DNA of 64,000 bases. It comes from Limosilactobacillus reuteri (GTDB lineage Bacteria; Bacillota; Bacilli; Lactobacillales; Lactobacillaceae). Under the pieces are notes generated by a model. The model was not told where the DNA came from, ran no database searches, and saw only the letters and a list, made by a program, of their open reading frames with translations. Both the position numbers and the translations under genes were made by a program. Where the stretch lies: assembly GCF_013694365.1 (NCBI RefSeq), contig NZ_CP059275.1, forward strand, positions 1,798,001 through 1,862,000, given 5' to 3'. Shown here in pieces: positions 1 through 64,000 of the stretch (the first letter of the stretch is position 1; every line of letters begins with the position of its first letter).

Positions 1-77
1 ACGTGCTTTTGAATGCCAGAATAACCGTTCTTATCCTTGGCTTGTAAGTCAGTTGTTACCGTGCATTTAATCGACAT
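1..77 (-). CDS. N-terminus of a second MobV-like relaxase (cut by window edge)
   Basis: Reading the minus strand from 77 to 1 gives 25 codons beginning MSIKCTVTTDLQAKDKNGYS. They match the start of the 705-residue relaxase encoded at 36877-38994, differing only at residues 2 and 16. A weak Shine-Dalgarno-like GGTGAT precedes the ATG. It is therefore the 5' end of a plasmid mobilization gene of the same family. It is the only gene start in the window that clearly reads on the minus strand, and it lies in a block that seems to have kept native non-coding DNA. The rest lies outside the window, so it cannot be told whether the gene is intact. Confidence 0.8.
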   Translation of the reverse strand, partial: MSIKCTVTTDLQAKDKNGYSGIQKH

Positions 78-171
78 ATTATCATCACCCATATCGTTGG
101 CTAATAGTCGTAACCTCTGCTTGAAGGTTCGTTCAGAATCGGTAGGGTAAGTATGCGATGTTTCCAGAATC

Positions 172-221
172 TCCCACTTCAAGCATTAAACCGTAGGTTT
201 AGCTAAGTGGGAGTAGTTCAA
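172..221 (+). mobile_element. Probable IS200/IS605 right end (hairpin plus TTCAA), possible 3' end of a TnpB guide RNA
   Basis: A perfect 9-bp stem, CTCCCACTT (172-180) with AAGTGGGAG (207-215), encloses a second stem AAACC/GGTTT. It is followed by TAGTTCAA ending near 221. IS200/IS605 elements have subterminal hairpins, and their right cleavage site is often TCAA or TTCAA. In TnpB-encoding members the RNA scaffold ends here and the guide is copied from the flank. No tnpA or tnpB is in the window. The element identity is inferred from structure only; a simple stem-loop terminator is less likely because no T-run follows. Confidence 0.5.
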
Positions 222-334
222 TATAATTGTTAAGATATCGTGGAAATCAACCACAAGGCTCGAGGCTAAGTCCGAACGATAATCAGCCCGTGCCGTGCTA
301 ATTACCATTCTATCCTTAGCCCACCGCCTTGTCG

Positions 335-340
335 AGGAGG
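335..340 (+). promoter_or_regulatory. AGGAGG Shine-Dalgarno-like site deciding the nucleoside hydrolase start
   Basis: AGGAGG lies inside the longer reading frame that opens with TTG at 329, which argues against TTG as the start. The ATG at 359 begins a normal family N-terminus. The spacing of 18 nt is long, so either the site is not ideal or the leader was altered by the nearby mobile-element end. Confidence 0.5.
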
Positions 341-358
341 TTAATTCCCACTTACTTT

Positions 359-1321
359 ATGGCAAAACGTAAAATGATTCTTGATTTAGATACTGGTGTT
401 GATGACGCTTTAGCTATTGCCTATGCGCTCGCTGACCCAGAAGTTGATCTAATCGGAATTGTAAGTTCATATGGTAACAACCTATTAGATGTTTGTGCCG
501 AAAACAGCCTTAAGTTATTGGAATTATTAGGTCACACTGATATTCCAGTATTTAAGGGTCTTCCACATTCATGCACTACTGACCACTTTGATGTAATGCA
601 AGTTTCAAAGGATATCCACGGTGATAACGGTATCGGTGATGTTGAATTACCTGCGCCAAGTCGGGCTCTTGAAGAACAATCCGGTGTTGATTTCTACATC
701 GAAGCCGCTCACAAGTATGGCAAGGACTTAATCATCATCCCTACTGGTCCAATGACTAACTTAGCTGCTGCTTTGAAGAAGGATCCTGAAATTGCTGACT
801 TGATTGGTAATGTCACATTCATGGGTGGTGCCTTAACTGTTGAAGGTAATGTTACTCCTGTCGCAGAAGCTAACATTAACCAAGACCCAAAGGCTGCCGA
901 TGAAGTAATGAAGTCCAATTTGCCACTTACGATGGTTGGTCTTGATGTTACTCTTCGTACTCTTCTTACTAAGAACGAAACAAAGCAATGGCGTGAATTA
1001 GGCACTGCTTCCGGTAAGGCTTTTGCTGATATTACCGACTTCTACATCGACGCTTACTACAACCTTGATATTGATAAGCGTGGTTGTGCCCTCCACGATC
1101 CATTAGCTGTTGGTGTTGGTATTGACCCATCATTTGTTTCAACTATTAGCTTATTCATGAAGGTTGTTTACCAAGAAGGACCTTACTATGGTCGGACAAT
1201 CGGTGACAACGCTAAGTTAAACGATCCTAACCCTAATGTTAAGGTTGCCGTTAACGTTGACAAAGAACGTTACCTCAAGGCCTTCATGGACCGCCTAAAC
1301 AAGCTTTTCAAAGAAAATTAA
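359..1321 (+). CDS. Nucleoside hydrolase (inosine-uridine preferring type)
   Basis: This enzyme hydrolyses the N-glycosidic bond of ribonucleosides to base plus ribose in the cytoplasm, for purine/pyrimidine salvage. The N-terminal calcium-binding signature D11-T-G-V-D15-D16 of the family is intact. The C-terminal HDP motif (CALHDPLAV) supplies the catalytic-site histidine and aspartate. Length, 320 residues from the ATG at 359, is normal. A frame opening at TTG 329 would add ten residues across the AGGAGG site and is rejected. Substrate preference cannot be read from the sequence. Confidence 0.9.
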   Translation: MAKRKMILDLDTGVDDALAIAYALADPEVDLIGIVSSYGNNLLDVCAENSLKLLELLGHTDIPVFKGLPHSCTTDHFDVMQVSKDIHGDNGIGDVELPAPSRALEEQSGVDFYIEAAHKYGKDLIIIPTGPMTNLAAALKKDPEIADLIGNVTFMGGALTVEGNVTPVAEANINQDPKAADEVMKSNLPLTMVGLDVTLRTLLTKNETKQWRELGTASGKAFADITDFYIDAYYNLDIDKRGCALHDPLAVGVGIDPSFVSTISLFMKVVYQEGPYYGRTIGDNAKLNDPNPNVKVAVNVDKERYLKAFMDRLNKLFKEN

Positions 1322-2320
1322 ATGGCAGAGAAAATTTACGATGTGACAATTATTGGTGGAGGTCCAGCGGGGATGTTTGCTTCATTTTATTGCGGCCTTC
1401 ATGAATTAGATGCCCAGCTAATTGAAAGCCTTCCACAACTTGGCGGACAAGTAGGGGCACTCTATCCTGAAAAACAAGTTTGGGATGTAGCGGGAATGCC
1501 AGGTGTAACTGGACATGACCTAATTGCTAAGCTAGAAGAGCAAATGGCAGTGGCACCGATTGACCAATTCCTCGGTGAAACTGTTGAGGACGTCATTAAA
1601 AAAGACGATGGAACCTTTACCATCAAATCAGCAAAGCGGGTATCCCGGTCACGAGCAGTAATCATTGCTCTTGGTAACGGGGCGTTTACTCCGCGTAAGC
1701 TTGCTTTAGAGGGAGCAGCTGAGATTGAAGGCAAGCAGCTTTCATATTTTGTTAATCATAAAGCTGATTATGCGGACAAGCGGGTTGCCATTCTTGGTGG
1801 GGGCGACTCCGCGATTGATATTGCCTTGATGCTTGAACCCGTTGTTAAGGAAGTCCACCTTGTCCATCGGCGGGACCAGTTCCGCGGTCTGGAGCATACT
1901 GTAACTCAGCTTAAACAGTCATCTGTACAACTGGATACGCCTTTCTTACCACGCGCATTAACGGTGGAAGACGATGAAACGGTAACGCTTGATCTTAAGA
2001 AGATGCGTAGTGACGACGAAGCACAATTGAATGTGGATAAGATTGTGGTTAACTATGGCTTTACTTCTAACAATGCGGCCTTAAATCAGTGGTCCCTTGA
2101 CTTAGCAGCAGAGCGCAACTTGATCAAAGTCGATTCAATGATGGAGACCAGTGTTGAAGGGGTATATGCGATCGGGGATGGTGTGACCTACCCGGGGAAA
2201 GTCGCATTGATTACGGCCGGCTTTGGTGAAGCACCGACAGCGGTAACCGCCCTAGCTAAGAAACTCTATCCCGATAAGCGAATGGCAATGCACAGCTCTT
2301 CAATGGGGATTACTAAATGA
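1322..2320 (+). CDS. Ferredoxin/flavodoxin-NADP+ reductase, thioredoxin-reductase-like (YumC type)
   Basis: This flavoprotein shuttles electrons between NADPH and ferredoxin or flavodoxin. An FAD-binding dinucleotide fold opens the protein (GGGPAG at residues 12-17). A second GGGDSAID fold near residue 158 binds NADPH, and a C-terminal YAIGDG segment completes the FAD site. The CxxC redox pair of thioredoxin reductases is absent at the expected place, which separates it from TrxB. Length 332 residues is typical. Its ATG directly follows the stop of the preceding gene with no ribosome binding site. Confidence 0.88.
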   Translation: MAEKIYDVTIIGGGPAGMFASFYCGLHELDAQLIESLPQLGGQVGALYPEKQVWDVAGMPGVTGHDLIAKLEEQMAVAPIDQFLGETVEDVIKKDDGTFTIKSAKRVSRSRAVIIALGNGAFTPRKLALEGAAEIEGKQLSYFVNHKADYADKRVAILGGGDSAIDIALMLEPVVKEVHLVHRRDQFRGLEHTVTQLKQSSVQLDTPFLPRALTVEDDETVTLDLKKMRSDDEAQLNVDKIVVNYGFTSNNAALNQWSLDLAAERNLIKVDSMMETSVEGVYAIGDGVTYPGKVALITAGFGEAPTAVTALAKKLYPDKRMAMHSSSMGITK

Positions 2321-2740
2321 TTGACTCCAAATAAGACTGAAGCACTAGAATTTAGATACTTCGATAAAGATAAAAAAGTACTCTATAATGATTATTATAT
2401 TTTTAACGCTACAAACACTTTATTGCGCCAACATTTCAGTATTGCATATATTGGAAGAGACGCGCAGGGAGCCCGACCACTTAAAGTAGTAAGCTTAAAG
2501 AAAGCCAAAAAATTATATCGTCAAAACAAACATTACTCGCTTTATGTTAGAAAAAGGGATGCAATAGTAAATGGTCCCCAAAGGGTAATTATAAGAGATG
2601 GTGCCAAGACGATTTCTATGAATCCTGGTAGACATGATAAGATTTACCAACGAGAAAGGGACTCTTGTGTGGTCAAAGGCAATAAACAAGTAAAATTCAT
2701 CAAAATTCAGACGTTAATTTTGATTGATAACTATAATTGA
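2321..2740 (+). CDS. Hypothetical protein, 139 residues
   Basis: I do not recognise this protein. It is basic (many K and R), has no signal peptide or membrane segment, and predicts mixed alpha/beta structure with repeated Tyr-rich strands (YFDKDKK, YNDYYIF, YSLYVRKR). The start is TTG, which together with the abrupt beginning suggests it could be the C-terminal part of a longer protein whose 5' part is missing. AT-rich composition resembles accessory DNA. Confidence 0.5.
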   Translation: MTPNKTEALEFRYFDKDKKVLYNDYYIFNATNTLLRQHFSIAYIGRDAQGARPLKVVSLKKAKKLYRQNKHYSLYVRKRDAIVNGPQRVIIRDGAKTISMNPGRHDKIYQRERDSCVVKGNKQVKFIKIQTLILIDNYN

Positions 2741-3277
2741 ATGTGTAAGAAATTGCCAGAGAACTATGAAAAGGCCCTCGAAAAGTGGGAAAAGATGACT
2801 ATTACGAGTGATCCAATGTTCGGGATGGTTATGCAGAATAAAGAAATTTGTTTAGAATTGATTAATCGTGCATTACCCCATTTAAAGGCAACTCAAATCG
2901 TCCAGTTAACAACTCAAAAAGATATTAATGTCGTAGCTGGCCGGCGCGTCCGTTATGATGTTTATGTGCAGGATGAAGATGGCAACATTATTGTTATTGA
3001 GATGCAGGTAGCTGACCGACAGAATTTGCCTTATCGCTTGCGGTATTGTCAAGAGCAAATAGATCATGGATTACTCTTGCCGGGCAAGGATTATCGCGAT
3101 TTAAGTCTTCATCCGACCTATGTGCTCATGTTTTGTGATTTTGATTATTTTGGCTATGGTTGGGCCCGTTATGTGTTTGAAATGGCGTGTACTTGTAATC
3201 ATCAGTTGAAATTAGGCGACCAACGGACAGTTGTGATCTTTAATGCCTTGGCTAAAGAATTTACTAAAGATGAGTAG
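2741..3277 (+). pseudogene. Rpn-family PD-(D/E)XK nuclease/transposase, N-terminal part
   Basis: The protein starts as in Rpn/PDDEXK transposase-like proteins: an N-terminal segment (TSDPMFGMVMQNKEICLELINRAL) and the nuclease core near residues 65-90, where RVRYDVYVQDEDGN and VIEMQV give the D...E-x-Q signature. Family members are about 290-310 residues and promote recombination by DNA cleavage. This ORF stops at residue 178 inside the family. The next ORF continues the same protein after a gap of roughly 20 residues, so the gene is broken by a nonsense or frameshift change with the middle missing here. Confidence 0.75.
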
Positions 3278-3565
3278 ATGCGTAATCGAGTAGACAATAA
3301 GAGTAAGTTTATTACTAAGATTCAAGACGAGATTATTAAGATTAAGCAGGAGCCAGAGAGGAGACGAGGCTTTATGAAGTTCGAGCTTGATTTAATGGAC
3401 GCACGGCGAGAAGAAAGAGAAGAGTCGAAACAAAAATTAGTTAAGTTTTTAGCCAGTCAAAAGACTGCACCGTCAGAAATAGTGGCCGCTCTCGTTAATG
3501 TTTACCAAATGCCAGAAAAAACGGCTCGAGAATATGTTGCAGAGCATGTAAAGACTCCAAAGTAG
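3278..3565 (+). pseudogene. Rpn-family nuclease/transposase, C-terminal part
   Basis: These 95 residues (VDNKSKFITKIQDEIIKIKQ, then a charged helix rich in RREERE, then a small helical C-terminus) are the usual tail of the Rpn-family protein begun at 2741. Together the two pieces make 273 residues, slightly short of the family. The ATG used here is probably an internal methionine rather than a real start. Confidence 0.7.
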
Positions 3566-4213
3566 ATGGCACAGAAGATTGAGAATTTTATTTTTGATAT
3601 TGACGGCACTTTAATTGATACTATTGATATGTATATGCCAGCAATGATTGATGTTTTAGCTCAACATGGTCACCCAGTTGCACCCGACAAAGTAGAGCAA
3701 ACTAAGCATGACTTATTTGGTATTACGGGACAAGATGCCCTCCGTCTTGCTGGAATTAGTGAGGATGAAATTCCGGCGATCCAACAAGACTGGTTTAAGC
3801 TGGCTTATCAACGTGCTGATCAAGTAAAAGTGATTGAAGGAATTCCGGAAATGCTTAATACCCTTGCCAATCGTGAAGATGCAAGGATCGCCATCGCAAC
3901 TTCAAAACTCGCTGACGAATACCAAGAATACTTCGTTAACAAATATGACTTTGCAAAGTTATTTAAGGTTGCCATTACGTCTGCTGATACTAAAAAGCAT
4001 AAGCCAGCTCCAGATCCTATTTTAGCGGCAATGGATAAAATGGGAGCAGATCCCGCCACTACTGTTTATGTTGGAGACACGATCAATGATATGAAAGCCG
4101 CCCATGCAGCTGGTGCCAAGTTTGCAGGCGCCCTTTACTCTTCTGCAAATCCCGATAGTATTAAAGATGCGGACTTCCCATTAATGAAGCCCGCTGATCT
4201 CTTAGAAATTTAA
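3566..4213 (+). CDS. HAD-superfamily hydrolase, phosphoglycolate-phosphatase-like
   Basis: This is a soluble phosphatase of HAD subfamily I with all four motifs. D11-I-D13-G-T holds the nucleophile and general acid, IAIATSK gives motif II, the lysine of KHKPAPDP gives motif III, and VGDTINDMKAA gives motif IV. A helical cap of about 65 residues sits after motif I. The 215-residue length fits phosphoglycolate phosphatase, pyrophosphatase PpaX or beta-phosphoglucomutase relatives. The true substrate cannot be told from sequence. Confidence 0.85.
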   Translation: MAQKIENFIFDIDGTLIDTIDMYMPAMIDVLAQHGHPVAPDKVEQTKHDLFGITGQDALRLAGISEDEIPAIQQDWFKLAYQRADQVKVIEGIPEMLNTLANREDARIAIATSKLADEYQEYFVNKYDFAKLFKVAITSADTKKHKPAPDPILAAMDKMGADPATTVYVGDTINDMKAAHAAGAKFAGALYSSANPDSIKDADFPLMKPADLLEI

Positions 4214-5236
4214 GTGGTCATTATCAGTAATCAAAAATCAGTACCTAAAGAGCTATCATTCATTTCGATTTACTTTTTAGGAATTAATGGAGTAATTGGT
4301 TCAGGAACATTTTTACTGCCATCTGTTATTTATCGGTACATGAACTTATCGGCTGTAGCAGTTTTGCTATGTACAGCAATAACCGTTTCATTGATCGCCC
4401 TATGTTATGCCGATCTTTCTAGTCGTTTTACCGGCTCAGGTGCAGCATGGCTTTATTCTTATCATGCATTTGGCCGATTTACCGGTTATGAGTTAGGGAT
4501 TTTTACCTGGTTCTTAGGCTGCTGTACCCATTCAGCGGAAATTGTTGCCTTATTAACTACCCTCAAGAACTTTTTGCCAATCTTTAATCGGCCGCTTATC
4601 TATGGAGCCGCTGCTTTTGGCTTAATTGTGCTCTTTGCAGTTATTAATTTCTTCGGCCACGGCCTTGTTAAACTGGTTAATAATGTATCAGCGGCTGCGA
4701 AGATCCTTACGCTGATCATCTTTATTGTCGTTGGGGTCTTCTTCATCCATAAAGCTAACTTCTCACCAGTGATTCCCCAAGCAGCTTTAAAGGGACCAAT
4801 GTCATTTATTCATCATTTTGGTGAAGCCTTTACCCCGATCTTTTATCTTTTTACTGGTTTTTCATTTTTACCAATTGCTGCTAAGCAAATGAAGAATCCA
4901 GAAAAGAATATTCCTCGGGTGTTAATTGCAGTCATGGTTAGTGTAACTATTTTGGATGCATTGATGATGACCGTTGCCGTTGGACTTTCCGGGACTAAAT
5001 TAGGCGGCTACTCGACACCACTGGCTAATGCTTTGGGAGGTGCCCTTGCGAAAGGACTCGGAACCACTATTGGTAAGTGGGGATATGCCTTTATTATTTT
5101 CTGGATGCTTGTAAGTATCTTTGGGGTCGCCTTTTCATCTTCGTTTAACACGCCATCGTTAATTACTTCAATGGCCAATGAGCACGGCATGTTGCCAAAG
5201 TTTATTGGGAAGAAGAATAAGCATGATGCCCCATGA
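4214..5236 (+). pseudogene. APC-family amino-acid permease, N-terminal three quarters
   Basis: This is a polytopic inner-membrane permease of the amino acid-polyamine-organocation family. The TM1 signature GINGVIGSGTF binds substrate backbone in relatives. About nine hydrophobic segments follow in 340 residues, whereas complete members have 12 segments and about 450 residues. The frame ends just after the TM8-9 region (MLPKFIGKKNKHDAP). The following small ORF carries a final membrane helix and a charged tail, so the gene appears split with its TM10-11 region absent. Substrate is unknown. Start codon GTG. Confidence 0.75.
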
Positions 5237-5416
5237 ATGGTTACTAATTTTACGGCTAAGACCTTGCTTGTCGGAACTGTCATCGCCATTCTTGCCGCGG
5301 CAGCATACTTCTTTATCAAGAAAGATCGTAGTTATGAAGAAAAGCATGTAGAATGGCTTGATGACTTGCGATTAAAAGATGAAAAAGAAGGACTCCTAGA
5401 TAATCAGAAAAAATAA
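5237..5416 (+). pseudogene. C-terminal fragment of the APC permease
   Basis: These 59 residues comprise one hydrophobic helix (TLLVGTVIAILAAAAYFFI) followed by a charged cytoplasmic tail ending DNQKK. That is the usual last helix and tail of an APC transporter. It directly follows the truncated permease in the same direction, so I read the two as halves of one disrupted gene. It could also be a small independent membrane protein, but the composition makes that less likely. Confidence 0.6.
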
Positions 5417-5884
5417 ATGAAATATCAAGAAACCAAAGAAACACTTAATCAATTAGTTGCTGATCTGAGTCAAATGGCAATGATAATTCATCAAACTCAC
5501 TGGTATATGCGTGGCACTAACTTTCTAAAGCTTCACCCATTAATGGACCAATTTATGGATGAAATCAACGATCAACTTGATGTAATATCTGAACGATTAT
5601 TAACTCTCGACGGTGAACCTTATTCGACCCTTAAAGAAGTCGCAACCCATACGAAAATTAAAGACTGGCCAGGAAACTTTGATAAAACAACGCCAGAACG
5701 GCTTGCGCATTTAGTCGCTGGTTATCGTTATCTTGAGGACCTTTATCAGCATGGAATTGAAGTGACTGACATTGAAAAAGATTATTCTACCCAAGATATC
5801 TTCATTGGATTTAAGACGGCAATTGAAAAGAAAATCTGGATGCTGCAAGCAGAATTAGATCAGGCACCAGAAATTGACAACTAA
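5417..5884 (+). CDS. dps: Dps-family ferritin-like DNA-protection protein
   Basis: Dps forms a dodecamer that oxidises and stores iron and shields DNA in stress. The intersubunit ferroxidase ligands are all present with family spacing: H28, H40, D44, D55 and E59 (segments HQTHWYMRG, LHPLMDQF, QLDVISERLL). Length 155 residues is normal. There is no long basic N-terminal tail, so DNA binding by the tail type seen in E. coli is not expected. Cytoplasmic. Confidence 0.93.
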   Translation: MKYQETKETLNQLVADLSQMAMIIHQTHWYMRGTNFLKLHPLMDQFMDEINDQLDVISERLLTLDGEPYSTLKEVATHTKIKDWPGNFDKTTPERLAHLVAGYRYLEDLYQHGIEVTDIEKDYSTQDIFIGFKTAIEKKIWMLQAELDQAPEIDN

Positions 5885-8548
5885 ATGAAAGAAAATTATC
5901 AACTAACAACTGACGAAATAAAGAAAGAATACCAATTAACTGATTTTACTCACGGCCTATCAACCCAAGCTGTCGAAAAACGGCTTGCCGATGAAGGACG
6001 TAATATCATTGAAGTAAAACCAACGCCCAAGTGGAAACTATTCTTACGCCAGTTTAACAATATTGTTATCTATATTTTATTAGCCGCTACTTTACTGACC
6101 GTTTTAATTGGTCACTATACTGATGCGATTGTTATCGGGGCGGTTGTCATTCTAAACGCGCTCATTGGTTATTTCCAAGAATCAAGCGCAGCGAATGCCC
6201 TCGCCAAAATTAAAGAGATGATGGCGCAACATGCCACCGTCTACCGGGATGGTAAACGACAAGATATTGATGCCGCGGATCTTGTCCGTGGGGATGTTGT
6301 TTTCCTCGAAGCCGGTGATAATGTACCAGCTGACTTACGGATTGTCTCAGCTGATAACTTACGAATTGAAGAATCGGCTTTAACCGGTGAAACTAATTCG
6401 GTTATCAAAACTGATGAAGCAATTACCGACCAAGACGTTCCTCTCGCTGATCGTGTTGATATGGCATATGCTTCGACTTCAGTTACAAGCGGAAGTGGCC
6501 TAGGAGTTGTAGTCGCAACTGGTGAACAAACCGAAATTGGTAAGATTTCACAAGAAGTTGCGCAAATCAAGCCAAAGAAGACCCCATTAACTAAAGAAAT
6601 TGACCATGTTGGAAAGGTCGTTTCTTACATTACAATTACTGCTTCAGTGATTGTTTTCGTTGTCGGTTTCTTCCTCGAAATTTACTCCTTGCCTGCCCTT
6701 GCGCTTGCAGTCGTGGCAATGTTGGTTGGTGCGATCCCAGAAGGTTTGCCTGCAATTACCTCTGTTATCTTAGCCTTTGGTATTAGCAAAATGGCCAAAG
6801 AGCATCAGACAATTATCAAATCAATGCCTGCTGTTGAAACATTAGGCTCGGTCGATGTTATTGCTACTGATAAAACAGGAACTCTTACCAAAAACGAAAT
6901 GACCGCCATTGAGTTATGGGTCGGCGATAAACACTACACGGTTACCGGAACTGGTTATGCTCCTAATGGTGAGATTCTCTTAAATGACAAACCAGCTCAA
7001 CTGACAGATCAGCTCAAACTTTTCTTAGAGGCTGGATATCAAGCAAATGATACGGCTTTAACTGATGAAGACGGCACCTGGCATATTAATGGTGAACCGA
7101 CTGATGGAGCCTTCTTAACTCTTTATCACAAAGCGTTTGGGGCTAAATATCAATCGCCATATAAAGCTGTTGACCTCCTTCCATTTGATTCTGATTACCG
7201 TTATATCGCTGAATTAACTCGTGATCCAGAAGATAAACAACAAGTAATCTTTGTTAAAGGATCTCCAGACAAGCTCTTTGAAATGGCCACAAAGGAAGAT
7301 CCACAATTTGATACTGCCAAGTGGCAACAACGGGTAGATGACTGGTCCAAAGCCGGAAAACGAGTTATTGCGGTTGGCTATCAACCTGTTAATGGCAAAA
7401 ATCTAATAGAAGTCGAACATGACCACCTCTACAGGGGAATTCACTTACTTGGCTTAGCTGCTCTTCAAGACGCACCACGCGAAGAAGTGATTGTTGCGTT
7501 AAAGCAAATGAACCGTGCTGGTGTTTCCGTTAAAATGATTACGGGGGATGACCCGCAAACCGCCCGTGCAATCGGTAAGCAACTAGGCTTATCGACGGGC
7601 CCGATCAACGCAATCACAGGTGCAGAATGGGATAAACTTTCTGCCAGTGAACGAGAAGAGGCCGCTTTAGATAACCAAGTCTTTGCGCGGACAACTCCAC
7701 AAAACAAGCTTGAAATTATTGAAGCGCTCCAAAACCGGCAAAAGATCACCGCGATGGTTGGGGATGGAGTTAACGATGCACCCGCCTTAAAGAAAGCCGA
7801 TATTGGGATTTCAATGGGGATCAAGGGAACGGACGTCGCTAAAGATGCTGCCGACATGATCTTAGGAAATGATAACTTTGCGGTAATGGCTGCTGTTATC
7901 AAAGAAGGTCGGCGAATTTACGACAATATCAAAAAGAGTATCTTATTCTTATTACCAACCTCCTTTGCTGAAGGATTGGTGGTTGCCTTCTCCATTCTTA
8001 CTGGTCAGCAAGTTCCCCTCCAACCAGCTCAGCTATTGTGGATTAACTTAATCGCCGCAATCACTATCCAGTTTGCGTTCGTCTTTGAAAAAGCAGAAAA
8101 AGGCATCATGGATCGCAATCCGCGTCCTGTGACCCAACGATTAATGAATCGACATGATTTAATCCAGATGGGTTATGTCTCAGCCTTAATGGCGCTGTTC
8201 GCCTTAATTGGTTACGAATGGTTCATCAGTGCTGGGGCAGACGTTGTCAACGCTACAACAATGATGGTTAATACCATTGTTATTAGTAAGGCCTTCTACT
8301 TCTTCAGCATTCGAACTGAACGATATGGACTAAAAGAAGTTGGAAATATTGGCAAGAAAGCCTGGGGCGTTATTGGATTGATGATTCTTTTCCAATTGAT
8401 CTTCACCTACGTTCCATTTATGCAGGCTGCCTTCCACGTGACCGGAATAAGTTTACTGGAATGGCTAGCAGTAATTGTCTTCTCTTGCTTAATCTTCTTA
8501 TGTACTGAATCTGATAAAATGATTCGTTTCCGTCTAAATCGACGGTAA
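5885..8548 (+). CDS. P-type cation-transporting ATPase (P2/calcium-ATPase type)
   Basis: An ATP-driven cation pump of 887 residues. Domains in order: cation_ATPase_N (about 1-70), TM1-2, actuator domain with LTGET near residue 168, TM3-4 with P285-E-G-L-P289, phosphorylation site D329-KTGTLT, nucleotide-binding domain, hinge MVGDGVNDAPAL, and a C-terminal membrane bundle. The PEGLP motif in TM4 is that of SERCA/PMR1-type Ca2+ pumps and of related Na+/K+ types. Calcium export is the best guess, but the ion is not proven. Start ATG directly abuts the dps stop. Confidence 0.9.
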   Translation: MKENYQLTTDEIKKEYQLTDFTHGLSTQAVEKRLADEGRNIIEVKPTPKWKLFLRQFNNIVIYILLAATLLTVLIGHYTDAIVIGAVVILNALIGYFQESSAANALAKIKEMMAQHATVYRDGKRQDIDAADLVRGDVVFLEAGDNVPADLRIVSADNLRIEESALTGETNSVIKTDEAITDQDVPLADRVDMAYASTSVTSGSGLGVVVATGEQTEIGKISQEVAQIKPKKTPLTKEIDHVGKVVSYITITASVIVFVVGFFLEIYSLPALALAVVAMLVGAIPEGLPAITSVILAFGISKMAKEHQTIIKSMPAVETLGSVDVIATDKTGTLTKNEMTAIELWVGDKHYTVTGTGYAPNGEILLNDKPAQLTDQLKLFLEAGYQANDTALTDEDGTWHINGEPTDGAFLTLYHKAFGAKYQSPYKAVDLLPFDSDYRYIAELTRDPEDKQQVIFVKGSPDKLFEMATKEDPQFDTAKWQQRVDDWSKAGKRVIAVGYQPVNGKNLIEVEHDHLYRGIHLLGLAALQDAPREEVIVALKQMNRAGVSVKMITGDDPQTARAIGKQLGLSTGPINAITGAEWDKLSASEREEAALDNQVFARTTPQNKLEIIEALQNRQKITAMVGDGVNDAPALKKADIGISMGIKGTDVAKDAADMILGNDNFAVMAAVIKEGRRIYDNIKKSILFLLPTSFAEGLVVAFSILTGQQVPLQPAQLLWINLIAAITIQFAFVFEKAEKGIMDRNPRPVTQRLMNRHDLIQMGYVSALMALFALIGYEWFISAGADVVNATTMMVNTIVISKAFYFFSIRTERYGLKEVGNIGKKAWGVIGLMILFQLIFTYVPFMQAAFHVTGISLLEWLAVIVFSCLIFLCTESDKMIRFRLNRR

Positions 8549-9460
8549 ATGAAACAAGGCACTAAAATTATTACCCTTGATAACGGCTATCATCTGTGGA
8601 CGAATACCCAAGGTGAAGGTGATATTCATTTATTAGCTTTGCATGGGGGGCCTGGTGGCAATCATGAATACTGGGAAGACGCTGCTGAACAATTAAAGAA
8701 GCAAGGTCTTAACGTTCAAGTAACAATGTATGATCAATTAGGTTCACTATATTCTGATCAACCAGATTTTTCTGACCCTGAGATTGCGAAGAAGTACCTT
8801 ACTTACGAATATTTCCTTGATGAAGTAGATGAAGTACGAGAAAAGCTTGGCTTAGACAATTTCTATCTTATTGGTCAAAGTTGGGGTGGCCTTTTAGTTC
8901 AAGAATACGCTGTTAAGTATGGCCAACATCTTAAGGGCGCAATTATTTCTTCAATGGTTGACGAAATTGATGAATATGTCGACCGGGTTAATGAATTACG
9001 GGAAAAGACCCTTTCTCCAGAAGCAGTTGCCTTTATGAAAGAATGCGAAGCCAAGAACGATTACAGTAATCCTAAGTATCAAGAATACGTTCAAGTAATG
9101 AATGAACAATACGTTGACCGGAAGCAGCCATCCAAGCTTTATCATCTTAAAGACCTTGGCGGCACAGCGGTTTACAACGTCTTCCAAGGTGATAACGAAT
9201 TTGTGATTACCGGTAAGCTTAAAGACTGGCATTTCCGTGACCAATTGAAGAATATTAAGGTGCCAACTTTAATTACATTTGGTGAACACGAAACGATGCC
9301 AATTGAAACTGCTAAGACAATGAATAGTCTCATTCCAAATTCACAGTTAGTTACTACTCCCGATGGTGGTCACCACCACATGGTAGATAACCCCGATGTT
9401 TATTACAAGCACCTCGCTGACTTCATTCGGAATGTTGAAAATAATACGTTTAATAATTAA
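8549..9460 (+). CDS. pepI: Proline iminopeptidase (alpha/beta hydrolase)
   Basis: PepI removes N-terminal proline from short peptides in the cytoplasm, part of the lactobacillar casein-peptide utilisation system. The oxyanion-hole motif HGGPGG is near residue 32 and the nucleophile elbow is G109-Q-S111-W-G-G. A GGHHHM segment near residue 271 provides the catalytic histidine. Length 303 residues matches lactobacillar PepI. Its neighbour pepX encodes another proline-specific peptidase, which agrees functionally. Confidence 0.88.
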   Translation: MKQGTKIITLDNGYHLWTNTQGEGDIHLLALHGGPGGNHEYWEDAAEQLKKQGLNVQVTMYDQLGSLYSDQPDFSDPEIAKKYLTYEYFLDEVDEVREKLGLDNFYLIGQSWGGLLVQEYAVKYGQHLKGAIISSMVDEIDEYVDRVNELREKTLSPEAVAFMKECEAKNDYSNPKYQEYVQVMNEQYVDRKQPSKLYHLKDLGGTAVYNVFQGDNEFVITGKLKDWHFRDQLKNIKVPTLITFGEHETMPIETAKTMNSLIPNSQLVTTPDGGHHHMVDNPDVYYKHLADFIRNVENNTFNN

Positions 9461-11863
9461 ATGAAAATCAATCAATTTAGTATTACTTCGACTACACCAC
9501 AGGCACGGCGCCAAGAATTAATGCAGATTCACTTGCTTCGGAAAAACGAAGAACAAAATTTAACACCGAACGCAATGTTTGAAATCTTCTTAGCACGAAT
9601 TTATATGGCAAGTGCCCAGCCGATCATCACTAAACAGTGGCTTCATGACCTATTAGCTACTCCTGACCTTGCTCTTGATGATTGGTTTGACCAGAATCAA
9701 ATATTAACCGATGAAGTATTTTACCTCGTCGCTCTCCAACTACTCGATTTTGAGGCCGCAGTTGATTTTGATATTACAGATCCCCTTGCTACAGTTAAGA
9801 AAATTGGCTTGCCAGTCGAATCACATCAAAAATGGACAACCGCAAACGTTACCGATGCTTTTTACCTTCTTTTAAATACTCATAACAAAAATGGTCAATC
9901 GCTTATTGATCATTTAACGGCAGAGGGCTTTATGGCTTGGAGTTACCAGCTTCCAGCTGAACAAAAACCACTCTTTTTCAATGGAAAGCCGCTTGCTAGT
10001 TTTGACCCTGCTAAATTCATTCGTGAGGTTGTTTACATTGAGACCGATATGGATACTGATTTTGATGGTAAAGCAGATTTAGTTAAAGCGGAAATTATGC
10101 GGCCAATCGAATCGGACCATGGACTAAAAGTTCCCGTTGTCTTTACTGCTAGTCCTTATAATCAAGGAACAAACGATGAATGGGGCGAAAAAGCAACGCA
10201 TAACGTCAATCTTCCTTTGAAACATAAGGATCCTGATTATCAGGCCCCGACTGAAGAAAAATTTCCGACTGACTTTTCACGCCAAAAAGTTACTGGCGAA
10301 AGCCGGCAAGCTACTGAGACATTTAGTACCACGCCAGCCTACACACTAAATAATTACCTCGCCGCCCGTGGTTATGCGGTTGTTTATTCAGCCGGAATTG
10401 GTACCAAAGATTCGGATGGTCTGCAAACGTGTGGTTCTCCAGAACAGACTGATGCGATGAAGGCTGTCATCGAGTGGCTTCATGGTGATCGGCAAGCCTT
10501 TACTGACCGTCATAGCGGTACCACAATCAAGGCGACCTGGTGTAATGGTAAAGTCGCAATGACAGGACGCTCATATCTCGGCACTCTAGCCACCGCTGTC
10601 GCAACCACTGGTGTACCTGGCCTCGAAGCAATTATTAGTGAAGCGGCCATTTCCAGTTGGTATGACTATTACCGGGAAAACGGCCTTGTCCGGGCACCCG
10701 GTGGCTTTCAAGGGGAGGACGCAGATGTTTTAGCTGACGAAACATTCAGTCGAACCAAACGTCCAGCAGACTACCGCCGAATTGAAAAAGTAAATGATAA
10801 ATATATTGCTAAAATGCAAGGAGCAATGGATCGGACGTCTGGTAATTATAACGAGTTCTGGGACCACCGCAATTATCGGCATGATCTTGAAAACATCAAA
10901 GCTGCCGTGATGATGGTGCATGGCCTTAATGATACCAATGTCCGTCCTAGTAACGTTAAAGCACTTTATGACGGCACTCAAAGTTTGCCGATTACAAGCA
11001 AACTCATCCTTCACCAAGGACAACATATTTATATCAATGCCTTTCGTTCATTAGATTTCTCTGACATGGTTAATCTCTGGCTTGCTAATAAGCTCTGGGG
11101 TCAAGAAAATCATGCTGATGATACCCTGCCAAGTGTTCTTGTGCAAGACAATAGCACCCCCGAAACTTGGACCGCATATGATCAATGGACTGCAGGCGAA
11201 CAAAAACAGTACCAATTTAACGACCATCGCCTAACGAATTTGCCCGGACTAGGAATCCAAAGCTTTAATGACCAACAACCAGAAGAAAAGTACCTTCAAT
11301 GGTGTAAACAACCCCAAGCATGGGCAAAGGCACTCGTGAATGATAACGGTCAATTTAGTCGGCGCTTCGTAACTGCTGTATTTAATAATGATACGCTTCT
11401 CCGTGGAACTCCGACTGTCACCTTAAAAGTAGCCTCTTCAAAAAATTATGGAATGATTAGTGCCCGGCTTGTTGACCTTGGCAGCAGCAAACGCCTTACA
11501 ATGTCACCTGTTCTGTTTAATCGTAATGGTCTTGAGCTAGGTTATCACTGGAAGACAGATGACCTTCGCGAATTTAAATTAGCAAAAGAAACAACTAATT
11601 ATAAGGTAATCGCAAGTGGACATATTAATTTGCAAAATCGAAACAATCCAGCACAAGTTGACGAATTAGCCGCTAATCAATTTGTCACCGTTAAGTTTGA
11701 TCTTCAACCAATTTTCCACCGAATTGTAGCTGGCCATCAATTAGGGATCATTATTTATAGCACTGATTACGAATACACACTTCGTGGCAACGAACGGATT
11801 GAATATCAATTAGAGCTGAATGGCTGTCATCTTGACATTCCTGGCTTCAGCGTTTTAGCTTAA
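9461..11863 (+). CDS. pepX: Xaa-Pro dipeptidyl-peptidase
   Basis: PepX releases Xaa-Pro dipeptides from peptide N-termini in the cytoplasm. The 800-residue protein has the PepX N-terminal helical domain (about 1-150), an alpha/beta-hydrolase core with nucleophile S371 in GRSYLG, D491 in HGLNDTN and H522 in HQGQHIY, and a C-terminal jelly-roll domain from about residue 560. Spacing of the triad matches the L. lactis enzyme closely. Intact start and stop. Confidence 0.95.
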   Translation: MKINQFSITSTTPQARRQELMQIHLLRKNEEQNLTPNAMFEIFLARIYMASAQPIITKQWLHDLLATPDLALDDWFDQNQILTDEVFYLVALQLLDFEAAVDFDITDPLATVKKIGLPVESHQKWTTANVTDAFYLLLNTHNKNGQSLIDHLTAEGFMAWSYQLPAEQKPLFFNGKPLASFDPAKFIREVVYIETDMDTDFDGKADLVKAEIMRPIESDHGLKVPVVFTASPYNQGTNDEWGEKATHNVNLPLKHKDPDYQAPTEEKFPTDFSRQKVTGESRQATETFSTTPAYTLNNYLAARGYAVVYSAGIGTKDSDGLQTCGSPEQTDAMKAVIEWLHGDRQAFTDRHSGTTIKATWCNGKVAMTGRSYLGTLATAVATTGVPGLEAIISEAAISSWYDYYRENGLVRAPGGFQGEDADVLADETFSRTKRPADYRRIEKVNDKYIAKMQGAMDRTSGNYNEFWDHRNYRHDLENIKAAVMMVHGLNDTNVRPSNVKALYDGTQSLPITSKLILHQGQHIYINAFRSLDFSDMVNLWLANKLWGQENHADDTLPSVLVQDNSTPETWTAYDQWTAGEQKQYQFNDHRLTNLPGLGIQSFNDQQPEEKYLQWCKQPQAWAKALVNDNGQFSRRFVTAVFNNDTLLRGTPTVTLKVASSKNYGMISARLVDLGSSKRLTMSPVLFNRNGLELGYHWKTDDLREFKLAKETTNYKVIASGHINLQNRNNPAQVDELAANQFVTVKFDLQPIFHRIVAGHQLGIIIYSTDYEYTLRGNERIEYQLELNGCHLDIPGFSVLA

Positions 11864-11879
11864 TTTTATCCATAAATTT

Positions 11880-11918
11880 GCGAGAATACCCCACTTCTAT
11901 AAGTAGGGGATGAATCGC
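11880..11918 (+). repeat. Nested stem-loop downstream of pepX, possibly an IS605-type end
   Basis: CCCCACTT pairs with AAGTAGGGG (one bulged A) around a ctat loop. An outer GCGA/TCGC stem is separated by short asymmetric linkers. Bulged subterminal hairpins like this are typical of IS200/IS605 ends. There is no transposase nearby and no direct T-run after this stem. Identity is tentative. Confidence 0.4.
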
Positions 11919-11924
11919 TCTCTT

Positions 11925-11949
11925 AAAGTACGTTAGTGCTTTTTCTTTT
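11925..11949 (+). terminator. Weak intrinsic terminator
   Basis: AAAGTAC-gtta-GTGCTTT forms a short stem with one G-T pair, followed by TTTTCTTTT. It lies about 60 nt after the pepX stop and would end that transcript if the spacing here is native. Confidence 0.45.
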
Positions 11950-12015
11950 GTTCTATGATATATTTAGTATATATCTATAAAATGTGGTGATAACAATAGA
12001 ATTAGATAGAAATCA

Positions 12016-12145
12016 ACATTCGTCAATGGACATCTATCGTAAGGCCTTCTACCAAGAGATATCACAGCTCCACCAACCAATAATCAATTGGTCAGTATTA
12101 TTTATTTGAGTCCAGTGGCTAACTTATTCTTGAAATTTAGGAAGA
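12016..12145 (+). repeat. Dispersed repeat, copy A (inverted partner at 53337-53466)
   Basis: About 130 nt are nearly identical to the reverse complement of 53337-53466, with only a few substitutions. Both copies contain a short conserved frame (here 12026-12109: MDIYRKAFYQEISQLHQPII..., 27 codons) that ends in TGA here and in TAA in the other copy. It looks like the end of a mobile element or a miniature element. The copy runs right up to the dhaT start codon, and AGGAAG at 12139-12144 therefore belongs to the repeat and sits only 4 nt from the ATG. Confidence 0.75.
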
Positions 12146-12148
12146 ATA

Positions 12149-13321
12149 ATGAATAGACAATTTGATTTCTTAATGCCAAGTGTGAACTTCTTTGGTCCTG
12201 GTGTTATTGCCAAGATTGGGGATCGTGCAAAGATGCTCAATATGCACAAACCATTGATTGTTACTACTGAAGGTTTATCCAAGATTGACAATGGTCCTGT
12301 AAAGCAAACCGTTGCTTCATTGGAAAAGGCTGGCGTTGACTATGCCGTATTTACTGGCGCTGAACCTAACCCTAAGATCCGGAATGTTCAAGCTGGTAAA
12401 AAGATGTACCAAGATGAAAACTGTGACTCAATTATTACTGTTGGTGGGGGTTCTGCTCACGACTGTGGTAAGGGTATCGGTATTGTTTTAACTAACGGTG
12501 ATGACATTTCCAAGCTTGCCGGAATTGAAACATTGAAGAATCCACTTCCACCATTGATGGCTGTTAACACTACTGCCGGAACTGGTTCTGAATTAACTCG
12601 TCACGCTGTTATTACTAACGAAAAGACTCATTTGAAGTTTGTTGTTGTTTCATGGCGTAACATTCCATTGGTATCATTCAACGATCCAATGTTGATGCTT
12701 GATATTCCAAAAGACATTACCGCTGCTACTGGTTGTGATGCTTTTGTTCAGGCTATTGAACCATACGTTTCTGTTGACCATAACCCAATTACTGATAGTC
12801 AATGTAAAGAAGCTATTCAATTAATTCAAACTGCTTTACCAGAAGTAGTTGCTAATGGTCACAATATTGAAGCACGGACTAAGATGGTTGAAGCTGAAAT
12901 GCTTGCCGGAATGGCCTTCAATAATGCCAACTTAGGCTATGTTCACGCAATGGCTCACCAACTCGGTGGTCAATATGATGCTCCTCATGGTGTTTGCTGT
13001 GCCTTGCTCTTGACCACTGTTGAAGAATATAACTTAATCGCATGTCCAGAGCGGTTTGCTGAATTGGCTAAGGTAATGGGCTTTGACACTACTGGTCTTA
13101 CCCTTTACGAAGCAGCACAAAAGTCAATTGACGGTATGCGTGAAATGTGCCGGCTTGTTGGTATTCCATCATCAATCAAGGAAATTGGTGCTAAGCCAGA
13201 AGACTTTGAAATGATGGCCAAGAATGCCCTCAAGGATGGTAATGCCTTCTCTAACCCACGTAAGGGTACTGTTGAAGATATTGTAAAGCTTTATCAAAAG
13301 GCTTACGATGGCATCTACTAA
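12149..13321 (+). CDS. dhaT: Iron-containing alcohol dehydrogenase, 1,3-propanediol dehydrogenase type
   Basis: This enzyme reduces 3-hydroxypropionaldehyde to 1,3-propanediol with NADH, regenerating NAD+ during glycerol co-metabolism. The NAD-binding GGGSAHDCGKG segment (about residues 98-108) and the family motif AMAHQLGG (267-274) are present. Metal ligands by family position are D197, Q201, H266 and H280. Position 201 is usually histidine (the motif reads DAFVQAIE instead of DALTHAIE), an unusual change for the family. Length 390 residues is typical. In L. reuteri a DhaT-type gene lies near the wal/rlmH region, as here. Confidence 0.88.
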   Translation: MNRQFDFLMPSVNFFGPGVIAKIGDRAKMLNMHKPLIVTTEGLSKIDNGPVKQTVASLEKAGVDYAVFTGAEPNPKIRNVQAGKKMYQDENCDSIITVGGGSAHDCGKGIGIVLTNGDDISKLAGIETLKNPLPPLMAVNTTAGTGSELTRHAVITNEKTHLKFVVVSWRNIPLVSFNDPMLMLDIPKDITAATGCDAFVQAIEPYVSVDHNPITDSQCKEAIQLIQTALPEVVANGHNIEARTKMVEAEMLAGMAFNNANLGYVHAMAHQLGGQYDAPHGVCCALLLTTVEEYNLIACPERFAELAKVMGFDTTGLTLYEAAQKSIDGMREMCRLVGIPSSIKEIGAKPEDFEMMAKNALKDGNAFSNPRKGTVEDIVKLYQKAYDGIY

Positions 13322-13858
13322 ATGAAAAAAGTTGGGATTATAGTCGGCAGCGTTCGTCCAAATCGGCGGAGCATGCAAGTAGCAAACTGGTTAAAAGTTC
13401 AATTAAAGAAAAGTACAAAGGTTCAATTTGACATCATCGACCTAAAAGAAGTTAATTTACCGATGATGGATGAACCTAAAATTCCTTATTTGGGTTTATA
13501 TGTTCACGAAAAAACGCGTAAATGGAGTGAGTTAGTACAAAGCTATGATGGTTTTGTGTTAGTTTTTCCGCAATACAATTGGGGCTATCCAGCAGTTTTG
13601 AAAAATGCGATTGATTACTTAGGAAAAGAATGGCAAGGAAAGCCGGTTAGTTTAGTAACATTCGGTGGACATGGCGGCTCGCAAGCACAAATTGCAATGA
13701 AATTGGTCGTAACCGGCTTAAAGATGGCGGCGCTTCCTGTTGATTTACAAATTAACTTGATGCCGGATGATTCAACTGCGACTGCTGATCGGAAGTTGAA
13801 TACTTATAATACGCAAGCAGCGTTATTAAAGACTGCCTTTGAAAATGAATTAAGCTAA
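13322..13858 (+). CDS. NADPH-dependent FMN reductase family protein
   Basis: A flavodoxin-like fold protein of 178 residues that probably reduces FMN, quinones or azo compounds with NAD(P)H. Features: the N-terminal beta-strand/phosphate loop GIIVGSVRPNRRSMQVANW, the FMN-contact stretch FVLVFPQYNWGYPAVLKNAIDYLG (about residues 79-102), and a GGHGG loop. The usual P-E-Y-N in the FMN-contact motif is P-Q-Y-N here. Physiological substrate is unknown. Confidence 0.85.
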   Translation: MKKVGIIVGSVRPNRRSMQVANWLKVQLKKSTKVQFDIIDLKEVNLPMMDEPKIPYLGLYVHEKTRKWSELVQSYDGFVLVFPQYNWGYPAVLKNAIDYLGKEWQGKPVSLVTFGGHGGSQAQIAMKLVVTGLKMAALPVDLQINLMPDDSTATADRKLNTYNTQAALLKTAFENELS

Positions 13859-14053
13859 ATGCAAGGAAAAGCAAGTGCAATGATAGTAAATGAAGCACGG
13901 CTGACATTGCCTAATGAAAAAAGAATTGAGTATGATGAATTTGAACGGTACCAGTTTCGGGCAAAACAGTTACGAACTTGGTGGCAAGTCAAGCGACCAA
14001 AATATAAAATTGATTGGTCATTTTATCATAAGAAACGGGGATACTGGGATTAG
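13859..14053 (+). CDS. Small hypothetical protein (64 residues)
   Basis: I do not recognise a named family. The protein is basic and Trp/Tyr-rich at the end (WWQVKRPKYKIDWSFYHKKRGYW), with no membrane segment. It is next to rlmH. The first methionine may not be the true start, since ATG codons also occur at residue 8. Confidence 0.5.
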   Translation: MQGKASAMIVNEARLTLPNEKRIEYDEFERYQFRAKQLRTWWQVKRPKYKIDWSFYHKKRGYWD

Positions 14054-14083
14054 GTGGATAAACTGTGGAAGGTAGTGGATATC

Positions 14084-14563
14084 TTGAATATAAAAATTAT
14101 TGGTGTGGGTAAGTTAAAAGAAAAGTATTTTAAAGCGGGAATTGCTGAATATGCTAAACGACTTGGACGTTATTGTAAATTTGAAATTGTTGAGGTTCCT
14201 GATGAAAAAGCACCTGAATCTTTAAGCCAAGCAGAAATGGATGAAGTAATGGCAAAGGAAGGGGAACGGATTCTTGATAAAATCAAAGATCGCGAATATG
14301 TATATGCTTTAGCGATTAAAGGTAAAGAACGTTCTTCTGAAGAGTTTGCAAACGAAATCAATAAATTAACAACTTATGGTCACAGTGATATTACTTTTGT
14401 GATCGGCGGTTCATTAGGGTTAAGTCCAGCAGTATTAAAACGGGCAGATGCCCAAATTTCGTTTGGACGTTTTACCTTGCCTCATCAATTAATGCGTTTA
14501 GTTTTAAGCGAACAAATTTATCGAGCTTTTACCATCATCAATGGCCTCCCATATCATAAATAA
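14084..14563 (+). CDS. rlmH: 23S rRNA (pseudouridine1915-N3)-methyltransferase RlmH
   Basis: RlmH methylates pseudouridine 1915 in helix 69 of 23S rRNA using S-adenosylmethionine. It is a SPOUT-fold dimer: the SAM knot holds [10 protein letters not shown] (about residues 105-114) and the C-terminus ends in the family hallmark YHK. I place the start at the TTG at 14084 ([15 protein letters not shown], 159 residues, the family length). The frame is open back to GTG 14054, which would add ten atypical residues. The gene typically lies not far from oriC and wal/htrA in Firmicutes, consistent with its neighbours. Confidence 0.93.
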
Positions 14564-15550
14564 ATGAAACGAATTATGGGCTATATTATTATTGGAATTG
14601 TTGTGATTGGTGGTTATTTTGGACTTTTAAGGCTTCATCAACAGACTACAAAGCCAGTGGTAGGAATTTTAACGATGATGCATCATCCAGCATTAGATCA
14701 GATTCAAAAGGGAGTCGTTGCTGGATTAGCAGAAGAAGGATACCGAAACGGCAAGAATATCAAAATTGAATACCAGAATGCGAATGGTGATCAGGGAAAC
14801 TTAAATACTATGGCGAATAAATTAGTGAATGATCATGCGAAAGTAATCGTTGGTATTACCACCCCAGCTTGCCAAGCACTTGCTAATGCGACCAAGGATA
14901 TTCCAATTGTGATGGGCGGAATTGGTGATCCGGTTGGTGCCGGCTTAGTAAAGAATGAAAAACACCCAGAAGGAAACGTTACAGGGGTTCATGATGTAAA
15001 TCCGAGTGAACAGCAGATTGCATTAGTAAAGAAATTTATACCAAACATAAAGACCCTGGGAGTAATCTACACATCGAGCGATACCTCTTCTGAAAGTCAG
15101 TATCGAACAATGGTAAAAGCAGCGCATAAATTACATGTAAACTTAAAAACTTATACAATTGCGAATGCTAATGAACTTAATCAGACTTCACAAACAATGT
15201 TGAGTAAAGTAGACGCGGTCATTGTTCCTAGTGACAATACAATTGCCGGATCAATGGGAGTATTGGTGAAAAATGCGGATGCGGTCAATAAGCCTGTTTT
15301 CCCTAGTGCTGATACAATGGTAAAAGATGGTGGAGTAGCTTCTATTAGTCTTAGCCAATACGGGCAAGGAAAAGCAGCCGGAAAAATAACAGCACGTATT
15401 TTAAAAGGTGAAAAGCCAGGACAGATGGCAGTTAATAATTACCATCATGGAGAACCGGTTCTTAATTTAAAGCAAGCACGTAAGTTAGGAATAAAAGTTC
15501 CAGCAGATTTTCAACGAGAAGCAGAACAACATGGAACAGTCTTTAAGTAA
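14564..15550 (+). CDS. ABC transporter substrate-binding protein (TrpX/ABC_sub_bind family)
   Basis: An exported binding protein of 328 residues with an N-terminal hydrophobic helix (residues 4-22) and no lipobox cysteine, so it is probably membrane-anchored by the helix. The mature part has the two-lobed periplasmic-binding fold of the TrpX family (GILTMMHHPALDQIQKG, then GIGDPVGAGLV, then PSADTMVKDGGVASISLSQYG). Relatives serve tryptophan, tyrosine or similar amino-acid importers with permease and ATPase partners. No partners are next to it here, but gene adjacency in this window is unreliable. Confidence 0.8.
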   Translation: MKRIMGYIIIGIVVIGGYFGLLRLHQQTTKPVVGILTMMHHPALDQIQKGVVAGLAEEGYRNGKNIKIEYQNANGDQGNLNTMANKLVNDHAKVIVGITTPACQALANATKDIPIVMGGIGDPVGAGLVKNEKHPEGNVTGVHDVNPSEQQIALVKKFIPNIKTLGVIYTSSDTSSESQYRTMVKAAHKLHVNLKTYTIANANELNQTSQTMLSKVDAVIVPSDNTIAGSMGVLVKNADAVNKPVFPSADTMVKDGGVASISLSQYGQGKAAGKITARILKGEKPGQMAVNNYHHGEPVLNLKQARKLGIKVPADFQREAEQHGTVFK

Positions 15551-16048
15551 ATGAATAATCCACGGTTTAAATACCCAGATACAAAGGCATATGAATTTGT
15601 AGTACATCGTTTAGAAGAACGCGGAGTAAACTTAGAAGAGCTTGCTAAGATTGTGTATGAGACACAAAAGGGCTTTGAACCAGATTTGACGTTGGAAATA
15701 TGTCAAAAATTTTTAATTGATACGATGCATAAGCGTGAATTATTAAATAGTGCAATGGTAGCACTTGAACTTGATCGGTTAACCGAAGAAGGAAAAGTAG
15801 ATGAACCTTTAGCAGGTATTATAAGAAATGATGCTGGGGTGTTTGGGGTAGATGAAACCCTAGCTTTACAAATTGCTAACATTTATGGAACAATTGGGAC
15901 GACAAACTTTGGTTACTTTGACCGGGTTAAGAGTGGGATTATTGCCAAATTTGACCATGATAAGGTTCATGTAAATACATTTATTGACGATATTCTCGCG
16001 GCGATTGTGGCGGCTGTTTGCGGAAAGATTGCCCACCAGTACGCTTGA
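15551..16048 (+). CDS. pgpA: Phosphatidylglycerophosphatase A-family protein (YutG type)
   Basis: Proteins of this family dephosphorylate phosphatidylglycerophosphate or act on related substrates. The 165-residue helical protein has the PgpA-like core GVDETLALQIANIYGTIGTTNFGYFDR and a C-terminal DDILAAIVAAVCGKI with family acidic residues. Like Bacillus YutG it lacks strong transmembrane helices, so the exact substrate is uncertain. Confidence 0.8.
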   Translation: MNNPRFKYPDTKAYEFVVHRLEERGVNLEELAKIVYETQKGFEPDLTLEICQKFLIDTMHKRELLNSAMVALELDRLTEEGKVDEPLAGIIRNDAGVFGVDETLALQIANIYGTIGTTNFGYFDRVKSGIIAKFDHDKVHVNTFIDDILAAIVAAVCGKIAHQYA

Positions 16049-17323
16049 ATGAATAGGATAAAACAAGCTTTTAAAGATCGATTGTGGCTAGGCGTAATTA
16101 TTGTCGGCTTATTTGCTGGTCTTATCGGTGGTGGAATCGCCTTAGGAATTAATAACCTGGTACAACATCATGAAGAAGTAACAAGTACACGAGTTCCAGC
16201 TGGCTCTAATAGGTCTGGTGGTACGAAGGTTAATAAGAATAAGGCTGACTTAAGCGGGGAAGCGTCCCAAGCTTATAAGTCCGTTCAAGGAGCCGTTGTT
16301 AGTGTTATTAATAAACAAAAAGTTCAGCAATCAAGTGGGACGCTAGGAATTTTTGGTTATGGCAGTAGTAACAGAAGCAACAGTGATTCTTCTAGCGATA
16401 ATAAATTGGAAACCGCTAGTGAAGGGTCAGGGGTTATTTATAAGAAGAGTGGAAATTCGGCTTATGTTGTAACTAATAACCATGTTGTCAAAGGTTCAAA
16501 CGCGCTCCAAGTAATTTTAAGCAATGGTAAAAAAGTTAATGCTGATTTAGTTGGTACTGATTCTGCAACCGACTTAGCTGTATTGAAGATTAACGCTACA
16601 AATGTTAAGACAGTTGCATCCTTTGGTAACTCTAATTCGATTGTTCCTGGTCAGGATGTGCTAGCAATTGGTTCACCAATGGGAAGTGAATATGCTAATA
16701 CAGTAACAAAAGGGATTATTTCTGCCAAAGATCGGACATTAAAAGCCGGGACTGATGGAACTTTGACATCGGTTATCCAAACAGATGCCGCTATTAACTC
16801 TGGTAATTCAGGTGGTCCATTAATTAATATGGCAGGTCAAGTTATCGGAATTAATTCAATGAAACTCGCTTCTGATACACAAGGCTCTTCAGTTGAAGGA
16901 ATTGGTTTTGCCATTCCAAGTAATGAAGTTGTGACAATTATTAACCAGTTAATTAAGAATGGTAAAATAACTCGTCCATCACTCGGAATTAGTATGGTGG
17001 ATCTTAGTAATGTTACTTCTGATCAACAGCAATCAGTCTTAAAACTACCAACAAGCGTAAGCAAAGGGGTAGTAATTATGGATGTGAATAGTGGTTCAGT
17101 TGCTGATACTGCTGGATTGAAAAAGTATGATGTCATTACAAAGCTTGGTGACACTCAAGTTACAGATGCGGGTTCATTAAAGGCGGCCTTATATAAATAC
17201 AAAGTTGGACAAAACGCTAAAGTTACTTACTACCGTGATGGTCAACAACACACCGCAACTTTGCATTTAACAAAGAGTGCTGATACAACATCAACTGATG
17301 ACTCACAACAAGATAATAATTAG
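16049..17323 (+). CDS. htrA: HtrA/DegP-like membrane-anchored serine protease
   Basis: HtrA degrades misfolded exported proteins at the outer face of the membrane. One signal-anchor helix (about residues 12-33) is followed by a Ser/Asn-rich linker. The trypsin-like domain has the triad H145 (NNHVV), D175 (ATDLAVLKI) and S254 (GNSGGP), and one PDZ domain lies near residues 310-400. Length 424 is normal. In Firmicutes htrA closes the wal operon; here it precedes the others although all are in the same sense, one sign that order was inverted. Confidence 0.95.
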   Translation: MNRIKQAFKDRLWLGVIIVGLFAGLIGGGIALGINNLVQHHEEVTSTRVPAGSNRSGGTKVNKNKADLSGEASQAYKSVQGAVVSVINKQKVQQSSGTLGIFGYGSSNRSNSDSSSDNKLETASEGSGVIYKKSGNSAYVVTNNHVVKGSNALQVILSNGKKVNADLVGTDSATDLAVLKINATNVKTVASFGNSNSIVPGQDVLAIGSPMGSEYANTVTKGIISAKDRTLKAGTDGTLTSVIQTDAAINSGNSGGPLINMAGQVIGINSMKLASDTQGSSVEGIGFAIPSNEVVTIINQLIKNGKITRPSLGISMVDLSNVTSDQQQSVLKLPTSVSKGVVIMDVNSGSVADTAGLKKYDVITKLGDTQVTDAGSLKAALYKYKVGQNAKVTYYRDGQQHTATLHLTKSADTTSTDDSQQDNN

Positions 17324-18130
17324 GTGACAGAAACGGATCCATTACGTTATAGTATACTTGCGAGCGGGAGTACTGGAAATGTAACTTATTTGGAAACGCG
17401 CAACCACCGGATCTTGATTGATGCTGGTTTAAGTGGGAAGCGGATTGAAAATTTAATGAAGAAGATTGATCGATCATTAAAGGATGTCGATGCGATTTTT
17501 GTAACGCATGAACACAGTGATCATACGCATGGTGTTGGTGTCTTGGCACGTCGCTATGGGATGGATGTTTATGCCAATGAAGGAACCTGGCAGGCAATGG
17601 CCAATAAAGTTGGTAAAATCCCATTAGCACAAAAGCATATTATTGCACCAAATACTGTTAGGGACTTGGGAGACATGGATATTGAAAGTTTTGCGGTATC
17701 TCATGATGCTGCGCAACCGCAATTTTACCAAGTTCACCACAATAATAAGACCTTCTGTATTATTACGGATACTGGTTATGTTTCTGATCGAGTTGAGGGA
17801 ACCATCCGAAATGCAGATGCCTACGTAATGGAATGCAATCATGATACAGAAATGTTGCGGATGGGTCCTTATTCATGGCCATTAAAACAGCGGATATTAG
17901 GGGATGAGGGTCACCTTTCCAATGAAGAAGGTGCCGATGCATTGATGAGTGTTGTTGGGCGGCGAACCAAAGAGATTTTCCTTGGTCACCGTAGTCAACA
18001 TAATAACATGCGTTCGCTCGCCCACTTAACAGTTGCAAGTTTGATGGAGCAGCATGACTTTGGCGTCGATCATGATTTTAAATTGCAAGATGCTGAACCA
18101 GAAGAACCAAGCAAGTTAATGACGTTATAA
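17324..18130 (+). CDS. walJ: MBL-fold metallohydrolase WalJ (YycJ)
   Basis: A metallo-beta-lactamase-fold hydrolase conserved in the wal locus, linked to coordination of cell division and replication. The metal signature T-H-E-H-S-D-H-T-H-G lies near residue 62, with further ligands in ESFAVSHDA, CIITDTGYV, NHD and LGHRS. Length 268 residues, GTG start, cytoplasmic. Likely acts on nucleic acid or another phosphoester, but this is not shown by sequence. Confidence 0.92.
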   Translation: MTETDPLRYSILASGSTGNVTYLETRNHRILIDAGLSGKRIENLMKKIDRSLKDVDAIFVTHEHSDHTHGVGVLARRYGMDVYANEGTWQAMANKVGKIPLAQKHIIAPNTVRDLGDMDIESFAVSHDAAQPQFYQVHHNNKTFCIITDTGYVSDRVEGTIRNADAYVMECNHDTEMLRMGPYSWPLKQRILGDEGHLSNEEGADALMSVVGRRTKEIFLGHRSQHNNMRSLAHLTVASLMEQHDFGVDHDFKLQDAEPEEPSKLMTL

Positions 18131-18973
18131 ATGAATTTTAAACGTATTCAATGGATCTTTATCCTTGCCTTTTTGCTTTTTGATATCTTTGTTGGAAGTT
18201 CATTAATCTTAGAAACTAGATTTACCGTTTCTAATGGTCAGCAAAATCGCCAATCAACAGTGTTAAAAGAAATGCGCAATGACTCGATTAGTTATGGCGA
18301 GCTTTCTAATAAGCAGCAAACCGGATATTATATTGCTGGAAAGAAATCCTCTGATAGCGGAGTCCTAGAGCAAGAAGCCGGGAAATTACGTAATCAAAAT
18401 TTTCGTCTTTCTTCAGGAACACTAACTAGTGAGTTTGATAAGCCAATTAAAACAACTAAAAATAATGAGATTCGGCGTGTCGACCGTCTATTAAAAAATA
18501 AAAAGATGGTAAGTTTAGGAAATCATTATCGCTATAACAAGGAATTATCGGACAAAAATACCCTTGTTTATACGCAAATGCTAGAAGGAAAGCCGCTATT
18601 TTCAAATGATGGGCAAATTCGTTTTCGGATAAACTCTGACTATGGGATAACAGGTTATACGCAGACTTACTTGCAAGATGTTGAAATTCTCCGGCAACGG
18701 TCAAATACGATTAGTCAGCGCCGAGCAATTACCTGGTTGTATAAACATAATCAAATTCCTAATAACTCCCGCATTAGGTGGTCGGTGCTCAGTTATTCTA
18801 AGCTCCTTAACACTACTACTGATGATAAAGCAGTCTATGTGCCAACGTGGACTGTTGAAATCAAAACTAAAAACTCAGGAGCAATTCAACAATTACAAGT
18901 TAACGCATTTAATAGTACAGTTATGAAGGAAACGCCAGATAGTGTGAATACGAACTCGTTAAATGATAAGTAA
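18131..18973 (+). CDS. yycI: WalK-regulating membrane protein YycI
   Basis: YycI and YycH are bitopic membrane proteins that form a complex with WalK and tune its activity. This protein has one N-terminal transmembrane helix (about residues 8-27) and an extracytoplasmic alpha/beta domain with the YycI signature (FSNDGQIRFRIN, GYTQTYLQD, QRRAITWLYKHNQIP). Length 280 residues is typical. Confidence 0.9.
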   Translation: MNFKRIQWIFILAFLLFDIFVGSSLILETRFTVSNGQQNRQSTVLKEMRNDSISYGELSNKQQTGYYIAGKKSSDSGVLEQEAGKLRNQNFRLSSGTLTSEFDKPIKTTKNNEIRRVDRLLKNKKMVSLGNHYRYNKELSDKNTLVYTQMLEGKPLFSNDGQIRFRINSDYGITGYTQTYLQDVEILRQRSNTISQRRAITWLYKHNQIPNNSRIRWSVLSYSKLLNTTTDDKAVYVPTWTVEIKTKNSGAIQQLQVNAFNSTVMKETPDSVNTNSLNDK

Positions 18974-20269
18974 ATGATGAAGAAGCTGAAAAGTAATTGG
19001 CAAGCAATCGCCTTAACGGTTGTTGTGCTTCTTAGTTTATTCATTTCATGGATTGTCTGGACCAACCCATTTCCTTTTGAGGGAGCACGACACGAAAATT
19101 TCAATAATAACCAATCACAACAATATACACCGCAATCAAGGGGCGATGTTTATCTCCCAACTAAAGCAGTTGAGACAAATGAAAAAGGAACTCAGAATCA
19201 ACTTTATAGCCCTAAAGCTAATTTAATTCTGAGCGTAAAAAAAGAGTTAGAGGATTGGAAATTAGGCCGGACAAATGTTGTCAAACAAAATAACAGTGAT
19301 GTTTATTTGAGTTATTTGCGACGGCGGAACTCGTTAATGCTGACATATCCGGATGAGGTACCGAGCTCAGTCTTCAACGAAACATTTTCCCAGTCAATTG
19401 ATACTGACCGGGTTAATCAGATTAACCATATTGTTATCCCGCTAAACAGGCAACATGAGATTTACTTACTTGGTGACCACCATTATAGTGTGTACCGAGT
19501 ACGGGTAGAGCAGGGAAAATTTAACCATATTCGGCAACTCTTAAAGTCAATGGATCGAATCCCAGTTGACCATAAAACTATTAACGGAGTAGCAGTAATG
19601 ATGTATCCCCGGTCCTTTGAGTTACCAGCATTAGGATATCAAATCACTGCGCAAAACATCGATACCCTTAGTGCTAGTCTAATGAGTACTAACCAACACA
19701 CAACAATTACGGCAAATCGGAATGGCAACGAGACTACCTATACGGATGGAACCAATCGTCGGCTGATATTTAATCACCAAGATGGAACGCTTAAATACGA
19801 AAATTACCTTAGTAAGGACGATCGGGAATCAACAAGCCAGATTTTCCCACACTTCTATAATAAGTTGACGACAATTGGAATTCCGCTTGATAATTTGCGC
19901 TATGATGAGGTGAGTGAGCATGGTCGTCGGTTAAACTATCGGGCTTATGTTAATAGCTTTCCAATTTTCAATAGTGATGGTTATGGAGAAGTAACGCTTG
20001 AATCTACAAGTAGCGGGAATGAACGCTTCTGGCTAAGTCTTTATAGTCTTCGAGTGCCATTGCCAATTGATCACCAGATGGTCAAGCTTCCATCAAGTGC
20101 AGATGTGATTAATCAATTACATGCAACCAACCGGATGCGTGACATCAAGGACTTACGTGTCGGGTATATTTGGAAAACTGATAAAGATAGTCATGTTGTA
20201 AAGTTAGTGCCAACGTATTTCATTAAGTATCGCGGCCACTGGGTTGAATATACCGAGTTAGAAAAGTAG
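18974..20269 (+). CDS. yycH: WalK-regulating membrane protein YycH
   Basis: The partner of YycI in controlling WalK. One N-terminal transmembrane helix (about residues 11-30) is followed by a large extracellular domain (FSQSIDTDRVNQINHIVIPLN, YQITAQNID, and a C-terminal GYIWKTDKDSHVVKLVPTYFI strand set). The first 23 nt are identical to the last 23 nt of walK at 22113-22135, where a perfect AGGAGG sits 9 nt upstream. Natively the two genes must overlap there; in this window the overlap is present twice. Confidence 0.92.
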   Translation: MMKKLKSNWQAIALTVVVLLSLFISWIVWTNPFPFEGARHENFNNNQSQQYTPQSRGDVYLPTKAVETNEKGTQNQLYSPKANLILSVKKELEDWKLGRTNVVKQNNSDVYLSYLRRRNSLMLTYPDEVPSSVFNETFSQSIDTDRVNQINHIVIPLNRQHEIYLLGDHHYSVYRVRVEQGKFNHIRQLLKSMDRIPVDHKTINGVAVMMYPRSFELPALGYQITAQNIDTLSASLMSTNQHTTITANRNGNETTYTDGTNRRLIFNHQDGTLKYENYLSKDDRESTSQIFPHFYNKLTTIGIPLDNLRYDEVSEHGRRLNYRAYVNSFPIFNSDGYGEVTLESTSSGNERFWLSLYSLRVPLPIDHQMVKLPSSADVINQLHATNRMRDIKDLRVGYIWKTDKDSHVVKLVPTYFIKYRGHWVEYTELEK

Positions 20270-22135
20270 GTGAACAGCAAGTTAAAATTTTATCAATCGA
20301 TTCGTTTTAAAATCGCTCTCGTATTCGTGTTAATTTTGATGTTAACACTTGAATGTGTTGGGGCGGTTTTTGTGCGTCAATTAGAGCATCAAAACCTTAA
20401 TACGTTTAAGCAAACCATTGAATTACCGTCTTACGTTGATAATTCTTTAGCAGAGCAGCTATCACGATCAAATACTAAAAAAGCAAACAAACAAATTAAC
20501 CAAATCCTTTCAGAAGTTAATAATAATAATATTTCTGAAATCCGGGTGGTTGATAGTAAGAGTATTGTGCGGGGAACAAGCAACGCTGATAATCGGAGTG
20601 CAATCGGTCAGAAAACAACGGATCAAGCAATCAAAGCAACCTTATTAAATAATAGATCGCATACCGAAAATTTATACGATAATTCAAATCACACGCGCTA
20701 CTATGTTAATGTTATTCCCCTTGTGGATAATAGTAACAATAACGTTGTGGGAGCTGTTTACCTGCGAGCTAGTCTAGAAAGTGTCTACGCTAATATTAAT
20801 AATATTACTTTGGTATACCTATCTGCGGCGATGATTACTATTGTCTTGAGTTTGATCTTGGCAATTATTATTTCCCAGGAAATTACCCGCCCAATTGAAG
20901 AAATGAGGAAACAAACATTACGAATTGCCCGGGGAGACTATTCTGGTCAAGTAAAAGTATTGGGAAATGACGAGTTAGGACAATTAGCAGGGGCAGTTAA
21001 TAATCTTTCTGTCCGGGTTGAAGAGGCACAGGAGTCAAGCGATTCTGAACGACGACGGCTTGATAGCATTTTATCCCATATGTCTGATGGGGTTTTAGCC
21101 ACTGATCGTCGAGGAAATGTGACCATTGTAAATAATATGGCGTTACAGTTACTAGGTGTCGAAAATGAAGATGATTTAATTGGTAAGTCAATTATTGATG
21201 TGTTGGATATTCGTCATGACTATACCGTTCGTCAACTAGTAAATGGTCAACAGCGCGAGATGATTATTGATATGTCAAACTCTGGCAATAATTTGATCTT
21301 AAACGCCTACTTCTCACCAATTCAACGCGAATCTGGCTTTGTCAGTGGGCTTGTCTGTGTCCTTCATGATGTAACGAGCCAGCAAAAAGAAGAACGCGAA
21401 CGGAAGCAATTCGTTTCAAACGTCTCACATGAGTTGCGGACTCCATTAACAAGTGTTCGAAGCTATGTCGAAGCATTAAGTGATGGTGCTTGGCAGGATA
21501 AAGAAATTGCCCCTAAGTTCTTAAAGGTTGTTCAGGATGAGACAGACCGGATGATTCGGATGATCAATGACCTGTTGAGTCTATCACGGATGGATGCAGG
21601 GACAACGAAGCTCAATCTGGAATACGTAAATATCAATGAGTTATTTAACTATATCTTGGATCGTTTCGATATGATTATTAAAAAAGAAGAAGATCCAAAA
21701 AAGAAAAAATATACCATTGAACGATACTTTACTAAGAAAGATTTATGGGTTGAAATTGATACCGATAAGTTTACCCAGGTAATTGATAATATTATGAATA
21801 ACGCAATTAAGTATTCTCCAGATGGTGGTGTAATTACAACCCGCTTACTGGAGACGCATAATCATGTTATTTTAAGTATTTCTGACCAAGGTTTAGGGAT
21901 TCCACGAAAAGATCTTGGACGTATCTTTGATCGATTCTTCCGCGTTGATAAGGCAAGAAGCCGGAAGCAAGGGGGAACAGGTCTGGGACTAGCTATTTCC
22001 AAGGAAGTTATCAATATGCTTGGTGGACAAATTTGGGTTGATAGTGTAGAAGGCAAGGGTTCAACATTCTATATTTCCTTGCCATATGTACCTTATGAGG
22101 AGGAAGACTGGGATGATGAAGAAGCTGAAAAGTAA
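20270..22135 (+). CDS. walK: Sensor histidine kinase WalK
   Basis: The essential cell-wall sensor kinase of low-GC Gram-positives. In order: TM1 (about 13-35), extracellular sensor domain, TM2 (about 179-202), HAMP, PAS (about 262-370), HisKA with phospho-acceptor H387 (NVSHELRTPL), and HATPase with N box (NNAIKYS), DQGLGIP and GGTGLGLAIS. Length 621 is typical. GTG start. Phosphorylates WalR and controls autolysin genes. Its 3' end contains the native ribosome binding site and start of yycH. Confidence 0.96.
   Translation: MNSKLKFYQSIRFKIALVFVLILMLTLECVGAVFVRQLEHQNLNTFKQTIELPSYVDNSLAEQLSRSNTKKANKQINQILSEVNNNNISEIRVVDSKSIVRGTSNADNRSAIGQKTTDQAIKATLLNNRSHTENLYDNSNHTRYYVNVIPLVDNSNNNVVGAVYLRASLESVYANINNITLVYLSAAMITIVLSLILAIIISQEITRPIEEMRKQTLRIARGDYSGQVKVLGNDELGQLAGAVNNLSVRVEEAQESSDSERRRLDSILSHMSDGVLATDRRGNVTIVNNMALQLLGVENEDDLIGKSIIDVLDIRHDYTVRQLVNGQQREMIIDMSNSGNNLILNAYFSPIQRESGFVSGLVCVLHDVTSQQKEERERKQFVSNVSHELRTPLTSVRSYVEALSDGAWQDKEIAPKFLKVVQDETDRMIRMINDLLSLSRMDAGTTKLNLEYVNINELFNYILDRFDMIIKKEEDPKKKKYTIERYFTKKDLWVEIDTDKFTQVIDNIMNNAIKYSPDGGVITTRLLETHNHVILSISDQGLGIPRKDLGRIFDRFFRVDKARSRKQGGTGLGLAISKEVINMLGGQIWVDSVEGKGSTFYISLPYVPYEEEDWDDEEAEK
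22098..22103 (+). promoter_or_regulatory. AGGAGG ribosome binding site of yycH, inside walK
   Basis: AGGAGG is followed after 9 nt by ATG at 22113, which opens a frame identical to the first codons of yycH (18974). The site makes sense only if yycH once started here, overlapping the end of walK. Confidence 0.8.
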
Positions 22136-22843
22136 ATGGCAAAGAAAATTTTAGTTGTTGATGATGAAAAACCAATTTCTGATATCATCAAATTTAATCT
22201 TGAAAAAGAAGGATATGAAGTTGTCGTAGCCTATGATGGCGAAGCAGCTTTAGAACAAGTAGAAGCAGAAAATCCTGATTTAATTATTCTTGACCTAATG
22301 CTGCCGAAGATCGATGGACTTGAAGTGGCCAAGCGGGTTCGGGCTAAGCATACCATGCCGATTATTATGGTAACTGCTAAAGATTCGGAACTAGATAAGG
22401 TGCTGGGGCTTGAGCTTGGGGCCGATGATTATGTTACTAAGCCGTTCTCTAACCGCGAACTAGTAGCACGAGTAAAGGCTAATTTACGACGGCAAGCAAC
22501 TCTGAAGGCACCGGCAGAAGAAGAAAATAATACCGATATTCAAATTGGCGACCTTACGATTCATCCTGAAGCCTATACCGTAACTAAGCGAGGCGAAAAT
22601 ATCAATTTAACGCATCGTGAGTTTGAACTTTTACACTATCTAGCTCAACATATTGGACAAGTTATTAACCGCGAACATCTTCTTCAGACTGTATGGGGTT
22701 ATGACTATTTTGGGGATGTTCGGACAGTTGATGTGACCGTTCGACGGCTTCGTGAAAAGATTGAAGATAACCCGAGTCACCCCCAATGGTTAATTACCCG
22801 GCGTGGTGTTGGCTATTACCTAGCAAATCCTGATCAGAATTAG
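22136..22843 (+). CDS. walR: Response regulator WalR
   Basis: An OmpR-family regulator and partner of WalK. The receiver domain (1-115) has the acidic pair near residues 9-10, phospho-acceptor D53 (LDLMLPK), T at VTAK and K at VTKPF. The winged-helix DNA-binding domain (about 135-232) has GVGYYL near the end. Length 235 is normal. Natively the first gene of its operon, but last here. Confidence 0.97.
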
Positions 22844-22916
22844 GGGCAGTTAGCTCAGCTGGCAGAGCAACGGACTCTTAATCCGTGGGTCCAGGGTTCG
22901 ATCCCCTGACTGCCCA
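22844..22916 (+). tRNA. tRNA-Lys (anticodon CUU)
   Basis: A complete cloverleaf. Acceptor GGGCAGT pairs with ACTGCCC, D stem GCTC/GAGC, anticodon stem ACGGA/TCCGT with loop CTCTTAA (anticodon CTT), and T stem CAGGG/CCCTG with TTCGATC loop. Discriminator A, and CCA is not encoded. It begins at the base right after the walR stop, so it too appears to have been joined without spacer. Confidence 0.95.
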
Positions 22917-22963
22917 TCAAAAGAGACTGGGAATTAACTATTAATTCTTGGTTCTCTAACAGT

Positions 22964-23014
22964 AAAATCCGGACTATGATTTTTGATCGATTCAAAAATC
23001 GTAGTCCGGATTTT
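22964..23014. terminator. Long perfect-type hairpin, probable bidirectional terminator
   Basis: Two 22-nt arms with a single G-T-type mismatch (AAAATCCGGACTA... and ...TAGTCCGGATTTT) enclose a 7-nt loop. The A-run on one side and T-run on the other fit a two-way intrinsic terminator. An insertion-sequence end is an alternative reading. Confidence 0.65.
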
Positions 23015-23053
23015 AAATTATTTATAAAATTAGTCGCCAATCGACTAATAATA

Positions 23054-23155
23054 ATGAGTTACCGGAACAACATTCCTCGCAAGTCATTGGGCTATCAAAC
23101 ACCTTACGAGGTATTCATGAAGTATGTCACTGATGAGCAACTACTTTTTTTCTAA
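23054..23155 (+). pseudogene. 3' remnant of an IS30-family transposase
   Basis: A 33-codon frame reads MSYRNNIPRKSLGYQTPYEV and then to a stop. PRKSLGYQTPYEVF is the conserved C-terminus of IS30-type integrase-core transposases. The catalytic DDE part is missing. The AT-rich stretch after the stop (23156-23178) may hold the element's terminal repeat. Confidence 0.7.
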
Positions 23156-23184
23156 CTTAAATTGACATTTCGGGACACAAATAA

Positions 23185-23397
23185 ATGAACGTTCCATACT
23201 CTGATCCAGCATCAGGCAATACTGGGACATACTTCATTGGCTATTCACGGCACTGGGATGTTACTAAGAAGATGCTTGAGAACATGGTCGATCAAAACGA
23301 CTATCTTCTTACATTCTCCGATATCCTAACCGGTCAACTTTTCTTCATTCCTTCACGGCCAATGTTGGATCAAATTGCTGATGGTGAATTAAATTAA
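23185..23397 (+). pseudogene. C-terminal fragment of a Dyp-type peroxidase
   Basis: These 70 residues (NVPYSDPASGNTGTYFIGYS, then WDVTKKMLENM, FSDILTGQLFFIPS) are the end of a heme-containing dye-decolorizing peroxidase. The proximal heme histidine and GxxDG motif regions, which lie upstream in a 310-residue enzyme, are missing. The upstream neighbour is an IS30 remnant, suggesting truncation by insertion or deletion. Confidence 0.75.
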
Positions 23398-23892
23398 ATG
23401 ACGATGGGAACCTACCAACAAGTAAAGGATGCCTTAAAGAAAATGGGAATCACTGATTATAACGTCATTGATCACCCTGCAGCTCATACTACAGAAGAAG
23501 CTGATCAATATATTGCAGGGCATGAAGGTGTCCGTACAAAGACAATGTTCCTCAAGGGTAAAAAGAAGAAGTTCTTTATGGTGATCATGGACGATAAGAA
23601 ACGGATGGATTTCCATCGCTTTACTGAACTGACTGGTAATAAGCGAGTCTCAATGGCTAGTCCAGATGCCCTCCAAGAACAATTAGGGTTAGCTCCAGGG
23701 ATTGTTTCACCATTTGGCCTCCTCAATAATGAAGATCACAATGTTAAAGTTTACTTCGATAAAGATATCGTTGATGAGCCAATCCAAACATTTCATCCTA
23801 ACGAAAATACCCACACGATTTTTATTAAGACTGAAGACCTATTCAAATTCCTTAAAGAGATTGATTTTGAACCGGAGATTATTGATCTGTAG
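23398..23892 (+). CDS. proX: Prolyl-tRNA deacylase (ProX/YbaK family)
   Basis: A free-standing editing enzyme that hydrolyses mischarged Ala-tRNA(Pro) or similar. The 164-residue YbaK-domain protein shows FLKGKKKKFFMVIMDDKKRMDFHRF with the catalytic-pocket lysine, and GIVSPFGLLNNE, the family GxxSPFG motif. Cytoplasmic. Confidence 0.88.
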   Translation: MTMGTYQQVKDALKKMGITDYNVIDHPAAHTTEEADQYIAGHEGVRTKTMFLKGKKKKFFMVIMDDKKRMDFHRFTELTGNKRVSMASPDALQEQLGLAPGIVSPFGLLNNEDHNVKVYFDKDIVDEPIQTFHPNENTHTIFIKTEDLFKFLKEIDFEPEIIDL

Positions 23893-24621
23893 ATGGCATT
23901 AAATAAGGTTATTGTAGATCAAGAATTTTGGGATCTTTTCCCAGACGCAACTGTTAACATTATGTTTGTTAATAACTTTGAAAACGACAAAACAAGTCTG
24001 ACAGAAGACGACCGTGACAAGATGTTGCAAAAAGCTGTCAAAGAATCTGCTAAATATACAGGAGCCGAACCTTTTAGTTCTAATCCAGTTATTGCCCAAT
24101 GGCGTGATGTTTACAAGAAGTTCCCTAAGCGGAAGGGTGCTCGGGCATCAGTTGAAGCTTTATTGAAGCGTGCATCCAAAGGCCACCATTTTGCACCAAT
24201 TAACCCACTAGTTGATGTTTATAACTCAATTTCAATGACTTATGGTGTACCCGTTGGGATTGAAGATGCCGATCATATCGCCGGTGATATGCACCTTGGA
24301 AAAGCTAAGGGTGGAGAAGCATTCGTTTCTGTTGGTGGCAATGGTGAGAATGAATCAGATCCAGCCCGTGAAGGCGAAATTATGTACTATGATGATGAAG
24401 GTGCTGTTTGTCGTTCATTGAACTGGCGTGATGGAACACGGACACAGGTTAATGATGATACAAAGAACGCTGTAATCGTTATTGAATCAGTAAACGCTGA
24501 ACAAGCCGCTCGCGCTAAGGAAGCAATGAGTAAGCTTAGTGAATTAATCAAGAAGTACTTTAACGTTGAAACAACCGCTGATTACACTTTGACTAAGGAT
24601 AATCCAGCTGTTCAACGTTAA
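23893..24621 (+). CDS. B3/B4 tRNA-binding-domain protein
   Basis: This 242-residue protein consists of the B3/4 domain also found in the beta subunit of phenylalanyl-tRNA synthetase (WRDVYKKFPKRKGARASVEAL, NPLVDVYNSISMTYGVPVGIEDAD). Stand-alone copies are common in Firmicutes; a tRNA-editing or amino-acid-related role is suspected but not established. The adjacent prolyl-tRNA deacylase would fit an editing theme. Confidence 0.8.
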   Translation: MALNKVIVDQEFWDLFPDATVNIMFVNNFENDKTSLTEDDRDKMLQKAVKESAKYTGAEPFSSNPVIAQWRDVYKKFPKRKGARASVEALLKRASKGHHFAPINPLVDVYNSISMTYGVPVGIEDADHIAGDMHLGKAKGGEAFVSVGGNGENESDPAREGEIMYYDDEGAVCRSLNWRDGTRTQVNDDTKNAVIVIESVNAEQAARAKEAMSKLSELIKKYFNVETTADYTLTKDNPAVQR

Positions 24622-25074
24622 ATGATTGATGTTTTGCGTGAAGTGGGGATGATTGAACGAGCATTGGATTCAATGTCAAATATTGAATTCAAAGAGATCG
24701 GCTTATCAAACCTCCAGTTCTTATATGTAGTCCGGATTTACGAACATCCAGGAATTATTGCTGAACAGCTGTCGAACTTGATTAAGGTCGATCGGACAAC
24801 ACTTGCCCGAGCGGTTCATCGCCTGGAAAAGCAAGACTACATTAGACGGGAGAAAGACCCCGTTAATAAGAAAATTAAGCATCTTTATGTAACTGAAAAG
24901 GGTAAACAAGTATATTCATTCATCATTCGCGAAAATACTCACTCAAATGAAGTCGCTTTGCAGGGCTTTTCCGATGAAGAGGCTCAGCAGCTTCACGACT
25001 ACCTAGTACGGATGCGCCAAAATATTGATGAAGAATGGCAATTCGTTAAACATGGTGGTAAGAGAAAGTATTGA
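24622..25074 (+). CDS. MarR-family transcriptional regulator
   Basis: A dimeric winged-helix repressor of 150 residues. The DNA-recognition helix and wing are in EQLSNLIKVDRTTLARAVHRLEKQDYIRREKDPVNKKIKHLYVTEKG (about residues 49-95), and flanking helices form the dimer interface. Its target could be a neighbour such as the adenosine deaminase, but no operator can be sought because intergenic DNA is missing. Confidence 0.85.
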   Translation: MIDVLREVGMIERALDSMSNIEFKEIGLSNLQFLYVVRIYEHPGIIAEQLSNLIKVDRTTLARAVHRLEKQDYIRREKDPVNKKIKHLYVTEKGKQVYSFIIRENTHSNEVALQGFSDEEAQQLHDYLVRMRQNIDEEWQFVKHGGKRKY

Positions 25075-26091
25075 ATGTCTACAGAAATTACGAAGGAATT
25101 TACTCAGGGATTACCTAAAGCTGAACTTCATGTTCATATTGAAGGAACATTGGAGCCAGAATTGAAACTCAAATTAGCCAAGCGCAACCATGTTGATATT
25201 GGTCAATCAACAATTGAAGAAGTTCGCCAATCATATCAATATGATGATTTGGCTTCCTTCTTAGCTGTTTACTATCCAGCAATGAATGTTTTACAAACTG
25301 AACAAGATTTCTATGACTTAGCAATGGACTACCTCCATCGAGCAGCAAAGAATAATGTTCGGCACGTTGAAATCTTCTTTGATCCACAGGCTCATACTTC
25401 ACGAGGAATTGCATTCAAGACGGTCATTGATGGCTTATACAAGGCAACGGTCGATGCACGGGCGCTGAATATTGATGCACGCTTAATTATGTGCTTCTTA
25501 CGTGACTTTTCTCGCGACTCCGCACGCGAAACGCTAGAGGAAGCCTTGAAGTATAAGGATAAGATTCTTGGGGTTGGACTAGATTCTGATGAACATAATA
25601 ATCCACCAATGAAATTCTTTAACCAATTCACCAAAGCCAGTGCAGAAGGCTTCCACTTAACAGCCCATGCTGATATTGACCAAAAGGACTCGATTGAACA
25701 CATTCGTGAATTGCTTGAAGTTATCGGTGTAGAACGGGTTGACCATGGAACTAATGTTGTTGAAGATCCGGACTTGGTTGACTTTGCGGCTAAGAACAAG
25801 ATTGGCTTCACCTCGTGTCCACTTTCAAACTCGTTTGTTAGCCCTGAAATGAAGGGGAAGGAAGTTATTGAACTACTGAGTAAGGGTGTGAAGGTTTCCA
25901 TTCACTCCGATGACCCAGCATACTTTGGTGGCTACATTGGTGATAACTATTACGCAATCGCTACTAAGTTCAATTTGAGTCGTGACCAAGTAATCACGTT
26001 AGCGCGAAACTCTTTTGAAACTAGTTGGATTTCGGATGAACAAAAGGCTCTTTACCTCAAAGAACTTGATGACTATGTCGCTAATAATTAA
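25075..26091 (+). CDS. add: Adenosine deaminase
   Basis: Converts adenosine to inosine. The zinc ligands HVHIEG (about residues 21-26) and the C-terminal HSDDPAYF (zinc aspartate and general-base region) are intact, with SCPLSN and HADI/DH(G)T segments of the family between them. Length 338 is standard. Followed by a purine permease and adenine deaminase, giving a coherent purine-salvage set. Confidence 0.93.
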   Translation: MSTEITKEFTQGLPKAELHVHIEGTLEPELKLKLAKRNHVDIGQSTIEEVRQSYQYDDLASFLAVYYPAMNVLQTEQDFYDLAMDYLHRAAKNNVRHVEIFFDPQAHTSRGIAFKTVIDGLYKATVDARALNIDARLIMCFLRDFSRDSARETLEEALKYKDKILGVGLDSDEHNNPPMKFFNQFTKASAEGFHLTAHADIDQKDSIEHIRELLEVIGVERVDHGTNVVEDPDLVDFAAKNKIGFTSCPLSNSFVSPEMKGKEVIELLSKGVKVSIHSDDPAYFGGYIGDNYYAIATKFNLSRDQVITLARNSFETSWISDEQKALYLKELDDYVANN

Positions 26092-27429
26092 GTGAACAAA
26101 ACACGAACATTATCTGGGAGGATTGATCGTGCCTTCCACATCACAGAGAGTGGTTCCTCAATCAAGCGGGAATCTTTAGCAGGTTTAACAACCTTCGTTT
26201 CAATGGCATATATCCTCTTTGTTAACCCATCTATTTTGGGTGATGCAGGAATGGATAAAGGGGCGGTCTTTACTGCCACTGCCCTATCTGCTATTTTAGG
26301 TTCATTATTAATGGGGATTCTTGCTAACTACCCGATAGCCATTGCTCCAGGTTTAGGTGATAACGCCTTCTTCACATATTCAGTGGTCATTGCCATGGGA
26401 ATTCCTTGGAAGGATGCCATGGCCGGTGTTCTGGTAGCCGCTGTGCTCTTCACTATCTTGTCATTCCTTAAAGTTCGGGAAATTGTCATTGACTCAATTC
26501 CACAGGATTTGAAATATGCGATGGCTGCCGGAATTGGGATTTTTATTTCATTTGTTGGTTTACAAGGTGGGGGCTTAATCATTGCTAATAAGTCTTCATT
26601 AGTTGGCATTGGTTCCTTTACCGTGCCAACGGTTTGGTTAACGATCTTCGGAATTTTTGTTATCGCAATCTTGATGGCTAAAAAGGTGCCTGGTGCGATC
26701 TTTATTGGTTTAGTTGCGACAACTATTCTGGGTCTTTTGACTGGTTTGATTAAGGCTCCACACCACATCATTTCAATGGCCCCAAGTCTGAAACCAACAT
26801 TCGGTGTCGGGCTAGAACACCTTTCCGTAATGACTGATCCTAAAATGTGGGCGGTTGTCCTGATCTTCTTAATTGTTGCCTTCTTTGATACTGCCGGTAC
26901 CTTGATCGGTTTGGCGCAACAAGCTGGCATTATGAAGGGCAATAAGATGCCGCACATTGGTCGCGCTTTGATGGCAGACTCACTTTCAATGCTTGGTGGT
27001 GCTTTCATGGGGACTACCCCAACTTCTGCCTACGTCGAATCGTCAGCCGGAATTGCAATCGGTGGTAAAACTGGTTTCACGGCTGTTGTAGTCGCCTTTT
27101 TCTTCCTCTTAAGTATGGTCTTCTCACCTCTGCTGACCGTCGTGACGACCCAAGTTACCGCTGCTGCTTTAATCGTTGTCGGTGTACTGATGGTCTCTGC
27201 TTTGCGTGATATTCACTGGGATCAATTTGAAATTGCTTTACCTTCTTTCCTTGTCGTCATTGGCATGCCTTTGACCTACAACATTTCTTATGGGATTGCC
27301 TTTGGCTTCTTAACTTACCCAATCTTGATGACTGCTGCTGGTCGGCGAAAAGAAGTCAACGGAATTATGTGGACAATGTTAGTTGTCTTTGTTGTTCTGC
27401 TCTATGTTTTGAATATCTTGCCTAAATAA
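26092..27429 (+). CDS. NCS2-family purine permease (AzgA/PbuG type)
   Basis: An inner-membrane nucleobase transporter of about 12-14 helices in 445 residues. Family signatures: SMAYILFVNPSIL near residue 37, GLGDNAFFTYSVV, the substrate-site region FDTAGTLIGLAQQAG, and TSAYVESSAGIAIGGKTGF. The AzgA-type arrangement suggests adenine/guanine/hypoxanthine uptake by proton symport. Neighbours deaminate adenosine and adenine. Confidence 0.9.
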   Translation: MNKTRTLSGRIDRAFHITESGSSIKRESLAGLTTFVSMAYILFVNPSILGDAGMDKGAVFTATALSAILGSLLMGILANYPIAIAPGLGDNAFFTYSVVIAMGIPWKDAMAGVLVAAVLFTILSFLKVREIVIDSIPQDLKYAMAAGIGIFISFVGLQGGGLIIANKSSLVGIGSFTVPTVWLTIFGIFVIAILMAKKVPGAIFIGLVATTILGLLTGLIKAPHHIISMAPSLKPTFGVGLEHLSVMTDPKMWAVVLIFLIVAFFDTAGTLIGLAQQAGIMKGNKMPHIGRALMADSLSMLGGAFMGTTPTSAYVESSAGIAIGGKTGFTAVVVAFFFLLSMVFSPLLTVVTTQVTAAALIVVGVLMVSALRDIHWDQFEIALPSFLVVIGMPLTYNISYGIAFGFLTYPILMTAAGRRKEVNGIMWTMLVVFVVLLYVLNILPK

Positions 27430-29196
27430 ATGTCAGAAATTAAATTAAGTGAATACATTGATGCTGGTGCTGCTAAATTACCTGCTGACCTGGTCATTAC
27501 TGGCGGGACATTAATTAATGTTAATACTGGTGAATATTACAAGGCAGATGTAGCCATTTATGACCAACGAATTGTGGCCGTTGAAAAAGATATCACCGAT
27601 TATATCGGCCCCAACACTAGAAAGGTTGATGCTACCGGTAAGTATCTTGCCCCTGGGCTAATTGATTGTCACATTCACGTTGAATGTAGTAAGTTAAGTA
27701 TGACCCGATTTGCTCAGGCAGTCTTACCTCATGGGACAACCAGCATCGTCACCGGTTTAGACGAATACATCTCCGTAATCGGCTTAGATGGTTTAAAAGA
27801 AATCTTCAATGAAATTGCTCAACTACCATTCAATGTCATCTGGGGACTACCTTATAAGACTCCTTACACCATTCCAAAATCAACTATCTCTTACGATGTC
27901 ACCGCTAAGGATCATGCTCAAGTGCAAACGGATCCTCGTTGCTTCGGTGTTTGGGAAACGGTTCGTGAATCCGTGGAAACTAAGGATCCAGATACTATGA
28001 AAGTACTAGAATTAGCTCATCAAAATCATCAACCCATTTTCGGCTGCTCACCAATGGCACGTGGAAAAGCACTCAATCAATATCTAATGAGTGGTGTTTC
28101 CGTCGATCACGAAAGTTACTCTCATGAAGAATTCTTGGAAAAAGCACGGAAAGGTGTCCACACGGTGATTCGTGAATCTGCCGTGACTAAGTTTCTGAAT
28201 GAAAATATTAAATCAATTACCGAGAATGTTGCTGGGGTTGCTCGGCATACTAGTTTCTGCTCCGACGATGTGAATGCTACCAGTATTCTTTCTGTTGGTC
28301 ACATCGATCACATGGTTCGATTAGCAATTCAGGCTGGTGTTAGCCCAATGACCGCAATTCAAATGGCCACCATTAATGCTGCTGAAGCGTATCATATTGA
28401 TGATCGGCTTGGATCAATTGCTCCTGGCAAACGAGCTGATATTTTACTGGTCGACCATCCTGGAACTTTCAATGTCGAAACTGTCATTAGTCAAGGCCAG
28501 TTAGTATTTGACGATGGTCAAGAACAATTTGCTTTTACGGTTCCTGCCCGCTCAAGCGAATTAACGGCAACTGTACATCGTGACCCATTATCAGCAAATG
28601 ATTTCCAATATCATACTGATCACGCTGATGGTACTGCACTGGTGGAAACGATTAACAGCATTGGCCCCTTCGTTCGGAAACGTCGTGACGTCAAATTGCC
28701 TGTTGAAGATGGCATTATTAAGCCTGATGTTGACCAAGATGTGGCCCTAGTTTCTGTGGTTGAGCGGTACGGAATCAACGGTAATATTTCTCACGGTTTT
28801 ATCTCTAGTTGGTCTTTCAAGAAAGGGGCGATTGCAACCACTGCTGCCCCTGACGACAATAACATGGTTGTCGCTGGTGTGAACTATGACGACATGGCAC
28901 TAGCTGCGAATAAGTTAATCGAACAAGGTGGTGGCCAAATTGTCGTTGTTGATGGTCAAGTGGTTGCTAACCTACCATTGCCAATTGCTGGGATTTGTTC
29001 AGACTTACCTGTTGAAGAATTAGCTCAACAAGAAAAGGCCTTGCAAGAAGGAGCACGGGAGATTGGTTCTAAACTGCCAGACCCTATCTTCTACCTTTCC
29101 TTCCTCCCAATCACTGCAATTCCTGATTTAGCCATTACCGATGGCGGAAACGTGGATTACACGCAATTAAAATACTTCAATCCAGTGTTGGATTAG
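27430..29196 (+). CDS. ade: Adenine deaminase
   Basis: Hydrolyses adenine to hypoxanthine and ammonia. The amidohydrolase fold has the N-terminal metal site GLIDCHIHVE (about residues 76-85), metal/catalytic residues around HIDHMVRLA, and a C-terminal domain with SHGFISSWSFKKGAIATT. Length 588 fits bacterial AdeC. Joins the purine permease upstream functionally. Confidence 0.92.
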   Translation: MSEIKLSEYIDAGAAKLPADLVITGGTLINVNTGEYYKADVAIYDQRIVAVEKDITDYIGPNTRKVDATGKYLAPGLIDCHIHVECSKLSMTRFAQAVLPHGTTSIVTGLDEYISVIGLDGLKEIFNEIAQLPFNVIWGLPYKTPYTIPKSTISYDVTAKDHAQVQTDPRCFGVWETVRESVETKDPDTMKVLELAHQNHQPIFGCSPMARGKALNQYLMSGVSVDHESYSHEEFLEKARKGVHTVIRESAVTKFLNENIKSITENVAGVARHTSFCSDDVNATSILSVGHIDHMVRLAIQAGVSPMTAIQMATINAAEAYHIDDRLGSIAPGKRADILLVDHPGTFNVETVISQGQLVFDDGQEQFAFTVPARSSELTATVHRDPLSANDFQYHTDHADGTALVETINSIGPFVRKRRDVKLPVEDGIIKPDVDQDVALVSVVERYGINGNISHGFISSWSFKKGAIATTAAPDDNNMVVAGVNYDDMALAANKLIEQGGGQIVVVDGQVVANLPLPIAGICSDLPVEELAQQEKALQEGAREIGSKLPDPIFYLSFLPITAIPDLAITDGGNVDYTQLKYFNPVLD

Positions 29197-29658
29197 ATGG
29201 CTGGATTAGCAGGTCTAATTAGGCCTAAGCATAATCGGAAATACTCATTAGAAACAAAGGTAGCCGCTGTCAAAGCTTATCTTTCAAGTGCGTATTCTAA
29301 CCAGGAACTCCTTCAGCGATACCAAATTAGGAATATTTCTCAACTCCATCAATGGGTTATCAGTTACAATAGTGGCAACCTTACCGTTAATCAGACAACG
29401 AGAAAGCGAGCTAGAAGAATGGGACGAAAAGTAACCTTTGATGAAAAAAAGAGTATCGTTCAATGGACGATTGACCATGACAACAACTATAAGGCGGCTG
29501 CTGAGAAGTATAACGTTAGTTATCAACGTGTTTATTCTTGGGTACGCAAGTACCAGAAAAACAATGATTGGGCAGCATTGAAGGATAACCGTGGGCGTAA
29601 CAAGGGTAAAGAACCGACTAATGAATTAAAACGGTTAAGAAAAAACTTCGCGAATTAG
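29197..29658 (+). mobile_element. IS3-family transposase OrfA
   Basis: This 153-residue protein has two helix-turn-helix units: SLETKVAAVKAYLSSAYSNQ and FDEKKSIVQWTIDHDNNYKAAA. It ends in a Lys/Arg-rich ELKRLRKNF segment. It corresponds to OrfA of IS150-type IS3 elements, which binds the terminal repeats. The expected programmed frameshift into OrfB cannot be judged because OrfB is broken and appears as separate pieces. Confidence 0.82.
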
Positions 29659-29796
29659 ATGATAGCCGAGGGTTATTCAGTCCGTGAATTAACCAAAGCT
29701 GCTGGAGTGTCTAGGCAAGCTTACTACAAGTGGCTTAAATATGATCCAAATGAACGTGAAATCGAGGAATTGGAACTCCTCAAGTTAATTGAGTAG
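29659..29796 (+). pseudogene. IS3-family OrfB, N-terminal piece
   Basis: A 45-residue frame (MIAEGYSVRELTKAAGVSRQ, then AYYKWLKYDPNEREIEELEL) is the conserved N-terminus of the IS3 OrfB transposase, ending in a premature TAG. The next ORF begins with TTG exactly after the stop and continues the same protein, so a nonsense change interrupts it. Confidence 0.8.
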
Positions 29797-30012
29797 TTGA
29801 GTCAGCAAGTTCCCTATAAGGTAAACAAGAAACGGATTATTCGTATCATGCGAAAGCATGGTATTAAAGCTGACTATCGTCAGCCCAAACATAAGCGTAT
29901 TCAGGCTCAACAAACTTATGAAGCTGAAAACATTCTTAAACGACAATTTGATCAAAGCGTAGCAAACCAAGTCTGGGTTACGGATACAACTGAGTTAACG
30001 TATGGGATTTGA
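29797..30012 (+). pseudogene. IS3-family OrfB, middle piece
   Basis: These 71 residues continue OrfB (KVNKKRIIRIMRKHGIKADY, NQVWVTDTTELTYGI) up to the first catalytic aspartate (WVTDTTELTYG) of the DDE triad, then stop. The remaining two thirds, with the second D and the E, are absent, so the element cannot be active from this copy. Confidence 0.8.
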
Positions 30013-30468
30013 ATGAGCAAAATTACTGTGAATTCGGACTTTACCTTGCCAGTCCGCAGTGAAAAACAAATCGCCAGCAACGTTTTGAAAGGCTCGCTGG
30101 GGAACCTGATCGAATGGTTCGATTGGTACGTCTACGCTTCCTTTGCTATCTACTTTTCGGGCGCATTCTTTCCCGCTCACAACCCCACGGCCCAACTCCT
30201 AGCTGCCGCGGGGGTCTTTGCAATCGGCTTTTTCATGCGGCCGCTTGGTTCGTTAATAATGAGGCGCCTGGCTGATCGCCATGGCCGCCGTACGGCCCTA
30301 ACTATTTCAGTTCTAATCATGGCCACGGGCTCCTTGATCATTGCGTTCGTCCCGACCTATGCTACCATTGGCATCTGGTCGCCCCTGATTTTGATTGCCA
30401 CCCGCTTATTGCAGGGCCTGTCGCTCGGGGGCGAATACGGAACCTGGTACTGTGCCCTGTCAAGTTGA
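30013..30468 (+). pseudogene. MFS transporter, N-terminal third (ProP/KgtP-like), fused to foreign sequence
   Basis: Residues 1-144 match the start of metabolite:H+ symporters (GNLIEWFDWYVYASFAIYFS, then RPLGSLIMRRLADRHGRRTAL and LLQGLSLGGEYGT). After GGEYGT the family sequence ends and seven unrelated residues (WYCALSS) precede the stop, where DNA related to the adhesin region begins. GC content is clearly higher than in neighbouring genes, suggesting a donor such as a higher-GC lactobacillus. Only about 4 of 12 helices remain, so it is non-functional. Confidence 0.72.
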
Positions 30469-31980
30469 TTGACTCGTAGTGCCTTGATTGTTGGCGGAAG
30501 TCAAACTAACTTGATCGGTATTTGCCAAGGCACTGTTCGCGGCATTATTCGTGGCCGTCGTTTGGACCCCCGTGGTCGTGGCCGCCAACGCTCCGGTTGA
30601 TTGGTCAACATTCGACGTGGTCGGCGCTGTCGTGGCTACCAGGCTGTTCGCATTAATCGTTTGACTGGTTGCACTCGTGGCCGTCCCCGACATCGTTTGG
30701 CTGGTGGTACTCGTCGTGCTGGCCGGTTCCTTGGCCGAAGTCGAATTGCTGGTTAAGCACTTGCTGATGCCGATTCACTGGCACTTGCTGATGCCGATTC
30801 GCTGGCACTTGCTGATGCCGATTCACTGGCACTTGCTGATGCCGATTCACTGGCACTTGCTGATGCTGATTCACTGGCACTTGCTGATGCCGATTCACTG
30901 GCACTTGCTGATGCTGATTCGCTGGCACTTGCTGATGCTGATTCGCTGGCACTTGCTGATGCTGATTCGCTGGCACTTGCTGATGCTGATTCACTGGCAC
31001 TTGCTGATGCCGATTCACTGGCACTTGCTGATGCTGATTCACTGGCACTAGCAGAAGCGGATTCGCTGGCACTTGCTGATGCTGATTCGCTGGCACTAGC
31101 AGAAGCTGATTCACTGGCACTTGCTGATGCCGATTCACTGGCACTTGCTGATGCTGATTCGCTGGCACTAGCAGAAGCCGATTCACTGGCACTTGCTGAT
31201 GCCGATTCACTGGCACTTGCTGATGCTGATTCACTGGCACTTGCTGATGCCGATTCACTGGCACTTGCTGATGCCGATTCACTGGCACTTGCTGATGCCG
31301 ATTCGCTGGCACTAGCAGAAGCGGATTCGCTGGCACTAGCAGAAGCCGATTCACTGGCACTTGCTGATGCCGATTCGCTGGCACTAGCAGAAGCTGATTC
31401 ACTGGCACTTGCTGATGCCGATTCACTGGCACTTGCTGATGCCGATTCGCTGGCACTAGCAGAAGCCGATTCACTGGCACTTGCTGATGCCGATTCACTG
31501 GCACTTGCTGATGCCGATTCGCTGGCACTTGCTGATGCCGATTCACTGGCACTTGCTGATGCCGATTCACTGGCACTTGCTGATGCTGATTCACTGGCAC
31601 TAGCAGAAGCGGATTCACTGGCACTTGCTGATGCCGATTCGCTGGCACTTGCTGATGCTGATTCGCTGGCACTAGCAGAAGCGGATTCGCTGGCACTTGC
31701 TGATGCTGATTCGCTTGCACTTGCTGATGCCGATTCACTGGCACTTGCTGATGCCGATTCGCTGGCACTAGCAGAAGCGGATTCGCTGGCACTAGCAGAA
31801 GCTGATTCACTGGCACTTGCTGATGCCGATTCACTGGCACTCGTCGAGGTACTGGTACTTAATGATCCACTCAATGACGCACTTTCACTTTGTGCTGCAC
31901 TTAACGATTCACTTGTACTAATAGATTCCGACTCTTGCCTTTCGCTTGTACTAGTAGATTCCGATTCCTTCAGGGAATGA
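30460..31980 (-). pseudogene. Fragment of a serine-rich-repeat adhesin (minus strand)
   Basis: Read on the minus strand, a Ser-rich lead ([38 protein letters not shown]; 31980-31850) passes into about 45 tandem copies of a 24-nt unit coding ASASASES, with SASASASES variants using TCT/GCT codons. A TAA at 30753-30755 ends this frame. A Thr/Ser-rich, GC-rich stretch (30460-30750) continues in another frame up to TGA. Such repeats form the glycosylated stalk of SRRP adhesins exported by SecA2/Y2. No signal peptide, binding region or LPXTG anchor is present, so this is a partial or broken gene. Confidence 0.75.
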
Positions 31981-32753
31981 GCATCAGCAAGTGCCAGCGA
32001 ATCGGCATCAGCAAGTGCCAGTGAATCCGCTTCTGCTAGTGCCAGTGAATCAGCATCAGCAAGTGCCAGTGAATCGGCATCAGCAAGTGCCAGTGAATCG
32101 GCATCAGCAAGTGCCAGCGAATCGGCATCAGCAAGTGCCAGTGAATCGGCATCAGCAAGTGCCAGTGAATCGGCTTCTGCTAGTGCCAGCGAATCGGCAT
32201 CAGCAAGTGCCAGTGAATCGGCATCAGCAAGTGCCAGTGAATCAGTGCCAGCGAATCCGCTTCTGCTAGTGCCAGCGAATCGGCATCAGCAAGTGCCAGT
32301 GAATCGGCATCAGCAAGTGCCAGTGAATCGGCATCAGCAAGTGCCAGTGAATCAGCATCAGCAAGTGCCAGTGAATCGGCATCAGCAAGTGCCAGTGAAT
32401 CGGCTTCTGCTAGTGCCAGCGAATCAGCATCAGCAAGTGCCAGTGAATCGGCATCAGCAAGTGCCAGTGAATCGCATCAGCAAGTGCCAGTGAATCGGCA
32501 TCAGCAAGTGCCAGTGAATCAGCATCAGCAAGTGCCAGCGAATCAGCATCAGCAAGTGCCAGCGAATCAGCATCAGCAAGTGCCAGCGAATCAGCATCAG
32601 CAAGTGCCAGTGAATCGGCATCAGCAAGTGCCAGTGAATCAGCATCAGCAAGTGCCAGTGAATCGGCATCAGCAAGTGCCAGTGAATCGGCATCAGCAAG
32701 TGCCAGCGAATCGGCATCAGCAAGTGCCAGTGAATCGGCATCAGCAAGTGCCA
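31981..32753 (+). pseudogene. Fragment of the serine-rich-repeat adhesin (plus strand)
   Basis: The same 24-nt ASASASES unit runs here on the opposite strand, in frame from 31981. A 10-nt loss near 32244 and a 1-nt loss near 32473 shift the frame, so the Ser-Ala pattern is not maintained. The piece starts abruptly after the minus-strand fragment and ends at the 127-nt repeat beginning at 32754. It has no start codon, signal or anchor. Probably a collapsed or partial copy of the stalk region. Confidence 0.75.
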
Positions 32754-32880
32754 CCACGCTCATTTAAATACTTTGGCAATTCGTCTTGTACCGCCTGTAA
32801 AGCTTGACGATTAAAAAGAGTCTTTGCTGATAACCGCTTTTCCGCATTGAAAGGCACAATACCTAAGTGCATATGCGGTG
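32754..32880 (-). repeat. 127-nt repeat, copy 1 (MobV coding fragment in antisense)
   Basis: Identical to 41908-42034 and to the reverse complement of the first 125 nt of the MobV fragment at 41083. On the minus strand it codes [20 protein letters not shown] and on to LNERG. It ends at the base before the ATG of aadE. Confidence 0.9.
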
Positions 32881-33747
32881 ATGAGATCAGAAAAGGAAGT
32901 TTATGATATTGTTTTGAATTTTGCAAAAACAGACAAACGCATTCGCATGGTTACTTTGGAAGGATCTAGAACAAATACAAATATTCCGCCTGATGATTTT
33001 CAGGATTTTGATATTACTTTTTTTGTTACGGATATGGACAGCTTCACAAGTGATGATAAATGGCTAGATATATTTGGTGAAAGGTTGATTCTGCAAAAGC
33101 CGGAAGATATGGAATTATTTCCAGCTGTAGAAAAGGGATTTTCATATTTAATGCTGTTTACTGATGATGTTAAGATAGATTTAACTTTGCTGCCGCTGGA
33201 ACTGATAGACGAGTATTTTACATGGGATAAACTGGTAAAGTTACTGTTGGATAAAGACAACCGTATCGTAAAGCCGCCAATACCAACGGATATAGACTAC
33301 CACTTGCAGAAGCCTACTCAAAGAATGTTTGACGATTGCTGTAATGAATTTTGGAATACTACAACATATGTAGTAAAGGGCTTATGCCGCAAAGAAATTC
33401 TTTTTGCTATTGACCATATGAATGATATAGTACGAAAAGAATTGCTTCGCATGATTTCCTGGCTGATTGGTATCAAACAGGGATTTCATTTCAGTTTGGG
33501 AAAAAACTATAAATTTATGAAGCAATATGTCCCAGAGGAATTGTGGGAACGACTTATGTCCACTTATAATATGGATTCCTATCCCCATATGTGGGAATCC
33601 TTTGAACAATGTATGGCATTGTTCCGGGAGGTTTCGTCAGAAGTGGCATGCCAGTTGGATTACCAGTATCCACTATATGATGAAAAAATCAGTAATTATG
33701 TGATTCGGCAAAAGAAAAAATATGGCATTGAAGATGATAACAAATAA
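32881..33747 (+). CDS. aadE: Aminoglycoside 6-nucleotidyltransferase (streptomycin resistance)
   Basis: ANT(6) enzymes adenylylate streptomycin. The N-terminal nucleotidyltransferase motif [20 protein letters not shown] (glycine-serine loop and the paired metal aspartates) is intact, followed by [10 protein letters not shown] with the third acidic residue and a helical C-terminal domain ([30 protein letters not shown]). Length 288 matches AadE/ANT(6)-Ia. I start at ATG 32881; a GTG at 32878 lies within the 127-nt repeat. The gene is foreign to lactobacillar core genomes and common in Clostridia, enterococci and streptococci. Confidence 0.93.
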
Positions 33748-34734
33748 TTGACCGTTGACTGGCTCGGCTGGCTGAATTTCCAGAGATACGGCACTTTCGC
33801 AAATATCTATGCCGGAGCGCCGGAGGAAAAAGCCTATGCGTGGACGATAGCGCAGGTGAAAAGTATTCTGAAAGAGGAAACCTATATCGGACACAGCGTC
33901 CACAATAAGCAGACCAACATTTCATTCAAAAACAAGAAGAAAGTACGCAAGCCAAAAGAGGAATGGTATCGTGTGGAGAACACCCACGAAGCGATTATTT
34001 CCGAAGATGTGTTCCGTCAAGTACAGGAGCAGATTTGCAACAGGCGCAGACGGCAGAAGAACGGCACAACACAGATATTTTCCGGGCTGGTAAAATGTGC
34101 GGACTGCGGCTGGTCGCTGGCCTATGGTATGAACAGCCAGAACAAAAATCCCTATGCCCACTACCATTGTAGCAAGTACGGGCAAGGATTGCACCAGTGT
34201 TCCATGCACTATATCCGCTATGATGTGCTTTACGCCTATGTCCTTTCCCGTCTGCAATACTGGTCTGTGCTGGCACAGCAGGATGGGGACAAACTTCTGA
34301 AACGGCTACTTAACGCCAGCGACAAGGAACGCAATACTGCAAGGAAGCGGCAGACAGCCGAACTGAAAAAGGCGGAAAAGCGCAAAGCAGAAGTAGACAC
34401 CCTGTTTGCAAAAATGTATGAGGACTGGTCTGCCGGACGCATTACAGAATACAATTTCAATATGCTGTCCGAAAAGTATCAGGGCGAACAGCGAGAATTG
34501 GACGTAAAAATTGAACGGCTTCACGAAGCGATGGAGACCGCCGCCCAGACAGCGGTTGACGCTGAAAAGTGGATAGGTCTGATGAAACAGTATGTCAATC
34601 CCACAGAATTGACGGCTGAACTTCTGAATACGCTGATTGAAAAAATCCTTGTCCATGAAGCGGTCAAAAGTGAGGACGGAAGCCGGGAACAGGAAGTGGA
34701 AATCTTCTACCGCTTTATCGGCAAAATCGAATGA
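33748..34734 (+). pseudogene. Large serine recombinase, C-terminal two thirds
   Basis: The piece starts inside the recombinase domain (WTIAQVKSILKEETYIGHSVHN). It continues through the zinc-ribbon domain (CADCGW ... HCSKYG ... CSMHYIRYD, about residues 116-155) and a long coiled coil to a C-terminal DUF4368-like tail. The N-terminal catalytic serine domain is missing. GC and codon use are clearly higher than in the lactobacillar genes, resembling integrative elements of gut Clostridia that carry aadE-type genes. The TTG start is probably not real. Confidence 0.82.
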
Positions 34735-35256
34735 TTGAAAGAATATTTATCAAAAAAAGAAGTTAGAACCGTTTATAATCCAGCAAGTGATTTATCTATT
34801 GTTATTATGGGACTAGTATTAATAGTTCTAACCTTCTCAGGTAATACTGTACTACCTGAAGTGGTATATAGCATTATCACTCTTGCATTTATGTTACTTT
34901 TTGCAGCTTGGGTATTCTTTGATAAAAGACTATATAACTTAATTGCAGATTCAAATCCTACAACTCAGTCTCAAGAAGGAGTTGCTTACAAGGTATTTAG
35001 TAAAACGCTAATAGTGATATTGTGGATTCTACTTGTTTTAACAATGGGCACCGCACTTTTATCTTTCTTAAACATAATTCCTAATGTCATAACGATGAAA
35101 TTAGGTACAGTTAAGCTAAATATACAGATGATCGGTGACTCATCTCCATCAGTTGTGGCTATAACTGTAGGTATAATTACTGCTCTTTTCGGTATTGTAA
35201 GGTTCGTTAAAGATATCAGGAGTTCGTTAAAGAAGTCCCATCATCGTAAAAATTAA
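34735..35256 (+). CDS. Hypothetical membrane protein, 173 residues
   Basis: I do not recognise a family. Four hydrophobic segments are visible: about residues 20-37, 42-60, 92-112 and 142-160. A short polar loop follows TM2 and the C-terminus is basic (KKSHHRKN). Start codon TTG. AT-rich composition agrees with the following plasmid-type genes. It could be an accessory or immunity-type membrane protein, but there is no direct evidence. Confidence 0.55.
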   Translation: MKEYLSKKEVRTVYNPASDLSIVIMGLVLIVLTFSGNTVLPEVVYSIITLAFMLLFAAWVFFDKRLYNLIADSNPTTQSQEGVAYKVFSKTLIVILWILLVLTMGTALLSFLNIIPNVITMKLGTVKLNIQMIGDSSPSVVAITVGIITALFGIVRFVKDIRSSLKKSHHRKN

Positions 35257-35844
35257 ATGAAACAGCTTGTATTACCCATCAAAGATACCAACGTCCTCCA
35301 CGAAGTTGAAGATACTTTACTCCATAATTTTCGTGAAGGACGCCGGAATTACACAATTTTCCAGGTTGGCAAGGCCACTCTGCTTCGAGTGAGTGATGTG
35401 TTGGCTCTCAGACGCAACGAAATCTATAAAACTGATGGGGACATCAAGAAAAATGCTTATATTCGCGATAAAAAGACCGGAAAACCTAATATTTTATACC
35501 TTAAACCAGTAAAACAAGACTTAATCGACTATTTTAACTGGCTAAACGAGCAAAACATTCAATCGGAGTGGCTTTTCCCCTCCTCACGGGACCATTCTCG
35601 GCATATCACAGAAAAGCAGTTTTACAAAATCATGGCTAGAACTGGTGACTTACTAGGAATTAACTACCTTGGGACCCACAGCATGAGAAAGACAGGTGCC
35701 TACCGTGTTTACACGCAAACCCATTACAATATTGGCCTGGTAATGAGCCTTCTAAACCATACATCTGAAGCTATGACTTTAAAGTATCTGGGATTGGACC
35801 AAGTTAGCCGTGAAAAAATGCTCGATGAAGTTAAGTTTGATTAA
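35257..35844 (+). CDS. Tyrosine recombinase, minimal catalytic-domain type
   Basis: A 195-residue integrase/resolvase containing essentially only the catalytic domain. The first Arg is in LLRVSDVLALRR, the Lys in RDKKTGKP, H-x-x-R in THSMRKTGA, the second His in LLNHTS and the nucleophile Tyr in LKYLGLD. Small enzymes of this kind are common on lactobacillar plasmids, where they resolve multimers or move gene cassettes. It begins a run of plasmid-type genes. Confidence 0.87.
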   Translation: MKQLVLPIKDTNVLHEVEDTLLHNFREGRRNYTIFQVGKATLLRVSDVLALRRNEIYKTDGDIKKNAYIRDKKTGKPNILYLKPVKQDLIDYFNWLNEQNIQSEWLFPSSRDHSRHITEKQFYKIMARTGDLLGINYLGTHSMRKTGAYRVYTQTHYNIGLVMSLLNHTSEAMTLKYLGLDQVSREKMLDEVKFD

Positions 35845-36105
35845 ATGGACGCAAGAGTAGATAGTCGTATCCCAGTTGACGTTAAAGAAAAGGCTAGCAA
35901 AGAGTTAGCCGCTCATGGGCTATCCATTTCTAGTTTTATTCGTATGACCTTATCTTCTGTAGCTAACGATGGCCTACCAAAGTATTGGGGTATTCCTAAT
36001 GCAGAAACCATGTCATCAATTAACGAAGCAGTTGATGATTTAAGCAAACACAAGCTAAAAGGCGCTTCTTCTTATAATGAACTGGAGAAATTGTTAGATG
36101 AGTAA
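35845..36105 (+). CDS. RelB/DinJ-family antitoxin
   Basis: An 86-residue antitoxin with an N-terminal ribbon-helix-helix DNA-binding domain (ARVDSRIPVDVKEKASKELA, LSISSFIRMTLSSVA) and a C-terminal toxin-wrapping helix (YNELEKLLDE). Its last 8 nt (ATGAGTAA) are identical to the first 8 nt of the following toxin and are written twice in a row (36098-36113). Natively the genes must overlap, which is usual for coupled antitoxin-toxin pairs. GGAG at 36083-36086 would serve as the toxin ribosome binding site. Confidence 0.85.
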   Translation: MDARVDSRIPVDVKEKASKELAAHGLSISSFIRMTLSSVANDGLPKYWGIPNAETMSSINEAVDDLSKHKLKGASSYNELEKLLDE

Positions 36106-36477
36106 ATGAGTAAAGTTATCCCAACCAACCATTTTAAGAAGCAGCGTAAAAAGGTAAAGAAGAACCCACGTTGGCATAGTATTTTCCATGGAGAAGTTCC
36201 ATTTCCAGATGACCATCGCTCGCCATGGGAATATGTAATTAATTGCTTTCTAAATGATGAACCAATTCCCGATTATTTTTATGAACACTCAATTACTTTG
36301 ACAGCACAGCAAAAAAGCCAAATTAAGAATCGTTTGGGTTCCCTTAGTCAGGTTGAAATTAAAGGATTAGACCTTCACTTTGACGGTCATAATGGCGACC
36401 ATTTATTGCTATATATTCGAACTAACCAAGGAATCGTTTATTTAGTTGGTATTGGGACCCATTCTGACTTATTTTAA
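36106..36477 (+). CDS. YafQ-like mRNA interferase toxin (RelE/ParE superfamily)
   Basis: A 123-residue basic toxin predicted to cleave ribosome-bound mRNA. Family features: the N-terminal helix FKKQRKKVKKNPRW, the core LDLHFDGHNGDHLLLYIRTNQGIVYLVGIGTHSDLF with the histidines and aspartates typical of YafQ, and the C-terminal HSDLF motif. It is longer than E. coli YafQ (92 residues) because of an insertion around residues 30-60 (PFPDDHRSPWEYVINCF). Coupled with the antitoxin upstream. Confidence 0.85.
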   Translation: MSKVIPTNHFKKQRKKVKKNPRWHSIFHGEVPFPDDHRSPWEYVINCFLNDEPIPDYFYEHSITLTAQQKSQIKNRLGSLSQVEIKGLDLHFDGHNGDHLLLYIRTNQGIVYLVGIGTHSDLF

Positions 36478-36876
36478 ATGATGTCTCCAAAAAGCATTGC
36501 TCGTTGGCAAGAACTGAAAGCCAAGAAGTTAAACGGCCGCACAGTTCCAGAAGATATGGAATATAAGAAACTGCAAATGAAACATGACGCTGACGTTTTA
36601 GCATTAAACGAACTAAAATGGAAAGCTGAATTAGCCGAAGCTATCATGATTTCATCAATGAATAACAGCAACACTAAGTCTGTGTTAGATGATGTTATTC
36701 AATCCGAAATTGGCGAGGAACAGAAGCCATATTCTCGGAAAGATATTGCTGATTTTGTGAATGTCTTTTTAGCAAAAGCTAAACAAGAAGTGACTACACA
36801 AAATCACAAACAGCCATTGGGAAGTAACCCATTAAATAATAATGAATTACCCGATGGCTCAAAACACAGCAACTAA
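36478..36876 (+). CDS. Hypothetical plasmid protein upstream of the relaxase
   Basis: A 132-residue, helix-rich, polar protein with no recognised domain. Charged helical segments (ARWQELKAKKLNGRTVPEDMEYKKLQMK, LNELKWKAELAEAI) and a flexible Asn/Ser-rich tail suggest an accessory DNA-processing protein, such as a mobilization auxiliary. The inference rests only on its position before the mob gene. Confidence 0.55.
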   Translation: MMSPKSIARWQELKAKKLNGRTVPEDMEYKKLQMKHDADVLALNELKWKAELAEAIMISSMNNSNTKSVLDDVIQSEIGEEQKPYSRKDIADFVNVFLAKAKQEVTTQNHKQPLGSNPLNNNELPDGSKHSN

Positions 36877-38994
36877 ATGGCAATTAAATGTACGGTAACA
36901 ACTGACCTGCAAGCTAAAGATACGAATGGCTATTCTGGTATTCAAAAGCATGTTGAACATGACGAAAAGATTAATCATACTAACAAAGATATTGTGTTTA
37001 GCGAAACTCAATTTAATCAATACAATGAATCTCAACAAACGCGAGAGGCCATCGACAAATGGAACGATGAACATTTCCGGGACTATGTTGAGGAACATGA
37101 TAAGCACCAACGAGCAAAAGGCCACGCTGAACGGCAATACGGTAGTGTTAAAAACTACCTTAAACGGAAGAAGAAAGCCACTGCGGTGCTGACCATTGGT
37201 AACATGGCTGTCCAAAGTACTTTGATGAAACAATTCTGTCCGGTAACCTCATATCAAAAAGAAAAGTTACCAGACGGCACAACTCATTTGGTCTTTAAGT
37301 TAAAAGACCAACAAGGTCAACCAATCCCAGATAATATCGCTGTCGCTAAGCAATTCTATGGCTGTTTTAATCGAGCATTGATTCACGCCACTGCTAACAA
37401 TGTGGGGTGGAAACCTAATAAGACTCATCAGCAACGCATTAACGTCGGTGACTACTTACATCGAGGCCGCTACGCCACTAACAATGATGAAATGGGCATT
37501 TCCCACATTCATTATGAACTAGCGACTTTTGGTATGACCCGGGGCGGCAAAAAACGGGCGGCACACGTTACTAATTCCCTTAATCAGGCCCTAGTAAGCC
37601 TCCATCAAGCGGTCACCGGCAAAACGGTTTCTGGGCGTGCAGCCATCAAATGGTATCGAACTAATATGGACCAGTTCGCCCTGAAATGCTTAGAAGATGA
37701 GCTCCATCAGACCTACCAAGTCCCTGAAAATAAAAAAATCCTCGATTTTGAACGCAAAACCGAAGATGATAAGACGCTACAAACGGGATTAAGCATGGAA
37801 CAACTCAAAGCTCAACATCAAGAAATCGCTGATCATCAAAAAGCAGTTAACGCCCTGCAAGGTCAAGCCGACAATCTCAATAGCCAAAATCATGACATTC
37901 AAGTCCAAGTTGAACGGGTGACCAAGAATCTGAAGGCCATCTATGAAGCCACCACAGGCCATCAGGCGGTCGATAAAGATGGCAGCGACTTATCACCCTT
38001 AGAAATGGCCAACGGCATTACAGGGGCTGTGAAGAGCGCTCAGGAGGGCCAGCAACAAGCCGAACAGGACGCTAATGCAGCAAAGGCACAGCAAAAAGTC
38101 GCTGAGGAACAACAGAAGCAACAAGACCGGCAACTAGCTCAGCAACGACAACAACTCCAAACTCTGCAAAACCAGTTGAAAGACGCTGACGACCAACTTA
38201 AAGAACGGAAGCAACAACGAATTAAAGCCGCTCAACAGGAAATTGACCAAAATGACTTAACTTACAGCGATGACCAGTCAATCACAGTAAACGAAGATAA
38301 CGTCGCTGAAATGGAACAAGAGCTCGACAGCTGGCGCCAAGAACAGCGTGCTGATTGGGAAAAAGACAAACAAACCCATCAAGATGAACTTGATAATCTA
38401 AACCAGGAGATAACTACTGCTCGTACTAAAAAGGCTGAATTATCAAGTACCAATCAACAATTAACCGCTCAAAATCAACAACTCCAGGCTACCAACAAAA
38501 CAGTTCAGAATCAAATTGACGGTTACAAAAACCAACTAATTAATACGATTGTCGAAAATGACCCGACCCACAAAGTTGAGCAACCACTTCTCCAACCAAA
38601 CGAGGCCGCTCAAGAAATTCAAACTGATACTGGCCGGCAGCAACACTTCCGACAAACCCTTAAATATCTAATGGACACGGCTACTAAATCCCTACAAAAG
38701 ATTAAAAATAAAGCCACCGAATTCATCAAACAAGTAACCAAGACTCTCACAACACCATCTACTAAAGAATCAAACCAACCAATATCAAACCTGCACAGTG
38801 CCCAACTTGACACAAACAGTATTCAACCCTCAAAACACCCCTTCGATTATCATAAAGAACGACAACTTGAAAATGACCCCATTATTAAACTAAAAAAGGC
38901 CATACTACTAGCCAATAGCCAACAATTACAAAAGGCTGACAAACAAATCAAAAATTCAATCACCAAGCAAATTGATGAGGATTACCAATTCTAA
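36877..38994 (+). CDS. MobV-like plasmid relaxase with long coiled-coil tail
   Basis: A mobilization protein of 705 residues that would nick oriT and lead plasmid transfer. The N-terminal GYSGIQKHVEHD segment resembles the MobV start, and a pair of metal histidines in S209-H-I-H-Y (ISHIHYELATFG) corresponds to the PHMHLG motif of classic MobV. From about residue 290 to 570 the protein is one long Gln/Glu-rich coiled coil. The canonical HxDE preceding the histidine pair is not conserved, so assignment to MobV is by overall pattern. A near-identical start occurs at 77-1 on the minus strand. Confidence 0.72.
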   Translation: MAIKCTVTTDLQAKDTNGYSGIQKHVEHDEKINHTNKDIVFSETQFNQYNESQQTREAIDKWNDEHFRDYVEEHDKHQRAKGHAERQYGSVKNYLKRKKKATAVLTIGNMAVQSTLMKQFCPVTSYQKEKLPDGTTHLVFKLKDQQGQPIPDNIAVAKQFYGCFNRALIHATANNVGWKPNKTHQQRINVGDYLHRGRYATNNDEMGISHIHYELATFGMTRGGKKRAAHVTNSLNQALVSLHQAVTGKTVSGRAAIKWYRTNMDQFALKCLEDELHQTYQVPENKKILDFERKTEDDKTLQTGLSMEQLKAQHQEIADHQKAVNALQGQADNLNSQNHDIQVQVERVTKNLKAIYEATTGHQAVDKDGSDLSPLEMANGITGAVKSAQEGQQQAEQDANAAKAQQKVAEEQQKQQDRQLAQQRQQLQTLQNQLKDADDQLKERKQQRIKAAQQEIDQNDLTYSDDQSITVNEDNVAEMEQELDSWRQEQRADWEKDKQTHQDELDNLNQEITTARTKKAELSSTNQQLTAQNQQLQATNKTVQNQIDGYKNQLINTIVENDPTHKVEQPLLQPNEAAQEIQTDTGRQQHFRQTLKYLMDTATKSLQKIKNKATEFIKQVTKTLTTPSTKESNQPISNLHSAQLDTNSIQPSKHPFDYHKERQLENDPIIKLKKAILLANSQQLQKADKQIKNSITKQIDEDYQF

Positions 38995-39453
38995 ATGAGT
39001 AAAAGTAAAAGTAAAACATATACAACCTCAGAATTAGCAAGGCATTTTAACATCTCTGTAGTCTCAGCCTCACGCTTCATAGTAAAACACAAGTTAAAAC
39101 CAGTTAAAACTGGTCAACATAACGCTAAATACTATAGTGACGCGGTTTTTCAGCAAATGGAAGAGTATTATCAGAATAAGCCTAAAACACAAGAAAAACA
39201 GACTTATCCAGCAACTAAAGACACAATTATTGAACAATTAAAGGCCCAAATCCAAGAACAGGCTGCAACAATTGAACTACTCAAACAGCAATTAACTGTA
39301 AAAGATGAACAGATTGCAACGGCTAATAAACTGGCTGATCAAGCTCAACAATTGGATTTAACAACACACAAACAACAAAAGTCATTACCGCAACCATTGA
39401 GTAATTCTAACGAAACTGTTAAACATAGTTGGTTTTGGAAAATAACACATTAG
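38995..39453 (+). CDS. DUF536-type plasmid replication-associated protein
   Basis: This 152-residue protein has an N-terminal helix-turn-helix (YTTSELARHFNISVVSASRFIVKHKL, about residues 9-34), a coiled coil (about 75-115) and a short tail ending WFWKITH. Such proteins accompany repB on theta-type plasmids of lactic acid bacteria and bind DNA. No repB is in the window. Confidence 0.75.
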   Translation: MSKSKSKTYTTSELARHFNISVVSASRFIVKHKLKPVKTGQHNAKYYSDAVFQQMEEYYQNKPKTQEKQTYPATKDTIIEQLKAQIQEQAATIELLKQQLTVKDEQIATANKLADQAQQLDLTTHKQQKSLPQPLSNSNETVKHSWFWKITH

Positions 39454-40596
39454 GTGAAACTCAAAAATCGTATCTTAGATATTTACCGCATACAACTACT
39501 GCTAGCAATGATAATTCTAATTCTGAATGATTATCTCCGGCACTTGGATTCACCAATCATCCTTTGTTTGGTGGGAATTACATTACTTCTCGCTAGCTTT
39601 AATCAAGTTTCGCGACCATGGCAGAAACTTAATTGGGGCATTCAACTATTAGTAGGTCCTTTTATTCTCTCTCATGCTACAGGAAGCTTGTTAGTGCTAC
39701 TGTCAGCATCCAATGTTATTTGCGGCTTCGTAGTTTTGTGTTATCTTGTGTTATTTTTGCCTTATGCTGAGCTTTTTGTGAAGCCGTTGAAAAATTTCTG
39801 GTTCCGTTTGTTCTGGGTAATCTTCTTTTTTCAGATTGCTATCAGTCCAGCTATTTATTATGGAATCAGTACTAATCATGGTAATCGATGGTTAACTTTG
39901 TTATTGACGACCGGGTGCTTAGGAGCTATCACTTATTTCATTACGGTTACTCGGGTCTTTGCTGCCTGGCGCTTACAAACACCACTATCTTTGACCACGC
40001 AACAGCTCAAGCTCAACTGGGCTGTCGTTCTTACTTATTGTTTATTGGTAGTTCTCTTCTTATACAGTAATCTGGCAAGTTGCCAGCGATTAATATGGAG
40101 GAATGACCTCCATCAGTGGCAGCAACTACTGCTTTCCTTGGAAAGTGGCATTGGTGAAGAAACCTTGTGCCGCTATGCAATTCTAACCTTATTACTAGTG
40201 CTTCTGCGTAACACTAAGTGGCCGTTACAATTGTTGCTAGGAATTTTCGGAAGTTCGTTAATCTTTGGTCTATTTCACTTTATTAACCTAACTGACCAAA
40301 GTTTATCCCTAACCATTTATCAGTTTTGCTTTACAACCGTTTCGGGAATTTTCTTTGCCCTGATTTTTCTCTATACTGGGCAATTATGGTTGGTTATGTT
40401 GATTCACTTTGTGATGGACTTTGCTGCCTCTTTGAGTAATGGGGCCACTTTTGGGGGCACAGTCAGCTGGGCTGATTATCAATCGGTCCTGGTATTAGCA
40501 ATTCTGATGGTCGGGCTAACCACTTGGATGATGTTTGGTAAACGTGCACAAGTAATGGTACAGCGTGTTCGTATACTAACTAATGTAGTTAGATAG
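39454..40596 (+). CDS. CPBP-family intramembrane metalloprotease
   Basis: A polytopic membrane protein of 380 residues related to CAAX prenyl endopeptidase Rce1. Catalytic motifs: E235-E236-x-x-x-R240 (GEETLCRY), F274-H275 (LFHFINL) and a final histidine/aspartate pair in MLIHFVMDF. In lactic acid bacteria such proteins act in bacteriocin self-immunity or peptide maturation; which applies here cannot be told. GTG start. Confidence 0.85.
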   Translation: MKLKNRILDIYRIQLLLAMIILILNDYLRHLDSPIILCLVGITLLLASFNQVSRPWQKLNWGIQLLVGPFILSHATGSLLVLLSASNVICGFVVLCYLVLFLPYAELFVKPLKNFWFRLFWVIFFFQIAISPAIYYGISTNHGNRWLTLLLTTGCLGAITYFITVTRVFAAWRLQTPLSLTTQQLKLNWAVVLTYCLLVVLFLYSNLASCQRLIWRNDLHQWQQLLLSLESGIGEETLCRYAILTLLLVLLRNTKWPLQLLLGIFGSSLIFGLFHFINLTDQSLSLTIYQFCFTTVSGIFFALIFLYTGQLWLVMLIHFVMDFAASLSNGATFGGTVSWADYQSVLVLAILMVGLTTWMMFGKRAQVMVQRVRILTNVVR

Positions 40597-41082
40597 ATGA
40601 AAAATAATAATGTAACAGAAAAAGATTTATTTTATATTTTAGATTTATTTGAACACATGAAAGTAACTTATTGGTTAGATGGTGGCTGGGGGGTAGATGT
40701 ATTAACTGGAAAACAACAAAGAGAACACAGAGATATAGATATAGATTTTGACGCTCAACACACTCAAAAAGTTATACAAAAATTAGAAGATATCGGATAC
40801 AAAATAGAAGTTGATTGGATGCCTTCACGAATGGAACTCAAGCATGAAGAATATGGGTATTTAGATATTCATCCTATAAATCTAAATGATGATGGATCAA
40901 TTACCCAAGCAAACCCAGAAGGTGGTAATTATGTTTTCCAAAATGACTGGTTTTCAGAAACTAATTACAAAGGTCGAAAAATACCATGTATTTCAAAAGA
41001 AGCTCAACTTCTTTTTCATTCTGGTTATGATTTAACAGAAAAAGACCATTTTGATATAAAAAATTTAAAATCAATAACATAA
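40597..41082 (+). CDS. lnu(A): Lincosamide nucleotidyltransferase
   Basis: Lnu(A) inactivates lincomycin and clindamycin by adenylylation. Length, 161 residues, equals the classic staphylococcal enzyme. The start (MKNNNVTEKDLFYILDLFEH), nucleotidyltransferase core DGGWGVDVL and metal aspartates in HRDIDIDFD are intact. It is followed by a MobV fragment typical of small rolling-circle plasmids that carry this gene, and it is known in L. reuteri on plasmids. Confidence 0.95.
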   Translation: MKNNNVTEKDLFYILDLFEHMKVTYWLDGGWGVDVLTGKQQREHRDIDIDFDAQHTQKVIQKLEDIGYKIEVDWMPSRMELKHEEYGYLDIHPINLNDDGSITQANPEGGNYVFQNDWFSETNYKGRKIPCISKEAQLLFHSGYDLTEKDHFDIKNLKSIT

Positions 41083-41907
41083 CCGCATATGCACTTAGGT
41101 ATTGTGCCTTTCAATGCGGAAAAGCGGTTATCAGCAAAGACTCTTTTTAATCGTCAAGCTTTACAGGCGGTACAAGACGAATTGCCAAAGTATTTAAATG
41201 AGCGTGGTTTTGAGCTTGAACGTGGCGAAAAAGGTTCAGAGCGTAAAAATTTAACGGTGCCTGAATATAAAAAGGCAAAGGACGAATTAAAAGAGATGAC
41301 TACCACGCTGGAACAGCGAAAGTCAGAAGTTTTAGCGTTATCGAACGATAAAACACCAACAATCAACAAAGAAAGTTTAGATTTAAAAGACGAAACGAAA
41401 ACGGTCAAAGTACCAAGTGGCGAAACGATTGGAATTGGTAAGTTACGTCATGAATTTACGAAAAATGAAGAACGAAAAACAGGAAATGTGATTATCCCTG
41501 AAAGTAAATTAAATGCTTTAATACAAGGCTATGAAGATTTATATAAATCGAATGAGCAACTAAAAAAATATGCAGAAACAGATTTACCAAAAAGAATTGA
41601 TTACGTAAAAGGCAAATACAAAGAGGTAGTGCGTGATTACAATGATTTGGCAGATAGATTTAATAATAATTTAGAGAAAATTGATTCGTTGGAGAAAGAG
41701 AATAAATCGCTTAAAAACGAAATTAAGGGCATTTACAGAGGTTTTAATCAGTTTATGGAAAATACCCTTGGTGCAACTGTTAGACAAGCTGAAAAGCTCA
41801 TGAATAACCTTGTGAGTGAAATTAAAGAGTTTGTAAAAGGTGGAGAGTTTGAAAAAATTCATAGAAATGAAACTCGAACACGAGATAGAGATGAATTAAG
41901 TCGTTAG
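41083..41907 (+). CDS. MobV-type relaxase/plasmid recombination protein, 5'-truncated
   Basis: The frame begins without a start codon at CCG CAT ATG, inside the catalytic histidine motif PHMHLGIVP of MobV/Pre proteins. It continues with [20 protein letters not shown] and a long helical C-terminal half to residue 274. The N-terminal half with the active-site entry is missing. A start at ATG 41089 is possible but would be internal. The first 125 nt are repeated in antisense at 32754 and 41908. Confidence 0.85.
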
Positions 41908-42034
41908 CCACGCTCATTTAAATACTTTGGCAATTCGTCTTGTACCGCCTGTAAAGCTTGACGATTAAAAAGAGTCTTTGCTGATAACCGCTTTTCCGCA
42001 TTGAAAGGCACAATACCTAAGTGCATATGCGGTG
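41908..42034 (-). repeat. 127-nt repeat, copy 2 (MobV coding fragment in antisense)
   Basis: Identical to 32754-32880 over exactly 127 nt; the flanks differ immediately on both sides (41907 against 32753, and 42035 against 32881). It is the reverse complement of the beginning of the adjacent MobV fragment. The fixed length and position at segment edges suggest assembly-graph overlap rather than a genetic element. Confidence 0.9.
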
Positions 42035-42165
42035 GTGCGTCATTTGACGGACATCCTTTCATATAGGTTTGGTTCACTTAATATGATACCTGATGTCACG
42101 CCGAATGGCGTTTTTTATTTACCACCAACTGGGTGGCTAACTTCATTCTATAATCCACCATAAAA
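42035..42165. other. Short non-coding leader before the sugar permease
   Basis: Contains a terminator hairpin (42098-42116) and a second stem, CCACC-aact-GGGTGG (42122-42136). No ORF of note. AT-rich stretches could hold a promoter, but no clear -35/-10 pair is visible. Confidence 0.5.
42098..42116 (+). terminator. Intrinsic terminator
   Basis: ACGCC-gaat-GGCGT followed by a run of T. The compact GC stem and T-run are typical of rho-independent termination. Confidence 0.7.
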
Positions 42166-43029
42166 ATGATATATTTACTTGCTTTAATTCCAGCAATTGG
42201 TTGGGGTGCGATGCCATTAATTACTGGTAAAATTGGTGGTTCACCAGTTAATCAAATGTTTGGAATCGGTGCTGGAGCTTCAATTGTGGGAATTATTGCA
42301 TATTTGATAACAAAACCAACCGTCAGTGTAACTGCTTTTTGGTTCTCGCTAGCGATCGGTTGTTTATGGACAATTGGACAGGTTGGTCAGTTCATCTCGT
42401 TTAAACATATGGGAGTTTCAAATACGATGCCCCTTTCTTCAGCATTTGTGTTAGTTATGACGTCGTTTGTCGGCATCTTTTTCTTTGATGAATGGCAAGG
42501 AGCCAGAGCATTAAGTATTGGGTTGACAGCGTGTGTAGTTGTAATTATTGGGGCTGTTTTAACCTCGATTTCGGACGGAACATCGGATAAAAAGGTTTCG
42601 ACTAAGTGGGTATTATTTTTATTAGTAACAACAATTGGTTACTGTGCTTATTCGATTTTTCCTAAAATGCCACAGGTTGCTCATGAAAGTAGTCAGGGTA
42701 TTTTCCTACCAGAAGTATTAGGAATTTTACTTGGTTCAGTAATTTATACTATTTGTTCGGGTAACGCTAAAGCATTTAAGCAAAAAGAACAATACTTAAA
42801 TGTTTTAGGAGGACTTTCATGGGGGATTGGTAACTTTGCCTATGTTTTTGTTGGTAAAGCTCTTGGAGTAGTGACTGCTTCAATTTTTGGTCAAATGAAT
42901 GTTATTATTTCAACATTTGGTGGTATCCTACTTTTGCATGAAACCAAGACCAAGCGAGAAATGATATATACAGTAGTTGGAATTATCCTAATTGTAATTG
43001 GTAGTATTTTAACAGTAATTGCTAATTAA
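42166..43029 (+). CDS. GRP-family glucose/ribose uptake permease (GlcU/RbsU type)
   Basis: A ten-helix drug/metabolite-transporter-superfamily permease of 287 residues. The signature start (LLALIPAIGWGAMPLITGKIGG), the internal repeat (GQVGQFISFKHMGVSNTMPLSSA) and the C-terminal GQMNVIISTFGGILLLHETKTKRE match the glucose uptake family that imports glucose or ribose by proton symport. Sugar specificity is not resolved. Confidence 0.87.
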   Translation: MIYLLALIPAIGWGAMPLITGKIGGSPVNQMFGIGAGASIVGIIAYLITKPTVSVTAFWFSLAIGCLWTIGQVGQFISFKHMGVSNTMPLSSAFVLVMTSFVGIFFFDEWQGARALSIGLTACVVVIIGAVLTSISDGTSDKKVSTKWVLFLLVTTIGYCAYSIFPKMPQVAHESSQGIFLPEVLGILLGSVIYTICSGNAKAFKQKEQYLNVLGGLSWGIGNFAYVFVGKALGVVTASIFGQMNVIISTFGGILLLHETKTKREMIYTVVGIILIVIGSILTVIAN

Positions 43030-43806
43030 ATGACAGAAACGTTAAATTGGGATCATACAATGGTTGATGTAACTAACCTTCAAGATGCAATTGATTACTT
43101 CAACTCTAAAGGTTTAGCCTTTACCCCTGGTGGACATCACGAATATTGGGGAACAAAAAATGCACTAGATTATTTTGGCCTTAATTACATTGAGCTCTTA
43201 ACCATCGCTAATAAGGAAAAAGCTAAGGCATTCCCATATGAAAATAACTCAGCAATTCATGATGCCGTTGAAGATTATTTTGCTGGTATTCAGCGCATCA
43301 CAACAATTGCCATTCGGACTGACAATATTGAAGAAACTCACCAGCGATTAGAGGGTCTGGGGCTTAATGTTGGTGATATTACTGATGGAAAGCGCGTGGA
43401 TCCTGCCGGTAAACTTATTCAATGGAAGATTTTCTATGTCAATGATGAACTTGTTAACCATTTACCTGCACCATTCTTTATTCAATGGGGCAACAACGAT
43501 GATCAACGCCGGGAAGACCTCAAGAAACAGGGCTTAATTAAATTCCATCCGGCAGGTGACCTTTTTGTTAAGCAAGCAATCTTTAATGTTAGTGATCCAG
43601 AAGAGGCTGCTAAACAATGGTCAGCCCTCTTGCAGGCAGAAGTAGTAAGTGAAGGTGACACCTATACAATTAATATTGGCGATAAACAACTTGTTTTCAA
43701 GGCTGGCGTTGAAAATCGATTATTTAAACTGATTTTCCACGGGGCTAAACAACCTGAAAAATTACAACTTGGACAAATTAGGTTTGATCTACTTGATAAG
43801 AAATAG
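43030..43806 (+). CDS. VOC-superfamily (glyoxalase-like) protein
   Basis: A 258-residue protein beginning with a vicinal-oxygen-chelate half (WDHTMVDVTNLQDAIDYFNS, then PGGHHEYWGTKNALDYFGLNYIEL) and a diverged second half (FNVSDPEEAAKQWSALLQ). The metal-binding His and Glu positions of the first half are plausible. Relatives of the glyoxalase_3/DUF3853-like group have no defined reaction. Cytoplasmic. Confidence 0.8.
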   Translation: MTETLNWDHTMVDVTNLQDAIDYFNSKGLAFTPGGHHEYWGTKNALDYFGLNYIELLTIANKEKAKAFPYENNSAIHDAVEDYFAGIQRITTIAIRTDNIEETHQRLEGLGLNVGDITDGKRVDPAGKLIQWKIFYVNDELVNHLPAPFFIQWGNNDDQRREDLKKQGLIKFHPAGDLFVKQAIFNVSDPEEAAKQWSALLQAEVVSEGDTYTINIGDKQLVFKAGVENRLFKLIFHGAKQPEKLQLGQIRFDLLDKK

Positions 43807-44619
43807 ATGACACTTAAGATTTACTCATTTGGTGGTGGTCAAATGGTGGAAGCAATGCTGCGGGCTGCACTGAAGAAAAAAGTAATTACTCCTGAAACAA
43901 CTGGGATAACAGATATTTCGAGCGATCGAGTTAATTATTTGACTGATACTTATCATATTCAAGCAAGTCAACAACCTGATTGGACGGCTGTTGAGAATGC
44001 TGATCTTGTTATTCTGGGAGTGCGTCCACAAGATAACTGGCAAGAGATCATGAAAGAACTTGTCGCCCACCACTACCAAAAGGACGTGCTTTCAATTATT
44101 GCCGGCGTAACAGTTGCACAACTTTCATCACAGGAAGATCTTTTTGCAATTACACGGATCATCCCCAATACCTTGACTGATGTTGCCATGGGTTATAGCG
44201 GCGTCGTTAAAAACAATCGAGCTAATCAAACTGTCATTGAAGACTTTCTAAATAGTTTTGGAAAAGTCGATTACATTGATGAATCCTTGCTAGATGTATT
44301 TACTGGATATGGCGTGGCTGGACCAAACTATATCTATAACTTTCTAATTAGTTTTACAAACGCAGGTGTGCTTGCCGGAATGCCTCGCCAACAAGCAAAC
44401 AAACTTGCTCTTGAGAATCTACGCGCAGCCGCTGCATTTGTAGAACAAAGTGCTAAACACCCTGCCGAATTACTTGATATTAATAATTCTGCTGGCGGAG
44501 TGGGTATCACCGCCCAGCATGAACTAGATAAAAGCACTTTTTCAGCGGGAATTGAAAATGCTGTCCTTGCTGCTGTTAAACGAACAAAGGAATTAGGCAA
44601 ACAGAACAAGGGTGATTAA
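43807..44619 (+). CDS. Pyrroline-5-carboxylate reductase-like protein
   Basis: A ProC-family dehydrogenase of 270 residues. The N-terminal NAD(P)-binding strand carries GGGQMVEAML in place of the usual GxGxMAxAI. VILGVRPQD and SIIAGVTVAQL follow, and the C-terminal dimerization domain has GPNYIYNFLISFTNAG with AGGVGIT near the end, resembling the ProC catalytic loop. The last step of proline synthesis is the family function, but the diverged motifs leave another imine reductase activity possible. Confidence 0.8.
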   Translation: MTLKIYSFGGGQMVEAMLRAALKKKVITPETTGITDISSDRVNYLTDTYHIQASQQPDWTAVENADLVILGVRPQDNWQEIMKELVAHHYQKDVLSIIAGVTVAQLSSQEDLFAITRIIPNTLTDVAMGYSGVVKNNRANQTVIEDFLNSFGKVDYIDESLLDVFTGYGVAGPNYIYNFLISFTNAGVLAGMPRQQANKLALENLRAAAAFVEQSAKHPAELLDINNSAGGVGITAQHELDKSTFSAGIENAVLAAVKRTKELGKQNKGD

Positions 44620-45993
44620 ATGGCATATCAAAGTATCAATCCATTTACGAACCAAGTAGAAAAAACGTTTGAAAATACAACTGATGAAGAATTAGAACAA
44701 ACATTGACTACGGCGCATCAATTATATTTAGATTGGCGGAAGTATAATGACCTTGAAGAACGGAAACGTCAAATTTTAAAGTTAGGTCAAATATTACGTG
44801 AACGGCGTGTTGAATATGCGACAGTTATGAGTAAGGAAATGGGAAAACTAATTAGCGAAGCAGAAGGCGAAGTTGATCTTTGTGCTTCTTTCTGTGATTA
44901 TTATGCAGCCCATGCAGATGAATTTATGCAACTAAAAATCATTGCGACAACGAGTGGCCGCGCCAAAGTTTTGAAGCAATCATTAGGAATTTTAGTTGCG
45001 GTTGAACCTTGGAATTTCCCATTTTATCAAATTGCCCGGGTATTTATTCCCAACTTTATTGCAGGAAACCCCATGATTTTGAAGGATGCATCGAATTGTC
45101 CAGCATCAGCCCAAGCATTTGCTGATGCCGTTAAGGAAGCTGGTGCGCCAGCTGGCAGTTTAACTAATTTATTCCTTTCATATGACCAAGTAAATAAGGC
45201 AATTGCTGATAAGCGGGTAGCCGGTGTTTGTCTTACTGGTTCTGAACGTGGTGGTGCAACCGTTGCTAAAGAGGCTGGTGCTAATTTGAAGAAGAGCACT
45301 TTGGAACTTGGTGGTAATGATGCCTTTATTATCTTAGACGATGCAGATTGGGACCTTGTCGAAAAAGTTGCCCCGGCAGCACGCCTGTATAATGCCGGGC
45401 AAGTATGTACATCATCAAAACGTTTTATTGTACTTGAAAAGGATTATGATCGTTTCTTAAAGATGATGAAAGATGCGTTCTCGAAAGTTAAAATGGGTGA
45501 TCCGCTTGATCCATTGACAACTCTTGCTCCACTATCTTCTAAGAAGGCTAAGGAGAAGCTCCAAAAACAAGTAGATACAGCTGTAGAAAATGGAGCCAAA
45601 GTTTACTATGGTAATAAGCCGGTAGATATGGAAGGCCAATTCTTTATGCCAACGATCTTAACTGATATTACCCCAGATAACCCAATATTTGATACGGAAA
45701 TGTTTGGGCCAGTGGCTTCGGTTTATAAGGTTAGTTCCGAAGAGGAAGCAATCGAATCGGCTAATAATTCAAGCTATGGGTTAGGAAACACTATCTTTAG
45801 CAATGATTCCGAACATGCAGAGCGAGTAGCAGCAAAGATCGAAACTGGAATGAGTTGGATTAATGCAGGCTGGGCTTCATTACCAGAATTACCATTTGGT
45901 GGTGTTAAGAATTCAGGTTATGGTCGTGAACTCAGTAGTTACGGAATTGATGAATTTACTAACAAACATCTAATTTACGAAGCACGACAATAA
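44620..45993 (+). CDS. NAD(P)-dependent succinate-semialdehyde/aldehyde dehydrogenase
   Basis: An aldehyde-dehydrogenase-superfamily enzyme of 457 residues that oxidises succinic semialdehyde or a similar aldehyde. Key residues: VEPWNFPFYQ (coenzyme pocket), GSERGGATVA, general base E229 (LELGGND), catalytic C263 (NAGQVCTSSKRF) and the terminal PFGGVKNSGYGRE. Physiological substrate is uncertain in lactobacilli. Confidence 0.88.
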   Translation: MAYQSINPFTNQVEKTFENTTDEELEQTLTTAHQLYLDWRKYNDLEERKRQILKLGQILRERRVEYATVMSKEMGKLISEAEGEVDLCASFCDYYAAHADEFMQLKIIATTSGRAKVLKQSLGILVAVEPWNFPFYQIARVFIPNFIAGNPMILKDASNCPASAQAFADAVKEAGAPAGSLTNLFLSYDQVNKAIADKRVAGVCLTGSERGGATVAKEAGANLKKSTLELGGNDAFIILDDADWDLVEKVAPAARLYNAGQVCTSSKRFIVLEKDYDRFLKMMKDAFSKVKMGDPLDPLTTLAPLSSKKAKEKLQKQVDTAVENGAKVYYGNKPVDMEGQFFMPTILTDITPDNPIFDTEMFGPVASVYKVSSEEEAIESANNSSYGLGNTIFSNDSEHAERVAAKIETGMSWINAGWASLPELPFGGVKNSGYGRELSSYGIDEFTNKHLIYEARQ

Positions 45994-47076
45994 ATGACTG
46001 CGAAAAGAAACAGCCATCATAAATCTCGATTACGACAATTATTTGCAACACGTCGACGTCGGTGGATTGGCATCGGTGGCCTAATTGTAATTATAATTTT
46101 TGTATTAGTTTCAATTCGACATGCAAGTGAGGAAAAAGCAACAGAAAAAAACGAATATAATATTCTACGGGTTACTGAGCAATCAGATTTTAATCTGACA
46201 GGAAAGATTGAACCAGTCCAGATGCAAACATTAACCTTGCCATCTGGTAACCTGCAAAATCTTAATGTGAAAAACGGAGATCACGTTGCGCAAGGAGAAG
46301 CGCTCTTAACCATGCACAATGATAGTACACAAGATAGTGTTACTGAACTGCAGGGAGATCTTAGTAAAAGTCAACGAACGATGAATGACCAACAACAGAC
46401 GATCAATAATTTACGCCAACAGTTGAATGGGATGGGGCAAGGTGATGAAGGGTACAATGACCTGCGGAATCAGCTTACCGAAGCGCAAAATGCATATGCA
46501 GATGCACAAGCAAGTGTTGCTGCCACTCAACAACGGCTTAGCACCGCTTCAAGCAAGGTTAATCAAACATTAACAGCACCTTTTGCTGGTTATGTTACGG
46601 TTGACCAATCAAAGCAAAATGCTCCTGTAATTACTCTTTACTCAGATACGCTTCAATTTGTCGGTCAAGTTTCAGAATATGATTATAGTAAACTTCATCA
46701 AAGTACTGATCTAAAGGTGAAGGCCCTAGCAACGAACCGGACTGCTAATACTCAGGTAAGTTATCTTTCAACAACTCCAACTAAAAATAGTGGAAACAAT
46801 ACCAAATATGAAGTAACTGCTAATGTTAGTGCTAATAAATTTATGGCGGGGCAAACAGCAAAAGCTTCTATTAAACAAGATGGAGTTCAAATTCCCAAAT
46901 CGGCAGTTCGTCATGGGAAGGTATTTGTTGTTGATTCAGACAACCGAGTTCGCGAGACTGATGTTAGTGGCCGGGCAGTCAACAGCTCTTATATTGTGAC
47001 TGATGGAGTTAATGCTGGTGATCGGATTGTGACTAACCCTAACAGTAAGTTGAAAAATAATGCAAAGGTTGATTAA
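45994..47076 (+). CDS. MacA/HlyD-like membrane fusion protein of an ABC exporter
   Basis: An extracytoplasmic adaptor of 360 residues. An N-terminal basic stretch precedes a transmembrane helix (about residues 27-45). A split biotinyl-lipoyl-like domain (LTLPSGNLQNLNVKNGDHVAQGEALL and LTAPFAGYVTVDQ) flanks a coiled-coil hairpin (about 110-190), and a beta-barrel/MP domain ends the protein. With the following ATPase and permease it forms a MacAB-type exporter. Confidence 0.9.
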   Translation: MTAKRNSHHKSRLRQLFATRRRRWIGIGGLIVIIIFVLVSIRHASEEKATEKNEYNILRVTEQSDFNLTGKIEPVQMQTLTLPSGNLQNLNVKNGDHVAQGEALLTMHNDSTQDSVTELQGDLSKSQRTMNDQQQTINNLRQQLNGMGQGDEGYNDLRNQLTEAQNAYADAQASVAATQQRLSTASSKVNQTLTAPFAGYVTVDQSKQNAPVITLYSDTLQFVGQVSEYDYSKLHQSTDLKVKALATNRTANTQVSYLSTTPTKNSGNNTKYEVTANVSANKFMAGQTAKASIKQDGVQIPKSAVRHGKVFVVDSDNRVRETDVSGRAVNSSYIVTDGVNAGDRIVTNPNSKLKNNAKVD

Positions 47077-47775
47077 ATGATCAAGCTAAAGAACATTAAT
47101 AAATATTACCGTCAAGGTAGCCAACGTTTTCATGTTCTCCATGATATTAATGTTGACATTGAGCAAGGAGAATTAGTAGCAATTATCGGTGAATCTGGGT
47201 CAGGAAAATCAACCTTGATTAATATTGTTGGCTTTCTTGATGATGATTTTGAGGGAACATACTTCTACCAAAATCACCCAATCCATGATTATTCGCGAAA
47301 GCAATTTTCAAATTTACGAAATCAAAATGTCGGTTTTGTTTTTCAAAATTTCAAACTGCTACGTGGATCAACCGTTGCAGATAATGTTGGATTACCCTTG
47401 CTATATGCAGGGAAACGACGCCGCGAAATTGGCGAACGTGTTTCTGAAGTCTTAGAGCAAGTTGGTTTAGCCGGATATGAAAGTCAATTTCCTAAAAATA
47501 TGTCTGGTGGACAACAACAAAGAGTATCTATTGCCCGGGCAATATCAACGAACCCGAAATTTTTAATTGCTGACGAACCAACGGGAGCACTCGATACAGA
47601 AACAAGTCAAGAAATTATGAATCTTTTTAAGCGATTGAATCATGAAGAAGGAACAACGATTATTATGGTTACCCATGATCCCCATGTCGCTGAACAATGT
47701 GACCGAGTAATTAAAATTATTGATGGTCGAATTGTAAGTGACAGTAAAGGCGGTGAATATCATGCAGACAATTGA
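47077..47775 (+). CDS. ABC transporter ATP-binding protein (MacB/LolD type)
   Basis: The ATPase of the exporter: Walker A GESGSGKST (about residues 38-46), Q-loop FVFQNFKLL, signature MSGGQQQRVSIARA, Walker B FLIADEPTGALD and switch H in MVTHD. Length 232. Its last 14 nt (ATGCAGACAATTGA) equal the first 14 nt of the permease and appear as a tandem duplicate at 47762-47789, so the two genes overlap natively. Confidence 0.94.
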   Translation: MIKLKNINKYYRQGSQRFHVLHDINVDIEQGELVAIIGESGSGKSTLINIVGFLDDDFEGTYFYQNHPIHDYSRKQFSNLRNQNVGFVFQNFKLLRGSTVADNVGLPLLYAGKRRREIGERVSEVLEQVGLAGYESQFPKNMSGGQQQRVSIARAISTNPKFLIADEPTGALDTETSQEIMNLFKRLNHEEGTTIIMVTHDPHVAEQCDRVIKIIDGRIVSDSKGGEYHADN

Positions 47776-49011
47776 ATGCAGACAATTGAGTTGATCAAAT
47801 CAGCTATCCAGTCATTAAAGGCGAATAAAAAGCGGAGTTTCCTAACGATTATCGGAATTATGATTGGTATTGCTGCAGTTATTGCTATCCTTGGAATTGG
47901 GGACGGGATTACGAAAACGATGTATGATAAGTTCGGTAATAATGCTAAGCAAGGCCAGCAAACAACCGAAATCGTCTATAATCCTGATAATGTTAATTCG
48001 ACTGTCAATGGATTCACGCAGGAACAAGTTGCTGATATTAATACTCAATTTGGTGGTGAAATTAAAAAGGCTGAGATTGAGCAGGAATCAGATAATCTTT
48101 CAACACATGCAGATATTGGTGATGCGACTAAATCAGTGACATTAAGCTTATTAAAGGAACCAACCCATACGGTAAAACTGATTGCGGGTCACAACTTTGG
48201 TAAACGAACTTTTGAACTAGGGGAAGCTAATGTCCTAATGAGTGAAAAAGTAGCTAAACGGCAGTATGGTTCAGCACAAAATGCGCTTGGCACAACTGTA
48301 ACAATTAATAATGTCACTTATAAAGTTACGGGAGTATATAAGACACAGGCACAATTCACTGATGATGGGAACCAAAACTCATACGGAGTTGATTTATTAT
48401 TACCGAAGAAAGTTTACTATCAAGGAGATAGTGCTAAAGAAGGAAATACGCTTAAATTAACCTTTAGCCAGGGTGTAAATGCCAGTGCTATTTCCCGCAG
48501 AGTCGCAAAGTACTTAAAAAATAATAGTTCAGCAGCGACTCAAGGAACCTATCAGTACCTAGACATGGAAAAAGCCCTTAAGCAATTCTCTTCTCAAATG
48601 AGTATTATTACTACTTTCATTAGTTTTATTGCGGCGATTTCTCTTTTCATTGCCGGAATTGGGGTAATGAACATGATGTATATTTCAGTTTCTGAGCGGA
48701 CGCAAGAAATCGGAATTCGCTTAGCTGTGGGGGCCACACCATTTAACATTATGATGCAATTCTTAGTGGAAACAGTAATTCTTACCATGACAGGTGGATT
48801 ATTAGGCTTTTTAGGCGGCGCAGGATTGGCGCACTTACTAGCACCACTTTTATCAAGTGCGATTGGTGGTGGCGGCATTCATATTCACGCCCATATTTCA
48901 CTTAATGCTTTCTTGTTGGCATTTGGAACATCGGCAGCTGTTGGTTTGATTTTTGGGATCTTGCCGGCACGCCAAGCAGCTAATAAGAATTTGATCGATA
49001 TCTTGAGATAA
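47776..49011 (+). CDS. ABC transporter permease (MacB-like FtsX family)
   Basis: The permease subunit, 411 residues. TM1 lies near residues 20-40 (FLTIIGIMIGIAAVIAILGIGDG), followed by a large MacB_PCD extracytoplasmic domain (about 50-270) and three FtsX helices at the end (FISFIAAISLFIAGIGVMNMM, then LVETVILTMTGGLLGFLGG, then AFLLAFGTSAAVGLIFGILPA). The coupling sequence SERTQEIGIRLAVGAT is intact. Such systems export peptides, antibiotics or lipids; the substrate is unknown. Confidence 0.92.
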   Translation: MQTIELIKSAIQSLKANKKRSFLTIIGIMIGIAAVIAILGIGDGITKTMYDKFGNNAKQGQQTTEIVYNPDNVNSTVNGFTQEQVADINTQFGGEIKKAEIEQESDNLSTHADIGDATKSVTLSLLKEPTHTVKLIAGHNFGKRTFELGEANVLMSEKVAKRQYGSAQNALGTTVTINNVTYKVTGVYKTQAQFTDDGNQNSYGVDLLLPKKVYYQGDSAKEGNTLKLTFSQGVNASAISRRVAKYLKNNSSAATQGTYQYLDMEKALKQFSSQMSIITTFISFIAAISLFIAGIGVMNMMYISVSERTQEIGIRLAVGATPFNIMMQFLVETVILTMTGGLLGFLGGAGLAHLLAPLLSSAIGGGGIHIHAHISLNAFLLAFGTSAAVGLIFGILPARQAANKNLIDILR

Positions 49012-49671
49012 ATGAGTAAAAATAGGGGTAAATTAACGGTTATTTCATTGCTAGTTGTAATTATTGTGGTATGTGGAGGATACATGTTACTACACCCATC
49101 TTCATCAAAGAAGGTTCCTAGTGAAAAGGCTACTAAGACAGAGACAATTACAAGTAGTTCATCTAAAAAACATAAAGCAGCCAAAGAAGATAGTTCAGAT
49201 AAAGTTAAAGATGATGATCCTGATGATTCGTCTTCAGTAGCTGATACTAATTATAGTGAGGCAACTTCTGCATCTGCCGCAGTAAGCAGTGGTAATCAAA
49301 CAGCCCAACCTGCACAAAGTCAAAATACAACCCAAGCAACGGCGGTAAGTAATTCTGGTCAAATTGCTAGTCCTAAAGCTACTACGAATAATTACAAAGG
49401 AAATCGCAGTGTCGCCAACACAAACAACCGGCGGACAGGAAGCCGAAAGACAACCCAAGCTGTATTAACTCAACAACCTGTAACAGTGGAAGATGGGATG
49501 AACTTTAGCTACCAGGCTGCGCAAAAAGCTGGTGTGATTGATAATAATACATCTGTTGAAGAGTTTTACAAAAATGCCAAAGAAGGTAATGGTTCTGTAA
49601 CCTACAACGGTCAAACTATTTACTACAAAGCTAAGGGTAATAATCAATATCAAGTTACAACCGCTAAATAG
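49012..49671 (+). CDS. Secreted/membrane-anchored hypothetical protein with Ser/Thr-rich linker
   Basis: This 219-residue protein has one N-terminal transmembrane helix (about residues 8-27), a long disordered Ser/Thr/Lys/Asp-rich region (28-150) and a small C-terminal domain (VEDGMNFSYQAAQKAGVIDN to TVYYKAKGNNQYQVTT-like strands). No enzymatic motif is seen. It sits between the exporter genes and an L,D-transpeptidase and could be a cell-wall-associated partner. Confidence 0.6.
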   Translation: MSKNRGKLTVISLLVVIIVVCGGYMLLHPSSSKKVPSEKATKTETITSSSSKKHKAAKEDSSDKVKDDDPDDSSSVADTNYSEATSASAAVSSGNQTAQPAQSQNTTQATAVSNSGQIASPKATTNNYKGNRSVANTNNRRTGSRKTTQAVLTQQPVTVEDGMNFSYQAAQKAGVIDNNTSVEEFYKNAKEGNGSVTYNGQTIYYKAKGNNQYQVTTAK

Positions 49672-51066
49672 ATGCAAAAACTATCTATTAAACAACTAAT
49701 AATAATTACATTGTGCTTATTAGTGCTGGTGGTTGGCTGCATGACTATTCACCAGCGTCGTCATTTTAATAAGAACGTTAAGATCGATAATGTGGCAGTT
49801 GGTGGATTGACTGCTAAGCAAGCATTAAAGAAGTTACAAGATAATCCACAATCGCCAAAAATTTATGTTAACAATGAATTAGTATTTAAGGATAAGCAAT
49901 CAGTAGCAAAGTTTAGTAGTGCTGACAAACAAAAAATTAAAAATGCATTACATAGTCAGTATACTTTCTTCCCATCATCTAAGGCAAAGAACATTGCGAT
50001 TAAGCCTCAAAATGTTAATCAAGATGAAGTATCAAAGATTGATCAAGCAGTCAGTCAAAAGGTAACAGAACTAAATAATGGTCGAAAAGCTCCTGTTGAT
50101 GCTTACGCGGTATACGAAAATGGCCGAGTACAAGTAAAACCAGCAGTTGGTGGTACTCAATACAGTTTAGATGGTTTGCATAATAAAGTTGAAAATGAAA
50201 TTGCTGGGGGAACAGTTCATCTGAAGCCAAAATATACGACTCCACTTTCTGCAAATAGTAAAACTGTTCAGAATGAAAAAGCAAAGCTCGAAGAATTATC
50301 AAAACGAACTGTAACATACCAAGTCCAAAACAAAAAGTATCAATTAAATTGTGGTGAGATTATTACCAGAGCAACCTATCAAAATGGAAAATACCACTTT
50401 GACACTGGAGCAGCTGATTCAAAGATTAATGAAATTAATAATACCCAAGCAACTCTTGGCAAATCATTTGAATTCAGAACCCATGACGGATCAGTGATCA
50501 AAACAACAGATGCTGGCTTATATGGGTGGAAGATCAGTAAAAAACAAGCTGGAAAGACTCTTACGAATGCATTGGTTGCAAATAAGCAAACAGTAAACGC
50601 CAAAAATGATATCTATGGTAAAGGATATAATCAACAAGGAACTGGGTATAATACTACAAGCAACAATGGTATAGGGGACACTTACGCCGAAGTTTCACTA
50701 GCCGACCAACATGCCTGGTTTTATAAAGATGGTAAGTGTGTTCTTAGTACTGATATTGTTAGTGGGACGAATAATAAGGATAATGAAACTCCTAAGGGTG
50801 TCTGGTATATCATGTACCAGCAAACACCGTCTGTCCTTCGAGGCCTTAATGATGATGGTTCGAAATATGCAAGTAAGGTCCAATATTGGTCACCATTTAC
50901 TGATAGTGGATGTGGATTTCATGATGCAAGCTGGCGTCATGACTGGTCAAAACAGGCTTATCTTGCTAAAGGTGGTGGATCGCATGGATGTATCAACATG
51001 CATCCAGATGTTGCTGGTCAAGCCTTTCATGACTTACAGAAAAATGAGCCTGTAATTATCTACTAA
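49672..51066 (+). CDS. L,D-transpeptidase (YkuD domain) with peptidoglycan-binding-like domain
   Basis: An exported enzyme of 464 residues that crosslinks peptidoglycan or attaches proteins to it. An N-terminal signal anchor (about residues 7-24) is followed by VanW/PG_binding_4-type repeats (about 40-330) and a YkuD catalytic domain (about 345-464) with H...S-H-G-C440-I-N-M. Catalytic Cys and its histidine are intact. ATG directly follows the previous stop. Confidence 0.9.
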   Translation: MQKLSIKQLIIITLCLLVLVVGCMTIHQRRHFNKNVKIDNVAVGGLTAKQALKKLQDNPQSPKIYVNNELVFKDKQSVAKFSSADKQKIKNALHSQYTFFPSSKAKNIAIKPQNVNQDEVSKIDQAVSQKVTELNNGRKAPVDAYAVYENGRVQVKPAVGGTQYSLDGLHNKVENEIAGGTVHLKPKYTTPLSANSKTVQNEKAKLEELSKRTVTYQVQNKKYQLNCGEIITRATYQNGKYHFDTGAADSKINEINNTQATLGKSFEFRTHDGSVIKTTDAGLYGWKISKKQAGKTLTNALVANKQTVNAKNDIYGKGYNQQGTGYNTTSNNGIGDTYAEVSLADQHAWFYKDGKCVLSTDIVSGTNNKDNETPKGVWYIMYQQTPSVLRGLNDDGSKYASKVQYWSPFTDSGCGFHDASWRHDWSKQAYLAKGGGSHGCINMHPDVAGQAFHDLQKNEPVIIY

Positions 51067-51165
51067 ATGCGCCCAAGTGCTGAACGCTCAATAATGATTG
51101 CGGTTATTTGTTTCATATTAACAATTATTATTTCATTCGCCATGTCTGAGGGATGGATAAAGTAG
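51067..51165 (+). CDS. Small membrane peptide, 32 residues
   Basis: An ORF too short for many callers: MRPSAERSIMIAVICFILTI continues as a single hydrophobic helix and ends EGWIK. It abuts the L,D-transpeptidase and the next small ORF in the same zero-gap manner as annotated genes, so it was probably an annotated gene or gene fragment. Function unknown. Confidence 0.5.
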   Translation: MRPSAERSIMIAVICFILTIIISFAMSEGWIK

Positions 51166-51321
51166 ATGGATTTAGAAAAGAAGAAAAATTTGGTAATTAT
51201 TAATCTATTTTATGTAGGATTAATTTTGATTTACTGTATTTTACATGCAGGACCACTGAATTTAATGGTGTTTTTGGGTATGTTAGTGGTTGCAAATTTA
51301 ATGGGGATGGTAATTAAATAA
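51166..51321 (+). CDS. Small membrane protein, 51 residues
   Basis: Two hydrophobic helices (LVIINLFYVGLILIYCILHA and LNLMVFLGMLVVANLMGMV) follow a charged start MDLEKKKN and end in IK. I do not recognise a family. Shape and neighbours suggest an immunity-like or signalling-system accessory peptide, which is only a guess. Confidence 0.5.
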   Translation: MDLEKKKNLVIINLFYVGLILIYCILHAGPLNLMVFLGMLVVANLMGMVIK

Positions 51322-51606
51322 ATGATTGATTTAACTTTACCACAAGCATTCGTTTCGGGCTTTTTAAATGTTTTTGAACTAATTATTATTTATAGACTAG
51401 TGACGGGTTATTTGAACAGGAAAATTATTTTAGTTGATTTCCTTGCAAGCTTAGTTATTATTTGCGTTCCTGTTCTAGAAAGTTCATTAGAGTTTCCATT
51501 AATAATGATATATTTATGGCTGTTTGATAGGAAACATGATCGTCAGCAAATTATATATAATAAACCCGTGGTGCTAGTTAATTTTTTCCTAGAGGAAAAT
51601 GTCTAA
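51322..51606 (+). CDS. Membrane protein fragment, possibly the sensor part of a peptide-pheromone histidine kinase
   Basis: This 94-residue protein has about three hydrophobic helices (AFVSGFLNVFELIIIYRLV, VDFLASLVIICVPVL, FPLIMIYLWLF) and then a basic stretch and a short end. The arrangement resembles the N-terminal part of multi-helix sensor kinases of the AgrC/HPK10 type, with the rest missing. No kinase motifs are present, so this is a weak comparison; an independent small membrane protein is possible. Confidence 0.4.
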   Translation: MIDLTLPQAFVSGFLNVFELIIIYRLVTGYLNRKIILVDFLASLVIICVPVLESSLEFPLIMIYLWLFDRKHDRQQIIYNKPVVLVNFFLEENV

Positions 51607-51951
51607 ATGTCTAAACATGTTGGTAAATCAACAAAAAAATCTTATTTTTATGGTCTTAAAATTCATGTGATCGTTACTAAGACTGGCTTTCCGATTACTT
51701 ACTCAATCACGAATCCAGGTGTCCATGACGTGAAAGTGTTAGAGACTTTATCGGAAGAAGCGAATCTTCCCAATATCCTAGGGGACAAAGGATATATTAG
51801 CCATAAAATCCATGAAAAGCTTGCCCTTAAGGGCATTACTATATCCGTTCCGCCACGTAAAAACATGGATAAATCAGAAAAACTAGACCACAGCTTACTT
51901 GGAAAACAAAGAAAAATTAGGTTGTCAAAATTTCAACTCACATTCTGTTAA
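51607..51951 (+). pseudogene. DDE transposase fragment, IS982-like
   Basis: These 114 residues include YFYGLKIHVIVTKTGFPITY, PGVHDVKVLETL and LGDKGYISHKIHEKLALKGI followed by a PPRKNM segment. That pattern carries the second D (HDVKVLE) and the LGDKGYI motif of IS982-type transposases. The N-terminus with the first catalytic aspartate is absent, so it is a fragment. IS4/IS5 relatives have similar motifs, so the family call is moderate. Confidence 0.65.
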
Positions 51952-52449
51952 ATGAACAATCAAATCACACTAGCATATTTAGATCATGATGATCTAGATG
52001 CTTTACAAGTTGTAAGTGTTGTCAGTTTTTATGAATCGTTTATCGATGGCGCAGATCCACTTGATATGCAAGAATATTTACAGACACAATTGACAACTGA
52101 AATATTGGCAGTAGAATTGGCACAGTCAACCAGTAAATTTATTGGTATTAAGGATCATCAAATACTCATTGGTTATATGAAAGTCAATGATGAAAAAGAT
52201 GCTATAGAGATTCAACGGCTCTATCTGCTCAAAGATTATCAAAACAAAGGGTTAGGGCAACGGTTACTCGATGAAGCGAATCGTTATGCTAAAACGAAAC
52301 AAAAACGTTATTTACGTTTGGCTGTTTATGAAAAAAATCATGCAGCTATTCGTTTTTATGAACGTTATGGATTTAAAAAAATCGGGATCAAACATTTTCT
52401 TTTAGGAAAACAAGATCGTATTTGTCCGATTTTAGAAAAAGAAATCTAA
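51952..52449 (+). CDS. GNAT-family N-acetyltransferase
   Basis: A 165-residue acetyl-CoA-dependent acetyltransferase. Motif A reads IQRLYLLKDYQNKGLGQRLLDEA (QxxGxG/A near residues 93-98) and the C-terminal part has YEKNHAAIRFYERYGFKKIG. The acceptor substrate is unknown. AT-rich codon use differs from the carAB genes that follow, consistent with an accessory region. Confidence 0.85.
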   Translation: MNNQITLAYLDHDDLDALQVVSVVSFYESFIDGADPLDMQEYLQTQLTTEILAVELAQSTSKFIGIKDHQILIGYMKVNDEKDAIEIQRLYLLKDYQNKGLGQRLLDEANRYAKTKQKRYLRLAVYEKNHAAIRFYERYGFKKIGIKHFLLGKQDRICPILEKEI

Positions 52450-53133
52450 GTGACAACTGAACATTTTGACTTAGCCAATCCTGTTACTAAAGTCGATGAT
52501 ATCCCCGATTATGAAATGTACAGTCAAACAATCGATAGCTTAAATAGGCGTTTTGGCAATCGTGTTTTAAAAGGCATCGAAATCGGTTACATCGCTTCTG
52601 AAAAGGATCGGATCATCGACTATTTAGCCGATAAAGATTACGATTTAAAATTACTCAGTGTGCATCATAATGGTCAATTTGATTATTTAGATGATGAAGT
52701 CAAAGATATGGACCCTGCTATTGTGATTCCTCGGTATTTTGCACAACTTTCAGAAGCACTAGTTGTTATAGAAGCAGATGTCTTTGCTCATTTCGACTGT
52801 GGTTTTCGGGTATTTGGTCTATCCGTTGCTGAATTTAAACAATATGAAGCGCAGTTTTTACCGATTCTAGATCAAGTAATCAAAAATAAATTGGCATTCG
52901 AATTAAATACTAAGAGCGCTTACTTGTATGACAATTTAGCGCTATATGAATATGTCATCGATTTATATCTTTCACGTGGTAGTACCTTGTTTAGTGTTGG
53001 ATCAGATGGGCATTACCTTGGACATTTCCGTTTCCATTTCGATGATCTTTTTGCTCTGTTAAAAGCAAAAGGTGTGACGGAATTAGCGTTTTATCAAAAA
53101 AGAAAGCGAATTATGGTTCCACTACCAGTCTAA
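52450..53133 (+). pseudogene. Histidinol-phosphatase of the PHP family, 5'-truncated
   Basis: These 227 residues match the middle and end of PHP-type histidinol-phosphatases (EIGYIASEKDRIIDYLADKDYD, then SVHHNG, FAHFDCGFR, and GSDGHYLGHFRF). The metal-binding HxH motif that opens the PHP domain is missing, so the N-terminal 40-50 residues are absent and the GTG is unlikely to be the real start. No other his gene is nearby. Confidence 0.75.
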
Positions 53134-53334
53134 ATGTCTTATAAATTCAACAGGAAATACTATCGAAGCCTAGATTTTTATTTTGGAGTTTTTACCATTA
53201 TTCTTTGGTTTATCTCTTTCCTTTTTCCTATCTCATCTATTGATTTTTTGGTTAGCGGTGCCTTTCTAATCTATTCAGTCTATGCATTATTTAGTAGCTT
53301 AACCATTAATAAAATTAAAATAGGAGTATCCTAA
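53134..53334 (+). CDS. Small hypothetical membrane protein, 66 residues
   Basis: Two hydrophobic helices (FYFGVFTIILWFISFLFPI and FLVSGAFLIYSVYALFSSL) follow a basic N-terminus MSYKFNRKYYRS. No family recognised. It may be a remnant of a mobile region together with the GNAT and PHP genes. Confidence 0.5.
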   Translation: MSYKFNRKYYRSLDFYFGVFTIILWFISFLFPISSIDFLVSGAFLIYSVYALFSSLTINKIKIGVS

Positions 53335-53336
53335 TT

Positions 53337-53466
53337 TTCCTAAATTTCAAGAATAAGTTAGCCACTGGACTTAAATAAATAATACTGACCAATTGATTAT
53401 TGGTTGATGGAGCTGTGATATCTCTTGGTAGAAGGCCTTACGATAGATATCCATTGACGAATGTGA
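53337..53466 (-). repeat. Dispersed repeat, copy B (inverted relative to 12016-12145)
   Basis: The reverse complement matches copy A over about 130 nt with a few substitutions. The short frame MDIYRKAFYQEISQLHQPII... (minus strand) is preserved but ends with TAA instead of TGA. Conservation of the frame in both copies is notable, though 27 codons could be kept by recent duplication alone. Confidence 0.75.
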
Positions 53467-53510
53467 ATATGTCCAAGACGCTCCAGTCAATTCAATGTGA
53501 TTAAGTTGTC

Positions 53511-53592
53511 GAACCGCCGTATACGGAACCGTACGTACGGTGGTGTGAGAGGTCGATAATTGAACTAATCAATTATCTCCTACTCGATTCTA
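53511..53592 (+). mobile_element. Group II intron 3' end (domains V and VI)
   Basis: Domain V: ACCGCCGTA (53513-53521) pairs with TACGGTGGT (53536-53544), the inner stem TACG/CGTA has a GAAC loop, and the typical two-nucleotide bulge CG lies at 53534-53535. Domain VI: GATAATTG (53555-53562) pairs with CAATTATC (53570-53577). The 3' end CTCCTACTCGATT is the common bacterial ending. No reverse transcriptase/maturase or domains I-IV are in the window, so this is an orphan 3' end. Confidence 0.85.
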
Positions 53593-53598
53593 TTTAAT

Positions 53599-56500
53599 AT
53601 GCCTAAACGAACTGATATTCATAAAATTCTCGTCATCGGATCTGGCCCTATTATTATTGGCCAAGCAGCTGAATTTGATTATTCCGGCACGCAGGCTTGT
53701 CTTGCCCTCCGCGAAGAAGGATACGAAACCATCCTTGTTAATTCTAATCCAGCAACAATCATGACTGATAAGGAAATTGCTGATCATGTCTACATCGAAC
53801 CATTAACGGTTGACTCCCTCTCTCGAATTATCCGTCAAGAATATCCTGATGCAATTTTACCAACCCTTGGCGGACAAATCGGCCTCAACTTAGCTGTCTC
53901 CTTATCTAAAACTGGTCTCCTCGACGAATTAGGAATTGAACTTCTCGGAACTAAGCTGGATTCGATTGATGAAGCAGAAGACCGTGAAAAATTCAAGGAA
54001 TTAATGAATGAGCTTGGTGAACCTGTTCCGGCTTCACAGACAGTTAATACTGTTGATGAAGCAGTCGAATTCGCACACCAATGCGGATATCCAGTAATCG
54101 TCCGTCCCGCCTTTACTATGGGTGGTACAGGTGGCGGGATCTGCCATAATGATGCAGAAATGCGTACTGTTGCCAAGAATGGCTTGGAATTATCCCCTGT
54201 CACCCAATGTTTAATTGAAAAGTCAATCGCGGGTTATAAGGAAATCGAGTTTGAAGTAATGCGGGATTCAGCTGACAATGTAATGGTCGTTTGTTGTATG
54301 GAAAACTTTGACCCAGTGGGAATTCATACCGGTGACTCCATTGTATTTGCCCCTAATCAGACCCTTAGCGACTGCGAATATCAGATGCTCCGTGATTGCG
54401 CGCTCAAGCTGATCCGTGCCCTCAAAATCGAAGGGGGATGTAACGTCCAACTAGCTCTTGATCCGCAAAGTTTCCAGTATAACGTTATCGAAGTTAATCC
54501 GCGGGTTTCCCGTTCATCTGCCCTTGCTTCCAAGGCAACCGGTTATCCAATCGCTAAAATGGCTGCTAAAATTGCGGTTGGCCTTACCCTCGATGAAATT
54601 AAGAATCCCGTTACCAAGACAACTTTTGCTGAATTTGAACCGGCACTTGACTATGTTGTCTGCAAAATTCCCCGCTGGCCGTTTGATAAGTTTACTCAGG
54701 CTGATCGACACCTGGGCAGCCAGATGAAAGCCACGGGAGAAGTAATGGCAATTGGTCGGACAGTTGAGGAAGCTCTCCATAAGGCTGTTCGTTCACTCGA
54801 AATTGATGAAAAAGACCTCTTTTCAGCAGAAGCTCATCATGCGCCAACAGATATGCTTGAAAAGAAGTTACGTTATCCCCAAGATGATCGGTTATTTTAT
54901 TTAGCAGAAGCATTTCGGCGTGGATATTCCCTTAAGCAAACTCATGACTTAACTAAGATTTCCCCCTATTTCCTCGATATCGTCAAACACTTGGTGGAAC
55001 TTGAAGACGATCTTAGTACCAAGCCATTTGATGCAGAAACACTGATAATCAGCAAAAAATATGGCTTTAGCGATGTAACAATTGCCCGCCTTTGGCATAC
55101 TTCCCCACAAGAAGTTCGGAAATTCCGAAAACAGAATGAAATTCTCCCCGTATATAAGATGATCGATACCTGTGCTGCTGAATTTACTTCTTCAACCCCT
55201 TATTTCTACAGCGCATATGACCATGAAAATGAAAGCCAACGGACAAAGAAGCCATCTATCCTTGTCCTTGGTTCAGGGCCAATCCGGATCGGTCAAGGAG
55301 TTGAGTTTGACTATGCGACCGTTCATAGCGTTAAGGCAATTCAACGGGCTGGTTATGAAGCAATTGTCATCAATTCAAATCCAGAAACTGTTTCGACAGA
55401 TTTCTCGGTCTCAGATAAACTCTATTTCGAGCCCCTCACGCTTGAAGATGTCCTAAACGTGATTGATCTCGAACAACCAGTAGGCGTGATCGTGCAATTT
55501 GGTGGACAAACAGCGATTAATTTAGCAGAAGGTATTGCTAAAAATGGGGTTAATATTCTTGGAACAACCGTTGACGACCTTGATGCTGCTGAAGATCGAG
55601 AAGTATTCGATAAAGTTATCACTGATCTAAATCTTAAGCAGCCAATCGGTTTAACCGCAACTACTCACTCTGCCGTTATCAAAGCGGCTAAAAAAATCGG
55701 CTATCCCGTTCTTGTTCGTCCAAGTTATGTTCTCGGTGGTAAGGCCATGGAGACTGTTTATAATCAAGAAGAACTGCAACAATACCTTCAACAAAACGCC
55801 TCCATTACTGCTGATCACCCTATTTTAATCGATGCCTACCTTGAAGGACGGGAATGTGAAGTAGACGCAATTTGCGATGGAAAAGACGTCCTTATCCCTG
55901 GAATTATGGAACATATTGAACATGCGGGCGTTCACTCGGGAGATTCAATGGCAGTTTATCCCCCACAACATTTTGATGATGACATTAAACAACAAATCGT
56001 TACTGCTACCGAAAAATTAGCAGTTGCTCTTAAATGTATTGGCATCATGAACATCCAATTTATTGTTCATAATCGTGAAGTGTACATCCTTGAAGTTAAT
56101 CCGCGAGCTAGTCGAACAGTGCCATTCCTCAGCAAGATTACGGGAATCGAAATGGCCCAAGTTGCTACCAGAGTTATCCTTGGCCAGTCACTTGCTGATC
56201 AAGGTTTTACTAACGGTCTTTATCCAGAACCACAAACCATTCATGTTAAAGCTCCTGTCTTTAGTTTTAACAAGTTAGCGAACGTTGATTCTTATCTCAG
56301 TCCAGAAATGAAATCGACAGGCGAAGTGATGGGGACAGATACCACCTATGAAAAAGCACTTCATAAAGCCTTTTCTGGAGCACACGTTCAAGTCCCTAAC
56401 AATGGCAAAATTCTCTTTACGATTGAAAATGGGGATGAAGAAGACATTCTCCCACTAGCAAAACGGTTCGCTCAGATTGGCTACCAAATTTTCACTACCC

Positions 56501-56769
56501 CACAAACAGCATCGCACTTTAAGGATAACGGCATTCACGTCCATCAAAAAATATCTAACATTGATGAACTCAACCGACTCTTAAAAGCCGGGCAAATCGA
56601 TCTTGTTATCAACACTATGCGCCATGATTATGAACAAGATTCACTTGGCTTTCAGATCCGCCAAAGTACAATCGCGCAAAATGTTCCCCTCATGACTTCA
56701 CTTGATACAGTCAATGCGTTGCTGCACGTTAAAGAAGATCAATCTTTGGAAGCCATCACAATTAAATAG
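53599..56769 (+). CDS. carB: Carbamoyl-phosphate synthase large chain
   Basis: Makes carbamoyl phosphate from bicarbonate, ATP and CarA-derived ammonia for pyrimidine and arginine synthesis. Length 1056 with the internal duplication of ATP-grasp halves: [17 protein letters not shown] near residue 13 and [16 protein letters not shown] near residue 557, each followed by ATP-grasp signatures ([32 protein letters not shown]), and an MGS-like allosteric domain at the end. Its first 8 nt (ATGCCTAA) duplicate the last 8 nt of carA. Confidence 0.96.
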
Positions 56770-57858
56770 ATGAAACGATATTTAATTCTAGAAGATGGTA
56801 CTGTCTATACCGGCGAGGGTTTTGGCGCTACCAAGGCAACTCTTGGTGAGGTTGTCTTCACAACAGGGATGGTCGGCTATCAAGAAGCAATTACCGATCA
56901 ATCATTTGCCAATCAGATTTTAGTCTTTACCAATCCTCTCATCGGTAACTATGGGATTAATAGTGAAGATAACGAAACATTGTATCCCCAAATCAAGGGC
57001 ATAATTTGTCATCATGTCGCTCGTGTTCCCAGCAACTGGCGCATGACTGACTCGCTCCCTAATTTCTTAGCAAAGCACCACATTCCTGGCCTCCAAGGAA
57101 TTGATACACGTGAACTAGTCCGTAAGCTTCGTCAATATGGAACATTGCGCGGAATTATGACCGATAATGTTACCGATATCAAAGATAAGCTTGAACAGTT
57201 AAAACAAACTTCGCCAACCCAGAACATTATTAGCAAAGTATCTACTAAAGAATCCTACGCTAATCCGGGAACTAAGCGAACTGTAGTTGTTCTTGACTTC
57301 GGAATGAAAAATAGCATTCTCCGTGAATTAAATAAAAGAAACTGCAATGCAATTGTCCTTCCTTATAACGCCTCGATCAGTGAAATAATGGCGTTCAATC
57401 CAGACGGCATCCTCCTTTCGAACGGCCCTGGTGATCCACTTGAAATGACAACTATTGCGGAAACTGTCGCAGAATTAGAAAAACATGTGCCCATTTTCGG
57501 CATTTGCATGGGCCATCAAATCTTTGCCCTAGCTAATGGTGCTAAAACTTATAAGATGAAATTTGGTCACCGCGGTTTTAACCATCCTGTCCGTAATCTT
57601 AAAACAGGAAAAATCGCATTTACCTCTCAAAATCACGGTTTTGCGGTTGATCCATCCTCCATTGATGATACTGACCTCCAAATCACCCACCTTGAAGTGA
57701 ACGATGGCACAGTTGAAGGACTCCAGCATTCAAAGTATCCTGCATTTTCCGTTCAGTTCCATCCAGACGCTGCGCCAGGACCCCACGATGCTGAACAGCT
57801 TTTTGATAAATTCATGGCATTAATTGACAGTAATAAGGAGGCCCTCACCTATGCCTAA
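56770..57858 (+). CDS. carA: Carbamoyl-phosphate synthase small chain (glutamine amidotransferase)
   Basis: Hydrolyses glutamine and channels ammonia to CarB. N-terminal CPSase small-chain domain (1-150) and class I amidotransferase domain with nucleophile C246 (FGICMGHQ) and H331 (QFHPDAAPGPHD). The triad acid is D333 instead of the usual Glu (HPEA), a conservative but notable change. Length 362. AGGAGG at 57836-57841 followed by ATG 57851 is the native start site of carB inside the carA end; in this window carB is placed before carA instead. Confidence 0.94.
   Translation: MKRYLILEDGTVYTGEGFGATKATLGEVVFTTGMVGYQEAITDQSFANQILVFTNPLIGNYGINSEDNETLYPQIKGIICHHVARVPSNWRMTDSLPNFLAKHHIPGLQGIDTRELVRKLRQYGTLRGIMTDNVTDIKDKLEQLKQTSPTQNIISKVSTKESYANPGTKRTVVVLDFGMKNSILRELNKRNCNAIVLPYNASISEIMAFNPDGILLSNGPGDPLEMTTIAETVAELEKHVPIFGICMGHQIFALANGAKTYKMKFGHRGFNHPVRNLKTGKIAFTSQNHGFAVDPSSIDDTDLQITHLEVNDGTVEGLQHSKYPAFSVQFHPDAAPGPHDAEQLFDKFMALIDSNKEALTYA
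57836..57841 (+). promoter_or_regulatory. AGGAGG ribosome binding site of carB, inside carA
   Basis: The site lies 9 nt before ATGCCTAA (57851-57858), which is both the end of carA and identical to the first codons of carB at 53599. It shows that carB natively starts here, overlapping carA. Confidence 0.8.
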
Positions 57859-59232
57859 ATGAGTCAAGATGAGTCTGTCGTACTTAACCAAGACCAAGAA
57901 ACTTCGACGAGTGGATTGCCAATTTTACCAAAGAGTACCATCTGGATGATTAACTTTGGTTTCCTTGGGGTTCAAATCGCCTTTACGTTACAAGGTTCAC
58001 AAATGAGCCGGATCTTCCAAACAATTGGTGCTAATCCTAATAATTTGGGATGGTTCTTCTTACTTCCGCCACTTGCAGGATTGATCGTGCAGCCAATCAT
58101 TGGTTATTATTCTGACCGAACATGGGCGCCAAAACTTGGTGGTCGGCGTCTCCCCTACCTGTTAATCGGGATGGTCATTGCCGTCATCGTTATGATTTTA
58201 CTGCCTAATTCAGGAAGTTTTGGATTTGGATACGGTTCGTTAGCAGCCCTCTGGTTTGGGGCTATTACCGTCGCCTTCCTTGATCTTTCATCAAATATGG
58301 CGATGCAGCCATTTAAGATGATGGTTGGTGATATGGTTAACGATGATCAAAAGAGTTATGCATACGGGATTCAAAGTTTAATCTGTAATACCGGTGCCGT
58401 TTTAGCAGCCATTTTCCCATTCCTTTTGACATGGTGGGGTATATCAAACACTGCTAAAAAGGGTGTTGTTCCTCAATCAGTTGTAATTTCGTTCTACGTT
58501 GGCGCTGTTATTTTAGTCATCACCTGTCTCTTTACTATCTTCCGGGTTCACGAATATGATCCCGCAACTTATGCTCGTTACCATGGTATTTCAGAGGAAG
58601 ACAATAAAAAAGGTGGAAACTGGTTTACCCTCTTAAAGCATGCTCCACGAGTATTTTGGAATGTCGCATTAGTTCAATTCTTCTGCTGGTTCTCTTTCCA
58701 ATACCTTTCAACTTATGCGGTCGGGGCCATCGCTAAGAATGTTTGGTTAACAACGGATGCTTCTTCTGCTGCCTACCAAGCTGCCGGTAACTGGTACGGT
58801 GTTATGACCGCTGTTCAATCAATTGCAGCAGTTGTATGGTCATATGTTCTGGCTAAAGTTCCTAATAACCACCACAAAGCTGGCTATGCTTTCAGTCTTT
58901 TGCTTGGGGCTGTTGGATACACATCAATCTTCTTTATCCATTCACAAAACGCCCTTATCTTCTCCTTCGTTTTGATCGGAATTGCTTGGGCTTCAATGAA
59001 CACCTACCCATTAACAATGGTTACAAATGCCTTATCTGGTAAACACATGGGTACTTACCTTGGCCTATTTAATGGTTCAATCTGTGTACCACAAATGGTT
59101 GCCTCACTACTTAGTTTTGGTCTCTTCCCATTACTTGGTAGTTCCCAAGTCAACATGATGCTTGTTACCGGTATTTCTGCTCTCTTAGGTGCAATTTCAG
59201 TTCTCTTTATCAAGGAAACTTACCAAGCCTAA
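57859..59232 (+). CDS. MFS sugar transporter (GPH/SLC45-like)
   Basis: A 12-helix major facilitator of 457 residues. The N-terminus MINFGFLGVQIAFTLQGSQMSRIFQTIG and the LAGLIVQPIIGYYSDRTW loop are characteristic of the group that imports sucrose or maltose-type sugars. The loop after TM6 is long (RVHEYDPATYARYHGISEEDNKKGG). A LacI-type regulator follows, as expected for a sugar uptake unit. Confidence 0.85.
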   Translation: MSQDESVVLNQDQETSTSGLPILPKSTIWMINFGFLGVQIAFTLQGSQMSRIFQTIGANPNNLGWFFLLPPLAGLIVQPIIGYYSDRTWAPKLGGRRLPYLLIGMVIAVIVMILLPNSGSFGFGYGSLAALWFGAITVAFLDLSSNMAMQPFKMMVGDMVNDDQKSYAYGIQSLICNTGAVLAAIFPFLLTWWGISNTAKKGVVPQSVVISFYVGAVILVITCLFTIFRVHEYDPATYARYHGISEEDNKKGGNWFTLLKHAPRVFWNVALVQFFCWFSFQYLSTYAVGAIAKNVWLTTDASSAAYQAAGNWYGVMTAVQSIAAVVWSYVLAKVPNNHHKAGYAFSLLLGAVGYTSIFFIHSQNALIFSFVLIGIAWASMNTYPLTMVTNALSGKHMGTYLGLFNGSICVPQMVASLLSFGLFPLLGSSQVNMMLVTGISALLGAISVLFIKETYQA

Positions 59233-60234
59233 ATGAAGCCAACAATTAAAGATATTGCTCAACGGGCCCACGTTTCAACGGCCACTGTTTCTCGTGTTTT
59301 ATCCAAAAAGGCGAAATCCTACCGTCCCGAAACCGCGGCTAAGATTGAAGCAATCGCTAAAGAACTAGGATACAAGAAAAACCTTGCAGCGGCTGAATTA
59401 GCTGCCAATAGTAGTATGTTAATTGCCGTTATCTTAAATAATACTCAAACGAATTTCTCAAATGATATCATCGCTGCTATTCAAGCAGAAACAGATAAAG
59501 CTGGTTACCAAATGTTTATTCTTTACGCTGGAAACCATAACGCCCGACTGCTTAATCAAGCAATTAGCGTTGCCCTCGAACGGCATGTTGCCGGCATTCT
59601 GCTAGTCGCAACCTCCCTCGACGAACAAGCAGCTCGCACCTTACAAGAAAGCAATACCCCTTGTCGGTTAGTATCGGTCTATGACGAAACTGATTCCCGA
59701 TATATTGGATTTAAATTTACAAGTTCAAATAACGAGGAAATTGGTTATTCAGCCGCTAACTATTTAATTGAACGAGGACACTCACGGATTGGATTAGCCG
59801 GCATCGATCGTTCTTCAACCGGTAAGCAACGACTTCAAGGCTACCAACGGGCAATGACTGAACACGGATTAATCCCTCATATGGGATGGGTCGAATATGG
59901 GGATTACAGTTTTGGTCCTCAGCAAAATATGCTCAAAACACTAATGAATAAGAATCTTGACGCGATCATCACAGCTAGTGATATGGTGGCTGTGGGCATG
60001 ATCAGAGAGGCTCATTTGCTAGGCCTTGATATTCCAAAAGACCTATCATTTATTAGTATCGATGGGACTTTTCTCTGTGATATTACCATCCCAACTATTA
60101 CAAGCGTAACTCAGGACTTTTATCAAATGGGACTCATCGCAGTTAGGAGCCTATTGAACGATGATGACTCACAATTTATTCCAATCCATATCACACCGCG
60201 AAATAGCGTAAGACTCCTAGGCAAGAAACATTAG
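59233..60234 (+). CDS. LacI-family transcriptional regulator
   Basis: A sugar-responsive repressor of 333 residues. The N-terminal helix-turn-helix and hinge (TIKDIAQRAHVSTATVSRVL; residues 3-22) is followed by a periplasmic-binding-like effector domain (AVILNNTQTNFSNDIIAAIQ ... GIDRSSTGKQRLQGYQRAM ... DLSFISIDGTFLCDITIP). It probably controls the neighbouring MFS transporter. The effector sugar is not deducible. Confidence 0.92.
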   Translation: MKPTIKDIAQRAHVSTATVSRVLSKKAKSYRPETAAKIEAIAKELGYKKNLAAAELAANSSMLIAVILNNTQTNFSNDIIAAIQAETDKAGYQMFILYAGNHNARLLNQAISVALERHVAGILLVATSLDEQAARTLQESNTPCRLVSVYDETDSRYIGFKFTSSNNEEIGYSAANYLIERGHSRIGLAGIDRSSTGKQRLQGYQRAMTEHGLIPHMGWVEYGDYSFGPQQNMLKTLMNKNLDAIITASDMVAVGMIREAHLLGLDIPKDLSFISIDGTFLCDITIPTITSVTQDFYQMGLIAVRSLLNDDDSQFIPIHITPRNSVRLLGKKH

Positions 60235-61641
60235 ATGACACAAACTAAACAACATGAACAAGATGTTGATGTATGGGTTGGGAAACGATTCCCCCTCACA
60301 ATTCGTCGCCTAGGCGTTAACGGGCACGGAATCGGCTACTATAAGCACAAGGTATGTTTTGTCCCTGGTGCCCTGCCAAATGAAGTCGTAGTCGCGGAAG
60401 TTACACGCGTTCTCCCACGCTATCTTGAAGCTAAAATTCACCGGATCCGGAAAAAGAGTCGGGATCGGGTAACGCCACGAGATGAGTACGCTGATATCGC
60501 TGGTGGTTTTGAACTTGAAAACCTCGCTTACCAACAACAATTAAAGTTTAAACGGCAAGTAATCATCGATAGTCTCGAAAAGTTTCAACCATACGGCTAC
60601 CGTAATTACGATGTTCGCCCAACTATTGCAGCCCCTGAAGAATACGGTTACCGTAACAAGGCCCAGTTTCAAATCCGAATGGTCAATGGCAAAGTAGCAG
60701 CCGGTCTTTACCAGCCAAACAGTCATACCCTCGTTGATATGGAGACTTGTGCTGTTCAAATGCCCCGTACAATGGAGACAGTTCGAGCAGTTACGAAGAT
60801 GATCGAAGACTTGCAAATCCCAGTTTATGATGAAAAGAACAATAGCGGTATCATCAAAACCTTAGCAGTCCGTGAATCATGGTCAACTGGGGAAGTCCAA
60901 TTAACCTTCATTACTAATTCTGCTAAACTTCCTCACAAACGCGAATTGCTTGAACGCATTGAAAAAGAACTACCAGCAGTTGTTTCAGTTATGCAAAACG
61001 TTAACCCAGGTGATACACCCTTAATTTGGGGTGATAAAATGATCCACCTCGCTGGAAAAGATTCAATCCTTGAAAGCTTGATGGGACTCGATTTCAAACT
61101 CTCAGCACGTTCATTCTTACAACTAAATCCTGAACAAACAGAAGTGCTGTACGAAGAAGCTTCTAAAGCCCTTGAATTGGACAAAGATGATACCTTAATT
61201 GATGCATATGCCGGGATCGGGACAATCGGCCTTTCACTTGCATCGCGGGTAAAATCTGTTTGCGGAATGGAAATCATCCCCGAAGCGGTGGCTGATGCTA
61301 ACGAAAATGCCAAGCTAAATAATATTACTAACGCTAAATATGAAGTCGGCAAAGCAGAAGAAGTTCTTCCCCGCTGGCAAAAAGAAGGACTCAACTTTGA
61401 TGCCCTTGTTGTTGATCCTCCGCGAACCGGGTTAGATGACCAATTAATCAAGCAAATCTTAAAAGTTAAGCCGCGAAAGTTTGCCTACGTCTCATGTGGT
61501 ATGGCTTCTCTTGCCCGTAATTTACGGCGGTTAACTAGTGTCTATCACGTTGACTACATTCAACCAATTGACATGATGCCCCAAACAGCACGCTGTGAGG
61601 CAGTCGTGAAATTATCATTACGAAACGGAAATAAAGAATAG
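60235..61641 (+). CDS. rlmD: 23S rRNA (uracil-C5)-methyltransferase, RlmD/RlmCD type
   Basis: Methylates U1939 (and in Gram-positives often U747) of 23S rRNA. It has an N-terminal TRAM RNA-binding domain (LTIRRLGVNGHGIGYYKHKV), a central FxLN segment SARSFLQLNPEQTEVLYEEA, the SAM site DAYAGIGTIGL, DPPRTGL, and the nucleophile Cys in YVSCGMASLARNL. The residue after the nucleophile is Gly instead of the usual Asn. No clear Fe-S cysteines are visible, as is common in Firmicutes members. Length 468. Confidence 0.9.
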   Translation: MTQTKQHEQDVDVWVGKRFPLTIRRLGVNGHGIGYYKHKVCFVPGALPNEVVVAEVTRVLPRYLEAKIHRIRKKSRDRVTPRDEYADIAGGFELENLAYQQQLKFKRQVIIDSLEKFQPYGYRNYDVRPTIAAPEEYGYRNKAQFQIRMVNGKVAAGLYQPNSHTLVDMETCAVQMPRTMETVRAVTKMIEDLQIPVYDEKNNSGIIKTLAVRESWSTGEVQLTFITNSAKLPHKRELLERIEKELPAVVSVMQNVNPGDTPLIWGDKMIHLAGKDSILESLMGLDFKLSARSFLQLNPEQTEVLYEEASKALELDKDDTLIDAYAGIGTIGLSLASRVKSVCGMEIIPEAVADANENAKLNNITNAKYEVGKAEEVLPRWQKEGLNFDALVVDPPRTGLDDQLIKQILKVKPRKFAYVSCGMASLARNLRRLTSVYHVDYIQPIDMMPQTARCEAVVKLSLRNGNKE

Positions 61642-62214
61642 TTGAAAATTGCTGCAATTGCCGGGTCAAATGCTAATCATTCATACAACCGGATGTTATT
61701 AGAATTTATTGCCCGTCATTTTAGTGATGATGATATTGATGTGATTGATATTCGTCAAGTGCCAATGTTTAATGAAAATTATAAGGGAAAGATTCCTGAG
61801 GTTGTTGCTGATATTGATCGTCGTGTTTCAAGCGCCGATGCTGTTATTATTGCCAGCCCAGAATACAACCACTCTGTTACCTCTGCTTTAAAGTGTGTAA
61901 TTGAATGGCTTTCCTATGAAGTTCATCCATTAGAAAATAAGCCAGTCATGATCATCGGTGCTTCTACCCATGACCAAGGCTCATCCCGTTCTCAAGTTCA
62001 ATTACGAGATATTTTGATCTCACCAGGTGTTAATGCTTATATTTTCCAAAACGAAGAGTTCTTTATGAGTGATGCCGATCATATCATTGATAAAGATGGT
62101 GACATTACTAACGAAACGACTATTCATTTCTTAGAAAAATGTATGCGTGAATTCAAACACTACGCCAAGGCAATCAATCGGATGGTTGCTGAAAAGAAGG
62201 AGGCGAAGAAGTAA
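61642..62214 (+). CDS. NADPH-dependent FMN reductase
   Basis: A flavodoxin-fold reductase of 190 residues: phosphate loop GSNANHSYNRMLLEFIA, FMN-contact stretch SPEYNHSVTSALKCVIEWLS and a GASTHDQGSSRSQVQLRDIL loop. The start is TTG. It is a paralogue of the N-terminal half of the next gene. Together with the ApbE gene downstream it belongs to a flavin-handling cluster, and probably supplies reduced flavin or electrons. Confidence 0.88.
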   Translation: MKIAAIAGSNANHSYNRMLLEFIARHFSDDDIDVIDIRQVPMFNENYKGKIPEVVADIDRRVSSADAVIIASPEYNHSVTSALKCVIEWLSYEVHPLENKPVMIIGASTHDQGSSRSQVQLRDILISPGVNAYIFQNEEFFMSDADHIIDKDGDITNETTIHFLEKCMREFKHYAKAINRMVAEKKEAKK

Positions 62215-63465
62215 ATGAAAATCCTTGCTTTAGTTGGAACTAATGCCAATTTCTCATATAACCGGATTTTGCTTAAATACATGAAAAAGCACTTCCGTCA
62301 AATGGCTGATATTGAAATTGCTGAAATTAGCCAATTGCCACCATTTAGCGTTGATACCCCTCTTTCTGAACAAACAGAGGTATGGAAGTTAAAGCAAAAA
62401 GTTAAGGCTGCAGACGGAGTTATTTTCTCAACTCCTGAATATGACCATGGGATTCCAGCAGCCTTAAAGAGTACAGTAGAATGGCTTTCTTACAAGACTG
62501 ATGTATTAAAACGCAAGCCAGTTATGGTTGTCGGTGTATCTTATGGACGCCAAGCTTCTGCAAGATCTCAAGTTCAAATGCGGCAGATTCTGGTTTCTCC
62601 TGATTGTGATGCTAACCTATTACCAGGAAATGAAGTTCTGATTGGTAATGCTAGTCATTCCTTCTCCAAAGACGGTCGGTTAATTAATGCCGAAGCACGT
62701 GATAACCTTGAAAACTGCTTTACCCATTTTGTGGAATACATTCAAATCTTTGAAAATGCAAATAAGGAGGGACTGGATATGTCCGTTAAACAACCAACGA
62801 TCAGTGAAGCTTACATTAATTTCCCTACTGGTCGGTTGACATTAAAAGAAGTTCAACAAATCTTCAGTACAATCCCATTTGAAATTGACTTAATTGACAG
62901 TACTGACCATTTCGCATGGTTCTCTGACAAGCCAAATCGGGAACACGTTCGGAATGTAGCTTCTCTCGGGGAAACTGTTCAAGAATGTCATCCACCGTTG
63001 GCTGTTCCGGTTGTTATGAAGATTATTAACAGTTTCCGGAATGGTGAAAAAGACGTTGTTACCCGTCCATTATGGATGAATGGTCACCGTTCATTGATTC
63101 AATACTACGCTTTACGTGATGTTAATGGTCATTACCTTGGAACCATCGAATTTACTGGTAGTGTGGAATACATTCTTAACCTCTTCGAAAATGGTGCATG
63201 GAGTACTGATGGTAACACTGGTGCATCTAAGCATGAGGATGCTAATGACAACAGTGAAGAAGCTGACAGCGTTGATGCATCAACTGGTGCTTCAGAATCA
63301 AGTGATGATGATAACACCGACAATGCTAGTGAAGTGGTTACAACCCCAGCACCAGCAACAAACGATGATACTGATGCGGACGCTACAACAGGCGTATCAG
63401 ATGCAGGCAGCGTAGACGCAAATGATGATGAGGCAGATGCTACAACAGGTGCATCCGAAAACTAG
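62215..63465 (+). CDS. FMN reductase-PAS fusion with acidic tail bearing four candidate flavinylation motifs
   Basis: Residues 1-180 form an NAD(P)H:FMN reductase (GTNANFSYNRILLKYMKKHF, TPEYDHGIPAALKSTVEWLS). Residues about 190-330 form a PAS_10/DUF438-like domain (SEAYINFPTGRLTLKEVQQI ... GHYLGTIEFTGSVEYILNLF). The final 85 residues are acidic and disordered and hold four D-x-x-T-G-(A/V)-S motifs: D332-GNTGAS338, D354-ASTGAS360, D389-ATTGVS395 and D408-ATTGAS414. ApbE enzymes attach FMN to the last Thr/Ser of such motifs, and an apbE gene comes next. An in-frame AGGAGG plus ATG at 62779 (M189) could start the PAS part separately. No signal peptide, so cytoplasmic. Confidence 0.85.
   Translation: MKILALVGTNANFSYNRILLKYMKKHFRQMADIEIAEISQLPPFSVDTPLSEQTEVWKLKQKVKAADGVIFSTPEYDHGIPAALKSTVEWLSYKTDVLKRKPVMVVGVSYGRQASARSQVQMRQILVSPDCDANLLPGNEVLIGNASHSFSKDGRLINAEARDNLENCFTHFVEYIQIFENANKEGLDMSVKQPTISEAYINFPTGRLTLKEVQQIFSTIPFEIDLIDSTDHFAWFSDKPNREHVRNVASLGETVQECHPPLAVPVVMKIINSFRNGEKDVVTRPLWMNGHRSLIQYYALRDVNGHYLGTIEFTGSVEYILNLFENGAWSTDGNTGASKHEDANDNSEEADSVDASTGASESSDDDNTDNASEVVTTPAPATNDDTDADATTGVSDAGSVDANDDEADATTGASEN
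62765..62770 (+). promoter_or_regulatory. Internal AGGAGG before in-frame ATG at domain boundary
   Basis: AGGAGG is 8 nt from ATG 62779, which is in frame (residue 189, MSVKQPTISE) and exactly between the reductase and PAS domains. It could yield a 228-residue second product of PAS domain plus tail, or mark an ancestral gene fusion. Confidence 0.6.
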
Positions 63466-64000
63466 ATGAATAATGAATTGATGGCGCAGCGGCATGTGAT
63501 GACTCATCACGCTCTCGGAACTCGCATAAATTTAACGATTTTTGGCAACAAATACTTTTCATTGTTAAAGAAATCAATGGACCTAATTGACCACTATGAG
63601 GACCGATTAACGGTTAACCGTAATGAATCAGAAGTGATGTCGGTGAACCATGGTGCAGGGAAAACTCCGAAAATGGTATCGCCAACGACTTTTGACCTCA
63701 TTGAGCTGGCAGTGAAATATAGTCGTGAAAACTTTGGCTTTAACGCTTTGATTGGCCCGTTAGTAAAATTATGGAAAATCGGTTTTGCAGGGGCGCACGT
63801 GCCAAGTGATGCTGAGATCAAAGAGCGGTTGAAGTTGATCGACCCTTATAAAGTATTGCTGAACCGAGAAGCACGGACGGTATATTTAGAAGAGCCGGGG
63901 ATGGAATTAGACCTTGGCGGAATTGCGAAGGGCTATATTGCGGACCGTATTCGGGATCTTTGGATTGAAGCTGGAGTTCCCGCGGGAATTATCGACTTAG
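63466..64000 (+). CDS. apbE: FAD:protein FMN transferase ApbE (3' end beyond window)
   Basis: ApbE transfers FMN from FAD to Thr/Ser of target proteins. The visible 178 residues contain the N-terminal GTRINLTIFG strand, YEDRLTVNRNESEVMSVN (family F/Y-D-x-x-x-S...SExxxxN pattern), the FGFNALIGPLVKLWKIG segment and ELDLGGIAKGYIADRIRD with the conserved GGIAKG loop. There is no signal peptide or lipobox, so it should work in the cytoplasm on cytoplasmic targets. The Mg-binding C-terminal region lies outside the window. Confidence 0.93.
   Translation, partial: MNNELMAQRHVMTHHALGTRINLTIFGNKYFSLLKKSMDLIDHYEDRLTVNRNESEVMSVNHGAGKTPKMVSPTTFDLIELAVKYSRENFGFNALIGPLVKLWKIGFAGAHVPSDAEIKERLKLIDPYKVLLNREARTVYLEEPGMELDLGGIAKGYIADRIRDLWIEAGVPAGIIDL

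Follow-up and report, generated by a model that had tools for sequence, protein, structure and literature searches.

A one-contig Limosilactobacillus reuteri genome record is best explained as a concatenate of annotation features

The window, the whole 64,000-nucleotide stretch of DNA that was analysed, spans positions 1,798,001 to 1,862,000 of NZ_CP059275.1, the single contig of the Limosilactobacillus reuteri assembly GCF_013694365.1 (2,085,667 bases; completeness 100, contamination 0.96). A hand-curated list places 72 features between 359 and 63465, comprising 71 coding sequences (CDS), one of them 5′-partial, and one tRNA, all on the plus strand (Table 1). The gene names walK, walR, carA and carB were taken from the first reading of the sequence, and the gene that precedes walK in the window is presumably yycH. 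At 66 of the 71 junctions between these features the gap is zero. The 73rd open reading frame (ORF), which starts at 63466 and ends past the window, follows its neighbour with zero gap too. These counts are in agreement with an earlier note on this DNA, which reported about 65 abutting pairs, with every gene on the plus strand, and a tRNA that starts at the base after walR (walR ends at 22843 and tRNA-Lys begins at 22844). This junction, together with that at 41082/41083, where a 5′-truncated relaxase piece starts, has zero gap without joining a stop codon to a start codon. The note's wider statement, that the gap is zero at every junction, is correct for most junctions but fails at five, which contain 285, 268, 2277, 258 and 264 bases. 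Four of these consist of repeat copies except for 5 bases, and the 2277-base serine-rich tract does so in part (872 bases). The pattern was also said to start at 329; the first gene, however, begins with the ATG at 359, and the ORF listed at 329 uses an upstream TTG. The serine-rich tract bears a minus-strand ORF (30653–31840), which qualifies the all-plus reading.

Table 1. Layout of the window (positions are those of the window; CDS, coding sequence)
Feature	Position	Strand	Remarks
Repeat pieces around contig join near 96	1–358		358/358 bases with copies of at least 95% identity elsewhere in the fetched record; 254-base shared interval
12 CDS, gap zero	359–11863	+	Order reversed and strands mixed in WF-AA1-C (G018)
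Repeat pieces at contig join	11864–12148		285/285 bases covered by copies
12 CDS and tRNA-Lys (22844–22916), gap zero	12149–22916	+	Order as in contig C34 of WF-AA1-C, every CDS turned
Within the preceding run: yycH-like gene, walK, walR	starts 18974, 20270, 22136	+
Two contig ends joined near 23047	22917–23184		255-base shared interval (22920–23174); 263/268 bases covered
12 CDS or CDS pieces, gap zero	23185–30600	+
Serine-rich adhesin-like repeat tract	30601–32877		Part one antisense, part two sense; 872/2277 bases covered
12 CDS, plasmid- or mobile-element-like contig, gap zero	32878–41907	+	Last is a 5′-partial Mob_Pre relaxase piece
Contig end, then start of next contig	41908–42165		127 bases repeated from 32754–32880, then 127 bases of next contig
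16 CDS, gap zero	42166–53334	+	14-base overlap doubled at 47762 and 47776
Two contig ends joined near 53465	53335–53598		256-base shared interval; 264/264 bases covered
carB, carA and further CDS, gap zero	53599–64000	+	Last ORF passes window end

When ORFs were chosen by an uncurated, greedy picker, 65/69 of those in the window were on the plus strand and 53/63 same-strand pairs were at gap zero. The same picker placed 1/86 same-strand pairs at gap zero in native controls (11 loci from Limosilactobacillus and its kin). Along the contig, 19 of 20 stretches of 20 kb displayed the pattern; 307/358 same-strand pairs in these 19 have zero gap, the lowest values being 11/17 (L025) and 13/20 (L037). 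A script that walks from stop codon to start codon divided the window and 23 stretches of the record into 484 zero-gap units and 57 blocks of other kinds; the corresponding numbers for both strands of 17 partly redundant native loci are 7 and 305. These data confirm the zero-gap observation, which is well beyond chance, and the fault covers nearly all of the record sampled. The one stretch without the pattern is the last 20 kb, at the 3′ end, where the greedy picker found 1/19 same-strand pairs at gap zero. Over the window and all 20 stretches, 361/440 same-strand pairs have zero gap. Direct reading of the first 12 kb of the last stretch revealed short repeat pieces crowded together, several of which are succeeded by their reverse complement; pieces of ribosomal RNA were recognized among them by eye.

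The native arrangement of the window genes was assessed in three relatives, L. reuteri WF-AA1-C, L. balticus BG-AF3-A and L. caviae CCM 8609. Mapping was carried out for 48 of the 72 features, those in 23185–41907 being excluded for want of a shared neighbourhood in the relatives, and a feature was kept only if at least 80% of its length mapped, as was the case for 36 (WF-AA1-C), 33 (BG-AF3-A) and 28 (CCM 8609) of the 48. Pairs were considered only if both neighbours lay on one fetched stretch and within 3000 bases of each other, yielding 30, 26 and 22 matched pairs, respectively; the total of 78 pairs are not independent because the three relatives share ancestry. This comparison, akin to the alignment to complete L. 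reuteri genomes that the earlier note proposed as a check on strand and gap at each junction, gave 0/78 native pairs at gap zero, with 70 gapped and 8 overlapping. The two genes are on opposite strands in 17 of the pairs, share a strand but have an order opposite to transcription in 42, and share both strand and order in 19. The relatives thus resemble the record in that many of the mapped features are in the same neighbourhoods, but differ from it in their mixed strands and in the presence of a gap or an overlap at 78/78 of the junctions compared. On contig C34 of WF-AA1-C the window genes of 12149–20269 are found in the same order, each on the minus strand, and each gene was therefore turned on its own. 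A natural inversion was rejected on these grounds, as a single inversion cannot turn every gene while keeping their order.

A 600-base query centred on the yycH–walK junction was compared with 50 genomes of the genus, 47 of which, including this record, contained a match. Only this record matched the junction in one piece. Among the matches listed for the 46 other genomes none extends more than 10 bases past the junction, and in three close ones (G047, G049 and G050; 97–99% identity) the halves are in the opposite order and separated by ∼2.5 kb. A native compact chromosome would be expected to have the same junctions as its close relatives, and 0/49 other genomes of the genus match this one in one piece. 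Natural leaderless translation and natural packing were rejected on the evidence of the native relatives and of this search.

Feature export of natively overlapping genes would write the common bases twice, and the window contains five such doubled overlaps, of 23, 14, 8, 8 and 8 bases. The 23 bases at the start of the yycH-like gene (18974–18996) recur at the end of walK (22113–22135), and the native overlap of these genes is 23 bases in all three relatives; judging from the relatives, walR and walK would natively be separated by about 13 bases. The 14-base doubled overlap (47762 and 47776) corresponds to a native overlap of 14 bases in both relatives where the pair mapped. The 8-base examples are located at 36098 and 36106, at 51599 and 51607, and at 53599 (carB) and 57851 (carA), the last of these being ATGCCTAA. 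Two more end matches, of 4 bases, which could have arisen by chance, were left uncounted. The carB–carA order in the window is opposite to the native one, with carA running into carB in L. caviae CCM 8609. The native starts of yycH and carB are located inside the ends of walK and carA, respectively, which explains the stray ribosome sites at 22098 and 57836; these had been singled out as correct sites within upstream gene ends, and indeed they are the sites of yycH and carB.

Leader RNAs are nearly gone from the record. A single T-box match, below the family cut-off, was detected, compared with 21–28 in ten Limosilactobacillus genomes (seven at 21–26, and 26, 26 and 28 in WF-AA1-C, BG-AF3-A and CCM 8609, respectively) and 10–30 in four genomes of the same order. 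The sole remaining T-box overlies a 38-codon ORF that has zero gap on both sides and stands ahead of a long ORF; it seems that a spurious CDS call carried part of the leader along. The claim that starts lack ribosome sites of their own is supported by the finding that a Shine-Dalgarno core precedes the longest start of 22/405 ORFs in the record sample, against 74/269 in a native set of 17 partly redundant loci. Accepting a core before any one of the first six starts raises the values to 27 of 405 and 124 of 269, respectively. In the window and 29 fetched stretches, 36/36 of the tRNAs detected are on the plus strand, and clustered tRNAs are mostly within a few bases of one another, which is weak evidence when taken alone.

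Maximal exact repeats of at least 60 bases were counted in the last 307,667 bases of the record. Their lengths peak at 127, with 340/1288 pairs at 125–129 bases, while the mean number of pairs per length is 8.5 at 100–124 and 1.2 at 130–154. Without the serine-rich tract of the window, the minor peaks at 62, 65 and 71 become smaller and 336/1100 pairs are at 125–129 bases. A first count of inverted pairs, 5425, was inflated by a long uniform run, which was omitted from the recount. The pile-up at 125–129 is as expected of contig ends from an assembly with a k of 127, and the best explanation is that the source was a fragmented draft; such a k we take to reflect SPAdes or a similar program. Many of the shared ends are 125 or 126 bases, under 127, which counts against this explanation. 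Intervals of ∼127 bases, or of ∼254 bases when two ends are side by side, mark contig joins, and in the window are found near 96, 23047, 42034 and 53465. From 1,840,000 on, omitting intervals less than 1000 bases apart, the first eight spacings are about 11.5, 11.1, 10.8, 9.1, 10.3, 8.9, 7.4 and 8.2 kb, followed by about 7.9, 8.1, 8.3, 5.8, 6.7, 5.8 and 5.7 kb. This decrease, which is not strict, resembles that of size-sorted contigs from which intergenic DNA has been removed, suggesting that the contigs were in size order.

Outside the serine-rich tract, 1428/1433 of the non-coding bases that persist in the window have copies of at least 95% identity in the fetched 31% of the record. In a wider sample, copies in the fetched part cover at least 80% of the length of only 26/42 blocks of 60–900 bases, a proportion that counts against the interpretation favoured below, as do the last 20 kb, where the zero-gap pattern is absent, and the tract at 30601–32877, which is accounted for only partly. 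Part of the shortfall may be due to partners in the unfetched 69% and to wrongly called blocks, one of which lies within a gene at 51055. At eight places an interspersed repeat was followed to its edges. In L096 and L099 its first base directly follows a stop codon, the next start being 155 bases away in both; in L100 and L101 its last base directly precedes a start codon. At the other four places the edges are less neat. It therefore seems that repeats were among the exported features. Palindromic joints were evident in L038 (five) and L073 (two), one stretch dominated by the long uniform run being excluded, and none was present in six native loci.

Genes turned singly, lost intergenic DNA, doubled overlaps, shared ends of ∼127 bases and retained repeats are all directly demonstrated, and their best explanation, to which we assign a probability of about 97%, is that the record is a concatenate of annotation features and not a chromosome. 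The proposal in the earlier note that features had been cut out and joined in the sense orientation is thus upheld: neighbours are shared with the relatives, in which they are gapped or overlapping and on mixed strands, native overlaps are doubled in the record and leader RNAs are almost absent. The layout is an artefact of the record and no feature of a natural genome, the window consisting of DNA from an L. reuteri-group strain that was cut at its annotated features and rejoined. The arrangement is not genuine, although the intact proteins appear to be. The most probable route would begin with a short-read draft of such a strain, assembled with a k of 127, with contigs ordered roughly by decreasing size. 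The draft would have been annotated, and the DNA of every CDS, RNA gene and repeat region exported in contig and coordinate order; the exported genes would have been set in the sense orientation and the pieces fused into a single sequence. A RASTtk-type feature set would fit the export program. A report on a RASTtk-annotated SPAdes genome lists CDS, tRNA, rRNA and repeat regions (PMC8708206), and the pieces kept here match the kinds that a RASTtk/PATRIC-type feature-nucleotide export would contain. The ∼127-base shared ends at joins and the tail of short repeat pieces are also features of a pseudo-chromosome made from joined draft contigs. Plain contig joining, which accounts for the ends, was rejected, as it neither turns genes nor removes intergenic DNA.

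A related artefact, in which only the intergenic DNA within contigs was dropped, raw contig ends were kept and no repeat features were exported, is unlikely. Contig ends do occur at the joins, but there are often only a few bases between the shared end and the neighbouring gene (from the end of tRNA-Lys at 22916 to 22920, and from 53334 to 53338), a terminal 127-mer is present both in the turned partial gene (41082) and again, unturned, at 41908, and interspersed repeats within gene runs were kept while their flanks were lost (L096 and L099). It is less probable still that the public record is sound and that the fault was introduced while the sequence was prepared for the scan. Other genomes that went through the same handling are native-looking, with 0/49 sharing the yycH–walK junction and T-box counts of 10–30 in 11 relatives. 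A natural genome with extreme packing, a single coding strand and leaderless translation would explain the layout as such, but has a negligible probability in view of the separated, oppositely ordered yycH and walK halves in relatives at 97–99% identity, the doubled overlaps and the contig-end signature. A designed or synthetic chromosome, although suggested by the one-strand, gap-free layout, is just as improbable, as ribosome sites were not supplied (22/405) and truncated pieces are still present, along with a spurious ORF and a terminal run of repeat scraps.

The intact proteins of the record remain usable, while what it shows of gene order, strand bias, operons, promoters, riboswitches, ribosome sites and intergenic length is unreliable. 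The 100% completeness score gave no sign of the fault; with a completeness of 100, a contamination of 0.96 and one contig, the record would therefore pass score-based filters. It would also enter surveys of synteny or regulation in which each species is represented by a single genome, and a sequence model trained on it would pick up false rules. We see roughly even odds that, with the genome of this species in the reference set being a gene concatenate, more such records hide among reference genomes, where the rate of same-strand zero gaps would reveal them in a single pass; further concatenates may go unseen because completeness scores count genes. Among the papers listed by literature searches on such concatenated records, none looked relevant by title, and we do not present such artefacts as newly described.

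The contig that begins at 32754 and ends at 42034 carries one and the same 127-base sequence at both termini, without a change of orientation, as is seen for circular molecules in assemblies of this kind.

Identical stretches of 127 bases stand at either end of one contig of the inferred draft, which carries the recombinase, integrase, protease and relaxase piece listed in the table. This contig probably represents a circular mobile molecule, of ∼9 kb once its intergenic DNA had been lost. A contig-end piece elsewhere in the window contains the end of a group II intron (Rfam RF00029, 49.5 bits). Some of the breaks in the assembly were probably caused by such a mobile intron.

Features of the window and their positions
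Feature	Position
Interspersed non-coding repeat	226-358
Amino-acid permease-like gene, in two CDS	4214-5236, 5237-5416
Adhesin-like serine-rich repeats	30601-32877
Circular-looking contig	32754-42034
DUF4368-type recombinase	on contig 32754-42034
Phage-type integrase	on contig 32754-42034
Rce1-like CAAX protease	on contig 32754-42034
Mob_Pre relaxase piece	on contig 32754-42034
Group II intron end	53512-53588

The serine-rich tract is antisense until ∼31970 and sense beyond this point, with at least two abrupt joints within it. In the permease-like gene, identified by eye, the pieces matching the two CDS are separated by 216 bases in both L. reuteri WF-AA1-C and L. caviae CCM 8609, relatives with native gene order; the gene may therefore natively be one frame that is interrupted by a stop in the window.

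The non-coding repeat, of ∼155-190 bases, also occurs in six further sampled stretches of the same record (L096, L097, L098, L099, L100 and L101), and the genome holds many copies. It contains an inverted motif around CAAGGCTCGAGGCTAAG, and a sequence resembling the repeat is also found 3' of tRNA-Lys in WF-AA1-C.
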